64,000 bases of DNA from positions 2,945,001-3,009,000 of the forward strand of contig NZ_CP054856.1 of assembly GCF_018417475.1 (NCBI RefSeq). The letters are read 5' to 3'. This DNA is from Novosphingobium decolorationis (GTDB lineage Bacteria; Pseudomonadota; Alphaproteobacteria; Sphingomonadales; Sphingomonadaceae). The notes under the pieces were generated by a model. It saw nothing but the letters and a program-made list of their open reading frames with translations, did not search any database and had not been told where the DNA came from. The position numbers and the translations under genes are program-made. Below, in pieces: positions 1 to 64,000 of this stretch (positions are counted from its first letter, which is position 1; the number at the start of each line of letters is the position of its first letter).

Positions 1-124
1 CGTTGGGCAGGACGGCCGTGCCGAGCACCTTGACCTGGAACTTGCCGTCCGGACTGCCAGCCATGGCGGGCGTGGAAAGGGCAGTGGCCGCGGCCAGGGC
101 GACGAACATCGTCATCTTGCGCAT
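1..124 (-). CDS. ompW: OmpW-family outer-membrane protein, 3' part outside window
   Basis: Only the N-terminus is present: about 20 residues of signal peptide (MRKMTMF, a hydrophobic Ala-rich core, then a TPAMA cleavage site), followed by SPDGKFQVKVLGTAVLPN, which matches the start of mature OmpW barrels. OmpW-type proteins are eight-stranded outer-membrane channels for small hydrophobic molecules. The ATG at 124 is preferred because GGAAGAA (131-137) lies six bases upstream of it; in-frame ATGs at 130 and 139 are alternatives. The gene is divergent from ccoN, and an FNR-type box at 221-234 lies about 100 bases upstream. This fits the oxygen control known for ompW/oprG in other proteobacteria. 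Family assignment rests on about 40 residues, so it is likely rather than certain. Confidence 0.65.
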   Translation of the reverse strand, partial: MRKMTMFVALAAATALSTPAMAGSPDGKFQVKVLGTAVLPN

Positions 125-220
125 AGTCATTTCTTCCATTGCCGCCGGGGCCGCACCATGCGTGTCCCCCCTCTTGAGCGGCTGCGGAAATGCCTTTGCG
201 GCAATTGCGAGCAAGTTGAT

Positions 221-234
221 TTGATCGCGCGCAA
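221..234. promoter_or_regulatory. Putative FNR/FnrL box, ompW side
   Basis: The sequence TTGAT-CGCG-CGCAA keeps one perfect FNR half-site and one degenerate half-site. The same degenerate half-site (CGCAA) recurs in the hemN box at 8393. It lies 97 bases upstream of the ompW ATG, and 41 bases separate it from the ccoN-side box. Confidence 0.5.
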
Positions 235-274
235 AACAACGGAAAGCTGCGTTTAAATTCATTGCTCGTGCAAT

Positions 275-288
275 TTGATCATTATCAA
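275..288. promoter_or_regulatory. Perfect FNR/FnrL box upstream of ccoN
   Basis: TTGAT-CATT-ATCAA is an exact match to the FNR/Anr/FnrL consensus TTGAT-N4-ATCAA. It ends 67 bases before the ccoN start codon, which leaves room for a class II promoter (box centred near -41.5) and a short leader. Microaerobic FNR activation of ccoNOQP is well established in alphaproteobacteria. Confidence 0.85.
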
Positions 289-355
289 TGCTGGATCAGG
301 TGTTACTCTCCAAGGCGTTCGTCAGGTTCAGCAACAGTCTCGAAAGAGAAATGAT

Positions 356-2017
<1,662 letters not shown>

Positions 2018-2042
2018 AGCGCTTGGAAAGGGAACAGGTAAA

Positions 2043-2792
2043 ATGACTTCCATGACCGAGCGCCACAAGAAGCTCGAAAAGAACATCACCCTGCTCGGCG
2101 TCTGCGCCTTTGGTGCGGTGATCGTGGGCGGCATCGTCGAGATCGCCCCGCTGTTCTGGATCGACAACACCATCGAGAAGGTGGAGGGGATGCGCCCCTA
2201 CACCCCGCTCGAACAGGCCGGCCGCGACATCTACGTGCGCGAGGGGTGCTACGTGTGCCATAGCCAGATGATCCGTCCCTTCCGCGACGAGGTCGAGCGC
2301 TATGGCCACTACAGCCTCGCCGCCGAATCGATGTACGACCACCCGTTCCAGTGGGGCTCCAAGCGTACCGGGCCGGACCTGGCGCGCGTGGGCCTGCGCT
2401 ACTCGGACAGCTGGCACGTCCAGCACCTCACCGACCCGCAGTCGGTGGTGCCCGAGAGCGTGATGCCCAAGTACGGGTTCCTCGCCGAGAACGACCTCGA
2501 CGTCCCCGACATCGCGGCCAACCTCACCGCGCTGCGCCATGTCGGGGTGCCCTACACCGACAAGGACATCGAGATGGCCATGGCCGACCTGTCGGCCCAG
2601 GCCGACCCGATGGCCGACGCCGGCGACCTCGAGGAGCGCTATCCCAAGTCGCAGATCCGCGACTTCGACGGCGACCCTTCACGCCTGACCGAAATGGACG
2701 CGCTGGTCGCCTACCTGCAGATGCTGGGCACCCTCGTCGACGTCAACGACGCGGCGGCTCAGGAGGAACTCGCTTCGGAGAAGGGGCGATGA
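2043..2792 (+). CDS. ccoO: cbb3-type cytochrome c oxidase subunit II (mono-haem)
   Basis: Membrane-anchored cytochrome c subunit that passes electrons from CcoP to CcoN. The 249-residue product has one N-terminal transmembrane anchor (about residues 17-40) and one haem-c site, C69-Y-V-C-H73 in [12 protein letters not shown], the family signature. Axial-ligand methionines such as VMPKYG follow. The start is ATG 2043 ([10 protein letters not shown]); a second in-frame ATG at 2052 is also possible. Its stop overlaps the ccoQ start (ATGA), indicating translational coupling. Confidence 0.97.
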
Positions 2793-2959
2793 ACGCGCAC
2801 TCCACTTACGAGACGCTGCGGCACATCGCCGACAGCTGGGGGCTCCTCGCCATGATGCTGGTCTTCCTCGTGCTCGTCGCCTGGCCTTTCCGGCCGGGCC
2901 ACCGGGCCAGGAACGAGGAAGCTGCCACCATGATCTTCAAGGACGAGAACGATGGCTGA
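2789..2959 (+). CDS. ccoQ: cbb3 oxidase small subunit CcoQ
   Basis: A 56-residue protein ([18 protein letters not shown]...) with a single membrane helix around residues 19-34, then the basic [13 protein letters not shown] segment and a short acidic tail. This is the classic CcoQ/FixQ layout, including the W-P-x-R-P-G-like end of the helix. CcoQ stabilises the assembled oxidase. It starts on the ATGA overlapping the ccoO stop, and its own end overlaps the ccoP start by eight bases. Confidence 0.9.
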
Positions 2960-3896
2960 CAAGCGTTTTGACGAAGCCACGCAGACCGAGACCGTCGGCC
3001 ACGAATGGGACGGGATCGAGGAACTGAACACGCCGCTGCCGCGCTGGTGGCTCTGGACCTTCTACGCCTGCATCGTCTTTGCGATCGGCTATACCGTGGC
3101 CTACCCGGCCTGGCCGGGGATCAGCTCGGCCACGCAGGGCGTCCTGGGCTGGACCAGCCGTGGGCAGCTCGCCAAGGAAATGGACGAGGCCGCCGCAGCG
3201 CGCGCCAGGACCGTCGCCTCGCTGGCCGACATGCCGATCGAGGAACTGCCCCAGCACCCCGAACTGATGCGCGCGGCGGTTGCGGGCGGCTCGGCGGCCT
3301 TCAAGGTCAACTGCGTGCAGTGCCACGGCGCGGGCGCAGCAGGTTCGAAGGGCTATCCCAACCTCAACGACGACGACTGGCTGTGGGGCGGTGACCTCCA
3401 GACCATCGAGACCACGCTCATCTACGGTATCCGCCAGCCGGGCGAAGAGATGACGCGCCAGTCGATGATGCCCAACTTCGGCAGCGACGGCCTGCTCGAT
3501 GCTGGTCAGATCCGCGATGTGGCCGGCTATGTCCTCAGCCTCTCGGGCAAGGAGAAGACGAGCGCGGCCACCCAGCGCGGCGCGCAGGTCTTTGCCGACA
3601 ACTGCGCGGTCTGCCACGGCGAGAACGCGAAGGGCAACCGGGATCTGGGTGCTCCCAACCTCTCGGACGCGATCTGGCTCGACGGGGGCAGCAAGGCCGA
3701 AGTCGAAGCGCAGATCCACCACCCGCATCACGGCGTGATGCCGGCCTGGGGCGAACGCCTCGATCCGGTCACGATCAAGATGCTGGCCGCCTACGTCCAC
3801 TCGCTGGGCGGCGGCGAGGAGTTCGCGGCACCGGTGGCCGATGCGGCACCTGAAGGCGAGGATATCGCCGAAGAGGCCGCCGAGACACGCGAGTAA
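2952..3896 (+). CDS. ccoP: cbb3-type cytochrome c oxidase subunit III (di-haem)
   Basis: Di-haem cytochrome c subunit that accepts electrons from soluble cytochrome c or the bc1 complex. The 314 residues begin with a CcoP N-terminal domain with one membrane helix (about 31-53; PLPRWWLWTFY is the family signature). Two cytochrome c domains follow, with haem motifs C121-V-Q-C-H125 and C218-A-V-C-H222 and later methionine ligands (MMPNFG and VMPAWG). The C-terminus is a short acidic Ala-Glu tail. It is the last gene of ccoNOQP, followed by a strong hairpin at 3922-3948. Confidence 0.97.
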   Translation: MADKRFDEATQTETVGHEWDGIEELNTPLPRWWLWTFYACIVFAIGYTVAYPAWPGISSATQGVLGWTSRGQLAKEMDEAAAARARTVASLADMPIEELPQHPELMRAAVAGGSAAFKVNCVQCHGAGAAGSKGYPNLNDDDWLWGGDLQTIETTLIYGIRQPGEEMTRQSMMPNFGSDGLLDAGQIRDVAGYVLSLSGKEKTSAATQRGAQVFADNCAVCHGENAKGNRDLGAPNLSDAIWLDGGSKAEVEAQIHHPHHGVMPAWGERLDPVTIKMLAAYVHSLGGGEEFAAPVADAAPEGEDIAEEAAETRE

Positions 3897-3921
3897 CACA
3901 GGACTGACAACGGACTGACAG

Positions 3922-3948
3922 GGGCCGGGGTGGCAAGGACCCCGGCCC
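3922..3948 (+). terminator. Hairpin after ccoP, likely terminator or processing site
   Basis: A perfect 10-bp inverted repeat, GGGCCGGGGT/ACCCCGGCCC with a 7-base loop, lies 25 bases after the ccoP stop. No good T-run follows, so it may be an attenuator or a 3'-end stabiliser rather than a canonical intrinsic terminator. It separates ccoNOQP from ccoGHIS. Confidence 0.6.
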
Positions 3949-4050
3949 GACCCTTCAGGCGTATCCCGGTCTTTCGCCCCCATCGCGTAAGCCGGACCAC
4001 ACCTTCCGGGCCGCTCAGCCCCCCATTTCGATGACGGGCGGACAACGGAC

Positions 4051-5511
4051 ATGAACAAGCCAGAACCGATCACCCCCAGCGCCGAGGCTCCGGTCTCGCT
4101 CTATGCCAAGCACGAGCCGGTCTTCAACCGGCGCATCGATGGCAAGTTTCGCCGCATCAAGTGGGCGATCATGGCGGCGTGCCTGGCGATCTACTGGGTG
4201 ACCCCCTGGCTGCGCTGGGACCGCGGTCCCTATGCGCCCGACCAGGCGGTGCTGATCGACCTTGAACACCGCCGTTTCTACATGTTCGGCATCGAGATCT
4301 GGCCCCAGGAATTCTATTTCGTGGCGGGCCTCCTCATCATGGCGGGCATCGGCCTGTTCCTGGTGACGAGCGCGGTGGGCCGTGCGTGGTGCGGCTATGC
4401 CTGCCCGCAGACGGTCTGGACCGACCTGTTCCAGCACGTCGACCGCCTTATCGACGGGGACCGCAACGCGCGGTTTCGCCTCTACAAGGCCCCCTGGGGC
4501 CCGGCCAAGATCGCGCGGCGCGTGTTCAAGTGGGCGATCTATCTCGCGATCTCCTTCGCCACGGGCGGCGCGTGGATCTTCTACTTCGCCGATGCCCCCA
4601 CGCTCCACCAGGAGTTCTGGAGCGGCACGGCCGCGCCCGTCGCCTACGGCACGGTGCTTGTCCTCACGCTCACCACCTTTGCGCTGGGCGGTTTCATGCG
4701 CGAGCAGGTGTGCATCTACATGTGCCCCTGGCCGCGCATCCAGACCGCGATGCTCGATGAGAAGAGCCTCATCGTCACCTACAAGGAGTGGCGCGGCGAG
4801 AAGCGCGGCAGCCTCAAGAAGGCGCAGAAGAACCCCGGCGAATACGGCGACTGCATCGACTGCAACCAGTGCGTGGCGGTCTGCCCGACCGGCATCGACA
4901 TCCGCGAGGGGCCGCAGATCGGCTGCATCACCTGCGCGCTGTGCATCGATGCCTGCGACCGCGTCATGGCCGAGACCGGCCGCCCGCGCGGCCTCATCGA
5001 CTACGCGACGCTGGAAGACGCGGAGAACGAGAAGAAGGGCCATCCGCCCACCCGGCACGCCAAGCTGATCTGGCGCCCGCGCACGCTCGTCTACTTCGCG
5101 GTCTGGGCGGGGATCGGACTGGGTCTGCTCTTCATGCTGGGCACGCGCGTCCACACCGATGTCTCGGTCGCCAAGGACCGCAACCCGCCCTATATTCTGA
5201 TGAGCGATGGTTCGGTGCGCAACGGCTATACCCTGCGCCTGCACAACATGCAGAACCGCCCGCGCGACATGGTCCTTGGCATCGAGGGCCTGCCCGGGGC
5301 GGTGATGTGGACCGAGGACATGGCCCGTGAGGCCGCTTCGCGGACCCTGACGCGCACCGTCGCGCCCGATGCGACGCAGGTCGTGCGGGTCTATGTGGTG
5401 GCGCCAGAGGACACCCGCGACCAGGATTTCGCCTTCACCCTGGAAGCGCAGGGGGAAGAGCGTGAAAGCGATACCGCCAAGGCGCAGTTCGATGCGCCCG
5501 GAGATGAATGA
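4051..5511 (+). CDS. ccoG: cytochrome c oxidase accessory protein CcoG (FixG)
   Basis: Polyferredoxin-like membrane protein of the ccoGHIS cluster, implicated in Cu(II) reduction during cbb3 assembly. The 486-residue product has several N-terminal membrane helices and CGYACPQTVWTD and CIYMCPWPRIQ motifs. A two-cluster 4Fe-4S ferredoxin region starts at Cys268 (CIDCNQCVAVCP, then CITCALCIDAC). One more helix follows (about 350-370), then a periplasmic Ig-like C-terminal domain (FixG_C). The stop overlaps the ccoH start. Confidence 0.96.
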   Translation: MNKPEPITPSAEAPVSLYAKHEPVFNRRIDGKFRRIKWAIMAACLAIYWVTPWLRWDRGPYAPDQAVLIDLEHRRFYMFGIEIWPQEFYFVAGLLIMAGIGLFLVTSAVGRAWCGYACPQTVWTDLFQHVDRLIDGDRNARFRLYKAPWGPAKIARRVFKWAIYLAISFATGGAWIFYFADAPTLHQEFWSGTAAPVAYGTVLVLTLTTFALGGFMREQVCIYMCPWPRIQTAMLDEKSLIVTYKEWRGEKRGSLKKAQKNPGEYGDCIDCNQCVAVCPTGIDIREGPQIGCITCALCIDACDRVMAETGRPRGLIDYATLEDAENEKKGHPPTRHAKLIWRPRTLVYFAVWAGIGLGLLFMLGTRVHTDVSVAKDRNPPYILMSDGSVRNGYTLRLHNMQNRPRDMVLGIEGLPGAVMWTEDMAREAASRTLTRTVAPDATQVVRVYVVAPEDTRDQDFAFTLEAQGEERESDTAKAQFDAPGDE

Positions 5512-5993
5512 TGGCAGGTGACACGAACATGGCGAAACGCCCCACGCGCAAGCCCTTTACCGGCAAGCACATGACCCTGATCCTGGTGGCCGGCTTCACG
5601 GTCATCGTAGGGGTCAACGTGTTCATGGCCACGCTGGCGAGCCGTACCTTTGGCGGCATTGTCGTCGAGAACTCCTACGTCGCCAGCCAGAAGTTCAACA
5701 CCTGGCTCGACGAGGCCCGCCGCGAGGAAGCGCTGGGCTGGCAGGTCGCGGTTGCGCGGCGCGGCGATGGCCGCCTCCAGCTCGAGCTCACCGGCGCGCC
5801 CGAAGACGCGCAGGTTCTCGCCGAGGCGCGCCACCCGCTCGGCCACAAGCCCGACCAGGCGCTGACCTTCACGCGCGGGTCGGACGGGACCTGGGCCAGC
5901 GACGCCGTCCTGCCCGAAGGGCGCTGGACGCTGCGCCTGCGTGTCGAGACGCCCGAGGGCGCGGTCTGGCGGACAGAGCGGGCCGTGCTGTGA
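5508..5993 (+). CDS. ccoH: cbb3 oxidase assembly protein CcoH (FixH)
   Basis: A 161-residue protein with a single N-terminal membrane helix (about residues 23-45, LILVAGFTVIVGVNVFMATL) and a periplasmic FixH domain with the conserved region around NSYVASQKFN. CcoH associates with the cbb3 complex and is needed for its assembly. A GGAG motif precedes ATG 5508, and an ATG immediately follows at 5511. MAKR (5529) is a further possible start. It overlaps ccoG by four bases and ccoI by four. Confidence 0.93.
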   Translation: MMAGDTNMAKRPTRKPFTGKHMTLILVAGFTVIVGVNVFMATLASRTFGGIVVENSYVASQKFNTWLDEARREEALGWQVAVARRGDGRLQLELTGAPEDAQVLAEARHPLGHKPDQALTFTRGSDGTWASDAVLPEGRWTLRLRVETPEGAVWRTERAVL

Positions 5994-8158
5994 ACGCGCC
6001 CGTCACCGATCTCGTGGCGCCGTCCCCGGACACCGCCGCGACACCCGAGGCCGATTTCGTCGACAGCCGCTTCACGGTTCCGGGCATGCGCTGTGCGGGC
6101 TGCATCGCCAAGGTCGAGCGCGGGCTGGGCGCGATCGCAGGGGTGGAGGCTGCGCGCGTCAACTTCTCGGCCAAGCGCGTCGCCGTCCACCATGCCGCCG
6201 CGATCACCGACGATGACCTGATCGAGGCCCTGCGCAAGCTCGGCTTCGAGGCCGAACGCGCCGCCGAAAACCCGCTGGCGCGCGACGATGGCGAACAGCG
6301 CCGATTGGCGCGTGCGCTGGCTGTGTCCGGGTTTGGCATGATGAACATCATGCTGCTCTCGGTATCGGTCTGGTCGGGCGCGGACGCGATCACGCGCGAC
6401 ATGTTCCACTGGATCAGCGCGCTTATCGCGGTGCCGGTGATCGCCTATGCCGGGCGCCCCTTCTTCGCCTCGGCCGCGATGGCGCTGCGCTATCGGCGCA
6501 CCAACATGGATGTGCCTATCAGCATCGGTGTGCTGCTCGCCACGGGCATGAGCCTCTATGAGACGCTGACCGGCGGCCCCCACGCCTATTTCGACGGCGC
6601 GGTGATGCTGCTCTTTTTCCTGCTCGCAGGGCGCGTTCTCGACGCGATGATGCGCAGCCGCGCGCGCTCGGGGATTGCCGCGCTGCTGGGCCGTATGGGC
6701 AAGGGCGCGCAAGTGCTGAACCCGGACGGCTCGACCCGCTACGTCGCGGCCGAGGGGTTGGCGCCCAACATGGTCATGCTGGTGGCCGCGGGCGAATCAC
6801 TCGCCGCCGATGGCGTGATCGTGGAAGGGCGCACCCGCGTCGATTCCTCGATGCTGACGGGCGAGAGCGATCCCCGCCCCGTGCTGGAGGGCGAGACCAT
6901 TCATGCCGGCATGATCAACCTGGGCGATCCGGTCCGGGTCAAGGTGACGGCGGCCGCGCAGGACACCGCGATTGCCGACATCGCGCGCCTCATGGACGAG
7001 GCCGGACAGTCGCGCTCGCGCTACGTGCGCATCGCCGACCGCGCCTCGCGCCTCTATGCGCCCGCCGTGCACAGCCTCGCCGCGCTCAGCTTCCTGGGCT
7101 GGTGGCTGGCGGGGGCAGGGGTCTACAAGTCGCTCCTCATCGCTGTCGCAGTGCTCATCATCACCTGCCCTTGCGCGCTGGGCCTCGCCGTGCCCGCGGC
7201 GCAGGTTGTCGCCTCGGGCGCGCTCATGCGCCGGGGCCTGCTCATCAAGGACGGTTCCGCGCTCGAACGTCTGGCCGAGGTGGATCAGGTGCTGTTCGAC
7301 AAGACCGGTACGCTGACGCTGGGCGAACCGCGCCCGGTGGACCTGGACGTGCTCGATGCGCAAGGGCGCAGCGTGGCGCTCGCGCTGGCGCAGGCGAGCC
7401 GTCATCCGCTCAGCCGCGGGCTGGCCAAGGCGCTGCGTGCCGCAGGTACCGAGCCCGCCGTGCTCGACGGCGTCAGCGAGGAAGCCGGGCAGGGCATGCA
7501 GGCGCGCTACCAGGGCCGCGACGTCGCGTTGCTGCGCCCCGAATTCGAGGTGGGCGGACTTGCCGTTGACCTGCTTGTCGATGGCTCGCGTACACGCCTT
7601 GCCTTCTCCGATCCGCTGCGTCCCGATGTGCGCGAAACACTGGCAGAGCTTTCCGGGCAGGGCGTCACGGCGGCCATCGTTTCGGGCGACCGCGAAACCT
7701 CCGTTGGCGCCGTCGCCAAGGACCTTGGGCTGTTCGCCACCCATTCGATGAAGCCGGCCGGAAAGCTGGCGCTGCTCGAGCGGCTGAAGGGCGCAGGTCA
7801 CTTCCCGCTGATGGTCGGCGATGGCCTCAACGACGGGCCGGCCCTTGCCGGTGCGCATGTCTCCATTGCGCCGGGCGGGGCCAGTGATGTCAGCCAGCAG
7901 GCGGCCGATGCGGTCTTCGTGGGCGAGCGCCTGATGCCGGTCGCGCTGGCGCTGCGCGTGGCGCGCCGGACCATGGCGATCGTGCGCCAGAACTTCGCGA
8001 TGGCCGCGATCTACAACGTCTTTGCCGTGCCGCTTGCCATTGCGGGCCATGTGACCCCGCTCGTCGCCGCGATCGCGATGTCGGGCAGTTCGCTGGTCGT
8101 CGTGGGCAATTCGCTGCGTCTTGCCCGCGCGGCGGGCCGGGCAAGCGAGCAGGCGTAA
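5990..8158 (+). CDS. ccoI: Cu(+) exporting P1B-type ATPase CcoI (FixI)
   Basis: ATP-driven copper pump that supplies copper for CuB of the cbb3 oxidase. The 722 residues comprise an N-terminal heavy-metal domain with GMRC-A-G-C (Cys35/Cys38), eight predicted membrane helices, an actuator loop with LTGES, the transport motif C393-P-C395 (TCPCALGLAVP), phosphorylation motif D437-KTGT, and the GDGLNDGPAL hinge. The start is a GTG at 5990 overlapping the ccoH stop; there is no better ATG before the metal-binding domain. It is distinguished from CopA by its position between ccoH and ccoS. Confidence 0.95.
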   Translation: MNAPVTDLVAPSPDTAATPEADFVDSRFTVPGMRCAGCIAKVERGLGAIAGVEAARVNFSAKRVAVHHAAAITDDDLIEALRKLGFEAERAAENPLARDDGEQRRLARALAVSGFGMMNIMLLSVSVWSGADAITRDMFHWISALIAVPVIAYAGRPFFASAAMALRYRRTNMDVPISIGVLLATGMSLYETLTGGPHAYFDGAVMLLFFLLAGRVLDAMMRSRARSGIAALLGRMGKGAQVLNPDGSTRYVAAEGLAPNMVMLVAAGESLAADGVIVEGRTRVDSSMLTGESDPRPVLEGETIHAGMINLGDPVRVKVTAAAQDTAIADIARLMDEAGQSRSRYVRIADRASRLYAPAVHSLAALSFLGWWLAGAGVYKSLLIAVAVLIITCPCALGLAVPAAQVVASGALMRRGLLIKDGSALERLAEVDQVLFDKTGTLTLGEPRPVDLDVLDAQGRSVALALAQASRHPLSRGLAKALRAAGTEPAVLDGVSEEAGQGMQARYQGRDVALLRPEFEVGGLAVDLLVDGSRTRLAFSDPLRPDVRETLAELSGQGVTAAIVSGDRETSVGAVAKDLGLFATHSMKPAGKLALLERLKGAGHFPLMVGDGLNDGPALAGAHVSIAPGGASDVSQQAADAVFVGERLMPVALALRVARRTMAIVRQNFAMAAIYNVFAVPLAIAGHVTPLVAAIAMSGSSLVVVGNSLRLARAAGRASEQA

Positions 8159-8167
8159 GCGCGCACC

Positions 8168-8335
8168 ATGACGATCCTTGGCTTTCTGATTCCGCTCGCG
8201 CTCATCATGGGGCTCGTTGGCCTGGTCGGCTTCTTCTGGGCGATGAAGAGTGGCCAGTTCGAGGACCTCGACGGGGCGGCCAACCGCATCCTCATCGACG
8301 AGGAAGATGACAGCGACGACGCCGCGAAGGGGTGA
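8168..8335 (+). CDS. ccoS: cbb3 oxidase assembly protein CcoS
   Basis: A 55-residue protein (MTILGFLIPLALIMGLVG...) with one N-terminal helix and the FxWAxKSGQFEDLDGAANRIL signature of CcoS/FixS. A very acidic tail (DEEDDSDDAA) follows. CcoS is needed for cofactor insertion into cbb3 oxidase. It lies nine bases after ccoI and ends the ccoGHIS operon. Confidence 0.95.
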   Translation: MTILGFLIPLALIMGLVGLVGFFWAMKSGQFEDLDGAANRILIDEEDDSDDAAKG

Positions 8336-8392
8336 GGACAAGGCGCCCTTTCGGCCCTGCAATCATCCCCTGTGCGATCTTGTCGGCGTGGC

Positions 8393-8406
8393 TTGATCAA
8401 TCGCAA
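8393..8406. promoter_or_regulatory. Putative FNR/FnrL box upstream of hemN
   Basis: TTGAT-CAAT-CGCAA has one perfect FNR half-site and a CGCAA half-site, the reverse of TTGCG, which is common in alphaproteobacterial FnrL sites. It ends 35 bases before the ATG at 8442 and overlaps an upstream in-frame ATG at 8406, which argues against that upstream start. Confidence 0.65.
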
Positions 8407-8441
8407 TGAAGCGCGCGGTGGGATCGCCCAAGGTCCCCTGC

Positions 8442-9755
8442 ATGTGGACATATCACCCCGATCTGCTGGCGGTCCCGGTACCGCGCTACACGAGCTTCCC
8501 GACCGCGGCCGAATTCGGCGACGAGGTGGGCGAAGGCGACTTCGTCCAGGCTCTCGCCGACGTGCGCGGGGACATATCGCTCTACGTGCACATTCCGTTC
8601 TGCGAGAAGATCTGCTGGTACTGCGGGTGCAACACGAGCGCGGCCAACAAGGCCGAACGCGTGGCAAGCTATCTCGACGCCCTCAACCACGAGATCGGCC
8701 TGGTCGCCGAGCGTGTGCCCAAGGGCGCAAAGGTCTCGCGCATCGCCTTTGGCGGGGGCAGTCCCAACGGCATCTCGCCCATCGACTTCGTGCGCATCGT
8801 CGACACGCTGATCGTGCATTTCGGGGTGACGAACCCGGTCATGTCGATCGAACTCGATCCGCGAACGCTGGGCTCGGAATGGGCCTCGGTGATCGGAGCC
8901 ATTGGCATCGAGAGGGCGAGCCTTGGCGTGCAGACGTTCGCGCCGCACCTTCAGGAAGCCATCGGCCGCGTCCAGCCGACCCGCATGATCGAGAATTCGA
9001 CCGCGATGCTCCGCGCGGCGGGGATCACCTCGCTGAACTTCGACCTGATGTACGGGCTTCCCGGACAGACCATGGCCGATCTTGACGCTTCGCTCGAACA
9101 GACCGTGGCTCTGGGCGCGGACCGTATCGCGCTGTTCGGATATGCCCACGTCCCGCACATGATCCCGCGCCAGCGCAAGATCGACGCCAGCGACCTGCCC
9201 GACGCCCAGGCGCGCTTCGCGATGGCCGCGCATGGCTATTCCTTCCTGCTCGATGCGGGCTACGTGCCGGTCGGTTTCGACCACTTTGCCCTGCCCGGCG
9301 ACGGTCTTGCGCAGGCCATGTTGAAGGGCACCTTGCGGCGCAACTTCCAGGGCTTCACCGAGGACCCGTCCGAAGTGCTGCTGGGGCTGGGCGCTTCGGC
9401 GATCAGCGGCTTCCCGGGCCTGCTCGCCCAGAACGAGAAGAACACCGGGCGCTACCGCATGATGCTTTCGCAGGACCGGCTGCCGGTGAACCGGGGCATC
9501 GCGCGCACGGCGCAGGACCAGCACCGCGGCGCGGTGATCGAGGCGCTGCTGTGCCGGGGCCGCGCGCGGATTGGCGAGACCCTGCGCGCCGAGGCCTTGC
9601 CGCTGCTGCGCCCCTATCTCGATGCGGACCTGTGCGAGATCGATGGCGAGGATCTTGTCATCCGACCGGGCGGCGTGCCTTACGCGCGCTCGATCGCGGC
9701 GCGTTTCGATCCCTATCGCAAGGATTCGCTGCGGCGCTTCAGTTCCGCGGTTTGA
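8442..9755 (+). CDS. hemN: oxygen-independent coproporphyrinogen III dehydrogenase
   Basis: Radical SAM enzyme that converts coproporphyrinogen III to protoporphyrinogen IX without O2, making haem for the oxidases encoded on both sides. The 437-residue product carries the radical-SAM cluster motif C54-EKI-C58-WY-C61-G-C and the glycine-rich AFGGGSPN motif, then the HemN C-terminal domain. The start at 8442 (MWTYHPDLLAVPVPRYTS) matches the conserved HemN N-terminus and has AAGG seven bases upstream. The ATG at 8406 lies in the FNR box. HemN is favoured over a HemW-like paralogue by its length and by the extra cysteine after the CxxxCxxC motif. The 3' end overlaps the convergent PilZ gene. Confidence 0.94.
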   Translation: MWTYHPDLLAVPVPRYTSFPTAAEFGDEVGEGDFVQALADVRGDISLYVHIPFCEKICWYCGCNTSAANKAERVASYLDALNHEIGLVAERVPKGAKVSRIAFGGGSPNGISPIDFVRIVDTLIVHFGVTNPVMSIELDPRTLGSEWASVIGAIGIERASLGVQTFAPHLQEAIGRVQPTRMIENSTAMLRAAGITSLNFDLMYGLPGQTMADLDASLEQTVALGADRIALFGYAHVPHMIPRQRKIDASDLPDAQARFAMAAHGYSFLLDAGYVPVGFDHFALPGDGLAQAMLKGTLRRNFQGFTEDPSEVLLGLGASAISGFPGLLAQNEKNTGRYRMMLSQDRLPVNRGIARTAQDQHRGAVIEALLCRGRARIGETLRAEALPLLRPYLDADLCEIDGEDLVIRPGGVPYARSIAARFDPYRKDSLRRFSSAV

Positions 9756-10032
9756 GCGCGCCCTCGCGGGTGTCGAACTCGACCCCGAAGAGATTGCCCT
9801 CGCGCCAGCGCACCAGGCCCCACAGCTCCTGACCGTCCTCCAGCCGGGCGCGCACGACGCTCTCGGCGGGCGGCGGTGTGCCGAGTGCGGCTGCGCTCAG
9901 CCCGCGTGAGGATATGTCGCGCACCATTACCTCGATCGGCTGGCCACAGGCGTCGGTGAGCGCAAAGCGCGCGCACTGGCGCAGCCGCCGTTCGCGCGGG
10001 GTCGGGGTCGGTCGAAAGCGGTCATGTCCCAT
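9739..10032 (-). CDS. PilZ-domain protein, putative c-di-GMP receptor
   Basis: A 97-residue single-domain protein. It has the two PilZ ligand motifs: an arginine-rich RERRLRQCARF box near residue 13 and D-I-S-S-R-G (about 40-45), followed by beta strands ending in LVRWREGNLFGVEFDT, the typical PilZ tail. Such stand-alone PilZ proteins bind cyclic di-GMP and act on partner proteins. There is no membrane segment, so it should be cytosolic. It overlaps the hemN 3' end by 17 bases. An FNR-like box lies 126 bases upstream of its start. Confidence 0.85.
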   Translation of the reverse strand: MGHDRFRPTPTPRERRLRQCARFALTDACGQPIEVMVRDISSRGLSAAALGTPPPAESVVRARLEDGQELWGLVRWREGNLFGVEFDTREGALKPRN

Positions 10033-10319
10033 CCAAGACCAGAACGACGCAGGGGAGCGCGAATTAAGGCTTCTGCGAAGAACTTCGCGAAAGATGTTCG
10101 CAGCACCTCCACGCGTGAGTGGGGCGCGTCAAGAATTGTGATCAACGCAACTGCGATTTGACCATGATCAAAGCCGGTTCCTGCCGCATCTGCGAGAAGA
10201 GAGTTGCCGGTCGCGCACCGCTGGCTGTCTCTGGCCCCGGTGCGAACCGCTTCTCCCCACCTTCGGGCGGCCCTACCTCGTGACGGGCCGCCTGTTTTTT
10301 GTCTGCGCGGTGCCTGCTC
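10033..10319. other. Intergenic region between PilZ gene and cydC end
   Basis: This 287-base gap holds the FNR-like box at 10158-10171 and no convincing gene. A 39-codon reading frame starts at 10164 inside the box, has no credible ribosome site and resembles nothing recognisable. The GAAGAACTTCGCGAAAG stretch near 10080 belongs to the PilZ leader. Confidence 0.5.
10158..10171. promoter_or_regulatory. Putative FNR/FnrL box upstream of the PilZ gene
   Basis: TTGAC-CATG-ATCAA differs from the FNR consensus at one base and has the same TTGAC/ATCAA pair as the cyd box at 13607. The only gene positioned to use it is the minus-strand PilZ gene, 126 bases away; cydC ends on its other side. Confidence 0.6.
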
Positions 10320-11930
10320 TCAGGCGCGGGTCAGGGCTTCGATGGGCAGGCTGTGCTGCGCCAGCGAAAGCGGATGCGGACGGTGGGAAACCAGCACCAG
10401 GCCCGTGCCCGTGCTTTGCAGCCATTCGCCAAGGCGGCGTACCAGTTCGCGTTCGGTCGCACCGTCGAGCCCTTCGGTGGGTTCGTCGAGCAGCAGCCAG
10501 GGACGCCCGGCCAGCAGCGCGCGGGCCAGCGAGAGGCGCTTGCGTTCCCCGCCCGAAAGCGGTGCGCCGTCCTCGCCCAGCATGGTGTCGAGGCCTGCGG
10601 GCAGGCGCGCGATCCTTTCGTCGAGGCAGGTAATGGTGAGCGCGGCGCGCATCGCATCCTCGGTGATTCCGGGGCGGGCGAGGCGCAGGTTGTCGGCGAT
10701 CGATCCGGCGAGCAAGGGCGCGTCCTGCGCGCTCAGCGCAAACTGGCCGCGCAAGGTATCCTCGGTGCATTCGGCCAGCGGGGCACCGTCGACCGAGATC
10801 GGCGCGGTACTTGCGCGAAGCCCGGCGAGCGCCTCAAGCGCAAGGGTCTTGCCCGAGCCGGATGTTCCCAGCAGGGCGATGTGGCTGCCCGGGGCAAAGT
10901 CGTGGGTTCCCAGCCGCAAGGGCGCGGCGAGGGGGGGCTCGCTTGGCGCTGCCGGCAAAGGTTGCTCGGCAAGGTCCAGGAGGCTTTCCAGGCGGCGCAG
11001 GCCTTCCTCGACGCGGGCCTGGCGCAGCGCAGTGCGCGAGATCGCGGCGAGCGCCTCGATGGCCGCGGTGGCGGCGAGCAGGCCAAGCGCGGCAAGCGCG
11101 GGGCCGCTCGAGGCTGTGGCAAGGACGGCGATGGCTGCCAGCGCGCCGTAGAGGAGCTGGAAGGCCGCAACACCGGCTTCCGCCCGGAACAGCGAGCGGC
11201 GCGCGGCATCGAGGCGCGCGATGGGCTCGGCCAGCTCGTCGAGAACTGTCTCGACAAGGCCATAGGCTGCGATCTCGGCGCGGGCCTGCGCCATGTCGAC
11301 ATAGCGGGCGCGCAGCTCTCCCAGCGCTTCGGCGGCCGCGCGGGCAGGCGCGGCGGTGAGGCGGCGCGACAGCGCGGTCACGGCGAAGGGAAAGACAACG
11401 AGCAGCCCTGCCAGCAGCAGCGCGGGTAGCCAGCCCGAAAGGGCGGCGAGGGCCACGCCCGCCAGCGCGGCGGCCAGGCTGCCCGGGCGCGTGGGCTGGC
11501 GCACGATGAGGTCTTCAAGCGATTCGATGTCGCCGATCAGCCGCGCGCTCGCCTCGCCTGCCGAGACATCGGGGGCACGGCGGGTGTCCTGCGCGGCGAG
11601 CAGGCGGAAGAGGCGGCTGCGCAGGTCCGCCATCGCGGTCAAGGCGGCCTTGTGCGAGAGCATGCGCTCGCCGTAGCGGCTGACCGTGCGCAGAATGGCC
11701 AGGAGGCGGATCGCGGCGCTGGGGATCAGGTAGTTGAACGCCTGCACGGCCAGGAGGCCGGAGGCGCCCGCGATGGCCGCGCCGGTCAGGAACCAGCCCG
11801 AGACCCCAAGCAGCAGCAAGCCGCTCAGCGCCGCGACCACGGCCGAGAGGGTGCCCAGACGCAGGACGCGGCGGACAGGGGCTGTCGGGCGGGCCAGTTC
11901 GACCGGATGCGAGGAGGCGGGGCGGCTCAC
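10320..11930 (-). CDS. cydC: ABC transporter CydC, cytochrome bd assembly (thiol exporter subunit)
   Basis: Half of the heterodimeric CydDC ABC exporter, which moves cysteine/glutathione to the periplasm and is needed to build cytochrome bd. The 536 residues contain an N-terminal six-helix exporter domain (about 25-290) and an ATPase domain with Walker A GTSGSGKT (355-362), LSGGERKRLSLARAL signature and Walker B WLLLDEPTEGLD. The start overlaps the cydD stop by four bases. CydC rather than CydD is inferred from order and from the WFLTGAAIAG region of its first helix. Confidence 0.92.
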   Translation of the reverse strand: MSRPASSHPVELARPTAPVRRVLRLGTLSAVVAALSGLLLLGVSGWFLTGAAIAGASGLLAVQAFNYLIPSAAIRLLAILRTVSRYGERMLSHKAALTAMADLRSRLFRLLAAQDTRRAPDVSAGEASARLIGDIESLEDLIVRQPTRPGSLAAALAGVALAALSGWLPALLLAGLLVVFPFAVTALSRRLTAAPARAAAEALGELRARYVDMAQARAEIAAYGLVETVLDELAEPIARLDAARRSLFRAEAGVAAFQLLYGALAAIAVLATASSGPALAALGLLAATAAIEALAAISRTALRQARVEEGLRRLESLLDLAEQPLPAAPSEPPLAAPLRLGTHDFAPGSHIALLGTSGSGKTLALEALAGLRASTAPISVDGAPLAECTEDTLRGQFALSAQDAPLLAGSIADNLRLARPGITEDAMRAALTITCLDERIARLPAGLDTMLGEDGAPLSGGERKRLSLARALLAGRPWLLLDEPTEGLDGATERELVRRLGEWLQSTGTGLVLVSHRPHPLSLAQHSLPIEALTRA

Positions 11931-13492
11931 AGGGCGATCTCCTGCTGGGCGATGGCCCGGACGGTTTCATCGTGGGTGGCGACAAGGAGCGCCCGCTCGC
12001 GGGAAAGTTCCTGCAGCACGGCCACGATCTGCGCGGCGCTGGCGGCATCGAGGTCGGCGGTGGGCTCGTCGCACAGGAGCAGCGGGCGGCCTGAAAGCAG
12101 CGCGCGGGCCAGCCCGATCCGGCGTCGCTCGCCGCCCGAGAGGCCCGAGCCCTTGTGGTCGATGACAAGGTCGAGCCCGCCGCGCTTCTCCAGCAGCGGG
12201 CCAAGGCCGACCCTGCGGGCGGCGACCAGGACGGCGGCATCGCAGGCCTCAGGCGCGGCAAGCGCGAGATTGCGGCGCAGCGAGCCGGGCAGCAGCAGCG
12301 GGCGCTGCGCGGCCCAGGCCACGTCGGCGCGATCGAGAGGATGTCCGGCAAGGGTCGTGATCCGGCCCGAGGGGACCTCGATCTGCCCGGCGATGGCGGC
12401 CAGCGTGCTGGTCTTGCCGCTGCCCGAGGGGCCGCTCAAGGCCACGATGCCCGTGCGTGGCAGGCGCAGGTCGACAGGCCCGATGCAGACGGTGGGCCAG
12501 GTCAGGATCAGCCCTTCGACAACGAGGCCGTCGAAGGGAGAGGGCGCCGCGGTGGGCGTGCTGGACGCTTCCTCCACCTCGTCCTGCCCGGGCGCATACT
12601 CGGCCAGCGCGCTCTCGGCGGCCTCGCCCATCTGCTTCTCGTGGTAGGCGGCGGCAAGGCGGCGCATGGGCAGGTAGACCTCCGGCGCCATGGCGAGCGC
12701 AAAGAAGGCGCGGCCCAGCGTCAGCGGCTCGGGCGGGGTGAAGGGCAGGAGGCCCAGCAGCGCGAAGCCGCAGTAGATCGCCACGAGCGCAACCGCGATG
12801 GCCGCGAAGAATTCAAGCACCGCGCTCGACAGGAAGGCGGCGCGCAGCACCGCGACGGTGCGGGTCGCCACGCCGTGGGTGGCGTCCTCGACCTGGCGGG
12901 CGATGCGGGCCTGCGCGCCGTAGTGCCGGATGAGAGGAAGATGCCGGACCCGGTCGACGAAGAGGCCGGAGAGCGCGGCCAGCGCGTCGAGCTGACGTTC
13001 CGAGGCCCGCCGCGCGGCGGTTCCGGCAAAGATCATGCCGACCACGAAGGGCAGCAGCGTGGCGAGCAGGATCAGCGCGGAGAACCAGCTCGCCAGGGCA
13101 ATGAGGCCGATGGCAAGGAGCGGGCCGACCACCGCCGAGACGCGGGCCGGCTGGAAGCGGGCACCGTGCTCCTCGATGGCCTGGACGTGGTCGATGGCCA
13201 GCGCCGCGCTGGTTCCCGCACTGACCGGTGCGGGGAGGCGCCCCCCAAGCAGGCGCGACATCGCGGCGCGGCGCCAAAGGTTTGCACCGATTTGCGCACC
13301 AGGCATTGCGAAATGGTGCACGAGGAGGACGCTGCTGGCGCGCAGGAGCGCTCCTCCTGCAAGGCAGACGAGCCAGCCAAAGAGGGCCGTACCCGCCACA
13401 AGTGCTTCCACGCCGCCGGAAATTCCCCAGGAAAACAGGGCCGCACCGAGGATATCGAGGGCGCAGAACTGCCCGGCTCTTTTGGGTTTCAT
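11927..13492 (-). CDS. cydD: ABC transporter CydD, cytochrome bd assembly (thiol exporter subunit)
   Basis: Partner of CydC. The 521 residues form a membrane domain (about 12-260) followed by an ATPase domain with Walker A GPSGSGKT (354-361), LSGGERRRIGLARAL signature and Walker B LLLCDEPTADLD. The N-terminus MKPKRAGQFCALDILGAAL is shorter than in enterobacterial CydD (about 590). It is the first gene of cydDC, divergent from cydABX across a 197-base gap that carries one FNR box. Confidence 0.92.
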   Translation of the reverse strand: MKPKRAGQFCALDILGAALFSWGISGGVEALVAGTALFGWLVCLAGGALLRASSVLLVHHFAMPGAQIGANLWRRAAMSRLLGGRLPAPVSAGTSAALAIDHVQAIEEHGARFQPARVSAVVGPLLAIGLIALASWFSALILLATLLPFVVGMIFAGTAARRASERQLDALAALSGLFVDRVRHLPLIRHYGAQARIARQVEDATHGVATRTVAVLRAAFLSSAVLEFFAAIAVALVAIYCGFALLGLLPFTPPEPLTLGRAFFALAMAPEVYLPMRRLAAAYHEKQMGEAAESALAEYAPGQDEVEEASSTPTAAPSPFDGLVVEGLILTWPTVCIGPVDLRLPRTGIVALSGPSGSGKTSTLAAIAGQIEVPSGRITTLAGHPLDRADVAWAAQRPLLLPGSLRRNLALAAPEACDAAVLVAARRVGLGPLLEKRGGLDLVIDHKGSGLSGGERRRIGLARALLSGRPLLLCDEPTADLDAASAAQIVAVLQELSRERALLVATHDETVRAIAQQEIAL

Positions 13493-13606
13493 AAATCGGC
13501 AACTGTGTAAGTGATATTGACTCGAGACCTGGCGAGGCCTAGGCGGGGGCTATTGAGTGCAAGCGCGTGACGCAAGTGCCGCGTTCGAGCACGCCGCTAC
13601 TTGGGA

Positions 13607-13620
13607 TTGACTGCGATCAA
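13607..13620. promoter_or_regulatory. FNR/FnrL box between cydDC and cydABX
   Basis: TTGAC-TGCG-ATCAA, a one-mismatch FNR site, ends 69 bases before the cydA ATG and 114 bases before the cydD start. The spacing to cydA matches that of the ccoN box to ccoN, so cydA is its more likely target; cydDC could share it. Confidence 0.75.
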
Positions 13621-13689
13621 TGCCCGGAATGCCTTTGCACTCCAAGGGGCTACGCACGGATCGCACCAGAAATGCAAAGGTGACCCCCC

Positions 13690-15276
13690 ATGATCGACTT
13701 CGCTGTCGTCGAATTGTCACGCCTTCAGTTCGCCCTCACGGCACTCTACCACTTCCTTTTCGTCCCGCTCACCCTTGGCCTCTCCTTCATGCTGGTCATC
13801 ATGGAGAGCGTCTATGTCATCACCGGACGGCCGATCTGGCGCGACATCACGCGCTTCTGGTCCAAGTTGTTCGGCATCAACTTCGTCCTGGGGGTCGCCA
13901 CCGGCCTCACCATGGAGTTCGAGTTCGGGACCAACTGGTCCTATTACTCGCACTACGTGGGCGACATCTTCGGCGCGCCGCTCGCGATCGAGGGCCTCAT
14001 GGCCTTCTTCCTGGAAGCGACCTTCGTGGGCCTCATGTTCTTTGGCTGGGATCGCCTCTCCAAGCGCGGCCACTTGCTGACGACGATCATGGTGGCGCTG
14101 GGCTCCAACCTCTCGGCGCTGTGGATCCTCATCGCCAACGGCTGGATGCAGCACCCGACCGGTTCGAGCTTCAACCCCGACACCATGCGCATGGAGGTGA
14201 CGAGCTTCTTCGACGTCGTCTTCAACCCGGTGGCGCAGGCCAAGTTCGTCCACACCGTGAGCGCGGGCTACGTGACCGCCAGCGTCTTCGTCCTGGGCGT
14301 TTCCTCGTACTACCTGCTGCGTGGCCGCTTCCTGGAGCTTGCCAAGCGCAGCTTCACCGTGGCCGCCGCGTTCGGCCTGGCTTCCTCGCTCTCGGTCGTC
14401 GTGCTGGGCGATGAAAGCGGCTATGCGCTGGGCGACAACCAGCAGATGAAGCTCGCCGCGATGGAAGGCATGTGGCACACCGAGGCCAGCCCCGCAGGCC
14501 TCTCGGTCATCGCCTACCCTTCGCAGGAAAGGCGTGAGACGCTCTTCGAGGTCAAGGTACCCTACGTGCTGGGCCTGATCGCCACGCGCTCGCTGACCGG
14601 CCAGGTCGAGGGCATCTATCCCCTCGTCGCCGAGGCCCGTGACCGCATCGAGAACGGCCTTGTCGCCTATGATGCGGTCGAGAAGCTGAAGCTCGATCCC
14701 AGGGACACCGCCGCGCGCGCGCAGTGGGAGACCGCCAAGAACGATCTTGGTTACGCGATGCTGCTCAAGCGCTACGTCGCCGATCCGCGCACGGCCGATG
14801 CGGTGACCATCGACAAGGCGGCCTGGGACACCGTGCCCGAAGTGCCCGTCCTGTTCTGGGGCTTCCGCGCCATGGCGGGCATCGGTTTCGTTCTCATCGC
14901 CTTCTTTGCGACCGCCTTCGCGCTCTCCTCGACGCGTCGGTTCGACAAGCGCTGGTTCCTGCGCGCGGCTCTCTTCGTCATGCCGCTGCCCTGGCTGGCT
15001 GCGGAGCTGGGCTGGATCGTCGCCGAAGTCGGGCGCCAGCCCTGGGCGGTCGACGGAGTGCTGCCGACGTTCCTCGCCAACTCCAGCCTGACCGTGCCGC
15101 AACTGTGGACCACGATTGCCGGCTTCACGCTCCTTTATGGCGCGCTGGCGGTGATCGAGGTGCGCCTCATGCTCGCCTCGATCCGCAAGGGGCCGGAGGA
15201 ATACCGCCCCTGGCGCCCGGGCCGCGAAGAGCCCGCCGAAGTCGCGACGGCCTACACCGCCGTCCCCGCGGAATGA
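13690..15276 (+). CDS. cydA: cytochrome bd ubiquinol oxidase subunit I
   Basis: Haem-carrying subunit of the bd oxidase: it oxidises ubiquinol and reduces O2 at high affinity without pumping protons. The 528-residue membrane protein begins with the family N-terminus (LSRLQFALTALYHFLFVPLTLG) and carries the GRQPWAVDGVLPT motif near residue 447, plus a periplasmic Q-loop of the long type. AAAGGTGA precedes ATG 13690. It is the first gene of cydABX, with cydB 18 bases downstream. Confidence 0.97.
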   Translation: MIDFAVVELSRLQFALTALYHFLFVPLTLGLSFMLVIMESVYVITGRPIWRDITRFWSKLFGINFVLGVATGLTMEFEFGTNWSYYSHYVGDIFGAPLAIEGLMAFFLEATFVGLMFFGWDRLSKRGHLLTTIMVALGSNLSALWILIANGWMQHPTGSSFNPDTMRMEVTSFFDVVFNPVAQAKFVHTVSAGYVTASVFVLGVSSYYLLRGRFLELAKRSFTVAAAFGLASSLSVVVLGDESGYALGDNQQMKLAAMEGMWHTEASPAGLSVIAYPSQERRETLFEVKVPYVLGLIATRSLTGQVEGIYPLVAEARDRIENGLVAYDAVEKLKLDPRDTAARAQWETAKNDLGYAMLLKRYVADPRTADAVTIDKAAWDTVPEVPVLFWGFRAMAGIGFVLIAFFATAFALSSTRRFDKRWFLRAALFVMPLPWLAAELGWIVAEVGRQPWAVDGVLPTFLANSSLTVPQLWTTIAGFTLLYGALAVIEVRLMLASIRKGPEEYRPWRPGREEPAEVATAYTAVPAE

Positions 15277-15294
15277 TCTGAAAGGACAGATGAA

Positions 15295-16446
15295 ATGCCT
15301 TTCGTACCTCTCGATTACGAAACCCTGCGCCTGATCTGGTGGCTGCTCCTGGGCGTGCTCCTGATCGGCTTTGCGATTGCCGATGGCTTTGACCTTGGCG
15401 TGGCTGCCCTCCTGCCGTTCGTGGGCAAGACCGATGTCGAGCGGCGCCAGGTGATCAACACCATTGGCGCCACCTGGGAGGGGAACCAAGTCTGGTTCAT
15501 CCTCGCGGGCGGCGCGATCTTCGCGGCCTGGCCCTTCGTCTACGCGGTGAGCTTCTCGGGGTTCTATCTTGCCATGTTCCTGGTGCTGGCCGCGCTGATC
15601 CTGCGTCCGGTGGGCTTCAAGTACCGCTCCAAGAAGGCCGATCCGGCCTGGCGTTCGCGCTGGGACTGGGCGCTGTTCGTGGGCGGCTTCGTGCCCGCGC
15701 TGGTCTTCGGCGTGGCGGTTGGCAACGTGCTCCTGGGCGCGCCCTTCCGGCTCGATAGCGACCTTCGCACGTTCTACGAAGGCTCGCTGCTGGGGCTTTT
15801 CACCCCCTTCTCGCTGCTGACGGGCCTGCTGTCGGTGACGATGCTGGTGCTGCATGGCGCAGGCTGGCTCAGCCTCAAGCTGGAAGAGGGCCCGGTGCTC
15901 GACCGAGCCCTGAAGTTCGGCAAGATCGCTGCGCTTGCCTCGCTCGTGCTGTTCGTGCTGGGCGGCGTCTTCGTGGCCTACGGCGACATGGGTTACCGCC
16001 TTGCCGCCGAGGCCGATCCGGCTGGCCCCTCCAACCCGCACCTGACGGGCGCGGTGGCCGCAACGGGTGCCTGGCTCGACAACTACGCCGCGCACCCCTG
16101 GATGCTGATCGCCCCCGTGCTGGGCCTCCTTGGCCCGATCCTCGCGTTCCTCGGCATTTCGGGGCGCAAGCACGTGCTGGTCTTTACAGGTTCGACGCTG
16201 GCGAACGTGGGCATCATCGCCACCGTGGGGCTCTCGATGTTCCCCTTCATCCTGCCCAGTTCCATCGATCCGGCCTCGAGCCTGACCTTGTGGAACGCCT
16301 CCTCGAGCCAGGGCACGCTGTTCATCATGCTGCTCGTCACGCTCATCTTCCTGCCGATCGTGCTTCTCTACACCGCCTGGGCCTACAAGGTGATGTTCGG
16401 CCGCGTGACCGATGAGGAAGTCCGTCTCAACCCCGATTTCTACTGA
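15295..16446 (+). CDS. cydB: cytochrome bd ubiquinol oxidase subunit II
   Basis: Second integral subunit of the bd oxidase, structurally paired with CydA. The 383 residues show the CydB opening (DYETLRLIWWLLLGVLLIGFAIADGFDLG), the conserved TIGATWEGNQVWFILAGGA segment and about nine membrane helices. It is preceded by AAAGGACAG and followed 12 bases later by cydX. Confidence 0.97.
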   Translation: MPFVPLDYETLRLIWWLLLGVLLIGFAIADGFDLGVAALLPFVGKTDVERRQVINTIGATWEGNQVWFILAGGAIFAAWPFVYAVSFSGFYLAMFLVLAALILRPVGFKYRSKKADPAWRSRWDWALFVGGFVPALVFGVAVGNVLLGAPFRLDSDLRTFYEGSLLGLFTPFSLLTGLLSVTMLVLHGAGWLSLKLEEGPVLDRALKFGKIAALASLVLFVLGGVFVAYGDMGYRLAAEADPAGPSNPHLTGAVAATGAWLDNYAAHPWMLIAPVLGLLGPILAFLGISGRKHVLVFTGSTLANVGIIATVGLSMFPFILPSSIDPASSLTLWNASSSQGTLFIMLLVTLIFLPIVLLYTAWAYKVMFGRVTDEEVRLNPDFY

Positions 16447-16458
16447 GGAGTTCGACCC

Positions 16459-16575
16459 ATGTGGTATTTTGCCTGGATCCTGGGTGTGGGCCTTGCCGTC
16501 AGCTTCGGCGTCATCAACGGCGTGTGGCACGAGTTCCACTCCGACCCGTCCGAGGACCGTACCGTCCTCGACTGA
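16459..16575 (+). CDS. cydX: cytochrome bd small subunit CydX
   Basis: A 38-residue single-helix protein beginning MWYFAWILGVGLAVSFGVIN, almost the same as the N-terminus of known CydX/YbgT proteins, with a short acidic tail. CydX stabilises the haems of CydAB. It has a GAGGAG ribosome site (16444-16449) formed at the cydB stop and ends just before an intrinsic terminator. Confidence 0.95.
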   Translation: MWYFAWILGVGLAVSFGVINGVWHEFHSDPSEDRTVLD

Positions 16576-16596
16576 GCGCGGGTTTGCCTGACCAGA

Positions 16597-16633
16597 ACGC
16601 CGCCTGTGTCCCGAGGGATGCAGGCGGCGTTTT
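16597..16633 (+). terminator. Intrinsic terminator of cydABX
   Basis: A perfect 10-bp stem ACGCCGCCTG/CAGGCGGCGT (16597-16606 and 16621-16630) with a 14-base loop is followed by TTTCGT. It lies 21 bases after the cydX stop. Confidence 0.85.
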
Positions 16634-16658
16634 CGTGTGGGAGGAGGACGTCTTTTTC

Positions 16659-16771
16659 CAAGGGGCCATCGCCCCTTGACCCCATACCGGGCGACCTCAC
16701 CATATTCGGCCACGGCGGCGCGTGGGAGGTGAGGTAGACGGTATGGGGAGCCCGAGGGCGATGGCCCTCGG
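16659..16771 (+). repeat. 113-bp palindromic intergenic repeat, copy A
   Basis: The element starts with CAAGGGGC-CATC-GCCCCTTG and ends with CCGAGGGC-GATG-GCCCTCGG, two short hairpins whose cores are reverse complements of one another. Between them lie CCTCACC...GGTGAGG and, in this copy, CCCCATACC...GGTATGGGG, also inverted. Three more copies of exactly 113 bp lie at 32241, 38963 and 60575. This copy sits between convergent gene ends (cydX and the sulfur operon). Confidence 0.9.
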
Positions 16772-16864
16772 AATCCTGTCCTGGTCGTCCTGCCCTGTTC
16801 GCCAAGCTGGCAGATACAAAGATCCCGGCCGAGGCCGGGATCATGTTCTCTCAGGTAACGCGCC

Positions 16865-17026
16865 TCAGTGCGTGGCGGCCGTTTCCGCCCGCGCCTTGCG
16901 CCACCTCTGGAAGGTCTTTTCCGAGATGCCGCCGACCTCGCGGCAGCTTTCGACCACGCCCTTGCCCTGCGCGATGAGGGCGAGGATCGCCTGGCACCTG
17001 GCCTCCTTGTCGGGGATCGCGCTCAC
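16865..17026 (-). CDS. Mini helix-turn-helix protein at the end of the sulfur operon
   Basis: A 53-residue reading frame starting at a GTG that overlaps the stop of the TSUP gene (GTGA). The sequence SAIPDKEARCQAILALIAQGKGV...SCREVGGISEKTFQRWRKARAE reads as a helix-turn-helix like those of small terminase or transposase N-terminal domains, with Trp42 and basic residues in the recognition helix. It has two cysteines (11 and 28). Translation coupling to the TSUP gene suggests it is real. I do not recognise a named family; a regulatory role or a mobile-element remnant are both possible. Confidence 0.6.
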   Translation of the reverse strand: MSAIPDKEARCQAILALIAQGKGVVESCREVGGISEKTFQRWRKARAETAATH

Positions 17027-17814
17027 AGGACGCCGCCGGACTTCAGCAGCATGTAGATGGCGACGACGAAGATGAGGACGGCAAAGACCGTGGTGAGCAG
17101 GCCCTGGCCGGAGAGGCGCCGGGCGGTCCAGGTGCCGCCAAAGCCGCCGAGTACGCCCCCTGCGATGAGAACGGCGGCCAGCATCCAGTCGACGAGGCCC
17201 GAGAGCGCGTAGTTGGCCGCGGTGGTGAGGCCAAAGGCGGTTACCGCGACGAGGCTGGTGCCCACCGCGTTGATCATCGGCATCGAGGTCGAGGCGATCA
17301 GGCCGGGCACGATGAGGAAGCCTCCACCGATCCCGAAGAAGCCCGAGAAGGCTCCGGTGCCAAGTCCGAAGCCCAGCACCTTGGGGGCGTTCTCGCGATT
17401 GCACTGCGCGCCGGGGATGCCCATGTTGCGCCGTCCCCGGATCATCAGGCCGCCCACCACCATCATCACGAGCGCGAAGAGGAAGAGCAGTTTCTGCCCG
17501 TCGATGGCCTTGCCCAGGGTCGAGCCGAGGAAGGCGCCGAAGATCCCGGCAAAGGCGTACATCCCCCCGCAGCGCCACTTCACGTTGCCCGAGCGCGCGT
17601 GCTGGATGAGCCCGGTTGCCGCGTTGATCGCCACGGCAAAGGCGCTTGTCCCGATGGCGACGTGGGGGCTGGGCACGCCGACAAGATAGACCATCAGCGG
17701 CACGGCCAGGATCGAGCCGCCCCCACCGACAAGGCCCAGGGTGAAGCCCACGAGAACGCCCGAGAAGGCGCCGAGGAGCAGGTAGGCGAGGTCGATGTGG
17801 GAGGCGTCGGGCAT
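17023..17814 (-). CDS. TSUP-family (TauE/SafE) sulfur-compound exporter
   Basis: Inner-membrane transporter of the TauE/SafE family, which moves sulfite, thiosulfate or other sulfur organics. The 263 residues have about eight helices and the two TSUP repeats, marked by GFTLGLVGGGGSILAVPLM near the N-terminus and FSGFFGIGGGFLIVPGL in the middle. It lies 38 bases downstream of the SQR fusion gene on the same strand, which points to export of sulfite or thiosulfate made by sulfide oxidation. Confidence 0.9.
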   Translation of the reverse strand: MPDASHIDLAYLLLGAFSGVLVGFTLGLVGGGGSILAVPLMVYLVGVPSPHVAIGTSAFAVAINAATGLIQHARSGNVKWRCGGMYAFAGIFGAFLGSTLGKAIDGQKLLFLFALVMMVVGGLMIRGRRNMGIPGAQCNRENAPKVLGFGLGTGAFSGFFGIGGGFLIVPGLIASTSMPMINAVGTSLVAVTAFGLTTAANYALSGLVDWMLAAVLIAGGVLGGFGGTWTARRLSGQGLLTTVFAVLIFVVAIYMLLKSGGVL

Positions 17815-17852
17815 GGCAGTGGACCGGTTCAGCTGGGGGAGGGATCAGGCGT

Positions 17853-19439
17853 TCAGAGCAGCGGGGCGGGCGGCACCAGCCACTCGCGTCCCTTGAGCAT
17901 GCCGTGCCAGTAGATCGGGGGCAGGGCGTCGGCCTTGAGGTGCCAGGCCACGCGCGAGGGCCTGGTCCCGTCGATCAGCCACCTGGGCAGAGAGGGGGCG
18001 AGCTTGCCGCCGTAGGTGAACTCGGCCAGGACGATGTGGCCGCGATCGACCGTCAGCGGGCACGAGCCATAGCCATCGTAGGCCGCGACCGGGTCCTTGC
18101 CGTCGAGGGCTGCGAGCACGTTGACGGCAACCACGGGCGCCTGCTTGCGCGCGGCCGCGGCGGTCTTGGCGTTGGGGGTGCTGCACCCATCGCCCAGCGC
18201 GAAGACATTGGGCCAGCCCAGCGACTGGAGCGTCACCTGGTCGACCTCGGCGTAGCCGGCTGCATCGGCAAGCGGGCTGTTCGCGATGATCGGGTTGCCC
18301 TCCTGCGGGGGGACGGCGTGGAGCATGTCGAAGCTGCGGGTGATCTCGCCCGTTTCGGTGCGGAACGTCGCTTCGCGCGCAGGGCCGTCGACCGCGACGA
18401 GGGTGGAGCCGAACTTCAGGCCGATGCCGTAGCGCTCGACCGTCTCCATGAGCGCGGGCACGTAGTCGGGCACGCCGAACAGGACGCCGCCTGCGTTGTG
18501 GAACTCGACCTCGATATCGCCCAGGACGCCGCGCTCCTCCCACTCGCTGCACGAGAGGTACATGGCCTTTTGCGGCGCGCCCGCGCACTTGATCGGCATC
18601 GGCGGCTGGCTGAACAGCGCGCGGCGCGGGCCGGGCGTGCGGGCCAGTTTCTGGACCATCTGCCAGGTGTAGGGGGCAAGGTCGTAGCGGTAGTTGGAGG
18701 TCACACCGTTCTGGCCGAGCGCGGCCTCCAGTCCCTCGATGCTGTCCCAGGCGAGGCGGTTACCCAGCGCGACGACAAGCACGTCGTAGGTGACGGCTGC
18801 GCCACCTTCCAGCTCGACGGTGTTGCTGTCGGGCGCGAAGCCGCTGACCGCCGCGCGGATCCAGCTTGCGCCCTTGGGTAGGACCTCGCGGGTCTTGCGC
18901 ACGGTGTCGGGCTGCTGGAAGACGCCGCCGCCGACCATGGTGAAGCCGGGCTGGTAGAAGTGGTCCTCGCTGGGCTCGACGATGGCGACATCGAGCGCGG
19001 GGCTGCGCTTGAGGAGCGAGGCCGCCGCCGCGATCCCCGCCGAGCCGCCGCCCACGATCACCACCTTGTGGTGGAGCGCGCGTCCGTTCGTGGCCCCATT
19101 GGCTGCAGACCGGCTGCGCGCGGCGCAGGCGACCTTCTCGGAGCGGTTTCCGGTGCGGCAGAAGGCGAGGGTCGGGCCGGGATTTTCCGCGAGGATCTTC
19201 GCGAATGCCTCGGCCTGGTCCTCGGGCGCGATCTTGCCGCCGACGGGCAGGTAGAAGGGCGCGATACCCCGCGCCCGCGCGGCCTGCGCAAGCTCCTCGA
19301 AGTTCGGCTGGCCGGGCTCTTCGTTGTCGGGGCGGTTGCAGATCAGCGTGGTGATGCCGGCGGAGACGAGACCGTCGATGTCCTGCGGGCGAACCTGCCC
19401 GGAAACGTGGAGCTGACCTTCGATGTGCCGCGTCTGCAT
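17853..19439 (-). CDS. Fusion of DUF442 (Blh-type, phosphatase-like) domain and sulfide:quinone oxidoreductase
   Basis: The 528-residue protein has two parts. Residues 1-110 are a DUF442/TIGR01244 domain with the cysteine loop C94-RTGNRS, as in the N-terminal half of Blh proteins. Residues 124-528 form an FAD oxidoreductase starting with VVIVGGGSAG and containing IKC285AGAPQKAMYLS and GDGC419STPNAKTAAA, the two redox cysteine motifs of type II (SQOR-like) sulfide:quinone oxidoreductase. It should oxidise sulfide to persulfide and feed electrons to quinone; the DUF442 part may transfer the sulfane sulfur. ATG 19439 has AGGAGA upstream. It sits between a sulfur transporter and a TSUP exporter. 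Confidence 0.9.
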   Translation of the reverse strand: MQTRHIEGQLHVSGQVRPQDIDGLVSAGITTLICNRPDNEEPGQPNFEELAQAARARGIAPFYLPVGGKIAPEDQAEAFAKILAENPGPTLAFCRTGNRSEKVACAARSRSAANGATNGRALHHKVVIVGGGSAGIAAAASLLKRSPALDVAIVEPSEDHFYQPGFTMVGGGVFQQPDTVRKTREVLPKGASWIRAAVSGFAPDSNTVELEGGAAVTYDVLVVALGNRLAWDSIEGLEAALGQNGVTSNYRYDLAPYTWQMVQKLARTPGPRRALFSQPPMPIKCAGAPQKAMYLSCSEWEERGVLGDIEVEFHNAGGVLFGVPDYVPALMETVERYGIGLKFGSTLVAVDGPAREATFRTETGEITRSFDMLHAVPPQEGNPIIANSPLADAAGYAEVDQVTLQSLGWPNVFALGDGCSTPNAKTAAAARKQAPVVAVNVLAALDGKDPVAAYDGYGSCPLTVDRGHIVLAEFTYGGKLAPSLPRWLIDGTRPSRVAWHLKADALPPIYWHGMLKGREWLVPPAPLL

Positions 19440-19483
19440 GCGCGCTTCTCCTGGAATATGCGTACTTCTGAGGTGGGGGGGAA

Positions 19484-19900
19484 TCAGCTGCGGCGCGTGT
19501 CGACCAGGCGGAAGGCGAGCATGCCTGCCAGCATGGCGGCGACGAAGACGCCGGCGGAGACGGGGTGGAAGACGAGCGAGGCGATCGCGGGGCCCGGGCA
19601 CAGGCCGCCAAGGCCCCAGCCCACACCGAACAGCGCGGCGCCGCCGATGAGACGTGCGTCGATGAGGCGCGTGCCGGGCAGGGCGAAGTCCTCGCAGGCG
19701 AGCGGGCGGTGCATGCGGCGCTGGAGCGCCCAGGCGAGCGCCATGACGAGGACCGCGCCGCCCATCACGAAGGCGAGCGTGGGGTCCCAGTCGCCCGCAA
19801 TGTCGAGGAAGCCGCGCACGCGCGCCGGGTCCATCATGCCGGAAAGGGCAAGTCCGGCGCCGAACAGCAGGCCGGAGAGAAGGGCCATGAGGTTGCGCAT
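19484..19900 (-). CDS. YeeE/YedE-type sulfur transporter, C-terminal half protein (PmpB-like)
   Basis: A 138-residue membrane protein with four predicted helices and the conserved GVGWGLGGLCPGPA motif of the second YeeE/YedE half. Together with the upstream gene it forms a split YeeE, known as PmpA/PmpB, thought to move thiosulfate or sulfane sulfur with the help of conserved cysteines (here in GLCPG). One base separates it from the preceding gene's stop, so the two are coupled. Confidence 0.88.
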   Translation of the reverse strand: MRNLMALLSGLLFGAGLALSGMMDPARVRGFLDIAGDWDPTLAFVMGGAVLVMALAWALQRRMHRPLACEDFALPGTRLIDARLIGGAALFGVGWGLGGLCPGPAIASLVFHPVSAGVFVAAMLAGMLAFRLVDTRRS

Positions 19901-19901
19901 G

Positions 19902-20354
19902 TCAGATACCTCCTCCCAGAGCGTTGACCAGCGCGACGGTCACCATGCCGGTCGCGATGAAGGTGAGGGTGGCGACGATCGAGCGGGGTGAGAGGCGCGA
20001 GAGGCCGCACACGCCGTGGCCACTGGTGCAGCCACTGCCCAGCCGCGTGCCGACGCCCGTCACCAGGCCCGCGATGGCCAGGAGAAGGAGCGAGGGCGGA
20101 AACTGCGCCGGGATGCCGCCGGTCAGGGCCGCTACGGCCAGTGCGCCTGCCGGAAGTCCGGCGAGGAACAGGGCTGCAAGCGGCCAGGGCGCGCCGCCCG
20201 AAAGGCCCGCGACGCGCGCGGTCATTCCGCTGATCCCGGCGATGCGGCCGGGGCCCAGGAGCATGACGGCGCCCGCAAGGCCGATGAGGACGCCGCCGGC
20301 CAGTCCGTGAAGCGGCTGGGCATCTGGAAACGATTGCATGAACCAGTCGAACAT
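19902..20354 (-). CDS. YeeE/YedE-type sulfur transporter, N-terminal half protein (PmpA-like)
   Basis: A 150-residue membrane protein with the family motif GVGTRLGSGCTSGHGVCGLSR near residues 100-120, including the conserved cysteines that line the sulfur path in YeeE. The start MFDWFMQSFPDAQPLHGLAGG (20354) is chosen because it begins the conserved domain. It lies 37 bases after the persulfide dioxygenase gene and immediately before its partner half. Confidence 0.88.
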   Translation of the reverse strand: MFDWFMQSFPDAQPLHGLAGGVLIGLAGAVMLLGPGRIAGISGMTARVAGLSGGAPWPLAALFLAGLPAGALAVAALTGGIPAQFPPSLLLLAIAGLVTGVGTRLGSGCTSGHGVCGLSRLSPRSIVATLTFIATGMVTVALVNALGGGI

Positions 20355-20391
20355 GAGGGGGGCTTTCTGTCTTTCTGGAAAAAAGGCTGCT

Positions 20392-21333
20392 TTAGAGGGC
20401 GTTGACGGGAATCTTGAGGTAGCGCACGCCGTTGTCCTCGGGCTCGGGCAAGTGCCCGCCGCGCATGTTGACCTGGACCGAAGGCAGGATGAGGTTGGGC
20501 ATCGAGAGCGTCGCATCCCGGCGGGTGCGCATGTCGACGAAATCGTCCTCACTCACGCCGTCGTGGACGTGGACGTTGGCGGCGCGCTGCTCGGCCACCG
20601 TGGTCTCCCAGACGAACTCCTCGCGGCCCGGTGCCTTGTAGTCGTGGCACAGGAACAGCCGGGTTTCGGGCGGGAGCGTCAGCAGGCGGCGGATCGAGCG
20701 GTAGAGCTGGCGGGCATCGCCGCCCGGAAAATCCGCGCGCGCGGTGCCGTAGTCGGGCATGAACAGCGTGTCGCCCACGAAGGCCGCATCGCCGATCACG
20801 TAGGCCATGTCGGCCGGCGTGTGGCCGGGGACATGGAGCGCGGTGCCTCTCAGCGTGCCGAGCGTGAAGGTCTCGCCATCGGCGAAGAGGTGGTCGAACT
20901 GCGAGCCGTCCCGGGCAAAGCGCGTGCCCGCGTTGAAGATCTTGCCGAAGACCTCCTGCACGCGCACGATCTCGCGTCCGATGGCGAGCTTGCCGCCCAG
21001 CTTTTCCTGGAGATAGGGCGCCGCGGAAAGGTGGTCGGCGTGGGCGTGGGTCTCGATGTGCCATGCGACTTTCAGATTTTTTGAAATCACGTAGGCAAGG
21101 ACCCGGTCGGCCGAAGCGCTCGAGGTGCGACCCGAAGAGGCTTCGTAATCGAGGACCGAGTCGATGATCGCTGCTTCGCCGCTGGCCGGGTCGTGGACCA
21201 CGTACGTCACGGTGAAGGTCGTTTCATCGAAAAATGCTGCAATTTCAGGTCGCTTGGCGCTGTCGCCGCGCGCCGTTTTGATCTGGGTGGCGGCCTGGCT
21301 CAGGGCCGTGTGGGGGGCTGGTGCGTCAGGCAT
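20392..21333 (-). CDS. ETHE1-like persulfide dioxygenase (metallo-beta-lactamase fold)
   Basis: Non-haem iron enzyme expected to oxidise glutathione persulfide to sulfite. The 313 residues hold the metal site H96-x-H98-x-D100-H101 (THAHADH), the HVPGHTPADMAYV histidine and the aspartate in FVGDTLF. The LFLCHDYKAPGR segment and C-terminal RRDATLSMPNLILPSVQVN are typical of the Blh/ETHE1-like group. ATG 21333 has GGAGAA upstream. It is the first gene of the minus-strand sulfur operon and is divergent from the peroxiredoxin gene. Confidence 0.92.
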   Translation of the reverse strand: MPDAPAPHTALSQAATQIKTARGDSAKRPEIAAFFDETTFTVTYVVHDPASGEAAIIDSVLDYEASSGRTSSASADRVLAYVISKNLKVAWHIETHAHADHLSAAPYLQEKLGGKLAIGREIVRVQEVFGKIFNAGTRFARDGSQFDHLFADGETFTLGTLRGTALHVPGHTPADMAYVIGDAAFVGDTLFMPDYGTARADFPGGDARQLYRSIRRLLTLPPETRLFLCHDYKAPGREEFVWETTVAEQRAANVHVHDGVSEDDFVDMRTRRDATLSMPNLILPSVQVNMRGGHLPEPEDNGVRYLKIPVNAL

Positions 21334-21356
21334 GTCGTTCTCCAAATTTTGATTTA

Positions 21357-21372
21357 ATGTAATTATGTAACT
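21357..21372. promoter_or_regulatory. AT-rich divergent promoter with tandem repeat, candidate ArsR operator
   Basis: Within the 77-base gap between the two divergent sulfur transcripts lies the tandem repeat ATGTAATT-ATGTAACT inside a 30-base AT-rich island, in a genome that is otherwise GC-rich. Its place suggests the operator of the ArsR-family regulator encoded at 22043. This is inference from position and composition only. Confidence 0.45.
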
Positions 21373-21410
21373 GTCTTGCGTCAAGAGGCATCTTGCGCTA
21401 GAACTTTTCC

Positions 21411-22046
21411 ATGGAAGACGAGACCCGCAAACACTGTTGTCCCTTGCGTATCGGCGATGCCGTGCCCGCGTTCACCGCGCGCAGCACGCAAGGCCCTGTG
21501 GCGATGAAGGATTTTGAGGGGCGCTGGCTGGCGTTTTTCTCGCACCCGGCCGATTTCACGCCGGTATGCACGTCCGAATTCGTCGCCTTCGCGCGCGCGG
21601 CTGAACGCTTTGCCGAACTGGACTGCGCGCTGATGGCGCTTTCGGTGGACAGTCTCTACGCGCATTTCGCCTGGCTGCGGGCGATCCGTGACCATTACGA
21701 AGTCGAAGTGACCTTTCCGGTTGTCGAGGATCCCACGCTGGTGATCGGCCGCGCCTATGGTATGGTGGCGAACGACGCTCACGATGCCGGGACCGTGCGC
21801 ACCGTCTTCATCATCGACCCCGCGCAGGTCGTGCGGGCCATCGTGACCTACCCGGTCGAGATCGGGCGCTCGGTGGAGGAAGTGCTGCGCATTGTCGCGG
21901 CACTGCAGGTCGCCGATGCCGGCAAGGGGCTGCCGCCGGAAGGCTGGGAGCCGGGCAAGCCGCTCTTTGCCCATCCCGAGCCGACGATGGACAGCGTGCT
22001 GTCGGCCGACAACCCGGTCGGCTGGTTTCTGAAGGAGTGTGAATGA
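21411..22046 (+). CDS. 1-Cys (Prx6-type) peroxiredoxin
   Basis: Thiol peroxidase of the AhpC/Prx6 group. The 211-residue product carries the peroxidatic motif P-V-C53-TSEF, preceded by FFSHPADFTPVC, and the Prx6-type C-terminal domain (GWEPGKPLF...). There is no obvious resolving cysteine, although an unusual Cys-Cys pair sits at residues 9-10. No strong ribosome site precedes ATG 21411. It overlaps the regulator gene by four bases and is divergent from the persulfide dioxygenase, so persulfides or peroxides formed during sulfide oxidation are plausible substrates. Confidence 0.9.
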   Translation: MEDETRKHCCPLRIGDAVPAFTARSTQGPVAMKDFEGRWLAFFSHPADFTPVCTSEFVAFARAAERFAELDCALMALSVDSLYAHFAWLRAIRDHYEVEVTFPVVEDPTLVIGRAYGMVANDAHDAGTVRTVFIIDPAQVVRAIVTYPVEIGRSVEEVLRIVAALQVADAGKGLPPEGWEPGKPLFAHPEPTMDSVLSADNPVGWFLKECE

Positions 22047-22492
22047 TGGCCAGTGCATCCACCCCGCCTTCGCCGTCCGGAGGGGACGGCGCCCCGATCG
22101 AGCTCATCAAGGCGATCGCGCATCCCCTGCGCTACGAGATCCTGTCCTGTGTCGCGCGCGGGGAGCGCAATGTGGGCGAGATCGAGGCCGCCACGGGGAT
22201 CGGCCAGCCCACGCTCTCGCAGCAGCTCTCGGTGCTGCGCAACGCAGGGCTCGTTTCGGCGCGGCGCGAGGCCAAGCTGGTGTTCTACGCGGTCGAAGCC
22301 GAGGCGCTTGAACAGGTCTGTTCGGCTTTCCAGGCGATCTGCCCGGCCGAGTTCCAGGGACGGATCGTCGCCAAGCTGACGGGCGGTGCGGTCACCTCGG
22401 TGCAGCCTTTGCCGGCCAACACGCAGGACGGCAGCGACACGGCGGCGCTGCGGCGGCGCGGTGGGGCGGCGGTCTTTGCCAAGCTGGACTGA
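22043..22492 (+). CDS. ArsR-family regulator, BigR/SqrR-like persulfide sensor
   Basis: A 149-residue winged-helix repressor with the ArsR core HPLRYEILSC36VARGERNVGEIE, recognition helix QPTLSQQLSVLRNAGLV and wing ARREAKLVFYAV. Cys36 and Cys100 (QAIC100P) occupy the positions of the disulfide/polysulfide-forming pair in BigR and SqrR; Cys93 is extra. The metal-binding ELCVCDL motif of arsenic sensors is absent. The C-terminal 45 residues are poorly conserved. It overlaps the peroxiredoxin gene and probably controls both divergent sulfur transcripts. Confidence 0.87.
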   Translation: MMASASTPPSPSGGDGAPIELIKAIAHPLRYEILSCVARGERNVGEIEAATGIGQPTLSQQLSVLRNAGLVSARREAKLVFYAVEAEALEQVCSAFQAICPAEFQGRIVAKLTGGAVTSVQPLPANTQDGSDTAALRRRGGAAVFAKLD

Positions 22493-22544
22493 TCGCTCGG
22501 GCACCGTGCAGCGGCCCGCAAATTGAAGCTGCGGACATAGAAAA

Positions 22545-22562
22545 GGCGGCTCTGCGGCCGCC
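22545..22562 (-). terminator. Hairpin with T-run, distal terminator on the minus strand
   Basis: On the minus strand GGCGGC-CGCAGA-GCCGCC is followed by TTTTC. It is the second of two tandem hairpins after the M23 peptidase gene and could also act on plus-strand transcripts from the ArsR gene. Confidence 0.6.
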
Positions 22563-22582
22563 CTTTCCCTCTCCGAACCGGG

Positions 22583-22609
22583 AAACGAAAACAGCGCCAA
22601 TCGGCGCTG
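22583..22609 (-). terminator. Intrinsic terminator of the M23 peptidase transcript
   Basis: On the minus strand the perfect 7-bp stem CAGCGCC-GATT-GGCGCTG is followed by TTTTCGTTT. It begins 20 bases after the peptidase stop codon. Confidence 0.8.
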
Positions 22610-22628
22610 CCTGTCGTCCAAATCTGTA

Positions 22629-23339
22629 TCAGCCGCCCTTGGCGTCGCTCTCGTTCGCGGCGAGGCCCGACTGCATGTAGGGAACCGGGTTCACCGCGGC
22701 ACCGTCCACACGGACTTCGTAGTGCAGGTGGGGGCCAGTCGAGCGGCCGGTCGAGCCCACGAAACCGATGAGATCGCCCTTGTGGACGGTCTGGCCTTCG
22801 GCAACGTTCAGGCGCGAGAGGTGGCCGTAGCGGGTCTGCAGTTCGCCGCCGTGCTCCAGCGAGATGTAGAGGCCATACGAGCTGAACATCGAGGCGCGGC
22901 TGACGATACCGTCGGCGGGCGCGTAGACCGGGGTACCGGTCGGCGCGGCGAGGTCGATGCCCTTGTGGCCCTGGCGGCGCCCGAGAATCGGGTGGTTGCG
23001 CATGCCGTAGCTGCTGGTGGTAACCGAATGTTCGAGGGGGTTGCGCGAGGGGATCGAAACCGGGGCGATGGCGCCGACCTTGGCCGCGGGCTTGGCGGCG
23101 GCCAGGCCGGTTTCCTCGAAGTTCTGCCAGGAGCTGAACAGGGTGCGGAACTGGGCGTCTTCGTTGCCCGAGGCCGACTGGCCGGCCGACTGTGCCGCGC
23201 GCAGCGGGGCGGCGATGTCGGCAGACGCCGCGCTGGAGTTGGCCATGGCCGGATGGGCGGCGATAGCGCTGCCCGCGATCACGGCGGCACCGGCCACTGC
23301 GCGGATTTTGGCGAAGACTTTCGTTACGACCACTCGCAA
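22629..23339 (-). CDS. M23-family (LytM) peptidase, secreted
   Basis: Zinc endopeptidase or peptidase-like factor acting on peptidoglycan cross-links in the periplasm. The 236 residues have a signal peptide ending near AMA (residue 33), a linker of about 70 residues, then the LytM domain with H116-PILG, H125-KGID129 and the H204-L-H206-YEV motif. All zinc ligands are present, so an active enzyme is likely. No coiled coil of the EnvC type is seen. It follows the DUF455 gene on the same strand after 148 bases and ends at two tandem terminators. Confidence 0.92.
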   Translation of the reverse strand: MRVVVTKVFAKIRAVAGAAVIAGSAIAAHPAMANSSAASADIAAPLRAAQSAGQSASGNEDAQFRTLFSSWQNFEETGLAAAKPAAKVGAIAPVSIPSRNPLEHSVTTSSYGMRNHPILGRRQGHKGIDLAAPTGTPVYAPADGIVSRASMFSSYGLYISLEHGGELQTRYGHLSRLNVAEGQTVHKGDLIGFVGSTGRSTGPHLHYEVRVDGAAVNPVPYMQSGLAANESDAKGG

Positions 23340-23487
23340 TACCTTGTTATCCGCCGAACCCCTTGGGGCAAGGCGCTTGAACCCTTCGACCGCGATCCTG
23401 GGATGCGGACCGTGTCGAACCTTGATTTCGGAGATGGTCGGAACCCCCCGCCGTCTCTCGAGTTTCAGTTATGACCGGGAATGTTAA

Positions 23488-24300
23488 TCAAACAAGGGCG
23501 GCGTAGAATTCGCGCGATAAACCGGCAGCCGAGCGCGCCGAGTCGTTGAACGGTGGCTTAACGACCCCGTGGAAATGGCGGGAAACCAAGGTTTTCCAGA
23601 GAATCGCAGGCGCCGCATTTCGGCGCTTTGCCTCCGCGTCGAAATGAGTTGCGCCGTACCGGACGTGCCGGATTTCATCGTCAAGGATTCGTTGGAGGAT
23701 AACGGCGCCGCGCGCATCGCCTAGGGCTTTAACCCTATCGCGGGTGCCCGGAGTCACGTCGAGCCCGCGCGCTTCGAGCACCATCGGCACCACGGCAAGA
23801 CGCGCGGCGACGTCGTGGCGGGTCTCGCTTGCCGCGTCCCACAGCCCACCATGGGCGGGAAGCGCGCCGTAGTGGCTGCCCATGGTCGCGAGGTGCCGCT
23901 CGATGAGAGCGAAGTGCAGCGCTTCGTCGGCCGCGACGCCCAGGAAATCGTCGATGAACTCCCGGCTCATCTCGCCCCCGAAGCGCCCGGCCATGTCGAG
24001 CGCAAGGTCGATCGCCACGAACTCGATGTGCGCGAGCGAATGCCACAGGGCGATGCGCCCGCGCTCCGAGCCGGCCTTGCGGCGCTTGGGCATATCGCGC
24101 GGAGGGAGCAGCTCGGGATGGGCCGGGCGGCCCGGGGTATCGGGCATGGCCACGTCGAAGACCGGCGCAAGGCGGCCCTGGCGCCACTCCCGCACCAGCT
24201 TGCGGGTCGCCATGACCTTGGTGCGCGGGTGGGGCTCGAGCAGGGCTGCCCGGATCGCGCGCGCCAGCGTTGGCGGCGGGTTCGACATGTCGCAGGTCAT
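23488..24300 (-). CDS. DUF455 ferritin-like protein
   Basis: A 270-residue protein of the DUF455 family with a predicted four-helix ferritin-like fold. Candidate di-iron ligands are seen as E in LAHIEFVAIDLALD, E and H in ADEALHFALIERH, E in VLEARGLD and E-x-x-H in LDDEIRHVRYG. The biochemical role is not known to me; related proteins are sometimes linked to tRNA hydroxylation-type or oxidative-stress chemistry, which is only analogy. It follows bcp after five bases, in the glnE-bcp-DUF455 unit. The ATG at 24300 is used; MSNPPPT at 24288 is an alternative. Confidence 0.85.
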   Translation of the reverse strand: MTCDMSNPPPTLARAIRAALLEPHPRTKVMATRKLVREWRQGRLAPVFDVAMPDTPGRPAHPELLPPRDMPKRRKAGSERGRIALWHSLAHIEFVAIDLALDMAGRFGGEMSREFIDDFLGVAADEALHFALIERHLATMGSHYGALPAHGGLWDAASETRHDVAARLAVVPMVLEARGLDVTPGTRDRVKALGDARGAVILQRILDDEIRHVRYGATHFDAEAKRRNAAPAILWKTLVSRHFHGVVKPPFNDSARSAAGLSREFYAALV

Positions 24301-24305
24301 GGCGT

Positions 24306-24779
24306 TCAGAGGGCCTTGGCGGCCTCCAGCACGGCCTTGGCGTGCTCCTTGACCTTCACCTTGTCCCAGACCTGGGCGATCCTGCCGTCGGCGTCGATCA
24401 GGTAGGTGGTGCGCACCATGCCCATGTAGGTGCGGCCGTAGTTCTTCTTCTCGGTCCAGATGCCCAGCGCATCGGAGAGGCCGTTCTCTTCCGCATCGGT
24501 GGCGAGAGGGGCCTTCAGGTCATGCTTGGCGATGAAGTTCTGGTGCTTCTTGGCCGAATCCTTGCTGACACCCAGCAGCGCCACGCCCGCCGCGTCGAAC
24601 TCCGGCTTGAGCGCGGAAAAGTCGATGTTCTCGGTCGTGCAGCCGGGGGTGTTGTCCTTGGGGTAGAAGAACACGACGAGCTTCTGGCCCGCAAAGTCCG
24701 AGGCCTTCACGCTGCCGCCTTCGGGCGTCTCCATGGCAATGTCGGGGAAGGCGTCGCCGGGGCCGGGGCGTTCGGTCAT
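24306..24779 (-). CDS. bcp: Thioredoxin-dependent thiol peroxidase (Bcp/PrxQ)
   Basis: Cytosolic peroxiredoxin of the Bcp/PrxQ group that reduces hydrogen and organic peroxides. The 157-residue product has the peroxidatic cysteine in YPKDNTPGC47TTEN. The resolving cysteine often found five residues later in PrxQ is replaced (TTENIDF), and no other cysteine is visible, so it should work as a 1-Cys enzyme. The ATGA overlap with the glnE stop couples its translation to glnE. Confidence 0.93.
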   Translation of the reverse strand: MTERPGPGDAFPDIAMETPEGGSVKASDFAGQKLVVFFYPKDNTPGCTTENIDFSALKPEFDAAGVALLGVSKDSAKKHQNFIAKHDLKAPLATDAEENGLSDALGIWTEKKNYGRTYMGMVRTTYLIDADGRIAQVWDKVKVKEHAKAVLEAAKAL

Positions 24780-27502
24780 GGTGTCTCAATCTCCAGTTCT
24801 TCGCCAAAGGCGTCGCGCCAGGCCTGGGCCACGCAGCTGCGTGCGCCCGCCAGCGCGGTTTCGAGTTCGCTCCAGTCCCCATAACCACATGCGCGCACGA
24901 GGGCCAGCCGTGCGGCGGGCACAGGCAGCTGCGAATCGGGGGCAAGCAGGCGGGCGGCGACGAGGAAGCGGGTGAGCGTGTCGTGCGCGGGGCCCAGGTC
25001 CTGCGGCAACAGGCCGTGCGTCGCGAGCGCGGCGATGGCGGCCCCGAGATCCGGGACAAGCCCGCGCCCGCTGGCAAGCTGGGCGTGGTGGACAAGGAAC
25101 TCGAGGTCGACGAGCCCGCCGCGCGCGAGCTTCACATCGAGCGGGCCCTTGGCGGGTTTGTGCCCGGCCATGCGGGTGCGCATCTCCAGCACTTCGCCGC
25201 GCAGCACCTCGGGATCGCGTGGGCGGGTGAGGACGCGGGCGATCTCGTGCTCGACGGCAAGGCGCGCTTCGGGAGATCCGATGAGGACGCGCGCGCGGCA
25301 CAGCGCCATGTGCTCCCAGGTCCAGGCGTCCTCGCCCTGGTACTGGCGGAAGCTTTCCAGCGAGGCGGCGGGCGGGCCCTGTTCGCCCGAGGGGCGCAGG
25401 CGCGTGTCGACTTCGTAGAGCGCGCCCTCGGCGGTGGGCACCGAGAGCGCGGCGATCGCGCGCTTGGACAGGCGGTTGTAGTAGAGCGTGGCGCCCAGCG
25501 GGCGTTCGCCGTCGCTCTCGGCCTGGAAATCGCCGGTGAAGAGGTAGATGAGGTCAAGGTCCGAGGCGTGGGTCAGGATCCCGCCGCCAAAGCGACCGAG
25601 GCCGAGCACGACCATTTCGCTCCCGGGGATTGTCCCGTGGCGCTGGGCAAACTCCTCGCTCGCCGCGCGGGTGAGGACGAGGCTGGCGGCCTCGGCGATG
25701 CGCGCGAGGCCCTGGCCGATGGCGATGGGATCGTTGACGCCTTCGATCAGCTGGACGCCAAGCCGGAAGCGCGCCTCGCTGACCCGGCGGCGCACCGTGT
25801 CGAGAATGCGCTCGTAGTCGCTGCCCGGCTCAAGGCGCGCGAAATTGGCGACGAGGCTGTCGACGTCGCCGGGAAGCTCGAAGGCGCTGGCGTCGATCAG
25901 CGGATCGAGGAGGTCTGCCCGGCGGGCAAGGGCATCGGCGAGCGGGGGGGCGAGGCTGAGAATGTTGACCAGGACGCCCAGCAGCGCGGGGCGCGCCTCC
26001 AGCAGGCGGAAGAGGTTGATGGCGCTGGGCAGGTTGCCCAGAAGCTGCTCCCAGCGCAGCACCGCGCGTTCGGGCTCGGGCGCCTGCGCCAGCGCGGCCA
26101 TGAGTTCAGGGCGCATTGCCTCGAACGCGGCGCGCGCTGCGTCCGAGCGCAGGGCGCGCACCCGCCCGGAGAGCCAGCCCTCGATCCGTTCGGCCAGCGC
26201 GGCCGGATCGGCGAAGCCCAGGTCCTCCAGCTCGTCGCGAAGGCTGGCCTGGGCGGGCATGGCAACGGCCGCGTCGGCTTGGAGCGGCGTATTGGCCATG
26301 ACCAGCGCGTCGTAGCGCGCGCCCACCTCCTGCGTGATCGCGGCGACTTCCTCCACCAGCGCGGCGCCATCGGCAAGGCCATCGAGCCGGGCGGCGGCGT
26401 CGAGCGCGTCGGGGTCGGTGGGCAGCGAATGCGTCTGATGGTCGCGCAGCATCTGCAGGCGGTGCTCGATGGTGCGCAGGCGGTCGTAGCTTTCGCCCAG
26501 GAGGCGCGCGTCCTCGGGCGGGACAAGGCCAGCCCCGGCGAGCGCATCGAGCGTCGCGCGCGTGCCGCGCAGGCGTAGCGCGGGCTGGCGGCCACCGTGG
26601 ATCAGCTGGTGGGTCTGGGCGTAGAACTCGATCTCGCGAATGCCGCCGCGGCCTTTCTTGAGGTCGAAGCCGGGGCCGACAGCTTCTGTGCCGCGTGCGC
26701 TGGCGCGGATCTGGCGGGTGAGGCGGCCGATCTCGGCAATGGCCCCGAAGTCGAGGCTCTTGCGCCACACGAAGGGCCGGATCGCGGCGAGGAACTGCTC
26801 GCCTGCCGCGATGTCGCCCGCACAGGCGCGCGCACGGATGAAGGCGGCGCGCTCCCAGGCGAGCGCCGAGCTTTCGTAATGGGTGAGCGCGGCGTTGATC
26901 GAGATGGCAAGCGGGCTGACTTCCGAGGCCGGGCGCAGGCGCAGGTCGACGCGAAAGACATAGCCCTCGCCATCGACGTTCGAGAGCGTCTGGACGACAT
27001 GGCGCGCGACGCGCTGGGCGGCCTCGCCCGGATCGTCGCGCTCGCGCCGGGGCAGGGTCTCGGGATCGAACAGCAGGATCGGGTCGATGTCCGAGCTGTA
27101 GTTCAACTCGCCCGCGCCGTGCTTGCCGAGCGCCAGGGCCAGAAATCCGCCGGGCTCGGCGTCGGGCGCGCGGCGGCGGATGCCATCGGCGATGGCGGCG
27201 TCGAGCGCGCGGTCGGCAAAGGCGGACAGCTCGCCCGTCACTTTCAGGAGCGGGAAGGCACCGGCCAGGTCGCCGATCGCCAGCGTCAGCGCGAGGGCCT
27301 GACGCTCGCGCCGCAGCGCCGCGCCCACCGAGGGCGCGCCGTCCCCGGCCGTGCGCGCCATCGCCAGCGCGGCCTCGCCATCGCCCGCAGCCAGCACGTC
27401 GGCCAGTTCGGGGCGTCGCTCGAGCAGCGTTGCAAGAAACGGTGCATGGGCACGTGCACGCGCGAGCGCGCCGCTCCAGTCCTCTCCGGTCGTCGTCGTC
27501 AT
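24776..27502 (-). CDS. glnE: Bifunctional glutamine synthetase adenylyltransferase/deadenylase
   Basis: Adjusts nitrogen assimilation by adenylylating and deadenylylating glutamine synthetase under PII control. The 908-residue protein has the two tandem nucleotidyltransferase halves of GlnE. The first has LALGKHGAGELNYSSDIDPI near residue 120 and the second VLGLGRFGGGILTHASDLDLIYL near 640, each with the G-G/G-E...D-x-D metal site. The linked GlnD-type domains lie between and after them. The ATG at 27502 (MTTTTGEDW) is chosen for its AGGACAGG ribosome site. It heads the glnE-bcp-DUF455 unit. Confidence 0.96.
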   Translation of the reverse strand: MTTTTGEDWSGALARARAHAPFLATLLERRPELADVLAAGDGEAALAMARTAGDGAPSVGAALRRERQALALTLAIGDLAGAFPLLKVTGELSAFADRALDAAIADGIRRRAPDAEPGGFLALALGKHGAGELNYSSDIDPILLFDPETLPRRERDDPGEAAQRVARHVVQTLSNVDGEGYVFRVDLRLRPASEVSPLAISINAALTHYESSALAWERAAFIRARACAGDIAAGEQFLAAIRPFVWRKSLDFGAIAEIGRLTRQIRASARGTEAVGPGFDLKKGRGGIREIEFYAQTHQLIHGGRQPALRLRGTRATLDALAGAGLVPPEDARLLGESYDRLRTIEHRLQMLRDHQTHSLPTDPDALDAAARLDGLADGAALVEEVAAITQEVGARYDALVMANTPLQADAAVAMPAQASLRDELEDLGFADPAALAERIEGWLSGRVRALRSDAARAAFEAMRPELMAALAQAPEPERAVLRWEQLLGNLPSAINLFRLLEARPALLGVLVNILSLAPPLADALARRADLLDPLIDASAFELPGDVDSLVANFARLEPGSDYERILDTVRRRVSEARFRLGVQLIEGVNDPIAIGQGLARIAEAASLVLTRAASEEFAQRHGTIPGSEMVVLGLGRFGGGILTHASDLDLIYLFTGDFQAESDGERPLGATLYYNRLSKRAIAALSVPTAEGALYEVDTRLRPSGEQGPPAASLESFRQYQGEDAWTWEHMALCRARVLIGSPEARLAVEHEIARVLTRPRDPEVLRGEVLEMRTRMAGHKPAKGPLDVKLARGGLVDLEFLVHHAQLASGRGLVPDLGAAIAALATHGLLPQDLGPAHDTLTRFLVAARLLAPDSQLPVPAARLALVRACGYGDWSELETALAGARSCVAQAWRDAFGEELEIETP

Positions 27503-27623
27503 GGTGCCTGTCCTGCCGTCTTGGACTGGGCCGGGCAAGCGCCTTGTTCACCGCGCGCGCCTCTGGCACCTCTGGGCCAGGGGCGCCGCCGGGGCGCCAT
27601 ATTGCCAATCCAGGGGACTTCCC

Positions 27624-29345
27624 GTGAAGAACCGCCTTCTCCTCCTTGCCGCGCTGGGCCTCTCGGCCTGCTCCTCCACGTCCTACTCCGGGCCCGACAT
27701 GCCCAAGGGCACCGCGCTGCCCCCGCCCGAGCGGCCTGTCGCGGACGAGACGGCGGACGCGCTGCCGAGCAAGGCCAGGGCGATCATGGCGGAGGTGACC
27801 GCCACGCTCTCCTCCGATGCGCTGGAGGGCCGCGCGCCCAGCACCGCGATCGAGCCCAAGGTGCTCGATGCGATCATCACCCGCTTCAAGGCCGCCGGAT
27901 TGCAGCCGGGCAATCACGGCGAGTGGCTGCAGGAGGTCCCCACGGTCGAGATCACCGCGACCGATCCCACCCCGATGGCGGTGACGGGCAAGGGCACCTC
28001 GCAGACCTTCGGCTACGGCGATGGCTACGTCGCGGCGAGCTACCGCGTCGTGCCCGAGACGCGCATCGCGGACAGCGAACTGGTCTTCGTGGGTTATGGC
28101 ATCAACGCGCCCGAACTGGGCTGGAACGACTACGCCGGGATCGACATGAAGGGGAAGACCGCGGTCATCCTCGTCAACGATCCCGATTACGCTGCGCAAA
28201 CCGAGGACGGGCTCTTCAAGGGGCGGCGCATGACCTACTACGGGCGCTGGACCTACAAGTTCGAGGAAGCGGCCCGGCAGGGCGCCGATGCCGCACTGAT
28301 CGTGCATGACACCTTCCCGGCCGCCTATGGCTGGAACGTCGTCAACTCCAGCTGGACCGGCGCGCAGTATTACGTCCAGACCCCGGACGACGGGGCGAGC
28401 GCGACGAAGGCCAACGGCTGGATCCAGAAGGCGGTCGCCGAGACCTTGCTGAAGAGCGCGGGGCAGGACCTTTCGGCACTGAGCGAAGCGGCGAGGCGGC
28501 CCGGCTTCAAGCCGGTGCCGCTGGGCCTCAAGGTCCGCTTCGGGTTCGACAACACGGTGCGCAAGTCCTCCTCGCACAACGTGGTGGGCGTGCTCCCCGG
28601 CACCGAGCGCCCGGATGAATACGTGCTCTATACCGGGCACTGGGATCACCTAGGCCACTGCACGCCCGATGCGAGCGGGGACGACATCTGCAATGGCGCG
28701 GTCGATAACGCGACCGGGATTGGCGCGCTGACCGCACTGGCGAATGCCAACGTCGAGGCAGGGGCCACCGCGCGCAGTCAGGTGTTCCTCGCCGTGACGC
28801 TGGAGGAATCGGGGCTGCTGGGCTCGGAATACTATGCGGCCAACCCGGTCTTCCCGCTCGATCATACGGTGGGCGGGGTGAACATGGACGCGCTGCTGCC
28901 CGGCCCCCGTGCGCGCAGTTTTGCGATGGTGGGGGGCGACAAGTCGGACCTGACCGCGCTGTTCCGCGCAGCGCTGGCTGATGAGGGGCTGGGCGAAGTG
29001 CCCGAAGACCACTCGGAGCGGGGCAGCTACTACCGCTCGGACCACTTCTCCTTTGCCAAGCGGGGCGTGCCGATGTTCAACTTCGAGCGCAGCACCGACC
29101 TCGTCGAAGGCGGGCGTGCGGCGGGCGATGCGCTTTCCGAAGACTATGTCACCAACCGCTACCACGCCCCGTCCGACGAATATTCGGCGGACTGGAACTG
29201 GGATGGCATTGTCCAGGAGGTGTCGCTCTTCTATCGGCTCGGCCGCGATCTCGCCGATTCGGACAGTTGGCCGAACTGGCACGAGGACGATGAATTTAGG
29301 GCCGTGCGCGACAAGGCATGCGCGGCATCCCAAGGAGGCTGTTGA
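27624..29345 (+). CDS. M28-family zinc peptidase, lipoprotein
   Basis: Probable aminopeptidase or glutaminyl cyclase-like peptidase on the outer side of the inner membrane or in the outer membrane. The 573 residues begin with a lipoprotein signal, MKNRLLLLAALGLSAC16 (lipobox LSAC). A protease-associated insert (about 130-270) and an M28 core follow, with zinc-ligand motifs GHWDHLG, GAVDNATGIGAL, EESGLLGSEY and YHAPSDEY. The start is a GTG at 27624 with AGGGGA upstream, because no ATG lies near the signal sequence. The next gene starts two bases after its stop. Confidence 0.9.
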   Translation: MKNRLLLLAALGLSACSSTSYSGPDMPKGTALPPPERPVADETADALPSKARAIMAEVTATLSSDALEGRAPSTAIEPKVLDAIITRFKAAGLQPGNHGEWLQEVPTVEITATDPTPMAVTGKGTSQTFGYGDGYVAASYRVVPETRIADSELVFVGYGINAPELGWNDYAGIDMKGKTAVILVNDPDYAAQTEDGLFKGRRMTYYGRWTYKFEEAARQGADAALIVHDTFPAAYGWNVVNSSWTGAQYYVQTPDDGASATKANGWIQKAVAETLLKSAGQDLSALSEAARRPGFKPVPLGLKVRFGFDNTVRKSSSHNVVGVLPGTERPDEYVLYTGHWDHLGHCTPDASGDDICNGAVDNATGIGALTALANANVEAGATARSQVFLAVTLEESGLLGSEYYAANPVFPLDHTVGGVNMDALLPGPRARSFAMVGGDKSDLTALFRAALADEGLGEVPEDHSERGSYYRSDHFSFAKRGVPMFNFERSTDLVEGGRAAGDALSEDYVTNRYHAPSDEYSADWNWDGIVQEVSLFYRLGRDLADSDSWPNWHEDDEFRAVRDKACAASQGGC

Positions 29346-29346
29346 G

Positions 29347-30339
29347 TTGTCTTTCGCCCTTCCCCCCGAGTGGCACCCGCAGGACTGGATCTGGATCGGC
29401 TTCCCGCACGATCCGGTCGAATGGCCCGGCTTCCTGGAGGCTGCGCAGGAGCAGATGGCGCAGTTCGCCAGCGTCGTGGCCGAAGCGGGCCAGGAAGTGC
29501 GTCTGATCGTGCGCGACGAGGCCAACCGCGCGCGTGCGGCTTCGCTCATCTCCGACAAGGTCACGCTGGAGGTGCGCCGCTACGGCGATGTCTGGCTGCG
29601 CGATACAGGGCCTCTGGTGACGATGGACGCCAAGGGCGCGCGCAAGGCGATGCGCTTCGGCTTCAACGGCTGGGGCGGCAAGTACCTGATGGACGGCGAC
29701 CAGGAAATCGGCGCCGAGCTCGCCCGTGATGCCGGACTGGCCGTCGAGACGGCGGACTGGGTCCTTGAAGGCGGCGCGCTTGACGGCGATGGCACCGGCC
29801 TTGTCGCCACGACCGAGCAGTGCCTGCTCAACCCCAACCGCAACCCGCACCTCACACGCCAGGATCTGGAACTGCGCCTGGAGCGCGATCTGGGCTACGA
29901 CAAGGTGCTGTGGCTGGGCGATGGCCTCATCAACGACCACACCGACGGGCATGTCGACAACCTCGCGCGCTTCGTCGCCCCGGGCGTCCTCGCCCTGCCG
30001 CGCGCGACCGGCGTGGACGATCCCAACGCGGCGATCTACGCCGATGCCAAGGCCCGCGCCGAGGCGATGGGCGTGCGCGTGGCCGAAGTTCCCTCGCCGG
30101 GCCGTGTCGAAACGGACGGGCGGATCGAGCCCGCCAGCTACATGAACTTTGCGATCACCTCGAACCTGGTGGTCGTGCCCATTTACGGTACGAAGTACGA
30201 CGAGGAAGGCGTCACCGCCATCGCCGAGCTGTTCCCCGACCGTGATACGGTCGGCGTAATGGCCGATGCGGTGCTTGCGGGCGGCGGTTCGTTCCACTGT
30301 TCGAGCCAGCAGATGCCCTCGCTTCCCAGCGGTGATTAA
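29347..30339 (+). CDS. aguA: Agmatine deiminase / peptidyl-arginine deiminase family protein
   Basis: Guanidine-group hydrolase that converts agmatine to N-carbamoylputrescine and ammonia. The 330 residues show the family active site: WLRDTGP, the NDHTDGHVDN loop with Asp and His, and the nucleophile Cys318 in GGGSFHCSSQQMP. The start is a TTG at 29347 behind a strong AAGGAGG (29332). No ATG fits, since the first conserved residues (LPPEWHPQDWIWIGFPH) follow immediately. No N-carbamoylputrescine amidase gene is seen nearby. The exact substrate is inferred from the family. Confidence 0.88.
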   Translation: MSFALPPEWHPQDWIWIGFPHDPVEWPGFLEAAQEQMAQFASVVAEAGQEVRLIVRDEANRARAASLISDKVTLEVRRYGDVWLRDTGPLVTMDAKGARKAMRFGFNGWGGKYLMDGDQEIGAELARDAGLAVETADWVLEGGALDGDGTGLVATTEQCLLNPNRNPHLTRQDLELRLERDLGYDKVLWLGDGLINDHTDGHVDNLARFVAPGVLALPRATGVDDPNAAIYADAKARAEAMGVRVAEVPSPGRVETDGRIEPASYMNFAITSNLVVVPIYGTKYDEEGVTAIAELFPDRDTVGVMADAVLAGGGSFHCSSQQMPSLPSGD

Positions 30340-30373
30340 CGCTTTTGCAAGGGCTCGGGCGCATAGCAGCGTC

Positions 30374-30523
30374 ATGGCCCGAGTCCTTGCCCTTGCCTTC
30401 CCGTTCACGCGGCGCCCGGCCCTGCCGGTGGCGCAGGGCGTAGCGCAGGATGTGGCGCGCGGCCTGGTCGTGGCGGGCTGTGCGCTCGCGCTGATTCTCG
30501 CCGGGGTCGATCTCGGGCTCTGA
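30374..30523 (+). CDS. Possible 49-residue membrane peptide
   Basis: A short frame MARVLALAFPFTRRPALPVAQG... with a hydrophobic C-terminal half (GLVVAGCALALILAGVDLGL) that could span the membrane. It follows aguA after 34 bases but has no clear ribosome site and no recognisable family. It may be a chance reading frame in GC-rich DNA. Confidence 0.3.
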   Translation: MARVLALAFPFTRRPALPVAQGVAQDVARGLVVAGCALALILAGVDLGL

Positions 30524-30724
30524 GCCCGCGGCATTTTTCGGACATTTCATCGGATTGACGGGGAAGGTCTTTGCACAGGGCCTTCCGGCGCGCTGTTGGC
30601 CGCGTCTGATGCACTGCACAACCTCTCTATCGCAGTGCAGCAAGATTTCGTCGCAATCGGCTGATGCAGGCGTAACCAAGGCTTCCCACTTTCCCTCCTC
30701 GACACCACATCTGGGAGTGTGAAC

Positions 30725-30967
30725 ATGCGCCAATTCAGTGAAGCCGAAAGCGCCGCAGGGCGCGAAGCGCTCGTCGGCAACTTTCTCCTGTTCCTGTTCG
30801 GGTGCGGGGTACTGGCCTTCTTCGTCTCGGTGGACCGGGTCGACTGGCTGCGCATCCGTCCGGCCAGCGGCAGTTCAGCTGCCATGGCGCAGGCCGGTGC
30901 CAAGCCTGCATCCGTGCCCCTGATCGAACGCGCCGAACCGCGCAAAGGAGACGTCCGAAACCCATGA
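30725..30967 (+). CDS. Small single-span membrane protein paired with bestrophin
   Basis: An 80-residue protein with one strong hydrophobic stretch (about residues 19-35, LVGNFLLFLFGCGVLAFFVSV), then an Ala/Pro-rich region. GGGAG lies seven bases before ATG 30725. The stop overlaps the bestrophin start (ATGA), which supports genuine translation and a functional link. No family is recognised; it could be a small auxiliary subunit of the channel, but that is inference. Confidence 0.65.
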   Translation: MRQFSEAESAAGREALVGNFLLFLFGCGVLAFFVSVDRVDWLRIRPASGSSAAMAQAGAKPASVPLIERAEPRKGDVRNP

Positions 30968-31851
30968 TCGTTACTTCGGCCCCCCGTCCGGCCCGCATCA
31001 TCCGCGAAGTCTGGAAGCCGCTGGCCGTCCTGTTCGTGTGGGACGTGATCGTCACGTTCACCTACTACGTCCTGCCTTTCGACGCTCCCGAGCTGCCGGT
31101 GACGCTGTTTGGTTCCGCGCTCGCGCTGTTCCTGGGCTTTCGCAGCAACTCGGCCTACAACCGCTGGTGGGAAGGCCGCCAGCTCTGGGGCCTGATGATC
31201 AACGCGAGCCGCAACATCGCGCGCGGGGCCCGCAACTTCCTGCCCGACCCGGAAGGGGAGGATTACAAGCGGCGTATTGTCCTGCGCCAGATTGCCTATG
31301 TTCACGCGCTGCGCTGCCAGCTGAGGCGCCAGAAGCCCGACGAAGAAGTGATCCGCCTCCTTCCCCGGCACGAGGCGGACCTAGCGCTCCAGCGCACCAA
31401 CGTCGCCAACGGCATTCTCGATGGCACTGGTCAGCGCATCGACGAGGCGCGCCGCAAGGGCTGGATCGACACCATCCAGCAGGCCCAGATGGAGGCAGTT
31501 CTGGTCGACATCGCCAATTCGCAAGGGGGCATGGAGCGCCTCAAGAACACGCCGCTGCCCCACCAGTACCGCTGGCTGCCCACGGTCTTCACGCATATGT
31601 TCTGCGTGCTGCTCCCCATCGGGCTGGTCGAGACGCTGCAGTTTGCAACGCCGCTCGGCTCCACGCTGGCGGGCGCAATGTTCCTTGCCGTCCTCACCAT
31701 CGGCGATGAACTGGTGGATCCCTTTGCCAACGACGTCCACGACCTGCCGCTCAACCAGATGTGCCGCACGATCGAGATCGACCTCCTGCAGTGCATCGGC
31801 GAGGAGGCGCCCGAGCCGCTCAAGCCGGGGAAGGACGGCGTGCTCTGGTAA
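30964..31851 (+). CDS. Bestrophin-family ion channel protein
   Basis: Homologue of bacterial bestrophins (YneE/DUF2254-unrelated, Bestrophin/UPF0187 family), which form pentameric ion channels in the inner membrane. The 295-residue product has the N-terminal helix pair (VLFVWDVIVTFTYYVLPF), the family signature SALALFLGFRSNSAYNRWWEGRQLWG, and the C-terminal GDELVDPFANDVHDLPLN motif that forms the calcium-clasp-like acidic loop in animal bestrophins. The ion carried cannot be told from sequence; bacterial members conduct cations in known cases. Confidence 0.92.
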   Translation: MIVTSAPRPARIIREVWKPLAVLFVWDVIVTFTYYVLPFDAPELPVTLFGSALALFLGFRSNSAYNRWWEGRQLWGLMINASRNIARGARNFLPDPEGEDYKRRIVLRQIAYVHALRCQLRRQKPDEEVIRLLPRHEADLALQRTNVANGILDGTGQRIDEARRKGWIDTIQQAQMEAVLVDIANSQGGMERLKNTPLPHQYRWLPTVFTHMFCVLLPIGLVETLQFATPLGSTLAGAMFLAVLTIGDELVDPFANDVHDLPLNQMCRTIEIDLLQCIGEEAPEPLKPGKDGVLW

Positions 31852-31891
31852 GCGCTTGCCCTGCGCGGGCCCTCGGCGCATAGGCTGGTCC

Positions 31892-32233
31892 ATGGCACGA
31901 GCAGATCGTCTTGAACGCATGGACCGCCGCCGCGAGGAGGCCGAAGAGGAATACACCGCCGCGCTGATTGGCGCGCTCAAGGTGACCGCCGCCGGGCAGT
32001 GGGGCCTCTTCGGGCACACCCGCGACAAGACCCACGTGGCCAAGGCCAAGCCGCTGCTTGCCGAACTGGAGGAGCTGGCCGACGAGATCGCGGACCTGCG
32101 CGAACGGCTCGACCTCGAACCCTTCGCGCTCCACGCCGAGTTCCTTGCCGCGCGCGGGCCGGTGAATTCCCATGCGGTGGGTGAGCCCAAGCAGGCGCAG
32201 GCCTGGCTCGCGCGGCTGGAACAGGATCAGTAA
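31892..32233 (+). CDS. Conserved hypothetical helical protein
   Basis: A 113-residue soluble, charged protein, MARADRLERMDRRREEAEEEYTAAL..., with predicted long helices and a heptad-like segment around ELEELADEIADLRERLDLEPF that could form a coiled coil. No function is recognised. It follows the bestrophin gene after 40 bases and ends seven bases before repeat copy B. Confidence 0.7.
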   Translation: MARADRLERMDRRREEAEEEYTAALIGALKVTAAGQWGLFGHTRDKTHVAKAKPLLAELEELADEIADLRERLDLEPFALHAEFLAARGPVNSHAVGEPKQAQAWLARLEQDQ

Positions 32234-32240
32234 GGTCGGT

Positions 32241-32353
32241 CCGAGGGCCATCGCCCTCGGGCTCCCCAACCTGTCTGGCTCACCTTGCGTGCGCCTCGGT
32301 GGCTGAAAGAGGTGAGGTTGCCCCTTGTGGGGTCAAGGAGCGATGGCCCCTTG
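32241..32353 (-). repeat. 113-bp palindromic intergenic repeat, copy B
   Basis: Same element as copy A in inverse orientation, 113 bp. The left stem contains one G-U wobble (AAGGGGC/GCTCCTT); the right stem CCGAGGGC/GCCCTCGG is unchanged. It fills the gap between two convergent genes. Confidence 0.9.
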
Positions 32354-32370
32354 AAGCGGTTTTCCTGTTT

Positions 32371-33255
32371 CTACCCCAACTCGAATGTCGTGATCCCGTA
32401 GATCCGCTTCTCGTCGAGCGCGGGCGCTTGTCCCAGGTACATGCGCGCGCAGCCGAAGACCTCGCGCAGGCCGTGGCGTTTCACCAGCGCCATCGCGCCC
32501 GGGTGCGTCTCGGGCACGTCGAGAGTGACGAGGCCGTCCTTGCCATGTGCGGCCAGCGCGCAGAAGAGCGCTTCGGCGGCCTCGTCGTCATCGGCGAAGA
32601 GCGGGCCGATCTTGGTGCCTTCGCGGCAGGGGCGGATCGTGCCGAAGCCGGCCAGTTTCCCGTCCTTCACATAGCCCAGCGAAAGGGCCCCCTCCTGCGC
32701 GATCCAGCGTTCGAGGAACGGCTCGCGCGGGGCGGGAAAGCAGGTGCGGTCGTAGGCTGCGACCTCGGCGAAAGGCACTTCGGACAGCGGGACCAGGGCG
32801 GCATCGGCGCGCATCGCGGCCTCGGTTGTCGGCCAGTCGGTGGGGATCGTGAACTGGAAGCGCAGGTCGCGGTGCGCGAAGACGAAGCCGCCCTTGGCGT
32901 AGTAGTCCTGCATCGTGAAGACGCCGTCCATGCCGATGGGGCGTCCCGGTTTCAGGCGCGAGAGCAGCATCTCGCGCCGGTTCTGCCACAGCCGGTCGCC
33001 CAGGCCCTGCCCGCGCCAGTCGGGGCGCACGATGAAGAAGCCCATGAACCCGAACTCGCCGCCGTAGGAGGCGATGGTGCCCCCGCCGATCAGTTCGCCG
33101 TCCATCTCGGCGGCGATGAAGGCGTTGGGCTCGGCCTCCCAGAACAGGTCGGCATCGTGCAGGCCCGGGTTCCAGCCTTCGTTCGCCGCCCATTCGACAA
33201 GGCGGTTGGCTTCGCGGCGGGTCATGGCGCGGATGGTGAGGTCGCTGAGCGTCAT
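32371..33255 (-). CDS. GNAT-family N-acetyltransferase (tandem domain)
   Basis: A 294-residue protein with an N-terminal GNAT domain carrying the acetyl-CoA loop V-R-P-D-W-R-G-Q-G-L-G-D near residue 80, and a C-terminal Acetyltransf_18-like domain (about 150-290). The substrate is unknown. The start MTLSDLTIRAMTRREANRLVEWAANEGWNPG (33255) begins the conserved domain. It is the last gene of the minus-strand group that begins with thrS, 110 bases after the spermidine-synthase-like gene. Confidence 0.85.
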   Translation of the reverse strand: MTLSDLTIRAMTRREANRLVEWAANEGWNPGLHDADLFWEAEPNAFIAAEMDGELIGGGTIASYGGEFGFMGFFIVRPDWRGQGLGDRLWQNRREMLLSRLKPGRPIGMDGVFTMQDYYAKGGFVFAHRDLRFQFTIPTDWPTTEAAMRADAALVPLSEVPFAEVAAYDRTCFPAPREPFLERWIAQEGALSLGYVKDGKLAGFGTIRPCREGTKIGPLFADDDEAAEALFCALAAHGKDGLVTLDVPETHPGAMALVKRHGLREVFGCARMYLGQAPALDEKRIYGITTFELG

Positions 33256-33365
33256 GCCGGGCAACCTAATGCGCCTGCGCCGATTTGCCAGCGATGTTGC
33301 GTCGCGGGCGTGCAAGTCTTTCTATCGGCGCAACAGCATCGCCCCGAAGATGGCGAGATGCAGGG

Positions 33366-34040
33366 CTATTCGCGGATCGTGGCGAACCAGATGACGTGCT
33401 TGGGCCCCTTGCCGTTCGAGCGCGAGGCGACCTTGCGCTCCTCGACCGCGAAACCGGCGCGTTCGAGCCGGCGGGTGAAGTCGGGATCGGGCCCGGCGGA
33501 CCAGATCGCGAGCACGCCGTCGGGCGTCAGCGCGCGCTTGGCGGCGCGCAGGCCGGACTTGGAATAGAGGACATTGTTGTCCTCGCGCACAAGGCCGTCG
33601 GGGCCATTGTCGACATCGAGCAGGATGGCATCGTAATCGCCTTCCGCGCCCGCGATGAAGGGGGCCACGTCGGAGAGGATCAGGTTGACGCGCGGATCAT
33701 CGAGGCAGCCTGCCTCCAGCTCCTTCATCGGGCCCTTCGCCCATTCGATGATCTCGGGCACGATCTCGACCACGGTGGCCTTGCCGTTCTCGGGCAGGAC
33801 CCGCAGCGCGGCGCGCAGGGTGAAGCCCATGCCATAGCCGCCAATCAGCATGTGCGGGCGCCTGGCGTGCTTGATGCGCTCGAAGCTCATCGTCGCCAGC
33901 GCCTCTTCGGAGCCCCACTTGCGGGTCGACATGAGTTCATTGTGGCCAAGGACGATCATGAAGTCCTTGTCGTGGCGGTAGAGTTCGAGCTTTTCGCCGT
34001 CCGGCACCCATGCCGTATCGAGGAGTTCGCGCTGGATCAT
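33366..34040 (-). CDS. Spermidine-synthase-fold protein
   Basis: A 224-residue class I methyltransferase-fold protein of the spermidine synthase superfamily. It has the nucleotide loop MLIGGYGMGFTLRAALRVLP, acidic VVEIVPEIIEWAKG, and the D-x-x-L-L-D-V-D-N-G-P segment. The usual SpeE motifs for putrescine binding are altered, so true polyamine synthesis is not assured. It follows the small GNAT gene after three bases. Confidence 0.8.
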   Translation of the reverse strand: MIQRELLDTAWVPDGEKLELYRHDKDFMIVLGHNELMSTRKWGSEEALATMSFERIKHARRPHMLIGGYGMGFTLRAALRVLPENGKATVVEIVPEIIEWAKGPMKELEAGCLDDPRVNLILSDVAPFIAGAEGDYDAILLDVDNGPDGLVREDNNVLYSKSGLRAAKRALTPDGVLAIWSAGPDPDFTRRLERAGFAVEERKVASRSNGKGPKHVIWFATIRE

Positions 34041-34043
34041 GGT

Positions 34044-34474
34044 TCAGCCTTCATAGCACAGGTGGACGATGGGAAAGGGACGCCCCTCGGCGTCGGTCGG
34101 GGAGCGGCCGGTGCGCACGAAGCCGCGCGCAAGGTAGAAGGGCAGGGCGTTGTCGGCCTGCTCGTTGGCATCGACGCGCGGGGCCGGGTGCAGCTCGAGC
34201 GCCTTGCCGACCAGCGCGGAGCCGAAACCCTGTCCGTGGACGTCGGGGTGGACGAAGAGCGCCTCGATCATGTCGCCGTCAAAGACCAGGAAGCCCTGAA
34301 CCATGCCCTTGGCGTCCTCGGCCACCCAGAGGGCGACCTCGGGGAGCATGGCCGCGACCTGGACCTCGATCTGCGCGCGCTCGTCCGGGGAAAGAAAGCC
34401 GTGCGTGGCCACGACGGCCGCGCGCCAGATATCCAGCGCGCGGGAAACGTCGCGGGGCTCGCCCGGCCGGAGGA

Positions 34475-34478
<4 letters not shown>
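34044..34478 (-). CDS. Small GNAT-family N-acetyltransferase
   Basis: A 144-residue single-domain acetyltransferase: [22 protein letters not shown] at the start, acetyl-CoA loop [14 protein letters not shown], and the C-terminal [13 protein letters not shown] strand-turn typical of GNAT. The start is a GTG at 34478 overlapping the thrS stop by four bases, so it is coupled to thrS. The substrate is not known; it resembles YjaB/YiaC-like proteins. Confidence 0.85.
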
Positions 34479-36487
<2,009 letters not shown>

Positions 36488-36868
36488 CGAACTCGTCTTT
36501 CGCTCCTGGGCCGCGCGGGCGGTGCCTTGGGCCTTTGGCACAAGCGCACGCCTCGCGGAAGGTCCGGCGTCGGCTATTTTGGCTTGGGATCGGGAGAATG
36601 ACGCCACATCGCCCGAGCCCGGGCAACGGCGCTGCGTGGTCTCAGCCCACGACCTGCCGTGCCCGGGCGCGCCGGGTGGTGGTGGTCGTGGTGGGTGTTA
36701 CACGCTTGGTCATCGAACGCGCTTCTAGCAGGGAAGTGCCCGCGAGTCACGCGGCCCGGCCCGCTGGGGCCACGCCGTCGGCCGACCTGTCATTATGTCA
36801 ACTATACTTGACACGACTCGCGGTGCAATGACAAGCAAGCTTTACACAAAAGCAAGGGAGCTTGTCGT
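36488..36868. other. Intergenic region between thrS and the micro-operon
   Basis: The 381-base region holds the divergent promoters of thrS and of the small operon starting at 36869. The distinctive part is the palindrome at 36796-36813; a TATACT sequence, close to a -10 consensus, lies within it. No gene or RNA is recognised in 36488-36790, where the short frames lack family matches. Confidence 0.5.
36796..36813. promoter_or_regulatory. Operator palindrome overlapping a -10-like element
   Basis: The perfect inverted repeat TGTCAA-CTATAC-TTGACA contains TATACT at 36803-36808. It lies 55 bases before the first gene of a small operon that encodes an XRE-type regulator, so autoregulation through this site is the natural guess. 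Confidence 0.6.
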
Positions 36869-37036
36869 ATGTCCCGTAATGTTTCGCTGCTCTGGGGTGG
36901 CGGCGTGATCGCCGTGGCCCTTCTCAACATCGCCGAGGTCCTGCCCGACTGGACCACGATTGCCGCAATCCTGACCATGCCCGCGATGGTGGCCCTGCGC
37001 ATCCGCAAGGGGCGCACGCACGGGAAAGGGTGCTGA
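36869..37036 (+). CDS. Small membrane protein, 55 residues
   Basis: MSRNVSLLWGGGVIAVALLNIAEVLPDW... with two short hydrophobic stretches (about 6-22 and 28-43), then a basic tail (RIRKGRTHGKG). AGGGAG lies eight bases before ATG 36869. No family is recognised. It overlaps or abuts the next membrane-protein gene, the first of a four-gene unit read in the same direction. Confidence 0.65.
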   Translation: MSRNVSLLWGGGVIAVALLNIAEVLPDWTTIAAILTMPAMVALRIRKGRTHGKGC

Positions 37037-37038
37037 GC

Positions 37039-37461
37039 GTGGGCCTCTCGAGCACAAATCCGGCGTATCGCCGCTATCTGCGGCGCTTCATTCCGATCAC
37101 GTTTGTCTACGTGGCCCTGTTCGCGCTGGCGACCTGGGTGATCCCTGACGACGCCCCGGCCAGCGTGCTGACGGTGGGTGTCGCGATCCTGCCGGGGCTG
37201 GCCGTCCTGGGCTGGATCTGGGCGATGGCGCGGCTGCTGGTCGAACTTCAGGATGAGTATCTACGCATGCTGGAAGTGCGCAAGTTCCTGGTCGCGACAG
37301 CGCTGACGCTGGCGGTTTGCAGCGTCTGGGGCATTCTCGAACTCTATTCGCCCCAGGTGCCGAAGCTCCCGATCTTCTTCGTATTCCCAATGTGGTGCGC
37401 AGGGCTGGGGCTGGGAATGGTGGTCAACAAGCTGACGCTTGGCGATGCGGGGTGCATGTGA
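37039..37461 (+). CDS. Four-helix membrane protein, partner of XRE regulator
   Basis: A 140-residue protein with four predicted helices (about 15-33, 42-66, 80-98 and 108-128). It begins at GTG 37039 with AAAGGG upstream; GTG 37030, overlapping the previous gene, is an alternative. Membrane proteins of this kind are often encoded next to a small YozG-like XRE regulator and are thought to control or sense for it. The stop overlaps the regulator's GTG start. Confidence 0.75.
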   Translation: MGLSSTNPAYRRYLRRFIPITFVYVALFALATWVIPDDAPASVLTVGVAILPGLAVLGWIWAMARLLVELQDEYLRMLEVRKFLVATALTLAVCSVWGILELYSPQVPKLPIFFVFPMWCAGLGLGMVVNKLTLGDAGCM

Positions 37462-37652
37462 AGAACCGCCTGAAAGTCCTGCGGGCCGAGCGTGGCTGGA
37501 GCCAGCAGGACCTGGCCGGAAAGCTCGATGTCTCGCGCCAGAGCATCAACGCCATCGAGACGGGACGTTACGATCCCTCGCTGCCGCTGGCCTTTCGTAT
37601 TGCCGAAGTATTCGAACTTGCGATAGAAGAGATCTTCCTGAGAGGAGAGTAA
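37458..37652 (+). CDS. Small XRE-type (YozG-like) transcriptional regulator
   Basis: A 64-residue helix-turn-helix protein, MKNRLKVLRAERGWSQQDLAGKLDVSRQSINAIETGRYDPSLPLAFRIAEVFELAIEEIF. It is a minimal Cro/C1-like domain of the YozG type. The GTG start overlaps the previous stop (GTGA). It likely binds the palindrome at 36796-36813 upstream of its own operon. Confidence 0.9.
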   Translation: MKNRLKVLRAERGWSQQDLAGKLDVSRQSINAIETGRYDPSLPLAFRIAEVFELAIEEIFLRGE

Positions 37653-37654
37653 CG

Positions 37655-37858
37655 ATGCCGCGCGCATCTCGTCCCGTTCGTACACGGCTGCTCATGCTGG
37701 CCGCTTCGCTGGCCCTGTTCGCAGGGCTGAGGGCGCTTGCATTTGAGCGTTTGGGCGCCGAAAGCGTCGCATCGGACATCACGGGCGCGCCGATCTACGC
37801 GATCACGCAGACGGGCAATCACATCCTTGTCGAGGTCGTGAGCCCGATTCTCTACTGA
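37655..37858 (+). CDS. Small single-span membrane or secreted protein
   Basis: A 67-residue protein with a basic N-terminus and one hydrophobic segment (about 12-28, LLMLAASLALFAGLRAL), then a short polar domain. It may be a signal anchor. AGAGGAG lies six bases upstream of ATG 37655 and the gene follows the regulator by two bases. Its 3' end overlaps the convergent gene by seven bases. Function unknown. Confidence 0.65.
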   Translation: MPRASRPVRTRLLMLAASLALFAGLRALAFERLGAESVASDITGAPIYAITQTGNHILVEVVSPILY

Positions 37859-38898
37859 AGCCGCTTGGGGCGCCGCTCGGCGATCCGCTGCCAGCACCAC
37901 ATGGTGAAAGCCCCTGCGGGAAGGCACAGGAGGGCCAGGGCCGCCGCGAGCAGGTTGGGCGCAGGGGCGAGCGCAGCGCCGAGGAGGACGGCATAGGGCA
38001 GTATCCACCAGCCCCGGCCGCGGCGTTGCAGGAGCGCGGCGACCAAGGCGCTCGCCGAAGCTGCCAGGATCAGCGCACTCCAGGCAAGCTGGGCCGGGCC
38101 CAACTGGGCGAGAACTTCGCCCAGATTTTCTGGGCCGGGCACGCGGGCGAGGAAGGCCTCCGGGTGGCCAATGTAGGGCCAGGTCCAGGGCGCCGTGGCG
38201 ACGAGCGCGATGCCGAGCACGAGGGCACCTTCCCCCAGCACGCCGCCAAGACGCCGCCACGTGAAGGGCGCGCGCAGCGAGTCGAGGACGAAGAGCAGCG
38301 CGGGCACAAGAAGGCTCGCCGGCTCGGTCAGCGCGGCGAGCGCGAAGACGAGGCCCGCGCTCCCAAGGTGCCAGCGGCTCGTGCGCACGATTACCAGTCC
38401 GCACCCGGTCAGCACCAGCGCGGTGAGGAAGAGTCCGGGGCCCGCCAGCGGAACCGACGTTATGGCAAGCGGCGAGATCGCCAGCAGCAAAAGGCCTATG
38501 CGCGCGGCGGCCTCGCTGGCAAACAGGCGTCGCCCCAGCACCAGAGTCAGCGCGCCGATGGCAAGGGCGTTGGCGAGGTTGAACAGTCCCAGCGTGACCG
38601 CACTTGCGCCGAAACGGGCATAGGCCAGCGAGAGGACCATGGGCCAACCGATCGGCGTGAAGATAGCCGGGTCGCCGGGCGCGGCGAAATACCCTCCGCC
38701 AACTGCCAGCGCGAGCGCCGCTTCGTGATGCCACTGGGCCTCGGGCGGGACCGCGATGTCGAGGAACAGCGCCCCGACCCGCAGCCCGAAATAGAGCGCC
38801 CAGATTGCGAGCAGGACCGAGCGCTGCTGCGCGAACCATTCCAGCCGCCGCGCGGTGCGCGTGGGCTGTGTGGGGAAGCGGATGATTTGGGCGTTCAT
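37852..38898 (-). CDS. Multi-pass membrane protein, possible GT-C glycosyltransferase
   Basis: A 348-residue protein with about nine or ten hydrophobic helices. After the first helix comes a periplasmic loop with acidic residues and WHHEAALALAVGGGYF, and TPIGWPM follows, resembling the layout of ArnT/PMT-like GT-C enzymes but without their clear D-E pair. The assignment is weak; a membrane protein of unknown function is the safe reading. Repeat copy C lies upstream of its start. Confidence 0.6.
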   Translation of the reverse strand: MNAQIIRFPTQPTRTARRLEWFAQQRSVLLAIWALYFGLRVGALFLDIAVPPEAQWHHEAALALAVGGGYFAAPGDPAIFTPIGWPMVLSLAYARFGASAVTLGLFNLANALAIGALTLVLGRRLFASEAAARIGLLLLAISPLAITSVPLAGPGLFLTALVLTGCGLVIVRTSRWHLGSAGLVFALAALTEPASLLVPALLFVLDSLRAPFTWRRLGGVLGEGALVLGIALVATAPWTWPYIGHPEAFLARVPGPENLGEVLAQLGPAQLAWSALILAASASALVAALLQRRGRGWWILPYAVLLGAALAPAPNLLAAALALLCLPAGAFTMWCWQRIAERRPKRLQ

Positions 38899-38962
38899 GG
38901 CGAATTTTCGTAGATGCGGCGGCGAAGGTGGGCAAGGGGGCGTGAAGAAGGAAGATAGGATT

Positions 38963-39075
38963 CAAGGGGTTATTACCCCTTGACCCCCAAAAGGGCGTCC
39001 TCACCTTCCACACGCCGCTATGGCTGAGATACGCGCGGTCGCCTGTTCGGGGAGCCCGAGGGCAATGGCCCTCGG
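38963..39075 (+). repeat. 113-bp palindromic intergenic repeat, copy C
   Basis: Same length and arrangement as copies A, B and D. In the left hairpin the closing C-G pair is changed to T-A (AAGGGGT-TATT-ACCCCTT), a compensatory change, while the right hairpin keeps its 8-bp stem with loop CAATG-type change. The middle is more diverged. Unlike the others it lies between divergent genes. Confidence 0.88.
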
Positions 39076-39119
39076 ATCTCTCCTTGCCCTTCTCGGTCCC
39101 AGCCCCCACCTTGCGCGCC

Positions 39120-39872
39120 ATGACCGAGATCCGCTTCCACGAAATGGCCGATGGCCGCCGCATCGCCCACCGCTTCGCGCCCGGACAGGGCCCCACGCTC
39201 GTCTTCCTGCCGGGCTACATGTCCGACATGTCGGGCAGCAAGGCGACGGCGCTGTTCGAAATGGCCGTCCACACCGGCCGCGCCTGCCTGCTTGTCGACT
39301 ATTCGGGCTGCGGGGCGAGTGACGGCGATTTCGCCGACGGCACGCTCAGCCGCTGGCGCGACGAGGTGGTGGCCGTGATCGAGGCCGCCGCGCTCGACAA
39401 GGTGGTCCTGATCGGCTCCTCGATGGGCGGCTGGCTGATGCTGATGGTAGCCGATGCCCTGCCCGACAAGGTCCACTCGATGATCGGCATTGCCGCCGCG
39501 CCCGATTTCACCGACTGGGGCATCGCGCAGATGGACAAGGGACTGCTTGCCGATGGTGAGACCATCTACGAAGACAATCCCTATGGTCCCGAACCCACGC
39601 CGACCCACCCCGCCTTCTGGGCCGACGGGCAGGCGAACCTCCAGCTGGAAGCACCGATCGAGTTCTACGGTCCGGTGCGTCTCCTCCACGGCCAGCGCGA
39701 CGAGGACGTGCCTTTCGACCTTTCGCTGCGCCTGTGCGAAATGCTGCGTTCAGACGATGTGCAGGTGACTTTCATCAAGGACGGCGACCACCGCCTTTCG
39801 CGCGAGACCGATATCGCGGTTCTCATGCGCACCGTGGCCGACCTGCTTCTGGCCCGTGACCCGGAAAGCTGA
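39120..39872 (+). CDS. Alpha/beta-hydrolase
   Basis: A 250-residue serine hydrolase. The nucleophile elbow is GSS-M-G-G (around residue 99), the acid is likely in HGQRDEDVPF, and the histidine lies in KDGDHRLSR near the C-terminus. A long-chain esterase or serine aminopeptidase-like role is possible, but the substrate is not known. ATG 39120 (MTEIRFHEMADGRR) begins the domain; the upstream frame runs into repeat copy C. Confidence 0.88.
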   Translation: MTEIRFHEMADGRRIAHRFAPGQGPTLVFLPGYMSDMSGSKATALFEMAVHTGRACLLVDYSGCGASDGDFADGTLSRWRDEVVAVIEAAALDKVVLIGSSMGGWLMLMVADALPDKVHSMIGIAAAPDFTDWGIAQMDKGLLADGETIYEDNPYGPEPTPTHPAFWADGQANLQLEAPIEFYGPVRLLHGQRDEDVPFDLSLRLCEMLRSDDVQVTFIKDGDHRLSRETDIAVLMRTVADLLLARDPES

Positions 39873-39906
39873 TCGTCCGCACGGCCGACCGGAGACGTAA
39901 CCCTCG

Positions 39907-40776
39907 ATGTCGATTTCGCTGCTTCTGATGCCCCTTCTCGCCCAGGCGGCGGGGACCATCGGCTCGCCCTATGCCTCTTCGCTTCCGCTCGAGATCATCG
40001 AGAAGAAGAACGACGAGGCGCGCAAGCAGGCGCAGGAGCGGGCCTATGCCGGGCCCGCCGCGCCGGTCAGCCGCAAGGGGTGCATGGACCTTGTCCAGTC
40101 CGATCCGCAAGGCTCGGCCAATCTGGCGCAGGAGGCCCTCTATGAGGCGATGGGGCGCGAACGCGTGCGCGCCGGCCTGTGCCTGGGCGCGGCGCTCACC
40201 GTGCTGGAACGCTTCGACGAGGCGCGCGAGGCTTTCGTCACCGCGCGCGATGCGACCGAGGCCGAGGACCACGTCAGCCGCGCGCGGCTGGGCGACATGG
40301 CGGCCAACGCCGAACTGGCACAGGGCAATGGCGCCAAGGCGCTGCTGCTGCTGGGCCCCGCACTCACCGAGGCCAAGGCGAGCGGCGATGACCGCGTTCT
40401 CGCCGAAGTCCAGATCGACCGCGCGCGCGGGCTTGTCGCCGTCGACCAGGCCGAGCAGGCGGCCGATGCCCTTGCGGCGGCGCGCGTTGCCGATCCGGAG
40501 AACGCGCAGGCCTGGCTTCTTTCGGCGACGCTCGCGCGGCGCCAAGACCAGCTGATCGTCGCTTCGGGCCAGATCGAGACGGCGGCCAAACTGGCACCGC
40601 GCGATCCGGCCGTCGGCCTGGAGGCGGGCGTGATCGCGATGCTTTCGGGCGAGGCGGATGCCGCGCGCCGCAGCTGGCAGTCGGTACTGGACGTCGCCCC
40701 GCAGAGCCCGGAAGCCCAGACCGCCAAGACCTATCTTGCGCAGACGGCCCCCGATGATGGGCCGGAGCGCCCCTGA
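39907..40776 (+). CDS. TPR-repeat protein, exported
   Basis: A 289-residue protein with a short N-terminal hydrophobic segment (MSISLLLMPLLAQAAG), probably a signal peptide, and repeated Ala-rich helical pairs from about residue 70 that fit tetratricopeptide repeats (for example LGAALTVLERFDEAREAFVTAR and LARRQDQLIVASGQIETAAKLAPRDP). TPR proteins scaffold protein contacts; the partner here is unknown. Confidence 0.8.
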   Translation: MSISLLLMPLLAQAAGTIGSPYASSLPLEIIEKKNDEARKQAQERAYAGPAAPVSRKGCMDLVQSDPQGSANLAQEALYEAMGRERVRAGLCLGAALTVLERFDEAREAFVTARDATEAEDHVSRARLGDMAANAELAQGNGAKALLLLGPALTEAKASGDDRVLAEVQIDRARGLVAVDQAEQAADALAAARVADPENAQAWLLSATLARRQDQLIVASGQIETAAKLAPRDPAVGLEAGVIAMLSGEADAARRSWQSVLDVAPQSPEAQTAKTYLAQTAPDDGPERP

Positions 40777-40797
40777 GACACCAGACTACGGATAACG

Positions 40798-41784
40798 ATG
40801 CCCATGGTACCCCTTTCGGTTCTCGACCTTGTCACCGTTCGCGAAGGCGACAGCGTGGCCCGCTCGCTCGACATCACCGTCGATACCGCCAAGGCCGCCG
40901 AAGCCAACGGCTTCAAGCGTTACTGGGTGGCCGAGCACCACGGCATGGCGGGGATTGCGGGCGGAGCGACCTCGGTCGTGCTTGCGCACATCGGCAACGC
41001 GACCAGCACGATCCGCATCGGCGCGGGCGGGATCATGTTGCCCAACCACACGCCCTACGTGATCGCCGAGCAGTTCGGCACGCTTTCGGCGATGTTCCCG
41101 GGCCGCGTGGACCTGGGGCTGGGCCGTGCGGCGGGCGCGGACGGGCGGCTGGCGAACGCCTTGCGCAAGGACATCGTGAGCGCGTCGGAACGCTTCCCGC
41201 AGGACGTTGTCGAACTGCGCGCCCGCTTTGCCGGGCAGGCCGTAGGCGGCGTGGAATCCCCGCAGGCAAGCGGGGCGGATGCGGAAATGTGGATCCTGGG
41301 CTCCAGCCTCTTCGGCGCGCAGCTCGCCGCCATGCTGGGTCTTCCCTATGCCTTCGCTTCGCACTTCGCGCCCACCCATCTGGACGAGGCCGCGCGCATC
41401 TACCGCGAGCGCTTCGAGCCGTCCGAATTTTGCGACAAGCCCTATTTCATGGCCGCGATCAACACGATGGCCGCCGAGACCGAAGAGGAGGCCTGGTACC
41501 TCTCCTCCTCGACCGACCAGAGCTTCGTCGCGCTGCGCACGGGTAGTCCCGGCAAGCTGCAGCCGCCGCTGCGCAATTACCGCGAAAGTCTCCCCGCTCC
41601 GGCGCGCGCAATGCTCGAGCAGATGCGCGGTGTCGCCGCCGTCGGCACGCCCGACCAGGTGCGCGCGGGGCTCGAGGCCTTTGTCGCGCGTACGCAGGCT
41701 GACGAGCTGATCCTGAGCGCCTCGACCTTCGATCCCGCCGCGCAGATCCGCTCGCTCGAACTGATCGCCGGGGCGCTCGACTGA
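40798..41784 (+). CDS. LLM-class flavin-dependent monooxygenase (luciferase-like)
   Basis: A 328-residue TIM-barrel flavoprotein of the bacterial luciferase-like superfamily (MsnO8/YhbW-type). Recognisable regions are [51 protein letters not shown] and [18 protein letters not shown]. It uses reduced FMN and O2 on an unknown substrate. It is followed 94 bases later by a ferredoxin-reductase gene, but a joint pathway is not shown. Confidence 0.88.
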
Positions 41785-41878
41785 GCCGCGAGGACAAGAG
41801 CCGGTACAAGACCATGTGCGTGCAGGGGTATTGCCAGCGCCGCCGCAAGCGGCCAGACAGGCCCGTCCAGGAGGGGAT

Positions 41879-43105
41879 ATGAACCAGTCTGATGTTGTTA
41901 TCGTGGGGGCCGGCCACGGCGGCGCCCAATGTGCGCTGGCTCTGCGCCAGAACGGTTTTGAGGGCTCGATCACGGTGATCGGGCGCGAGCCGGAGTACCC
42001 CTACGAGCGCCCGCCGCTCTCCAAGGAGTACTTCGCGCGCGAGAAGACCTTCGACCGCCTCTATATCCGTCCGCCCACGTTCTGGGCCGAAAAGGACGTG
42101 AGCTTCCGCCTTGGCTGCGAAGTCATCAAGGTCGATCCCAAGGCGCATACCTTGCGTCTTTCGGACGGCGAGACCTTCGAATACGGCAAGCTGGTCTGGG
42201 CGACCGGCGGCGATCCGCGCCGCCTCTCGTGCTCGGGCGCCGAACTGGCCGGTGTCCATGCGGTGCGCACGCGCGCCGACTGCGACACGCTGATGGCCGA
42301 GGTGGACGCCGGGATCCGCAAGGTGGTGGTGATCGGCGGTGGCTACATCGGCCTGGAAGCGGCCGCTGTGCTGGCCAAGCTGGGCCTGGAGGTCACGCTC
42401 CTCGAAGCGCTGCCCCGCGTCCTTGCGCGCGTGGCGGGCGAGGAGCTTTCCGCCTTCTACGAGAAGGAGCACCGCGAGCACGGGGTGGACCTGCGCACGG
42501 GCGTTGCGGTCGAATGCCTCGAAGGCGATGGCAAGAAGGTCACCGGGGTCAAGCTTGCCGATGGTTCGGTCCTTCCCGCCGAGGCGGTGATCGTGGGCAT
42601 TGGTATCGTGCCTGCCGTCGGCCCGCTGATCGCCGCAGGCGCCGCGGGGGCCAATGGCGTCGATGTGGATGAATACTGCCGCACGTCGCTTCCCGACATC
42701 TACGCCATCGGTGATTGCGCCGCCTTTGCCTGCGGCTTTGCGGGCGGCGATGTCATGCGCGTGGAATCGGTGCAGAACGCCAACGACATGGCGACCTGCG
42801 TGGCCAAGGCGCTGTGCGGCGACGAACAGCCCTACAAGGCCTTCCCGTGGTTCTGGTCGAACCAGTATGACCTGAAGCTCCAGACCGCGGGCATCAACAA
42901 GGACTTCGACACCACCGTGGTGCGCGGCGATCCCGACACCCGCAAGTTCTCGGTGGTGTACCTGCGCGCGGGGCGCGTCGCGGCAATCGACAGCGTCAAC
43001 ATGGTCAAGGACTACGTCCAGGGCCGCAAGCTGGTCGAAGCGGGCGCGAAGGTCGACGTCGACCAGCTTGCCGATCCCGAGGTTCCTCTCAAGTCGCTGC
43101 TGTGA
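41879..43105 (+). CDS. FAD-dependent ferredoxin reductase (rhodocoxin/putidaredoxin reductase type)
   Basis: NAD(P)H:ferredoxin oxidoreductase. The 408 residues contain an FAD site [19 protein letters not shown] at the N-terminus, the conserved [11 protein letters not shown] motif, a second nucleotide loop [21 protein letters not shown] (about 148-170) for NAD(P)H, and the FAD-binding AIGDCAAF motif. The C-terminal dimer/reductase domain with [12 protein letters not shown] follows. Such enzymes feed P450s or Rieske oxygenases through a ferredoxin; no such partner lies nearby. Confidence 0.9.
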
Positions 43106-43233
43106 AGCGATAGGTCCTGTATCGCACCTGCGGGCTGGACCTGTGCAAAAATGTCGTTAAGGCCCGCTCTTTCGTAATTTTCGAAGGGGCGGGCGTCGAC
43201 GCGCGCACGCACCCGTGCAAGGGGTGAAGCGGT

Positions 43234-44550
43234 ATGAACGCGCGGACAGACGCGGAAAGCAGGCAGGTGCGCGGGTTCGAGCCCTATCGGCGCAACGCGC
43301 GGGTGCTGGGCGCGAGCCTGGTCGGCACCGCGGTCGAGTTCTACGATTTCTACATCTACGCCACGGCCACCGCGCTTGTCTTCGGGCCGCTGTTCTTTCC
43401 CGCCAATTCGGCCTCCGCGCAGCAGCTGGCGGCTTATGCGAGCTTTGCCATCGCGTTCCTGGCCCGTCCCATCGGCGCCACCTTCTTCGGCCATTTCGGC
43501 GACCGCGTGGGGCGCAAGTCCACGCTGGTCGCCTCGCTCATGCTGATGGGCGGGGCGACTGTCGCGATCGGCTTCCTGCCTACCTACCAGAGCATAGGTT
43601 GGTACGCGCCGCTCCTCCTGTGCGTGCTGCGCTTCGGGCAGGGGCTGGGGCTTGGTGGCGAGTGGGGCGGCGCGGCGCTGCTGGCGGTGGAGAGCGCGCC
43701 GCCGGGCTGGCGCGCGCGCTTCGGCATGTTCCCGCAGCTGGGCGCGCCGCTCGGGTTCCTGGCGGCCAACGGCCTGTTCCTGATCCTGTCCGGGCTTCTG
43801 AGCGAAGCGCAGTTCATTGCCTGGGGCTGGCGCCTGCCGTTCCTGCTGAGCTCGGTCCTTGTCGGGCTGGGCCTGTGGATTCGCTTCAGGCTCTCCGACA
43901 GCCACGCGCTCGACGCCACCGGGCACATCGCGCCGCCCAAGGCCATTCCCCTGTTCGAGCTGTTCAAGGGCCACCTGCGCCAGACGGTTGCGGGTACCTT
44001 CGCAGTCGTCGCCTGCTTTGCCATCTACTACCTCACCACCGCCTTCGCGCTGGGCTATGGCACGGGAGAGCTGGGCTATGACCGGCAGGATTTCCTGGGC
44101 GTCCAGCTCTTCGCGATCCTGTTCATGGCTCTGGGCATCGTGGTGGCAGGCTACGCCGCGGACCGTTGGTCCTCGCGCTCGGTGCTGCTGTTCGGCTCGC
44201 TGTGCGCCATCGGTGTGGGGATCGCGATGGGGCCGATGCTGGGCGCGGGCTCGCTCACCGTGATCGCGCTGTTCCTGGCGATGGGCCTGTTCACCATGGG
44301 CCTCGTCTACGGTCCGCTGGCCGCGCTCCTGCCGCAGCTGTTCCCGGCACGGGTGCGCTACACCGGCTCCTCGATCGCCTTCAATGTCGGCGGGATCCTC
44401 GGCGGTGGTTTTGCCCCGGCGGTGGCGCAGGGGCTGGTCGACCAGGGCGGACTGGCCTTTGTCGGCCTCTACATCTCCGGCGCGGCGGTACTCACGCTGG
44501 TCGGGCTGCTCAGCCTTTCGCGCAATACGGAGCGCGACTTCACGGTTTAG
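43234..44550 (+). CDS. MHS-family (metabolite:H+ symporter) MFS transporter
   Basis: A 438-residue transporter with 12 helices of the ShiA/ProP/KgtP group. Diagnostic stretches are ASLVGTAVEFYDFYIYATAT in helix 1, the GHFGDRVGRKSTLV loop 2-3 motif, and RFGQGLGLGGEWGGAALLAVE in helix 4. Likely substrates are small carboxylates, betaines or shikimate-like acids; the specific one cannot be read from sequence. Confidence 0.9.
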   Translation: MNARTDAESRQVRGFEPYRRNARVLGASLVGTAVEFYDFYIYATATALVFGPLFFPANSASAQQLAAYASFAIAFLARPIGATFFGHFGDRVGRKSTLVASLMLMGGATVAIGFLPTYQSIGWYAPLLLCVLRFGQGLGLGGEWGGAALLAVESAPPGWRARFGMFPQLGAPLGFLAANGLFLILSGLLSEAQFIAWGWRLPFLLSSVLVGLGLWIRFRLSDSHALDATGHIAPPKAIPLFELFKGHLRQTVAGTFAVVACFAIYYLTTAFALGYGTGELGYDRQDFLGVQLFAILFMALGIVVAGYAADRWSSRSVLLFGSLCAIGVGIAMGPMLGAGSLTVIALFLAMGLFTMGLVYGPLAALLPQLFPARVRYTGSSIAFNVGGILGGGFAPAVAQGLVDQGGLAFVGLYISGAAVLTLVGLLSLSRNTERDFTV

Positions 44551-44596
44551 AAGTGCGCATATATCGAATAGTGTAGTATGGTTTTATCGTTTCTGC

Positions 44597-44812
44597 ATGG
44601 CGCGGTGCGAGCGCTCGAAATCGCAGATCATGCAGGGCCTGTGGGTCTGCTATGAACTGGGCGAGAAGCGCGAGGGCTTCTTCGTCGAGTTCGGGGCGAC
44701 CAACGGCCTGAAGAACTCGAACACTTGGCTGCTGGAACACGAACTGAGCGGTATCGCCGCCTTTTCCGATGGCGATCACTTTGCGGATCGGCGCCGCAGG
44801 GTCACGCGCTAA
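44597..44812 (+). pseudogene. Remnant of an FkbM-type methyltransferase
   Basis: The 71-residue frame contains GLWVCYELGEKREGFFVEFGATNGLKNSNTWLLEHELSGI, which fits the SAM-binding motif I region of FkbM-family methyltransferases (GFFVEIGA-DG---SNT-LLE). It breaks off after about 60 residues, where normal members continue for over 150 more. The upstream 50 bases are AT-rich compared with the surroundings. Both the N-terminal part and the bulk of the catalytic domain are missing, so it is a fragment. It overlaps the queG 3' end. Confidence 0.65.
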
Positions 44813-45869
44813 GGCGGTGGAATGCCCAGTCGGCGGCTTCGGCCACCACCTCGTCGGCATCCGCGCGCAGCGCTTCGACCTGTGGCAGCAGGGCGCTCCA
44901 CCCACTGTTGCCTGCCGCATAGAGGCAGTTGCGCACGAACCGGTTGCGCCCCACGCGCTTGATCGGTGAGCCCGAGAACAGCTTGCGAAAGCCCGGATCG
45001 TCGAGCGTGAGCAGATCGGCGAGATCAGGGGCGGTCAGCTCCGCGCGCGGCAGGAAGGGCTTCATCGTGTGGGCTGTCCGGGCAAACTTGTTCCAGGGGC
45101 ACACCGCCAGGCAATCGTCGCAGCCATAGATGCGATTGCCCAGCCCTGCACGCAGATCCTCGGGCACCGGGCCCTTGTGCTCGATGGTGAGGTAACTGAT
45201 GCAGCGCCGCGCATCGAGCTGGTAGGGCGCGGGGAAGGCGTCGGTCGGGCAGGCGTCCTGGCAGGCGCGGCACGAGCCGCAGGCATCGCGCGCGGGCGTC
45301 GAAAGCGGGAGCGCAAGCGTGGTGTAGATCTCGCCCAGGAACAGCCAGGAGCCATGCTCGCGGCTGACGAGGTTGGTGTGCTTGCCCTGCCAGCCAAGCC
45401 CGGCGGCGGCCCCCAGGGGCTTTTCCATGACGGGCGCGGTGTCGGTGAAGACCTTGACCCCCGCTTCGCCAAGGCCGCGCGTGTCCGCCTCGGCGACAAG
45501 CCAGCGCGCCAGGTGCTTGAGCGCCTTCTTGACCGTGTCGTGGTAGTCCGCGCCTTGCGCATAGACCGAGATGCGCGCGCGCTCGGGATCGTCCGCCAGC
45601 GCCAGCGGATCGTGCGCGGGGGCGTAGCTCATGCCAAGGGCAATGACCCGCTGCGCCTCGTTCCAGAGCCCTTGTGGCGAGCGGCGGTGATGGGCGCGCT
45701 CGGCCATCCAGCCCATCGTGCCGTGCATGTCGGCCTCCAGCCAGGCCTCGAGTCGCGCGGCGCGTTCGGGATCTTCCTCGGCATCGGCAATGCCGAAGGC
45801 GCAGAAGCCCAGCGAACGCGCTTCCTTTTCAAGGTCTTCTCGAAGGGCACTTAGGACGGTCTTAACCAA
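44802..45869 (-). CDS. queG: Epoxyqueuosine reductase
   Basis: Last step of queuosine tRNA modification: it reduces epoxyqueuosine to queuosine with cobalamin and two 4Fe-4S clusters. The 355-residue product has the catalytic region [28 protein letters not shown] and two cluster motifs ([16 protein letters not shown] and [13 protein letters not shown]). A TTG at 45869 ([22 protein letters not shown]) with GGAG five bases upstream fits the family N-terminus; an in-frame ATG at 45911 would add 14 residues. It is divergent from the ABC transporter operon. Confidence 0.92.
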
Positions 45870-45956
45870 GACGGCTCCATGGACGGGGTTCACACGCCGC
45901 AGCGCGCGCACGAAGATAACGGGGTCGATATGGAGTGTGCACTAGGAGATAGGCCC

Positions 45957-46958
45957 ATGACGGGCAATGCGCCATCGCGGGAGAGTGCGGCTCAGGGACC
46001 CATGTCTTCGACCCCTGCGCGTCCTCTGGCGATCGAGGCGCGGGGCCTGATCAAGAGCTTCGATGGCACGCGCGCGGTCGACGGGGTTGATCTCTCCGTG
46101 CCAGAAGGCGCGGTCTACGGCATTCTCGGGCCCAACGGGGCGGGCAAGACCACGACCTTGCGCATGGTGCTGGGCATCATCGATCCCGATGCGGGCGTGC
46201 GCCGGATCCTGGGCCACGACCGGCCGCACGAGGTGGCCCACGCCATCGGCTACCTGCCCGAGGAGCGGGGGCTCTACCCCGCGATGAAGGCGGTGGAGGC
46301 CATCGCCTTCCTGGGCGCGCTGCGCGGCTTGCCGCTCAAGGAGGGGCGCAGGCGCGGGCGCGAGCTGCTCGAACGCCACGGACTTGGCCATGCGGCCGAC
46401 CGCCAGATCCGCCAGCTTTCCAAGGGCATGGCGCAGCAGGTCCAGATCCTGGGTACGCTTGTCCATCGCCCCCGCCTGGTCATTTTCGATGAGCCCTTCT
46501 CCGGCCTCGATGCGCTCAACCAGGGGCGGCTCGAGGCGATGATGCGCGATCTCGCCGCGCAGGGGACGACCGTCATCTTCTCTACCCACGTCATCGCCCA
46601 TGCCGAGCGCCTGTGCGACGAGGTCGCGATCATTGCCGGGGGCAAAGTGCCCTTTGCGGGCTCGGTCGATGTCGCGCGCGACCGTATCCCGGCGCAGGTC
46701 CGTCTGGAGACACGGGCGCGCGAGGGCGCCTGGCGCGCCGCGCTCCCCGAAGACGCCCGGCGCGAGGGGCGTTTCTGGTATTTCCCGCTGCCCGAAAGCG
46801 GCATCGAACCCCTGCTGCGCGCGCTGATCGAAGGCGAGGCGGGCATCCTCTCGCTCTCGATCGAGCGGGCGGGTCTGCACGATGCCTTCGTCGCCATCGC
46901 TGGCGAGGCGGCGGCGCGCGCGATGGGGCAGGACACGCCGGAGGAGACCGGTTCGTGA
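45957..46958 (+). CDS. ABC transporter ATP-binding protein (NatA-like)
   Basis: A 333-residue ATPase of the NatA/ABC-2 exporter type. It contains Walker A GPNGAGKTTTL (about 62-72), signature QLSKGMAQQVQ, Walker B LVIFDEPFSGLD, and a DUF4162-type C-terminal domain of about 90 residues. It pairs with the permease whose GTG start overlaps its stop. The ATG at 45957 has TAGGAGA upstream. Sodium export, known for NatAB, is only one possibility. Confidence 0.9.
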   Translation: MTGNAPSRESAAQGPMSSTPARPLAIEARGLIKSFDGTRAVDGVDLSVPEGAVYGILGPNGAGKTTTLRMVLGIIDPDAGVRRILGHDRPHEVAHAIGYLPEERGLYPAMKAVEAIAFLGALRGLPLKEGRRRGRELLERHGLGHAADRQIRQLSKGMAQQVQILGTLVHRPRLVIFDEPFSGLDALNQGRLEAMMRDLAAQGTTVIFSTHVIAHAERLCDEVAIIAGGKVPFAGSVDVARDRIPAQVRLETRAREGAWRAALPEDARREGRFWYFPLPESGIEPLLRALIEGEAGILSLSIERAGLHDAFVAIAGEAAARAMGQDTPEETGS

Positions 46959-48211
46959 GTGATATGCGAGAGCCAGGCCACTCGGGCCGCCTGTCCACGC
47001 TGTCGGCGGCTTGGGTGATCGCCCGGCGCGACTTCGTGGCGATCCTGTTCAGCCGCGCCTTCTTCTTCTTCCTCCTGGGGCCGCTGTTCCCGGTCCTCGT
47101 CGGCATCCTGGCAGGCTCGGTTGGCCAGCGCGTGCAGCAGACCGCGCAGAGCCCCGAGATCGGCCTCGTCATGGCCGAGGCCGAGGCGCGCCGGATCCTC
47201 GCCGCGCGCGAGGTCCTGGCTGCGCGGCTGGGGGAAGCGGTTCCGCGCATGACCCTGGTGCATCCACTGGCCGAGGGAGAGGACTATGAACCGCGCACCG
47301 CCCTGGAAGGCCGTGCGGCCAATATTGCCGCGATCCTTTCAGGGACCGCCGAGGCGCCGCAGCTGACCGGCCCGCGCACGCGGATCGAGAGCTGGCGCGG
47401 CCCGGTCGCGATGGTCGCCGCGCAGGCGCAGGCGGGTGAACTCGCGCCCTGGCCCAAGGTTCGGCTGGAAACCACCACCTCGAGCAGCGCGGTCGAGCGG
47501 CGCGGGCGCCTCACCACCGCGCAAGGCGCCCAGACGCTGCTGTTCCTCCTGACGATGATGCTGGCGGGCATGGTCCTCTCCAACCTCGTCGAGGAAAAGG
47601 GCAACAAGATCATTGAGGTGCTGGCCGCCGCCATTCCCATGGAGGCGGTCTTCATGGGCAAGCTGTTCGCCATGCTCGGCGTTTCGCTGGTCGGCATTGC
47701 GACCTGGGGCGCGACTGTGGGCGCGGTGCTGCTGGCCGGCAGTTCGGTGCTGCCCACGCTCACCACGCCCGCGGTCGGCTGGCCGATGCTCGTGGTCCTG
47801 GGCGTGGTTTACTTCGCCACGGCCTACCTGCTGCTGGGCTCGGTCTTCCTGGCCGTAGGTTCGCTGGCGACGACCGTGCGCGAGGTGCAGACGCTCTCGA
47901 TGCCGGTGACGATGGTGCAGTTGCTGGTCTTCTTCCTCGCCAGCTACGCGATGACGCAGCCGGGCACGGCCATCGAGTATTTCGCGCTCATTTTCCCTTT
48001 CAGCGCGCCCTTTGCGATGCTCGCGCGCGCGGCGCAGGACCCGGCGCTCTTGCCTCATGTCCCGGCGGTGCTGGCGCAGTGCGCCTGGGTGCTGCTGCTC
48101 GTGCGGCTGGGCTCGGCGCTGTTCCGCAAGCGGGTGATGAAATCGGGCCCTGCGCGGGTCAAGAAGGCACGCAGCTCGCTGTTCAGGCGCAAGGCAGGCG
48201 CGAAGGTGTAG
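46955..48211 (+). CDS. ABC-2 type permease (NatB-like)
   Basis: A 418-residue membrane protein with an N-terminal helix (about 25-50), a large extracytoplasmic domain (about 60-190) and five or six C-terminal helices. LVEEKGNKIIEVLAAAIPMEAVFMGKL is the ABC-2 permease coupling motif. The start is a GTG overlapping the stop of the ATPase gene; ATG 46964 is an alternative. It ends with a strongly basic tail. Confidence 0.9.
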   Translation: MSDMREPGHSGRLSTLSAAWVIARRDFVAILFSRAFFFFLLGPLFPVLVGILAGSVGQRVQQTAQSPEIGLVMAEAEARRILAAREVLAARLGEAVPRMTLVHPLAEGEDYEPRTALEGRAANIAAILSGTAEAPQLTGPRTRIESWRGPVAMVAAQAQAGELAPWPKVRLETTTSSSAVERRGRLTTAQGAQTLLFLLTMMLAGMVLSNLVEEKGNKIIEVLAAAIPMEAVFMGKLFAMLGVSLVGIATWGATVGAVLLAGSSVLPTLTTPAVGWPMLVVLGVVYFATAYLLLGSVFLAVGSLATTVREVQTLSMPVTMVQLLVFFLASYAMTQPGTAIEYFALIFPFSAPFAMLARAAQDPALLPHVPAVLAQCAWVLLLVRLGSALFRKRVMKSGPARVKKARSSLFRRKAGAKV

Positions 48212-48275
48212 TCTTCTCACTCGCGAATCACAGGCGGGAGCGGCGTGGCGGCTTCCGCGCGATTGGGGAGAGACC

Positions 48276-48800
48276 ATGGCGCAGATCCGTTCCGAAAGGC
48301 GACCTTCGGGTGGCTTCGATGCTGGCCGCAGGCGTGCGCTCGGCTTTCTGGGCAGCGCGCTGGCGAGCGGCATTCTGGCCGCCTGCGGGGCGCAGGAGGC
48401 CGATGCGAAAACCTACCCGGTGCAACTCACCAAGGCGCAGTGGAAGGCGCGGCTGACCCCGCTGCAATACCGTATCCTGCGCGAAGGGGCGACCGAGCGG
48501 GCGGGTTCGTCTCCGCTCGACACCGAAAAGCGGCGTGGCATCTTCGCGTGCGCGGGGTGTGACCATCACCTCTTCGATTCGGCGACCAAGTATGACAGCC
48601 GCACCGGCTGGCCCAGCTTCTGGCGGCCTCTGCCCGGCGCCGTCGGCACCTCCACCGACCACAAGATCGGCTATCCGCGCACCGAGGTCCACTGCGCGCG
48701 CTGCGGCGGGCATCTGGGCCATGTCTTCAACGACGGGCCGCGGCCCACCGGCAAGCGTTATTGCATGAACGGGGCGGCGATGCGCTTCATTCCGCGTTGA
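48276..48800 (+). CDS. msrB: Peptide-methionine (R)-S-oxide reductase, exported
   Basis: Repairs methionine-R-sulfoxide in proteins. The 174-residue product has an N-terminal arginine-rich, hydrophobic export signal (RRRALGFLGSALASGILAAC37) that looks like a Tat signal ending in a lipobox, so a periplasmic lipoprotein is possible. The MsrB domain has zinc cysteines C92-x-x-C95 and C140-x-x-C143 and the catalytic cysteine C163 in RYCMNGAAMRF. The 3' end overlaps the convergent transporter gene by 14 bases. Confidence 0.93.
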   Translation: MAQIRSERRPSGGFDAGRRRALGFLGSALASGILAACGAQEADAKTYPVQLTKAQWKARLTPLQYRILREGATERAGSSPLDTEKRRGIFACAGCDHHLFDSATKYDSRTGWPSFWRPLPGAVGTSTDHKIGYPRTEVHCARCGGHLGHVFNDGPRPTGKRYCMNGAAMRFIPR

Positions 48801-50022
48801 TCGCAGGCTTGGGTACGCCCGAGACGGCGGGCGCAAGCGGCTGGACGAAGGCAAGGCGGACAGAAATCGCCAGCGCGAGCGCGATCAGGCTTCCTGCAAA
48901 CAGGGCGACCCCGCCCCAGCCCGCGTGGGTCCAGGCGTAACCGCCCGCCGAGCCCAGGACGCTCGACCCCATGTAATAGCCGAAAAGGTAGCTTGCGGTC
49001 CCTTGCGCGCGGACCGTGCGCGCGCGGCGTCCGACCCACGAGGAGGCGACCGCGTGGGCGGCGAAGAAGGCCACGGTGACGACCCCGATGCCCGCGATCA
49101 CGAGGGGAAGAGCCTGGGTACAGGTCAGCGCAATACCACAAAGGAAGAGGGCGAGCGGAGGCCACAGCGCGCGGCGCGGGCCGAACTTTCCCGAAACATG
49201 GCCTGCCAGCGCCGAACTGGCCGAGCCGAGCAGGTAGAGAAGGAATATCAGGCCGACCTCGCCCTGCGAGAGCGCATAGGGCGCGGCCAGAAGGCGGTAG
49301 CCCGCGTAATTGTAGACCGAGATGAAGGCGCCCATCAGCAGGAAGGCGACAAGGAACAGCCAGGGCAGCGCGGTGTCGGCAAAGAGCCCGGCGAAGCCCT
49401 TGGCATAGCCCGTCAGCGACTGGCGGCGCGGCGTGAACTGGCGCGAGTGGGGGAGGATGCGCCAGAAGACGAGTGCAAGGACCAGTGCGGCAAGGCCCGT
49501 CGCGCCCAGCGCCGTGCGCCAGCCCCACCATTCGGCGAGCAGGCTGACGAGCAGGCGCCCGCTCATTCCGCCCACGGCAGACCCTGCGATATAAAGCCCC
49601 ATCGCGCGCCCGACGGCGGCGTCCTCCACTTCCTCGCTGATATAGGCCATGGCGACCGCCGGAACGCCCGCCAGCGCGATCCCGCACACGAGGCGCAGCG
49701 CCAGGAGGCTGTGCCATCCGGGCAGGAGCCCGAGCGGGGCCGTCAGGACGGCGGCACCCAGCAGGGAGCCGATCATCATGCCGCGTCGTCCGATGCGCTC
49801 CGAGATCATGCCCGCCACCAGCAGCACGAAGGCCATCGGGCCCGTCGCGAGCGAGACCGCCAGGCTCGCCTCCTCGGCGTTGAGGCCATAGTCGGCGCTG
49901 AACTGCGGGAGCAGCGGCTGGGTGCAGTAAAGCAGCGCGAAAGTGGACAGCCCGGCAAACAGCATGGCCGCGCACAGGCGGCGGTAAGCCCCTGTTCCGG
50001 GGGAGATCTTGGCCTCGGTCAT
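48787..50022 (-). CDS. MFS transporter (YnfM/arabinose-efflux-like)
   Basis: A 411-residue transporter with 12 helices. Motifs: LYCTQPLLPQFSADYGLNAEEASLAVSLAT near the N-terminus (typical of YnfM-type efflux), ISERIGRRGMMIGSLL in loop 2-3. It probably exports sugars or drugs, but the substrate is not known. It follows the 112-residue protein gene after a strong inverted repeat, on the same strand. Confidence 0.87.
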   Translation of the reverse strand: MTEAKISPGTGAYRRLCAAMLFAGLSTFALLYCTQPLLPQFSADYGLNAEEASLAVSLATGPMAFVLLVAGMISERIGRRGMMIGSLLGAAVLTAPLGLLPGWHSLLALRLVCGIALAGVPAVAMAYISEEVEDAAVGRAMGLYIAGSAVGGMSGRLLVSLLAEWWGWRTALGATGLAALVLALVFWRILPHSRQFTPRRQSLTGYAKGFAGLFADTALPWLFLVAFLLMGAFISVYNYAGYRLLAAPYALSQGEVGLIFLLYLLGSASSALAGHVSGKFGPRRALWPPLALFLCGIALTCTQALPLVIAGIGVVTVAFFAAHAVASSWVGRRARTVRAQGTASYLFGYYMGSSVLGSAGGYAWTHAGWGGVALFAGSLIALALAISVRLAFVQPLAPAVSGVPKPAINAE

Positions 50023-50083
50023 TGCCCCTTCCTATGGGGACGGGACCTGCGCGGCGCAAGGCGAAGCGCGCCGAAGGCTTCAG

Positions 50084-50145
50084 GACGGCGGACCTGTGTG
50101 AGCGGCGTCTCCACCGCGTGGGGTCACAAGTGGTGGTCCGCCGTC
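50084..50145. repeat. Long inverted repeat after the 112-residue protein gene
   Basis: Two perfect 11-base arms, GACGGCGGACC (50084-50094) and GGTCCGCCGTC (50135-50145), enclose a 40-base loop with a smaller internal hairpin around CCACCGCGTGG. It lies eight bases beyond the gene stop on the minus strand. A terminator without T-run or an RNA stability element are both possible. Confidence 0.65.
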
Positions 50146-50152
50146 CCGCTCC

Positions 50153-50491
50153 TCAGGTCCCGGTCGCGCGGGCGGCGGGCACGTCCATCCCGGCGCGCTC
50201 GAGGATCTGGGAGACACTGCGCTGGGTGGCCGCGATGGGCGCCCCGGCGACGAGGTTGGCAAAGCGCTGGCGCTCGGCGGCGATGCGCTCGGCAAGGTCG
50301 CCTGTGGGCACGAAGTCGTCGATCTCCTGGCGCGTGACCGCGCCTTGCGTCTCAAGCAGGTATTCGGTGACGATCTGGCGGTCGCGCTGGATCCACACCT
50401 CGCTCATCAGGGCCATGACCATGCGCGCGACGTCGGTGATGCTTTCGGGACCCAGATAGTCGGGGCCGGTGTCGGTCTTGGAAGTGTTCAT
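50153..50491 (-). CDS. Conserved hypothetical protein, 112 residues
   Basis: MNTSKTDTGPDYLGPESITDVARMVMALMSEVWIQRDRQIVTEYLLE... a soluble helical protein with no recognisable motif. Its start overlaps the stop of the methyltransferase gene (ATGA), which implies a linked function, perhaps as an accessory of that enzyme. No family name is recognised. Confidence 0.75.
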   Translation of the reverse strand: MNTSKTDTGPDYLGPESITDVARMVMALMSEVWIQRDRQIVTEYLLETQGAVTRQEIDDFVPTGDLAERIAAERQRFANLVAGAPIAATQRSVSQILERAGMDVPAARATGT

Positions 50492-51672
50492 GCCTGGGCC
50501 TCCACAGCGGTGCTCTCGGGTTTGCGGGCGCGGGTGATCCAGGGGTACTGGTCCTGCCCGATGGCGTAGGATTCCACGGCTTCGAAACCAGCCTCCTCGA
50601 GCATCGCATCGAGGCTCTCATGCAGCACCGGCGAGAAGAAGGGCTCCTCGCGGTGGAGCGTGTCCCAATCCAGGATGACGGCGTGGAACATCGAGACCGC
50701 GCGGAAGGGGGGCGGGTCGGAAATGACGATGTCCGCGCCCGGCTTCATGATCCGGAACAGCTCGGCAAAGAGCGCGCGGTTGGCCTTGGGCGGCAGTTCA
50801 TGGTGCAGGGCATAAGTGATGACACCATCGAAGCTGGCGTCCGCTTCGCCGGTATCGGTCGCGCAGTCGGCCTGTTTGAGATGGACCGGAAAGCCGAAGC
50901 GGGCGGCCATGCGCGCGCCGTTCTTCAGCAGCAGGGGCGAAAGGTCGGCGCCGTGCAGTTCGGCCTCGGGAAAGACGCTGTGGACGGCCTTGAGCGTCGA
51001 GACCCCGCCGCAGCCCGGCTCGTAGATGCGCGCGTAGCTGTCCTTGGGGAACTGGCGGATGGTCTTGAGGCGCTGGCCCACGATGTCATCGCCGATGCCG
51101 ACCGCTGCGTAGCCGCCCTTTCTGAATACATAGGGGCCCACGCCAAAGGCGAAGAGCGCGCCGTAGAGGTCGTAGCCGTCCCAGCCGCCCGGCTCCAGGT
51201 GCCATTCGATGGGGGCGAACCAGGCGGGGATGGCGAGGTCCTCGGCCAGGGTCAGCGAGCCAGCCTCCGGTGTCTCATCCGAGCCTTGCGCCATCGCCGC
51301 GTCATAGGCCAGAAACTCGGCGCGCCGCTCCTCGATGGCGGGGATGCCGCGGTTGAAGTTTTCCTCGGCCACGTAGCGCTGGAAGAAGCGTTCGAGGCGG
51401 TAGATCGCATCGCCCTCGCACACGGTGCGGGCCTTGGCGATGCGCTCGCGCTCGGAAAAGGCGGGGGTGGGGGAGGCATGGTCCTCGCCCAGCATGCGCC
51501 CTTGCGGGTTCTCCTCGAAGTTGGCGGCGGCCATCGGGCGCAGCGTGCCCGAGGAGAAGGTCTGGATCGCGCCCAGGATCTCCAGCCCGGCGCGTCCGCG
51601 CTGGGAAAGCGCGAAGGTCGGGGCGGCACCTTCCTTGAGGGAGCCATCGTCAAGGCGGGTCAGGAATGTCAT
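50488..51672 (-). CDS. Class I SAM-dependent methyltransferase
   Basis: A 394-residue protein. Residues 1-180 form an N-terminal domain without a recognised family; the C-terminal half is a methyltransferase with motif I EPGCGGVSTLKAVHSVFP (about 200-217), acidic HGADLSP and ALHHELPPKANRALFAELFRIMKPG. GGAGG lies upstream of ATG 51672. It belongs to the minus-strand unit receptor-SnoaL-methyltransferase-112 residue protein. Modification of a small molecule is likely; its nature is unknown. Confidence 0.82.
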   Translation of the reverse strand: MTFLTRLDDGSLKEGAAPTFALSQRGRAGLEILGAIQTFSSGTLRPMAAANFEENPQGRMLGEDHASPTPAFSERERIAKARTVCEGDAIYRLERFFQRYVAEENFNRGIPAIEERRAEFLAYDAAMAQGSDETPEAGSLTLAEDLAIPAWFAPIEWHLEPGGWDGYDLYGALFAFGVGPYVFRKGGYAAVGIGDDIVGQRLKTIRQFPKDSYARIYEPGCGGVSTLKAVHSVFPEAELHGADLSPLLLKNGARMAARFGFPVHLKQADCATDTGEADASFDGVITYALHHELPPKANRALFAELFRIMKPGADIVISDPPPFRAVSMFHAVILDWDTLHREEPFFSPVLHESLDAMLEEAGFEAVESYAIGQDQYPWITRARKPESTAVEAQA

Positions 51673-51709
51673 CGGCAAGCCTCCACAGGGCAGGGGATGG
51701 GGGAATGTC

Positions 51710-52219
51710 TCAGGGGGTTTCGGACGGATCGGGCCGCTCGGGCCGGGCGCGGGCCATGCCGCCCAGCACTTTCCACTCGCCCCTCTCGCGTACCCAGCTG
51801 TGGGTGACCTCGAAGCGCTCGTCGACAGGCGTGCCATCGGCCAGCCGGGTGCGGTGGGTGTGGTAGTAGATGACTGCGAAATCGCCGTGGAGGGCCAGGT
51901 CGAGGAAGGTCATCTCGAGCGCTTCGAGCGTCTTGCCCGCCATGCGCCGGCCGGTTTCCTTCAGCCCCTCGTTGCCCTTGGGGAGGGGCGCATAGGGGGG
52001 CCAGGCCTTGTAGCCGTGCGCCGTGCTGGCGAGGTAGATCGCAAGATCGCCCTTGGCCCGGCCGTTGTAGATCGCCAGTTCGCGCGCCCAGATCGCCTCC
52101 TTCGCGGCCTGCCAGGCGGCATCGGAAGGGGGCTGGGCTGCTGCGGCCAGGCGCGGTGCGGCAAGGCCGGCCAGAAGGAGGCCGGACAGGGCCAGTCGGG
52201 TCAAGCGGCGGAGTTTCAC
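51710..52219 (-). CDS. SnoaL/NTF2-like protein, exported
   Basis: A 169-residue protein starting at GTG 52219 behind AGGAGA. It has a signal peptide (LTRLALSGLLLAGLAAPRLAAAAQ) and an NTF2-like domain (SnoaL or DUF4440 type), seen in AAWQAAKEAIWARELAIYNG and THSWVRERGEWKVLGGMAR. Such domains bind or isomerise small molecules. It sits between a TonB receptor gene and a methyltransferase gene. Confidence 0.8.
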   Translation of the reverse strand: MKLRRLTRLALSGLLLAGLAAPRLAAAAQPPSDAAWQAAKEAIWARELAIYNGRAKGDLAIYLASTAHGYKAWPPYAPLPKGNEGLKETGRRMAGKTLEALEMTFLDLALHGDFAVIYYHTHRTRLADGTPVDERFEVTHSWVRERGEWKVLGGMARARPERPDPSETP

Positions 52220-52329
52220 GCGCTCTCCTGTGTCGGGGTGGGGATCTGGGGGAGAGGCAAGGTTCCCGGCCCGCCACCGGGAAGGCTTGGGGCCTTCTGG
52301 GGTGGCGGGCGCGGGTCCCTTGCGTGGGG

Positions 52330-54729
52330 TCAGTAGTCGAAGGTCAGGGTCACGCCGAAGGTACGGCGATCGCCCAGGTTGACGTTGTACTGGAAGATCG
52401 AGGGCACCACGAACGAGGCCTCGGCGTACTTCTCGTCGAGCAGGTTCTTCACCCAGAAGAAGCCCTTCCAGCGATCCGCGCTGACACCGACGCGGGCGTT
52501 GGTGAGGAAGTAGGCCGCGGTCGAGGCGGTATTGGTCTCGTCCACGTACATCTTGCCCCGGTAGATCTCGTCGGCGCCCATGAAGAAGTCGAGATCGTCG
52601 TTGACAGGTGTGCGGTAGTCGAAGCCGAAGGTGCCCTGGAACTGCGGCACGTTGCCAAGGTAGTTGCCCGCAACGTTGCCGTCCGTGCGACACACGATGT
52701 CATCGCAGGTGCTGCTGGCGGTGGGCGCCACCGCGCCGTCCTTGGCCGTCGCGTGCTGCCAGGCGAACGAGCCGTTGAGCGTGAGCGGAGTTGCGACGCG
52801 GTAGTTGGCGGTCAGTTCCACACCGTAGGATTCGGCCGAACCGCCGCTGATGTAGGCGCCGGGCACCGCACCGCCGCCTTGCGTCGAATCGACAGGGGGC
52901 ACGTAGTTTGCAGGCGGCGCGCTGATCTGGCGCTTCTGCCAGTCGATGTAGAAGGCCGCGAGCGAGTAGTTGAAGCGGTTGTTCAGCAGCGAGCCCTTGG
53001 TGCCGACCTCGTAAGTCCAGTTCACTTCCTCGCCATAGGCGCGCTCCTCGGGCAGCAGTTCGACCGAGCCGGTGACGTAGCCGTTGAAGCCGCCCGCCTT
53101 CACGCCCTTGGCCGCGCTGGCGTAGAACATCAGGTCCACGCTCGGCTCGTAGCGGACCGAGAAGCGCGGGGTGAGGTTGTTGTAGTCGGCCTCCAGCGCG
53201 GGCAGATCGGGGGTCTGCATGTCGATGGTGGTGAGCGCGGTGTGGGTGTAGCGCGCCTCGGCGCCGAGCGTGAGCTGGTCGTCGAGGAGCTTGAGGCCGA
53301 CGCGGCCGTAGCCGGAGTCGATCTTGTAGTTGGTGCGCCGGTTGTTGAACAGGATCACCCCGCCATCGTCGAGCGGGTCCCAGTTGTCGCTGAGGACCGG
53401 GCCGCCCGGCTGCATGCCCAGGCGCAGGCCGAAGAGGAAGGCGTCCGAGGTCTTGGAGCGGAAGTAGCCGAAGTCGAAGGTGAAGGGACCGCCATTGTCG
53501 AAGGCAAGGCGCGCGTCGTGGCTGGTGTACTTCATCAGCCCCGCCTCGCGCTGCATCGAGAACGTCGGCGACTGGCCGGGCAGGCGGAAGGAGCTTTCAT
53601 CGAGGTAGTACGAGTTGCTGGCAAAGCTCGACTGCTCGATGCCCTCGCCGCGCACGCGCCCGAAGTCGTAGTTGAAGGTCCAGTCGGGCGAGAAGGCGTA
53701 CTCGGCCGCGACGTGGTACATCTCGGTCTTGGCGCGCATGCCCGGCTGGGGCGCGGCGAAGAGGCCGTCGGGATAGTGGTCCGTGTTTTCGCCCGAGCGC
53801 TTGCCCGCCGGGCTGCTCGGCAGGTTGCCGCACCACAGGTAGGGGCTGCCGTTCGAGCCGACCGCGCCGCAGTTGAGCTGGTCTTCGCGCAAGTTGCCGT
53901 CGATGGTGTAGAAGGCGCGGATCTTCTCGTTGCGGGTCAGCCGGTAATAGGTGCCGGTGATCGCCATGCCATCGGTCGGCGTGAGCTTGAGAGAGGCGGA
54001 GAAGTTGCGGCGCTGGTAGCCGCCGAAGTCGGCCATGCCGCTCGATCCCGCGCCCGGAAAGTTGTTCTTCCACACGCCGTCGAAGTCGGCCGTGGCGTAG
54101 TAGATCCGGCCCGAGAGGATACCCGGCACGATCGGTCCGCCGACAGCGGCGCGGACGTCCGTATAGCCCCCGTTGCCGACCGAGGCGCGGCCGCTGGCGT
54201 GCAGTTCGTCGGTGGGCTCATTGAGCACGTAGTTGATCGCACCCGAAAAGGTGTTCTGGCCGTAGAGCGCGCTCTGCGGGCCCTTCACGACCTCGATGCG
54301 CTGGACATCGCCCAGCTGCGAATCGACCATGTAGCCGCGCTGCAGGTAGATCCCGTCGATGAACACGCCGGTGTTGCCCACCGCGTTCTGCACGTTGGTC
54401 TGCGACAGGCCGCGGATGACCGCGTTGCCGTTGAACTTGGAGAGGAAGTCGGTGAAGCGCAGGCCCGGCGTGTAGTTGGCGATGTCCTGGAGGTCGGTCA
54501 CGCCCTTCTCGGCCATGTCCTCGGAAGAGATCGCCGCGATCGAGAGCGGCACGTCCTGCAGGCGCTCCTCGGTGCGCCGCGCGGTGACGATGATGTCGCC
54601 CGAGGCCGGTGCGCTCCGGGCGCTCTCGGCGCTCTGTGCGCTCGCGGTGCCCGGGGCGCTGGCCAGCAGCGCGGCGGTGCAGATGCTCGAAAGAAGCGCG
54701 CTCGTACGCACGATGTGATGACGGGCCAT
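52330..54729 (-). CDS. TonB-dependent outer-membrane receptor
   Basis: A 799-residue outer-membrane receptor. It has a signal peptide (to ASAQ, about residue 32), a TonB-box-like DIIVTARRTEERLQDVPLSI (IIVTARR), the plug domain with VIRGLSQTNVQNAVGNTGVFIDGIYLQRG and VEVVKGPQSALYGQNTFSGAINYVL, and a 22-strand barrel that ends in the aromatic GVTLTFDY. The ligand is unknown; receptors of this group in sphingomonads often take up plant aromatics or terpenoids. ATG 54729 is preferred to the GTG two codons upstream. Divergent esterase gene next to it. Confidence 0.93.
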   Translation of the reverse strand: MARHHIVRTSALLSSICTAALLASAPGTASAQSAESARSAPASGDIIVTARRTEERLQDVPLSIAAISSEDMAEKGVTDLQDIANYTPGLRFTDFLSKFNGNAVIRGLSQTNVQNAVGNTGVFIDGIYLQRGYMVDSQLGDVQRIEVVKGPQSALYGQNTFSGAINYVLNEPTDELHASGRASVGNGGYTDVRAAVGGPIVPGILSGRIYYATADFDGVWKNNFPGAGSSGMADFGGYQRRNFSASLKLTPTDGMAITGTYYRLTRNEKIRAFYTIDGNLREDQLNCGAVGSNGSPYLWCGNLPSSPAGKRSGENTDHYPDGLFAAPQPGMRAKTEMYHVAAEYAFSPDWTFNYDFGRVRGEGIEQSSFASNSYYLDESSFRLPGQSPTFSMQREAGLMKYTSHDARLAFDNGGPFTFDFGYFRSKTSDAFLFGLRLGMQPGGPVLSDNWDPLDDGGVILFNNRRTNYKIDSGYGRVGLKLLDDQLTLGAEARYTHTALTTIDMQTPDLPALEADYNNLTPRFSVRYEPSVDLMFYASAAKGVKAGGFNGYVTGSVELLPEERAYGEEVNWTYEVGTKGSLLNNRFNYSLAAFYIDWQKRQISAPPANYVPPVDSTQGGGAVPGAYISGGSAESYGVELTANYRVATPLTLNGSFAWQHATAKDGAVAPTASSTCDDIVCRTDGNVAGNYLGNVPQFQGTFGFDYRTPVNDDLDFFMGADEIYRGKMYVDETNTASTAAYFLTNARVGVSADRWKGFFWVKNLLDEKYAEASFVVPSIFQYNVNLGDRRTFGVTLTFDY

Positions 54730-54825
54730 GCCCACTACCCCCTGTTTCTTGTGAACCCCATTTGCGCGGTGGCTGCCGTTGCCGGTGCGCCGCGTGCCCC
54801 ATGGGTAAGGGGAGGATGGGCTTCA

Positions 54826-54865
54826 CCCGAACTGCAAGTTCGGGGCGTGTTCAAGGGATGAACAC
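54826..54865. promoter_or_regulatory. Two adjacent perfect palindromes in a divergent promoter region
   Basis: CCCGAACT-GCA-AGTTCGGG (54826-54844) is followed after two bases by GTGTTCA-AGGGA-TGAACAC (54847-54865). The arms share GAAC/GTTC-type half-sites. They lie 97-136 bases upstream of the receptor start and about 110-150 bases upstream of the esterase start. They could be operators of a dimeric regulator or RNA hairpins in a leader. Confidence 0.55.
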
Positions 54866-54973
54866 GGCGCCCGGGGACCCGTGACCTTGCCATGGGGAGG
54901 CGGAAGAAAGGGATGTGTCACAGCGCTTTGCCATCGTGCGGGTGCACCCATCGGCCACTTCAGGAGCCTGCCC

Positions 54974-56686
54974 ATGCCCTCTCGCCGCGATGCCTTAAGC
55001 GCCGGTCTTCTCCTCTCCGGAGGGCTGGCACTGGCCCCATCCGCAGGGGCGGCAGCGGCACCTTCCGGCGTGCGCACCGGGACGCCAGCCGGTCAGGACA
55101 CCGCGTCCACGCTGACGACGCCCGCAGGCCTTGTGGTCGAAACTACGGGAGGGCGCGTGCGCGGCTATGAGAGCCGTGGCATCGCGACCTTCAAGGGCAT
55201 TCCCTATGGGGCCGACACCGGGGGCGAGGGGCGCTTCCTGCCCCCGCGCAAGGTCGATCCCTGGCCCGGCACGCGCCTGTGCCTGGTGCCCGGTGCGATC
55301 TGCCCGCAGGCCGGCGAGGGCCCCTCGGCCAGCCCGATGGCCTTTCTCAATCCCGGCACGCCTTCGGTCCAGAGCGAGGACTGCCTCAACCTCAATGTCT
55401 GGACGCCTGGTACGGGCTTGGGCACGGGCACGGGCACGGGAAAGCGCCCGGTCATGGTGTGGATCCACGGGGGCAACTATTCGACGGGATCGAGCCTCGC
55501 CATCCGCGCCACCGACGGAGAGGCGCTGGCCCGGCGCGGCGACGTGGTGGTGGTCTCGGTCAACCACCGTCTCAACGCGCTGGGCTATCTGGACCTGGGT
55601 GCGCTCGGCTCCGACTCGGACTTTGCCGCCTCGGGCAATGCGGGGATGCTGGATCTTGTCCTGGCGCTTGAATGGGTGCGGGACAATATCGCGCAATTCG
55701 GGGGCGATGCGGACAACGTCACGATCTTCGGCCAGTCGGGCGGCGGGCTCAAGGTGACGACGCTCTGCGCCATGCCCGCGGCCAGGGGGCTGTTCCACAA
55801 GGCCATCGCGCAGAGCGGCTCGATCCGCCAGCTGTTCGGCCGCGAGATGACCGAGCCGCTGGCGCTCGGTCTCCTCTCCCAACTGGACGTTCCTGCCAGC
55901 GATCTTCGACAGCTCCAGTCGCTTCCGCTGGCGCAGGTGCAGGCCGCCGCACAGGCCGCGCAAGGGCAGTGGTTCGCCAAGGCGAAGCCGGGCGAGATCT
56001 GGCATCTTGTCGGCTGGGCGCCGGTGCGCGATGGCACGATCATTCCCGCCGATCCCTATAGCGTGCAAGGCCGAGCGCTCAGCGCCGATATCCCGCTCAT
56101 GGTGGGGACCGTGCGCCACGAGTTCTGCCTGACGATGTTCACGCTGGAGGCGGAGAAGCGCAGCTGGGCGGACCTGCGCGAAGGGATCGGGGCGGCGTTC
56201 CGCGATCCCGATCCGCTGATCGCGGCCTACCGCGCGGCGCATCCGGAGGAAAAACCGGTGGGCCTTCAAGCCATGATGTCGGCCGACAGCTTCAACCGCC
56301 ACAACGCGCTCGAGCAGGCGCGTGGGCAGACCGCCGCAGGCCGGGCGCCCGCCTTCCTCTACCGCTTCGACTGGATCACCCCGCAGTTCGACGGAGCGCC
56401 GCGCGCCTACCACTGCAGCGAGCTGCCACTGGTCTTCGACAGCCTCGACATCGTGCCCGAGGCGGCGGGCACGGGGCCACGCGCGAAGGCCATGGCCGCG
56501 AACGCGGCCGATGCCTGGATCGCCTTTGCCCGTACCGGCAATCCCTCGCATGCAGGGATCGGGACGTGGACGCCGCTGTCCTCGCCGCAGGATGCCGCGA
56601 CCATGGTGTTCGACGACACCTGCCGGATGGAGCGGCAGAACACCGATCTCATCGCGCGCATGCGCGATCATGCGCTCTGGCTTTAG
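54974..56686 (+). CDS. Type B carboxylesterase, Tat-exported
   Basis: A 570-residue carboxylesterase/lipase. The N-terminus MPSRRDALSAGLLLSGGLALAP is a twin-arginine signal. The oxyanion region is VMVWIHGGNYSTGSS and the nucleophile elbow is IFGQSGGG, with glutamine where most of the family have E-S-A-G. The histidine is likely in AYHCSELPLVF. A Gly-Thr-rich linker (GTGLGTGTGTGK) made from GGGCAC-type repeats lies before the active site. AGGAG lies upstream of ATG 54974. Substrate is probably an ester taken up or sensed by the divergent receptor module. Confidence 0.9.
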   Translation: MPSRRDALSAGLLLSGGLALAPSAGAAAAPSGVRTGTPAGQDTASTLTTPAGLVVETTGGRVRGYESRGIATFKGIPYGADTGGEGRFLPPRKVDPWPGTRLCLVPGAICPQAGEGPSASPMAFLNPGTPSVQSEDCLNLNVWTPGTGLGTGTGTGKRPVMVWIHGGNYSTGSSLAIRATDGEALARRGDVVVVSVNHRLNALGYLDLGALGSDSDFAASGNAGMLDLVLALEWVRDNIAQFGGDADNVTIFGQSGGGLKVTTLCAMPAARGLFHKAIAQSGSIRQLFGREMTEPLALGLLSQLDVPASDLRQLQSLPLAQVQAAAQAAQGQWFAKAKPGEIWHLVGWAPVRDGTIIPADPYSVQGRALSADIPLMVGTVRHEFCLTMFTLEAEKRSWADLREGIGAAFRDPDPLIAAYRAAHPEEKPVGLQAMMSADSFNRHNALEQARGQTAAGRAPAFLYRFDWITPQFDGAPRAYHCSELPLVFDSLDIVPEAAGTGPRAKAMAANAADAWIAFARTGNPSHAGIGTWTPLSSPQDAATMVFDDTCRMERQNTDLIARMRDHALWL

Positions 56687-56692
56687 GCCGCG

Positions 56693-59134
56693 TCAGCCAG
56701 AGGGCAGGCTCGCGCCCGGAGGCATCATGGTTCCGGGCACCGTGCGCAGGTGCAGGTCGCGCTGCGGGAAGGGGATCTCGATGTCCTCGTCGGTGAAGCG
56801 GCGGGCAATCGTGAAGTTCATGCGCGAGCCGGCCTGGAAGGCCTCGATGGCATCGGAGGCGAAGGCCTGGAGCCTGAGGTCAAGCGAACTGTCGCCAAAC
56901 CCGGACATGATCACCACGGGCTCGGGATAGGGCAGCACGCCCTCGTCCTGTGCCGCAATGTCGAGCAGGACCTCGCGCACGCGTTCGAGGTCGGTGCCGT
57001 AGGCGACCCCTATCGGCACGACCACGCGCGAGGGACCGGACGAGAAGCTGCGGTTCTTCACCACGCCCGCGATCAGCTGCGAGTTGGGGACGATGATCTG
57101 GTGGCGGTCGAAGGTCTCGATATGGGTCGAGCGCACCGCGATCTTGCGCACGATGCCCGAGTTGTCACCCACCTCGATCCAGTCGCCGACCTTCACCGGA
57201 CGCTCGATGAGAAGGAGGATGCCGCTGGTGAAGTTCTCGACCACCGACTGCAGGCCAAAGCCCAGCCCAACCGAAAGCGCGCCCGCCACGAAGGCAAGGT
57301 TGGAGAGGTCGAGCCCGGTCGTCGCGATGGCGATCAGCGCGGCGAGCGTGATCCCCAGATACCCCAGGAAGGTAAGAAGCGCAGCCTCGGCGCCCGCGTC
57401 CATCGCGAACTCGGGCAGCACCGTCACCTTGAGGAAGCGCTGCAGCCAGCGGGTGATGAAGAAGCCCAGGAAGAAGACTGCCGCAAAGGTCGCGACATCG
57501 CCGATCGAGAGGCGCACCTCGCCAAGGTCCACGCCGTTGCGCAGGAGCAGGATGCCGTCGGAAATCTCCGCGCCGCTGAAACCCCAGATCATCGCGATGA
57601 TCGGGAGCACCAGCAGCGTCAGGAGGAAACCGGCCGCCAGCGGCACGAAGTGGAGCGCGCGGCGGTAGGCGTGCAGCTTTCCGGTGGCGAGCAGGCCGGT
57701 CACCAGCGCGATCGAGCGGTGGAAGTAGATCGCGATGCCGATGACCGCGAGGCTGATCAGCGTCGAGGCGAAGAGGAAGCGCGCGAGCATGGCATAGCCC
57801 ACCAGCGCGGCAAGCACCGAGGCCGCGCCGAACAGGCGCATCAGGCGGGAGATGGGGGTGGCGAAGTCGATGGCCTCGTGGGTCGCCACGCTCTGCGCAT
57901 CGGCCTCGATCCGGGCCTTCTGGAAGGCGCTGGAGAGGTGCCACAGCAGCCATGCGCCGATCACCGCGAAGAGTGCGGAGAGGACGTGGGACACATTGGC
58001 CCCCACTGCGCCGTGGTTTTCCAGGCTGCTGAGTACCGAGATCAGCGCGAGCAGGATCGTCAGGCGCTGGATGGTGCGATTGGCGCTCGCGCCGTCCTCT
58101 TCGGGAAGCGAGATAAGGCGCAGCTGGGGGAAGGGGGAAAGGACCGCGCCCCGGCCCAGCCAACGGCCGACCGCGATAAGGCCGCCCGCCCCGATGAGGG
58201 AGGGGACGATACCCAGGACCATGTCCTTGGGCATGAGGGGCAGGAGAATCAGGAGTGCAGTGGTGACGCAAATGGCAAGAATGATGGCGAATACAACAGT
58301 GGCGCTGGCATCGAGCGCGAGCGTCCAGGCAAGCTTGCTCGCGATCGAGGTGGCCCGTGCCCGGCGCCGGTCGACAAGGGCCGAGAGCCACTTCCAGCCA
58401 AGCAGGCCAAGCATGGGCACGCCCACGATGACGGCGAGGCTCACCGCGATCATGCCTGCAATGGAGACCTCGCCCTGTTCCCGGCGAAACTCACGGGTGC
58501 GGGCCTGCGCGGTGGCATAGGCTTCCATGAGTTCACCGCCCGCGCGAATCCACTGGCGCGGGTCGAGTGGGGACACGTCGTGGGAGAAAAGGCGCTGCTT
58601 GTTCAGCGAGGCGAGGCGTGCGTCGAGCTCGGAGACCAGCACGGCGGCGCGGGCCTGTGCGTTCTGCAGGCGCAGCGTGGGGCGCATCAGCTTGCTGAGC
58701 GTGGCTTGCAGCCGGGCGCGTTCCTCGGTCACGCTTTCCGGTTCGCTTTCGCCTTCGGCGGGCGGCTCGCCCAGCCCCTCAATCTGCGCTTCGAGAATGC
58801 GCAGGTCGAGCGATCCGTCGTTGGCGAGCGCCACGGCCCGGTCACGGTCCGCGGCAAGATCGGCGCGCAGGGCGCGCAGCTGGGCGGTCTGATCGGTGTC
58901 GGGCGTGCGCTGGAGAAGGGCCTGGGCCTGACGGGTGTGTCCGGCCAGATCTTCCATGAGCGCGGCGACGGCGGCCTCGCCCTCGTCCTGCGCAGCGGCC
59001 CGGGCGGGCGGGATGCCAAGAGCCACAGCGACAGCGAGCAGAAGCAGGGCCGCAAGGCCAATGGTGCGCAGGGCGTGAAAGGAAACGAAGTCCGGGCGAA
59101 GTCCGGAGCGGACAAGATATCTGGCCGAAAGCAC
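56693..59134 (-). CDS. Large mechanosensitive channel (MscS/MscK-like, DUF3772 type)
   Basis: An 813-residue protein: signal peptide, periplasmic helical domain (about 45-190, DUF3772-like), a set of about ten membrane helices (from 205 to 580), and the MscS core. The pore helix and beta domain are marked by VAGALSVGLGFGLQSVVENFTSGILLLIERPVKVGDWIEVGDNSGIVRKI, and a C-terminal cytosolic domain follows. It relieves pressure during osmotic down-shock. Its 3' end lies six bases after the convergent esterase stop. Confidence 0.92.
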   Translation of the reverse strand: MLSARYLVRSGLRPDFVSFHALRTIGLAALLLLAVAVALGIPPARAAAQDEGEAAVAALMEDLAGHTRQAQALLQRTPDTDQTAQLRALRADLAADRDRAVALANDGSLDLRILEAQIEGLGEPPAEGESEPESVTEERARLQATLSKLMRPTLRLQNAQARAAVLVSELDARLASLNKQRLFSHDVSPLDPRQWIRAGGELMEAYATAQARTREFRREQGEVSIAGMIAVSLAVIVGVPMLGLLGWKWLSALVDRRRARATSIASKLAWTLALDASATVVFAIILAICVTTALLILLPLMPKDMVLGIVPSLIGAGGLIAVGRWLGRGAVLSPFPQLRLISLPEEDGASANRTIQRLTILLALISVLSSLENHGAVGANVSHVLSALFAVIGAWLLWHLSSAFQKARIEADAQSVATHEAIDFATPISRLMRLFGAASVLAALVGYAMLARFLFASTLISLAVIGIAIYFHRSIALVTGLLATGKLHAYRRALHFVPLAAGFLLTLLVLPIIAMIWGFSGAEISDGILLLRNGVDLGEVRLSIGDVATFAAVFFLGFFITRWLQRFLKVTVLPEFAMDAGAEAALLTFLGYLGITLAALIAIATTGLDLSNLAFVAGALSVGLGFGLQSVVENFTSGILLLIERPVKVGDWIEVGDNSGIVRKIAVRSTHIETFDRHQIIVPNSQLIAGVVKNRSFSSGPSRVVVPIGVAYGTDLERVREVLLDIAAQDEGVLPYPEPVVIMSGFGDSSLDLRLQAFASDAIEAFQAGSRMNFTIARRFTDEDIEIPFPQRDLHLRTVPGTMMPPGASLPSG

Positions 59135-59502
59135 CTGCTCTCCTCTAGGTGTATTTCGTATCAGGAACTGGACTTATGGCATCAATCTGCAATCGATGCT
59201 GCCCCTTAACTGCGTGCGGACTTGAAAAGATTGCGCGGGAGTAGGGGCAAAACGGAAGGCGCACGTTGCAGGCTTGCCGCACACACCGCATGCGGTCTTT
59301 GGCGTGTGTTGCGTGAAATCGACAGGCCGTGCCGGGAACGTCGTCTCACTTGACCCGGGCAATTGACGAACGGGGGCTTCGCGCATAGCCGGGTAGGCAC
59401 TTCCCCCATGTGTGCTACGCTTCACCCCCGAAGCCGTGGCCCGACTATCCGGCCCATCGCTGTGCGAACGCGGGCATGAGCCGCCAGACAAGGACGATAC
59501 CC
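59135..59502. other. Divergent region between the MscS-like and MlaA-like genes
   Basis: The 368-base region holds no convincing gene. It carries a perfect 12-base palindrome ACCGCATGCGGT (59285-59296), extended by flanking ACAC...GTGT bases, a possible regulatory site. No promoter motif is clear enough to name. Confidence 0.4.
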
Positions 59503-60564
59503 ATGAGCCTGACGGCCGCTGCCGCCGCGTTGATGATCGGCTCCGCCATCCCCCAGGCGGTCGCGCAGGGACCCGAGGACACGCCTGTCCCGGCCGCGCA
59601 GGAGGCAATGCCGCAAGCCGAACAGGCGCCTCTCGCCGCGCCCGAAACGGTTACGGACGAACCCGGTGCGTCCGATGCGCAAACGGGCGATCAGGGGCTC
59701 GAAGGTTCGGAAATCATCGTGACTCGCCGCCCCGGTGCGCCTCCGGGCGATCCGCTCGAGGCGATCAACGAAACCTCGTTCCAGGTCGTCCAGTCGGTTG
59801 ACAAGGCGGTCGTCGAGCCGGTCGCCAAGGCCTACAACAAGGGCATCCCGCATCCGGTGCGCGAAGGCCTGCGCAATGTCTTCTCCAACCTCCAGGAGCC
59901 GGTGGTCTTTGCGGCCTACATGCTGGAATTGAAGCCGGGCAAGGCGCTGGAGACGGCAGGGCGCTTCCTCATCAATTCGACGCTGGGCCTCGCCGGCATC
60001 ATCGATGTGGCCAAGCGCAAGCCCTTCAACCTGCCCTACCGGCCCAATGGCCTGGCCAATGTGCTGGGGTACTATGGCGTCGGGCCGGGGCCCTACATGT
60101 ATCTGCCGATCATCGGCCCGACGACGGTGCGCGACCTCATCGGCGATTCGATCGACCGGCTGGCCTCGCCCGCCATGCTGGGCAAGCCCTTTACCAAGCC
60201 CGAGGTGGCGATCCCGATGATCACGCTGGCGCAATTGGGCGAACGCGCGGCCTTCGACGACGAGATCAACCGCATCCGCGATACCGACAACCCTTACGCG
60301 ACCTATCGCGAACTCTACCTGCGCCAGCGCGAGGCCGAGATCGAGGCGCTGCACGGTCGGATCATGCCCGATGTCGTGCCGGTCTATGGCCGCATGATGC
60401 CGACCGCAGGCAGTGAGCCCCAGGATACGCCGGAGCTGATCGAAACCCCTGAGACGCCCGAGCCTGCCGCACCCGCGGCCATTGCAACGCCCGTGGAGCC
60501 GACGATCCGTTATGTCTCGGAGCCGGTCGTGCAGCCGCTGCCGGAAGGGTACGGGAACATCTAG
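59503..60564 (+). CDS. MlaA (VacJ)-family protein without lipobox
   Basis: Outer-membrane lipid-asymmetry protein (Mla pathway). The 353 residues contain a signal peptide (MSLTAAAAALMIGSAIPQAVAQ), an acidic linker of about 70 residues, and the MlaA domain: DPLEAINETSFQVVQSVDKAVVEPVAKAYNKGIPHPVREGLRNVFSNLQEP, RFLINSTLGLAGIIDVAK and LGYYGVGPGPYMYLPIIGPTTVRD. No cysteine is present, so it cannot be lipidated like MlaA of enteric bacteria. A long acidic/proline-rich C-terminal tail follows. The start could also be ATG 59476. Repeat copy D follows its stop. Confidence 0.9.
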   Translation: MSLTAAAAALMIGSAIPQAVAQGPEDTPVPAAQEAMPQAEQAPLAAPETVTDEPGASDAQTGDQGLEGSEIIVTRRPGAPPGDPLEAINETSFQVVQSVDKAVVEPVAKAYNKGIPHPVREGLRNVFSNLQEPVVFAAYMLELKPGKALETAGRFLINSTLGLAGIIDVAKRKPFNLPYRPNGLANVLGYYGVGPGPYMYLPIIGPTTVRDLIGDSIDRLASPAMLGKPFTKPEVAIPMITLAQLGERAAFDDEINRIRDTDNPYATYRELYLRQREAEIEALHGRIMPDVVPVYGRMMPTAGSEPQDTPELIETPETPEPAAPAAIATPVEPTIRYVSEPVVQPLPEGYGNI

Positions 60565-60574
60565 AAAGATGGAT

Positions 60575-60687
60575 CCGAGGGCCATCGCCCTCGGGCTCCC
60601 CGAACGGTCGACCTCACCTTCCGAGCGCGCTGTGGCTTGAGAAAGGTGAGGTCGCCGATTCCGGGGTCAAGGGGCGATGGCCCCTTG
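60575..60687 (-). repeat. 113-bp palindromic intergenic repeat, copy D
   Basis: Same 113-bp element in the same orientation as copy B. Here the inner pair of arms reads CCCCG...CGGGG where copies A and B read CCCCA...TGGGG, a compensatory change. It fills the gap between two convergent genes. Confidence 0.9.
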
Positions 60688-60697
60688 AATCGTAGCT

Positions 60698-61864
60698 TTA
60701 TTCCTTCGGCATCGTGTCGATGGCACGGCGACCCAGAGCGGGATCGTCGGTGAAGAAGCTGTCGATGCCGGTTGCGATATAGGCCTGCATCATGCGGACC
60801 GAACCTTCGTCGTGGCGCGCCGCCTCGCCGCCTTCGCCGCGGTAGTCGGTGGGCAGGAAGACGTTTTCCGGGCGGAACGTCCAGGTCGAGACCTTGAGCC
60901 CGGCAGCATGTGCGTCGCGGACCAGAGCCGTCGGCGTGCCGAGAGGGCCGGGCTTGCCGTCCATCGTGCCGAAGGGAATGATCGACTGCAGGATGGGCGA
61001 GACCCAGTCCGCATAGCCGCGAAGTTTCGCAAGGCCTTCGGGCGTGTGCATCTGGGCATAGGTCATGCCCTTGCCCGTGGGGGCCAGATCCGTCGGGCGC
61101 ACGTTCATCGGCAGGGTCAGTTGCAGCAGCTCGATGTTGCTCTGTCCTGCGATGCGGGGGCGCAGCCACTGGAGGTTGGACACCTCGAAGCTCTGCACGA
61201 TGACGGGGGCGGTCTGGAGGAAGTGGCTGGCCTCCACCGCCGCGAGGAAGCGTTCTTCCAGGGGCAGGCCGATTCCACGAAAGTAGGTCGGGTGCTTGAG
61301 TTCGGGAATGAGCCCGATGGTGCGCCCGCGTGCGGCGGCCTCGGCGCCCACGAAGTCGGCGATCTCGGCGAGTGTCAGGAGCTGGAACTGGCCGTCGTAC
61401 GTGTGGCTTTGCCCACGCATTTCAACCGGAAGGCGCTCGACTGCGCGCAGGGACTTGATCTCGTCGAGAGTGAAATCTTCGGTGAACCAGCCCGTTACGT
61501 TCTGCCCGTCGATGGTGCGCGTCGCCTTGCGATCCGCGAATTCCGGGCGCTTGGAGACGTCGGTGGTGTCGGCGATGTTGTTTTCGTGCCGGGCGATGAG
61601 CACGCCGTCCTTCGTCGCGACAAGGTCGGGCTCGACGAAGTCGGCGCCGTCCTCGATCGCCTTGGCGTAGGAGGCCAGCGTGTGCTCGGGCCGCAGCGCC
61701 GAGGAACCGCGGTGGCTGATGAGGAGGGGTTTTGCCGGGGCCGTGCGCGGGGCCGGGACGGGTGTCTGCGCCCGGGCCTCCAACGCACCAGGCGCGGCCC
61801 CCGCAAGGGCCGCGCCGGCACCGGCGCGCAGGAGGGTCCTGCGCGACAGTGTGGTGTCGTTCAT
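60698..61864 (-). CDS. glpQ: Glycerophosphodiester phosphodiesterase, Tat-exported
   Basis: Hydrolyses glycerophosphodiesters to glycerol-3-phosphate and an alcohol in the periplasm. The 388 residues start with MNDTTLSRRTLLRAGAGAAL, a twin-arginine signal. The GDPD domain has the catalytic and metal motifs LLISHRGSSALRPEHTLASY, FVEPDLVATKDGVLIARHEN, IPELKHP and the C-terminal DSFFTDDP. It is tightly followed downstream on its 3' side by repeat copy D. Its 5' side abuts the truncated receptor (2 bases). Confidence 0.93.
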   Translation of the reverse strand: MNDTTLSRRTLLRAGAGAALAGAAPGALEARAQTPVPAPRTAPAKPLLISHRGSSALRPEHTLASYAKAIEDGADFVEPDLVATKDGVLIARHENNIADTTDVSKRPEFADRKATRTIDGQNVTGWFTEDFTLDEIKSLRAVERLPVEMRGQSHTYDGQFQLLTLAEIADFVGAEAAARGRTIGLIPELKHPTYFRGIGLPLEERFLAAVEASHFLQTAPVIVQSFEVSNLQWLRPRIAGQSNIELLQLTLPMNVRPTDLAPTGKGMTYAQMHTPEGLAKLRGYADWVSPILQSIIPFGTMDGKPGPLGTPTALVRDAHAAGLKVSTWTFRPENVFLPTDYRGEGGEAARHDEGSVRMMQAYIATGIDSFFTDDPALGRRAIDTMPKE

Positions 61865-61866
61865 GT

Positions 61867-62700
61867 TCAGATACCTGCGGTGAAGGTCAGGAACCACTGG
61901 CGCGGGGCCAGCGGGTAGGTGGCGTAGGAGGCCGTCGGACGGCCGACGCTGATGGTCGAGGCGCCCTTCTCGTCGAACAGGTTGGTCACGTTGAGCGAGA
62001 CCGAGGCCTTTTCGAGCGGGATGTAGCCGGCAAGGTCGAAGGCAATGCGGGCGTTGGCCATGTAGTAGGAGTCGACCACGCCGTCGTTGGTGTAGGTGGC
62101 GTAGCGCTTGCCGATGTACTGGCCCTCGATCTGCGCATCGATCGGGCCGAAGTTGGCCGAGATCATGGTCTTGTTCATCCACTTCGGGCTGCCCGGGACC
62201 TGCTTGCCGTCGGTTGCGAAGACGTTCGTGCCATCGGTGTAGTCGCTACCATAGCGCGAGCTGTTGAACGAGAACGCGTTGTAGATCGAGAAGATCGAGC
62301 CCAGGCCCAGCGTGATCGAGGCATCGACGCCGTCGGTCTTCACGCCGCCCACGTTGAACAGCGTGCTGGTGCCGCCGGTGATCGAGCCGCCGCCAAGGCC
62401 GCCGACCGTCGTGCTGATCGAAAGCAGGCGGTTGGAGAAGTCGACGTGGTAATAGTTGATCTGCGCGTCGAGCGAGCTGAGGAACGAGCCGGGGAACACG
62501 TGGTGGCTGCGCAGGCCCGCTTCGTAGGTCCAGGACGTTTCGGGACGGCCCACATCCTTGAAGTAGTCGAACGCGGCCTGGCTGCCTTGGCCCCACGGCG
62601 CGGTGCCGAAGTTGCGCATGTTCTTCTGGATGTTGAAGTAGATTTCCTCGGTGCCGTTGAAATCGTAACGCGCGCCAATGGCGTGAGAACGGCGGAGCAA
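61867..62700 (-). pseudogene. C-terminal remnant of a TonB-dependent receptor, cut at the IS21 end
   Basis: About 270 residues of an outer-membrane receptor barrel: ARYDFNGTEEIYFNIQKNMRNF, ETSWTYEAGLRSHHV, then beta-strand-rich sequence ending in the receptor's typical C-terminal APRQWFLTFTAGI. The signal peptide, plug and half of the barrel are missing. Upstream of about 62690 the similarity to receptors stops and the sequence belongs to the IS21-like element. No start codon with a ribosome site is seen. The remaining part stays intact in frame, suggesting a fairly recent event. glpQ follows two bases after its stop, so the receptor-glpQ operon has lost its head. Confidence 0.85.
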
Positions 62701-64000
62701 TATTCGACCACGCTAGCGGCGGGATAGTCCTGCTGCGGGCGGCGTAAAAGTCGTCCACCTTGAAGCCTTTCTGCCAAGTCAGGGAGGTGTGGGGATCTAC
62801 AGCGTGGAACTTTATCTTCAGGTCCGTTTGGCTTGCGCGGATGGCATGAGCCAGCGGGCGGCGGCGAAGCGTTTCAATGTGTCGCGCGACACGGTGCGCA
62901 AGATGCTGTCGTTTTCATCGCCACCGGGTTACCGGCGTCAATCTGTCCCGCAGCGTCCGAAGCTGGACGGGTTTGTGGCGATCATTGATGGATGGCTTGA
63001 AGGGGACCGCTGCGTCCCGCGCAAACAGCGCCATACGGCGAAGCGGGTATTCGACCGCTTGCGCGCCGAGCATGGTTTCACCGGCGGCTATACGATCATC
63101 AAGGATTACATCCGCGAGCGTGAGCAACGCAGCCGGGAGATGTTCGTGCCGCTGGCCCACCCGGCGGGGGATGCGCAGGCCGATTTCGGGGAAGCGCTGG
63201 TGGAGATCGGCGGGGTGCAGCAGAAGGCCTACTTCTTCGCACTCGATCTGCCGCACAGTGATGCCTGCTATGTGCGGGCCTATCCGGCGGCGGTGGCGGA
63301 GGCCGGGTGGACGGACACGTTCATGCCTTCGCGTTCTTCGGCGCGGTGCCGCGCTCGATCGTCTATGACAACGATCGCTGCCTTGTGGCGAAGATCCTGC
63401 CAGACGGCACGCGTAAGCGTGCCACGCTGTTCAGCGCTTTCCTGTCGCATTACGTGATCCGCGACCGCTATGCCCGCCCGGGCAAGGGGAACGAGAAAGG
63501 CAATGTGGAAGGGCTGGTTGGTTACTGCCGCCGCAATTTCATGGTGCCGATCCCGAAGTTCCCGACACGGGAGGCCTTCAACCTATGGCTGGAGGAGCAA
63601 TGCCGCAAGCGCCAGCAGGACAAGGTGCGCGGACAGAGCGAGACGATCGGTGAGCGCTTGCAACGCGATCTGGCAGCCATGCAGCCTCTGCCCGCTACAC
63701 CCTTCGAGGCCTGCGATCAGACGAGCGGGCGGGTCTCCTCGCAATCCCTGGTGCGCTACAGGACCAACGATTATTCGGTTCCGGTGGCACGGGGCCATCA
63801 GGAGGTCTGGATCAGGGCCTATGTCGATGAGGTGGTGGTCGGCTGCCGCAGCGAAGTCATCGCCCGTCATCCTCGTTGTTATGCCCGCGAGGAGGTTATC
63901 TTCGACCCGCTCCACTATCTCCCGCTGATCGAGCAGAAGATCAACGCATTCGACCGTGCCGCGCCTTTGCAGGGCTGGGATTTGCCCGAAGCGTTCACGA
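62690..64000 (+). mobile_element. IS21-family insertion sequence, right part outside window
   Basis: The element starts somewhere in 62680-62720, where receptor coding sequence ends, and contains istA. The ATPase gene istB, expected downstream, lies beyond the window. The left-end inverted repeat and target duplication cannot be fixed without the other end. A short GC-rich leader (62700-62788) with repeated GGCGG runs resembles the multiple binding repeats of IS21 ends. Confidence 0.85.
62789..64000 (+). pseudogene. istA: IS21-type transposase IstA with a one-base deletion
   Basis: The first frame (GTG 62789) has the IstA helix-turn-helix (GMSQRAAAKRFNVSRDTVRKML) and the first catalytic Asp in GDAQADFGEA. 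After GCC at 63302-63304 the frame shifts. The normal continuation V-D-G-H-V-H-A-F-F-G resumes at 63307 in the next frame and stays open to the window's end, with VYDNDRC (Asp) and GNEKGNVEG (Glu). A single missing T between 63304 and 63305 explains it (TGG GTG GAC expected). Both parts are otherwise intact. A sequencing error or a programmed slip cannot be excluded, though no slippery run is present. Confidence 0.85.

What the first reader, a model, noticed from the sequence alone, without database searches (positions are those of the whole stretch)
16659..60687. A 113-bp intergenic palindromic element in four copies with covarying stems
Copies at 16659-16771, 32241-32353, 38963-39075 and 60575-60687 are all exactly 113 bp. 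Each has a left hairpin AAGGGGC-CATC-GCCCCTT, an inner CCTCACC/GGTGAGG pair, a CCCC/GGGG pair and a right hairpin CCGAGGGC-GATG-GCCCTCGG. In the left stem C-G becomes T-A in copy C, and copy B keeps pairing through a G-U wobble; the inner arms change from CCCCA/TGGGG (A, B) to CCCCG/CGGGG (D). The cores of the two hairpins are reverse complements of each other, so the whole element can also fold as one large dyad. Equal length plus compensatory changes indicate selection on structure. Three copies lie between convergent genes. I know of no named family; it resembles REP/BIME elements in kind.
Basis: seen in the sequence. Interest (0 to 1): 0.75.

Follow-up and report, generated by a model that had tools for sequence, protein, structure and literature searches.

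The report
Hairpin-ended repeats, some carrying genes
A fixed-length DNA repeat scattered over the chromosome of a Novosphingobium bacterium, usually wedged between the ends of two facing genes, belongs to a family of hairpin-ended elements whose insides change much faster than their ends and some of which carry genes that differ between close species.

Summary
Four 113-bp elements sit at the stated places (B and D inverted). They belong to a family seen only in Novosphingobium and a few related MAGs; the own genome has 193 right-type hairpins. Length is exactly 113 bp in 63 of 76 copies that I extracted. Of 71 gene gaps that hold one, 44 are convergent; each end is followed outward by a T/C-rich, G-poor tract. 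Listed copies cluster around the replication origin. Against a species 92-95% identical, 53 of 76 sites are shared in the same orientation and 3 inverted, so the family is old and inherited. Hairpin stems differ by 1-3%, flanks 8%, the spacer 22%. Strict compensatory change was not seen between orthologues.

It resembles REP/BIME/REPIN elements in kind, but lacks their tags, and no RAYT (Y1) transposase was found in seven element-bearing genomes.

Unexpectedly, relatives with the same or related ends bracket low-GC genes. At six sites anchored on both sides the interior is unrelated between species while flanks and ends match; one cargo block recurs at non-orthologous sites, starting at the hairpin. 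I read the 113-bp copies as empty forms of a hairpin-ended element whose ends act at transcript ends and whose interior is exchanged by recombination; both functions are inferred.

The parts
16659..16771 (+). Copy A, 113 bp, between convergent genes; left hairpin 16659-16678, right hairpin 16752-16771
   Evidence: (129.9 bits); shared with EaN21-2 L265
32241..32353 (-). Copy B, 113 bp, inverted orientation, between convergent genes (7 and 17 bp from their called ends); right hairpin 32241-32260, left hairpin 32334-32353
   Evidence: (112.9 bits); shared with EaN21-2 L265
38963..39075 (+). Copy C, 113 bp, between divergent genes; left hairpin 38963-38982 (GGTTATTA variant), right hairpin 39056-39075; spacer 56% identical to its orthologue while the 70-bp flanks and the hairpins are nearly identical
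   Evidence: (97.6 bits)
60575..60687 (-). Copy D, 113 bp, inverted orientation, 10 bp from the called end of each convergent gene; right hairpin 60575-60594, left hairpin 60668-60687
   Evidence: (113.9 bits); orthologous site not in my sample of the relative
60555..60574 (-). Example of an outward tract: 20 bases next to the right hairpin of copy D, pyrimidine-rich when read outward
   Evidence: family-wide
60688..60707 (+). Example of an outward tract: 20 bases next to the left hairpin of copy D, pyrimidine-rich when read outward
   Evidence: family-wide

Best explanation
The four copies are members of an old, vertically inherited, non-autonomous family of hairpin-ended elements. Each end is a conserved module: a subterminal block, an 8-bp hairpin with a CATC/GATG-type loop, then an outward T/C-rich, G-poor tract. 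Shown: conservation of sites, placement between gene ends, low divergence of the hairpins, and a rapidly changing interior. Inferred: the ends work as outward 3'-end modules on both strands (transcript ends, protection of the 3' end, or a transcription boundary), which is why they are kept at convergent genes. Shown: some relatives with the same or related ends carry genes, and the interior differs between species at the same site. Inferred: interiors, both short spacers and gene cargo, are exchanged by recombination anchored in the conserved ends, so that the 113-bp copies are the empty form. The recombination route (RecA-type between ends, or a dedicated enzyme) is not known.
For: Family. 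Context: gene gaps with an element are 44 convergent, 21 tandem, 6 divergent of 71, and 65 of 115 distances to a called stop codon are 5-30 bp; convergent pairs are 112 of 696 gene pairs in the smaller sample. Outward tract: T 44% and G 10% at ends facing a gene's 3' end (n 75), T 46% at ends facing a 5' end (n 19), T 17% and G 30% in 468 control 3' regions; seen again in N. rosa (T 50%, G 3%, 41 hairpins) and MAG REEB22 (T 48%, G 4%, 36), whose elements of 182-233 bp look unrelated inside (by eye). Constraint: stems 3.0% (left) and 0.9% (right), flanks 8.4%, spacer 22% over 42 ungapped pairs. Exchange: in 20 of 42 pairs some other copy of the relative is closer in the spacer than the orthologue; two own copies 5.7 kb apart have 97% identical spacers, and both are inverted relative to the copies at their orthologous sites. 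Cargo.
Against: No RNA data. The consensus terminator scan did not call the ends of copies B and C, and my own stricter scan found canonical terminators in 4 of 38 convergent gaps without an element and 10 of 26 with one, so it does not show that elements replace terminators. Spacer identity to the orthologue is a continuum (0.56-0.97) rather than two classes, so fast mutation under weak constraint is not excluded; the allele test favours exchange only modestly (0.154 against 0.110). One of the two inverted sites just named has no homology in the near right flank. Turnover of cargo could be ordinary homologous recombination at any repeated sequence. Only one site with cargo between 113-type ends was found (L354/L357), and the own interior there also holds a DDE_3 transposase: a passenger, or less likely the source enzyme.
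Confidence: 0.5

Rival explanations
1. REPIN-type mobile DNA: an inverted pair of REP sequences spread by a RAYT (Y1) transposase, now or in the past, kept as a selfish population.
For: Inverted doublet of hairpins with a variable spacer and conserved length, as described for REPINs (PMC3116915, passages seen); high copy number; patchy within the genus. One genome with a few elements, G029 (3 matches), does have Y1_Tnp.
Against: No Y1_Tnp match in 7 of 7 element-bearing genomes tested, the own one included, while 5 of 14 control genomes ring; 40 of 129 genus genomes have one, and the own genome, G002 and G030, which carry many copies, are not among them. No conserved tetranucleotide tag. No clean empty site was found in the comparisons made.
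Confidence: 0.15
2. Host-kept bidirectional 3'-end elements only: the hairpins and tracts end or protect transcripts of facing genes, and the gene-bearing forms are coincidental genes between two neighbouring elements.
For: Placement and outward tracts; conservation of sites in EaN21-2 and BW1.
Against: The gene-bearing forms share subterminal sequence inside the hairpins with 198-208 bp empty forms, have low GC, and differ at matched sites; the same cargo block starts at the hairpin at two non-orthologous sites.
Confidence: 0.2
3. DNA-level sites (chromosome organisation, a dimeric protein's binding palindrome, gyrase or replication-related), since copies are dense around the origin.
For: 25 of the 60 own copies listed lie in 2.42-3.01 Mb, 12.7% of the chromosome (recounted, binomial p 2e-8), where GC skew changes sign and the main ParB gene lies. 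Palindrome symmetry is equally expected for a dimer site.
Against: Orientation does not follow the replichores (23+/16- against 9+/12-, p 0.28). Placement tracks gene ends, not position alone. Enrichment could reflect the more stable gene order near the origin.
Confidence: 0.15

Closest known systems
REP/BIME elements, GTAG- and CGTC-tagged (PMC3733652; passages, section 15 read)
   Same: Small palindromes, high copy, intergenic, mostly between convergent or unidirectional genes; that paper reports most convergent REPs of Sphingomonas wittichii less than 20 bp from the 3' ends, head-to-head dimers predominant, and no transposase for the CGTC class.
   Different: No GTAG or CGTC tag at a fixed place beside the hairpins; fixed 113-bp unit with two unlike hairpins; gene-bearing forms with related ends.
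REPINs (PMC3116915; passages seen)
   Same: Inverted doublet, conserved ends, less conserved spacer, fold into hairpins.
   Different: No RAYT in the seven genomes tested; most sites compared are shared between species.
MITEs and mobile insertion cassettes, MICs (search listing and abstract starts only; rest recalled)
   Same: Miniature and gene-carrying forms with common ends and no transposase common to them.
   Different: No target duplication at the element edge; no source transposon with these ends identified; ends are self-palindromic hairpins.
dif modules of Acinetobacter plasmids (search listing and abstract starts; details recalled)
   Same: Genes bracketed by inversely oriented short recombination sites and shuffled.
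   Different: Chromosomal here, 20-bp hairpins instead of XerC/XerD sites; no recombinase known; dif sites were not searched for here.

Membership tests
REP (GTAG/CGTC superfamilies) | unpaired GTAG or CGTC tag (or TGTC/CCTC variant) at one end of the palindrome | tested here: not met
   76 own copies, 10 bases beside each hairpin edge; GTAG 1 and its complement CTAC 2, CGTC 4 and GACG 1, TGTC 7 and GACA 5, CCTC 7 and GAGG 8, scattered over edges
REP (GTAG/CGTC superfamilies) | intergenic, near gene 3' ends, convergent or unidirectional context | tested here: met
   (my own gene calls)
REPIN | two inverted hairpins with variable spacer forming a unit | tested here: met
REPIN | cognate RAYT (Y1_Tnp) in the genome | tested here: not met
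   0 of 7 genomes; 5 of 14 control genomes positive. Exception outside these seven: G029, 3 element matches and 2 Y1_Tnp matches
MITE | target-site duplication | tested here: not met
   72 copies, 2-9 bp, at the exact edge not above shuffles; with 0-3 bp slop somewhat above (25 against 18 for 3 bp, 8 against 4.5 for 4 bp, 4 against 1.6 for 5 bp)
MITE | terminal inverted repeats related to a known transposon | tested here: inconclusive
   ends are related inverted hairpins; nine inward pairs of 0.6-4 kb showed no shared transposase; one slot (L354) holds a DDE_3 transposase
Mobile insertion cassette | passenger gene between the ends of the miniature form | tested here: met
Mobile insertion cassette | mobilised in trans by a transposase that uses those ends | not testable with these tools
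   no candidate shown to act on these ends
Intrinsic terminator | hairpin followed within 0-2 bases by at least 5 T in 8 | tested here: not met
   (window 28000-41000): ends of copies B and C not called; the tract starts 3-6 bases out and is mixed T and C. A and D not scanned
Integron gene cassettes (attC) | attC site and integron integrase | not tested
   considered from general knowledge only
Any Rfam family | match at gathering score | tested here: not met
   whole window, 0 matches, copy A only: matches below the families' cut-offs, the best a microRNA model (29 bits, cut-off 90)

The most novel reading that the evidence does not exclude
Hairpin-bounded gene slots: a chromosomal cassette-exchange system in which the many hairpin-ended elements, nearly all empty, serve as landing and exchange places for accessory genes (SIR2-type defence-like, acetyltransferase, HTH, glyoxalase and others), insulated by outward transcript-ending tracts at both ends, and run by an enzyme or a hairpin-triggered template switch not yet described.
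Probability: 0.25. Interest if true: 0.85.

Novelty: new variant of a known kind. Interest (0 to 1): 0.6.

Why it matters
REP-like repeats are usually studied as parasites or as transcript ends. This family keeps its sites for long spans yet renews its interiors, and it has gene-bearing forms, so it links short intergenic repeats to gene exchange. It offers natural empty, short and loaded versions of related ends in close species, which makes both the exchange mechanism and the 3'-end function testable in culturable environmental bacteria.

Tried and rejected
RAYT transposase: none in own genome or six others; genus-wide presence does not track the element, G029 being the one genome seen with both. 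Kissing or long-dyad pairing of the two loops: no covariation. REP tags and target duplications at the edge: none. Terminus or replichore-orientation function: the dense zone is around the origin and orientation follows no replichore; dnaA is elsewhere. Phage or plasmid vehicle: no match in the phage collection, none in viral contigs by exact pattern, one plasmid with 3 places. Empty orthologous sites: none clean among those compared; the losses shown are partial deletions, and BW1 at the L354 site has no recognised hairpins but another sequence. An early orientation impression from the lists was an artefact of truncated listing. Canonical terminator comparison was uninformative. A DNA search with the region of copy D across 129 genus genomes gave separate matches to the two flanking genes; apart from the own genome I saw none spanning the element in the (truncated) list and did not study synteny there. 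Literature: no paper on this repeat among the listings of 10 searches (not all aimed at it), in an open-licence library only.

Dropped rows and biases: the tandem array of four copies at 1.417 Mb was counted once, left out (target-duplication test), and makes 4 'absent' rows. In one search only 42 of 53 same-orientation pairs (both exactly 113 bp) entered the per-site rates. The 24 copies were picked by match to both hairpins. Stretches, and several near the origin, were placed where copies were already known, so context counts and occupancy are not from a random sample. One search compared one strand only; one search repeated the interiors on both.
Full report
WHAT IS THERE. The four 113-bp copies are confirmed. 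B and D are inverted. In one orientation the element reads: left hairpin C-AAGGGGC-CATC-GCCCCTT-G, then ACCCC, a spacer holding CCTCACC and GGTGAGG, then GGGGAGC, and right hairpin CCGAGGGC-GATG-GCCCTCGG. In 24 aligned copies, which were picked by match to both hairpins, the left is of the AAGG kind (a few single changes) and the right of the CGAG kind.

HOW MANY AND WHERE. The right hairpin gives 193 forward and 190 reverse matches in the genome, reversed control 0 and 0 (the hairpin is nearly palindromic, so I take both strands as the same places, about 190, whole elements and solitary hairpins together). A covariance model built from the 24 copies gives 150 matches in the own genome and 150 in N. 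profundi EaN21-2, both being the cap of scored candidates, 147 in strain BW1, 62 in N. organovorum, 24 in N. profundi F72, 17 in N. rosa, 6 in MAG REEB22 and 2 in N. mangrovi HK4-1. These matches may count one element on both strands, as searches do, so they are not copy numbers. By pattern the family occurs in 10 of 61 relatives (own included) and 8 of 396 genomes drawn from the order (own included), only in the own genus of 84 genera.

GENE CONTEXT. In my sampled stretches, with a simple codon-based gene caller of my own, 32 of 49 elements lie between convergent genes, 14 between genes in tandem, 3 between divergent genes, none inside a called gene; the sample has 112, 486 and 98 such gene pairs. 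With more stretches the gaps that hold an element are 44, 21 and 6 of 71; of 115 distances to a neighbouring stop codon 65 are 5-30 bp, median 25. Much of the sample was placed where copies were known.

OUTWARD TRACTS. Reading outward from either end, bases 3-15 are 44% T and 10% G, against 17% T and 30% G in 468 control 3' regions; it holds equally where the end faces a gene's 5' end (19 ends), so it belongs to the element. N. rosa and REEB22 have a different element of 182-233 bp whose interior looks unrelated; it shares the hairpin core, a GCTCCC/GGGAGC block and the outward tract. In my own-genome sample 140 of 158 unconditioned GGGCnATnGCCC cores have 4 or 5 further pairs outside the core; three control cores total 13 places with none beyond 3. 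Outer pairs differ between lineages (CCGA, GCGA, TCGA, CAAG, there conditioned on pairing). This is the best evidence for a palindromic constraint, but it does not tell RNA from DNA. Against a terminator reading: the ends of B and C were not called by a consensus scan.

ORIGIN. GC skew turns from minus to plus near 2.75-2.83 Mb and the best ParB match is at 2.769 Mb; dnaA is at 4.003 Mb. Of the 60 own copies listed, 25 lie in 2.42-3.01 Mb (recounted; p 2e-8). Occupancy of convergent pairs in the stretches and the window is 8 of 21 near the origin and 5 of 44 elsewhere (Fisher p 0.019), but I placed several of the origin stretches where the list showed copies, so this second test is biased. In EaN21-2 the main ParB lies on the element-dense contig 6; its sites are mostly the same by descent, so this is not independent.

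INHERITANCE AND CHANGE. Against EaN21-2, of 76 own copies 53 are shared in the same orientation, 3 shared but inverted, 16 have no orthologue in my sample, 4 belong to the tandem array; of 95 EaN21-2 extractions (some twice) 62 are shared, 3 inverted, 9 are partly deleted, degraded or replaced in the own genome, 21 not in sample. Those shown lose part of the element with ragged ends. With BW1 and F72, 12 of 20 informative own sites have a full copy in the same orientation (all BW1) and 8 have none detected as full (6 BW1, 2 F72). Over 42 ungapped pairs: left stem 3.0%, right stem 0.9%, loops about 5%, spacer 22%, flanks 8.4%. In 20 of 42 the orthologue is not the closest spacer in the relative's sample. 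Copy C of the window is the extreme: flanks and hairpins nearly identical, spacer 56%. Two of the three inverted sites in the own genome, 5.7 kb apart, carry spacers 97% identical to each other with unlike flanks. I take this as copying of whole elements between sites; a mutational explanation of the general spacer divergence is not excluded.

GENE-BEARING FORMS. Nine inward-facing hairpin pairs 0.6-4 kb apart turned up among 180 adjacent inward pairs, overlapping loci counted more than once. Several share subterminal blocks: GCTCCCCAAACTGTCGA inside the left hairpin, which is also the inside of the 113-bp element's right end, and CTCTCCGATTCCGGGAGC inside the right. The second block with the start of its hairpin (up to 3 mismatches) occurs 9 times in the own genome, 11 in EaN21-2, 7 in BW1, 1 in F72, 0 in N. 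organovorum and N. rosa, control 0. Of these 28 sites 27 were fetched and 17 could be paired with a left hairpin: 7 are empty forms of 198-208 bp and 10 are 779-5026 bp long. The 5026-bp pair in L333 may join two neighbours.

CARGO SWAP. Six site comparisons are anchored on both sides and have unrelated interiors: own L327/EaN L339, own L328/EaN L344, own L334/EaN L338, EaN L341/BW1 L347, EaN L346/BW1 L349, and own L354/EaN L357, which has the 113-type ends. On both strands at E 0.001 five of these interiors show no match and L341/L347 one of 30 bp. At L327 the own genome and BW1 have the same cargo (90% identical), so the change is most simply in EaN21-2. Three further sites (L332, L333, L219/L135) are anchored on the right only. 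In five of the six, homology runs 19-97 bp past both hairpins and then stops; in L328/L344 it stops 33 bp before the left hairpin. The three empty 200-bp sites compared between own and EaN21-2 are collinear. Of 16 interiors the eleven of up to 2.3 kb have 46-57% GC (flanks 64-68%); the five longer ones 58-62%. One block of 867 bp, 95% identical, sits at non-orthologous sites in EaN21-2 (L344) and BW1 (L347) and begins at the left hairpin; one 470-bp block, 99.8% identical, sits at two EaN21-2 sites with different end types. Cargo matches: XRE helix-turn-helix, TonB_C, DUF4747, SIR2_2, GNAT, glyoxalase, DUF3800, sulfatase, TonB_C again (DUF4747, SIR2, DUF3800 and sulfatase come from sites anchored on one side), DUF695/RraB. 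The SIR2 protein resembles ThsA and LmuA defence models; of the other nine proteins given to PADLOC one gave a weak HTH match and eight nothing. No gene common to the slots was seen that could be the transposase; one slot, own L354, holds a DDE_3 transposase.

READING. The conserved thing is the end, not the inside. The simplest account is an old non-autonomous family whose ends are kept by the host as 3'-end modules between genes, while homologous recombination between many similar ends renews the inside and now and then loads a gene. REP-like in kind and place, it misses the tags and the enzyme that define REP and REPIN, and adds a gene-carrying branch. Functions are inferred; no expression data were available.

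Noticed in passing
window 16596-16635: An ordinary intrinsic-terminator-like hairpin with a T run lies about 25 bp upstream of copy A (seen by eye), so some elements stand beside a normal terminator.
   Followed up: partly
L201:17096-17715 (own genome near 1.417 Mb): Four copies of the element in a 169-bp tandem array; the relative has two at the same place (L063).
   Followed up: partly
L001, L013, L017: Right hairpins with GGGGAGC but no recognisable left half.
   Followed up: no
AP026900.1:215972-216086 (plasmid of Novosphingobium sp. MBES04): A 256-kb plasmid carries three places similar to copy D, 80% identical at the best.
   Followed up: no
L354:6873-8822 (own genome near 2.704 Mb): The slot bracketed by 113-type ends holds a DUF695/RraB protein and reading frames with HTH and DDE_3 transposase domains.
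   Followed up: partly
L219:4126-6000 and L135:1-1421: Same right end, but a DUF4747 protein plus another reading frame in one species and a SIR2-type defence-like protein in the other.
   Followed up: partly
L168:2579-2750 and L129:6594-6716: EaN21-2 elements of 172 and 123 bp with 113-type ends, possibly intermediate sizes.
   Followed up: no
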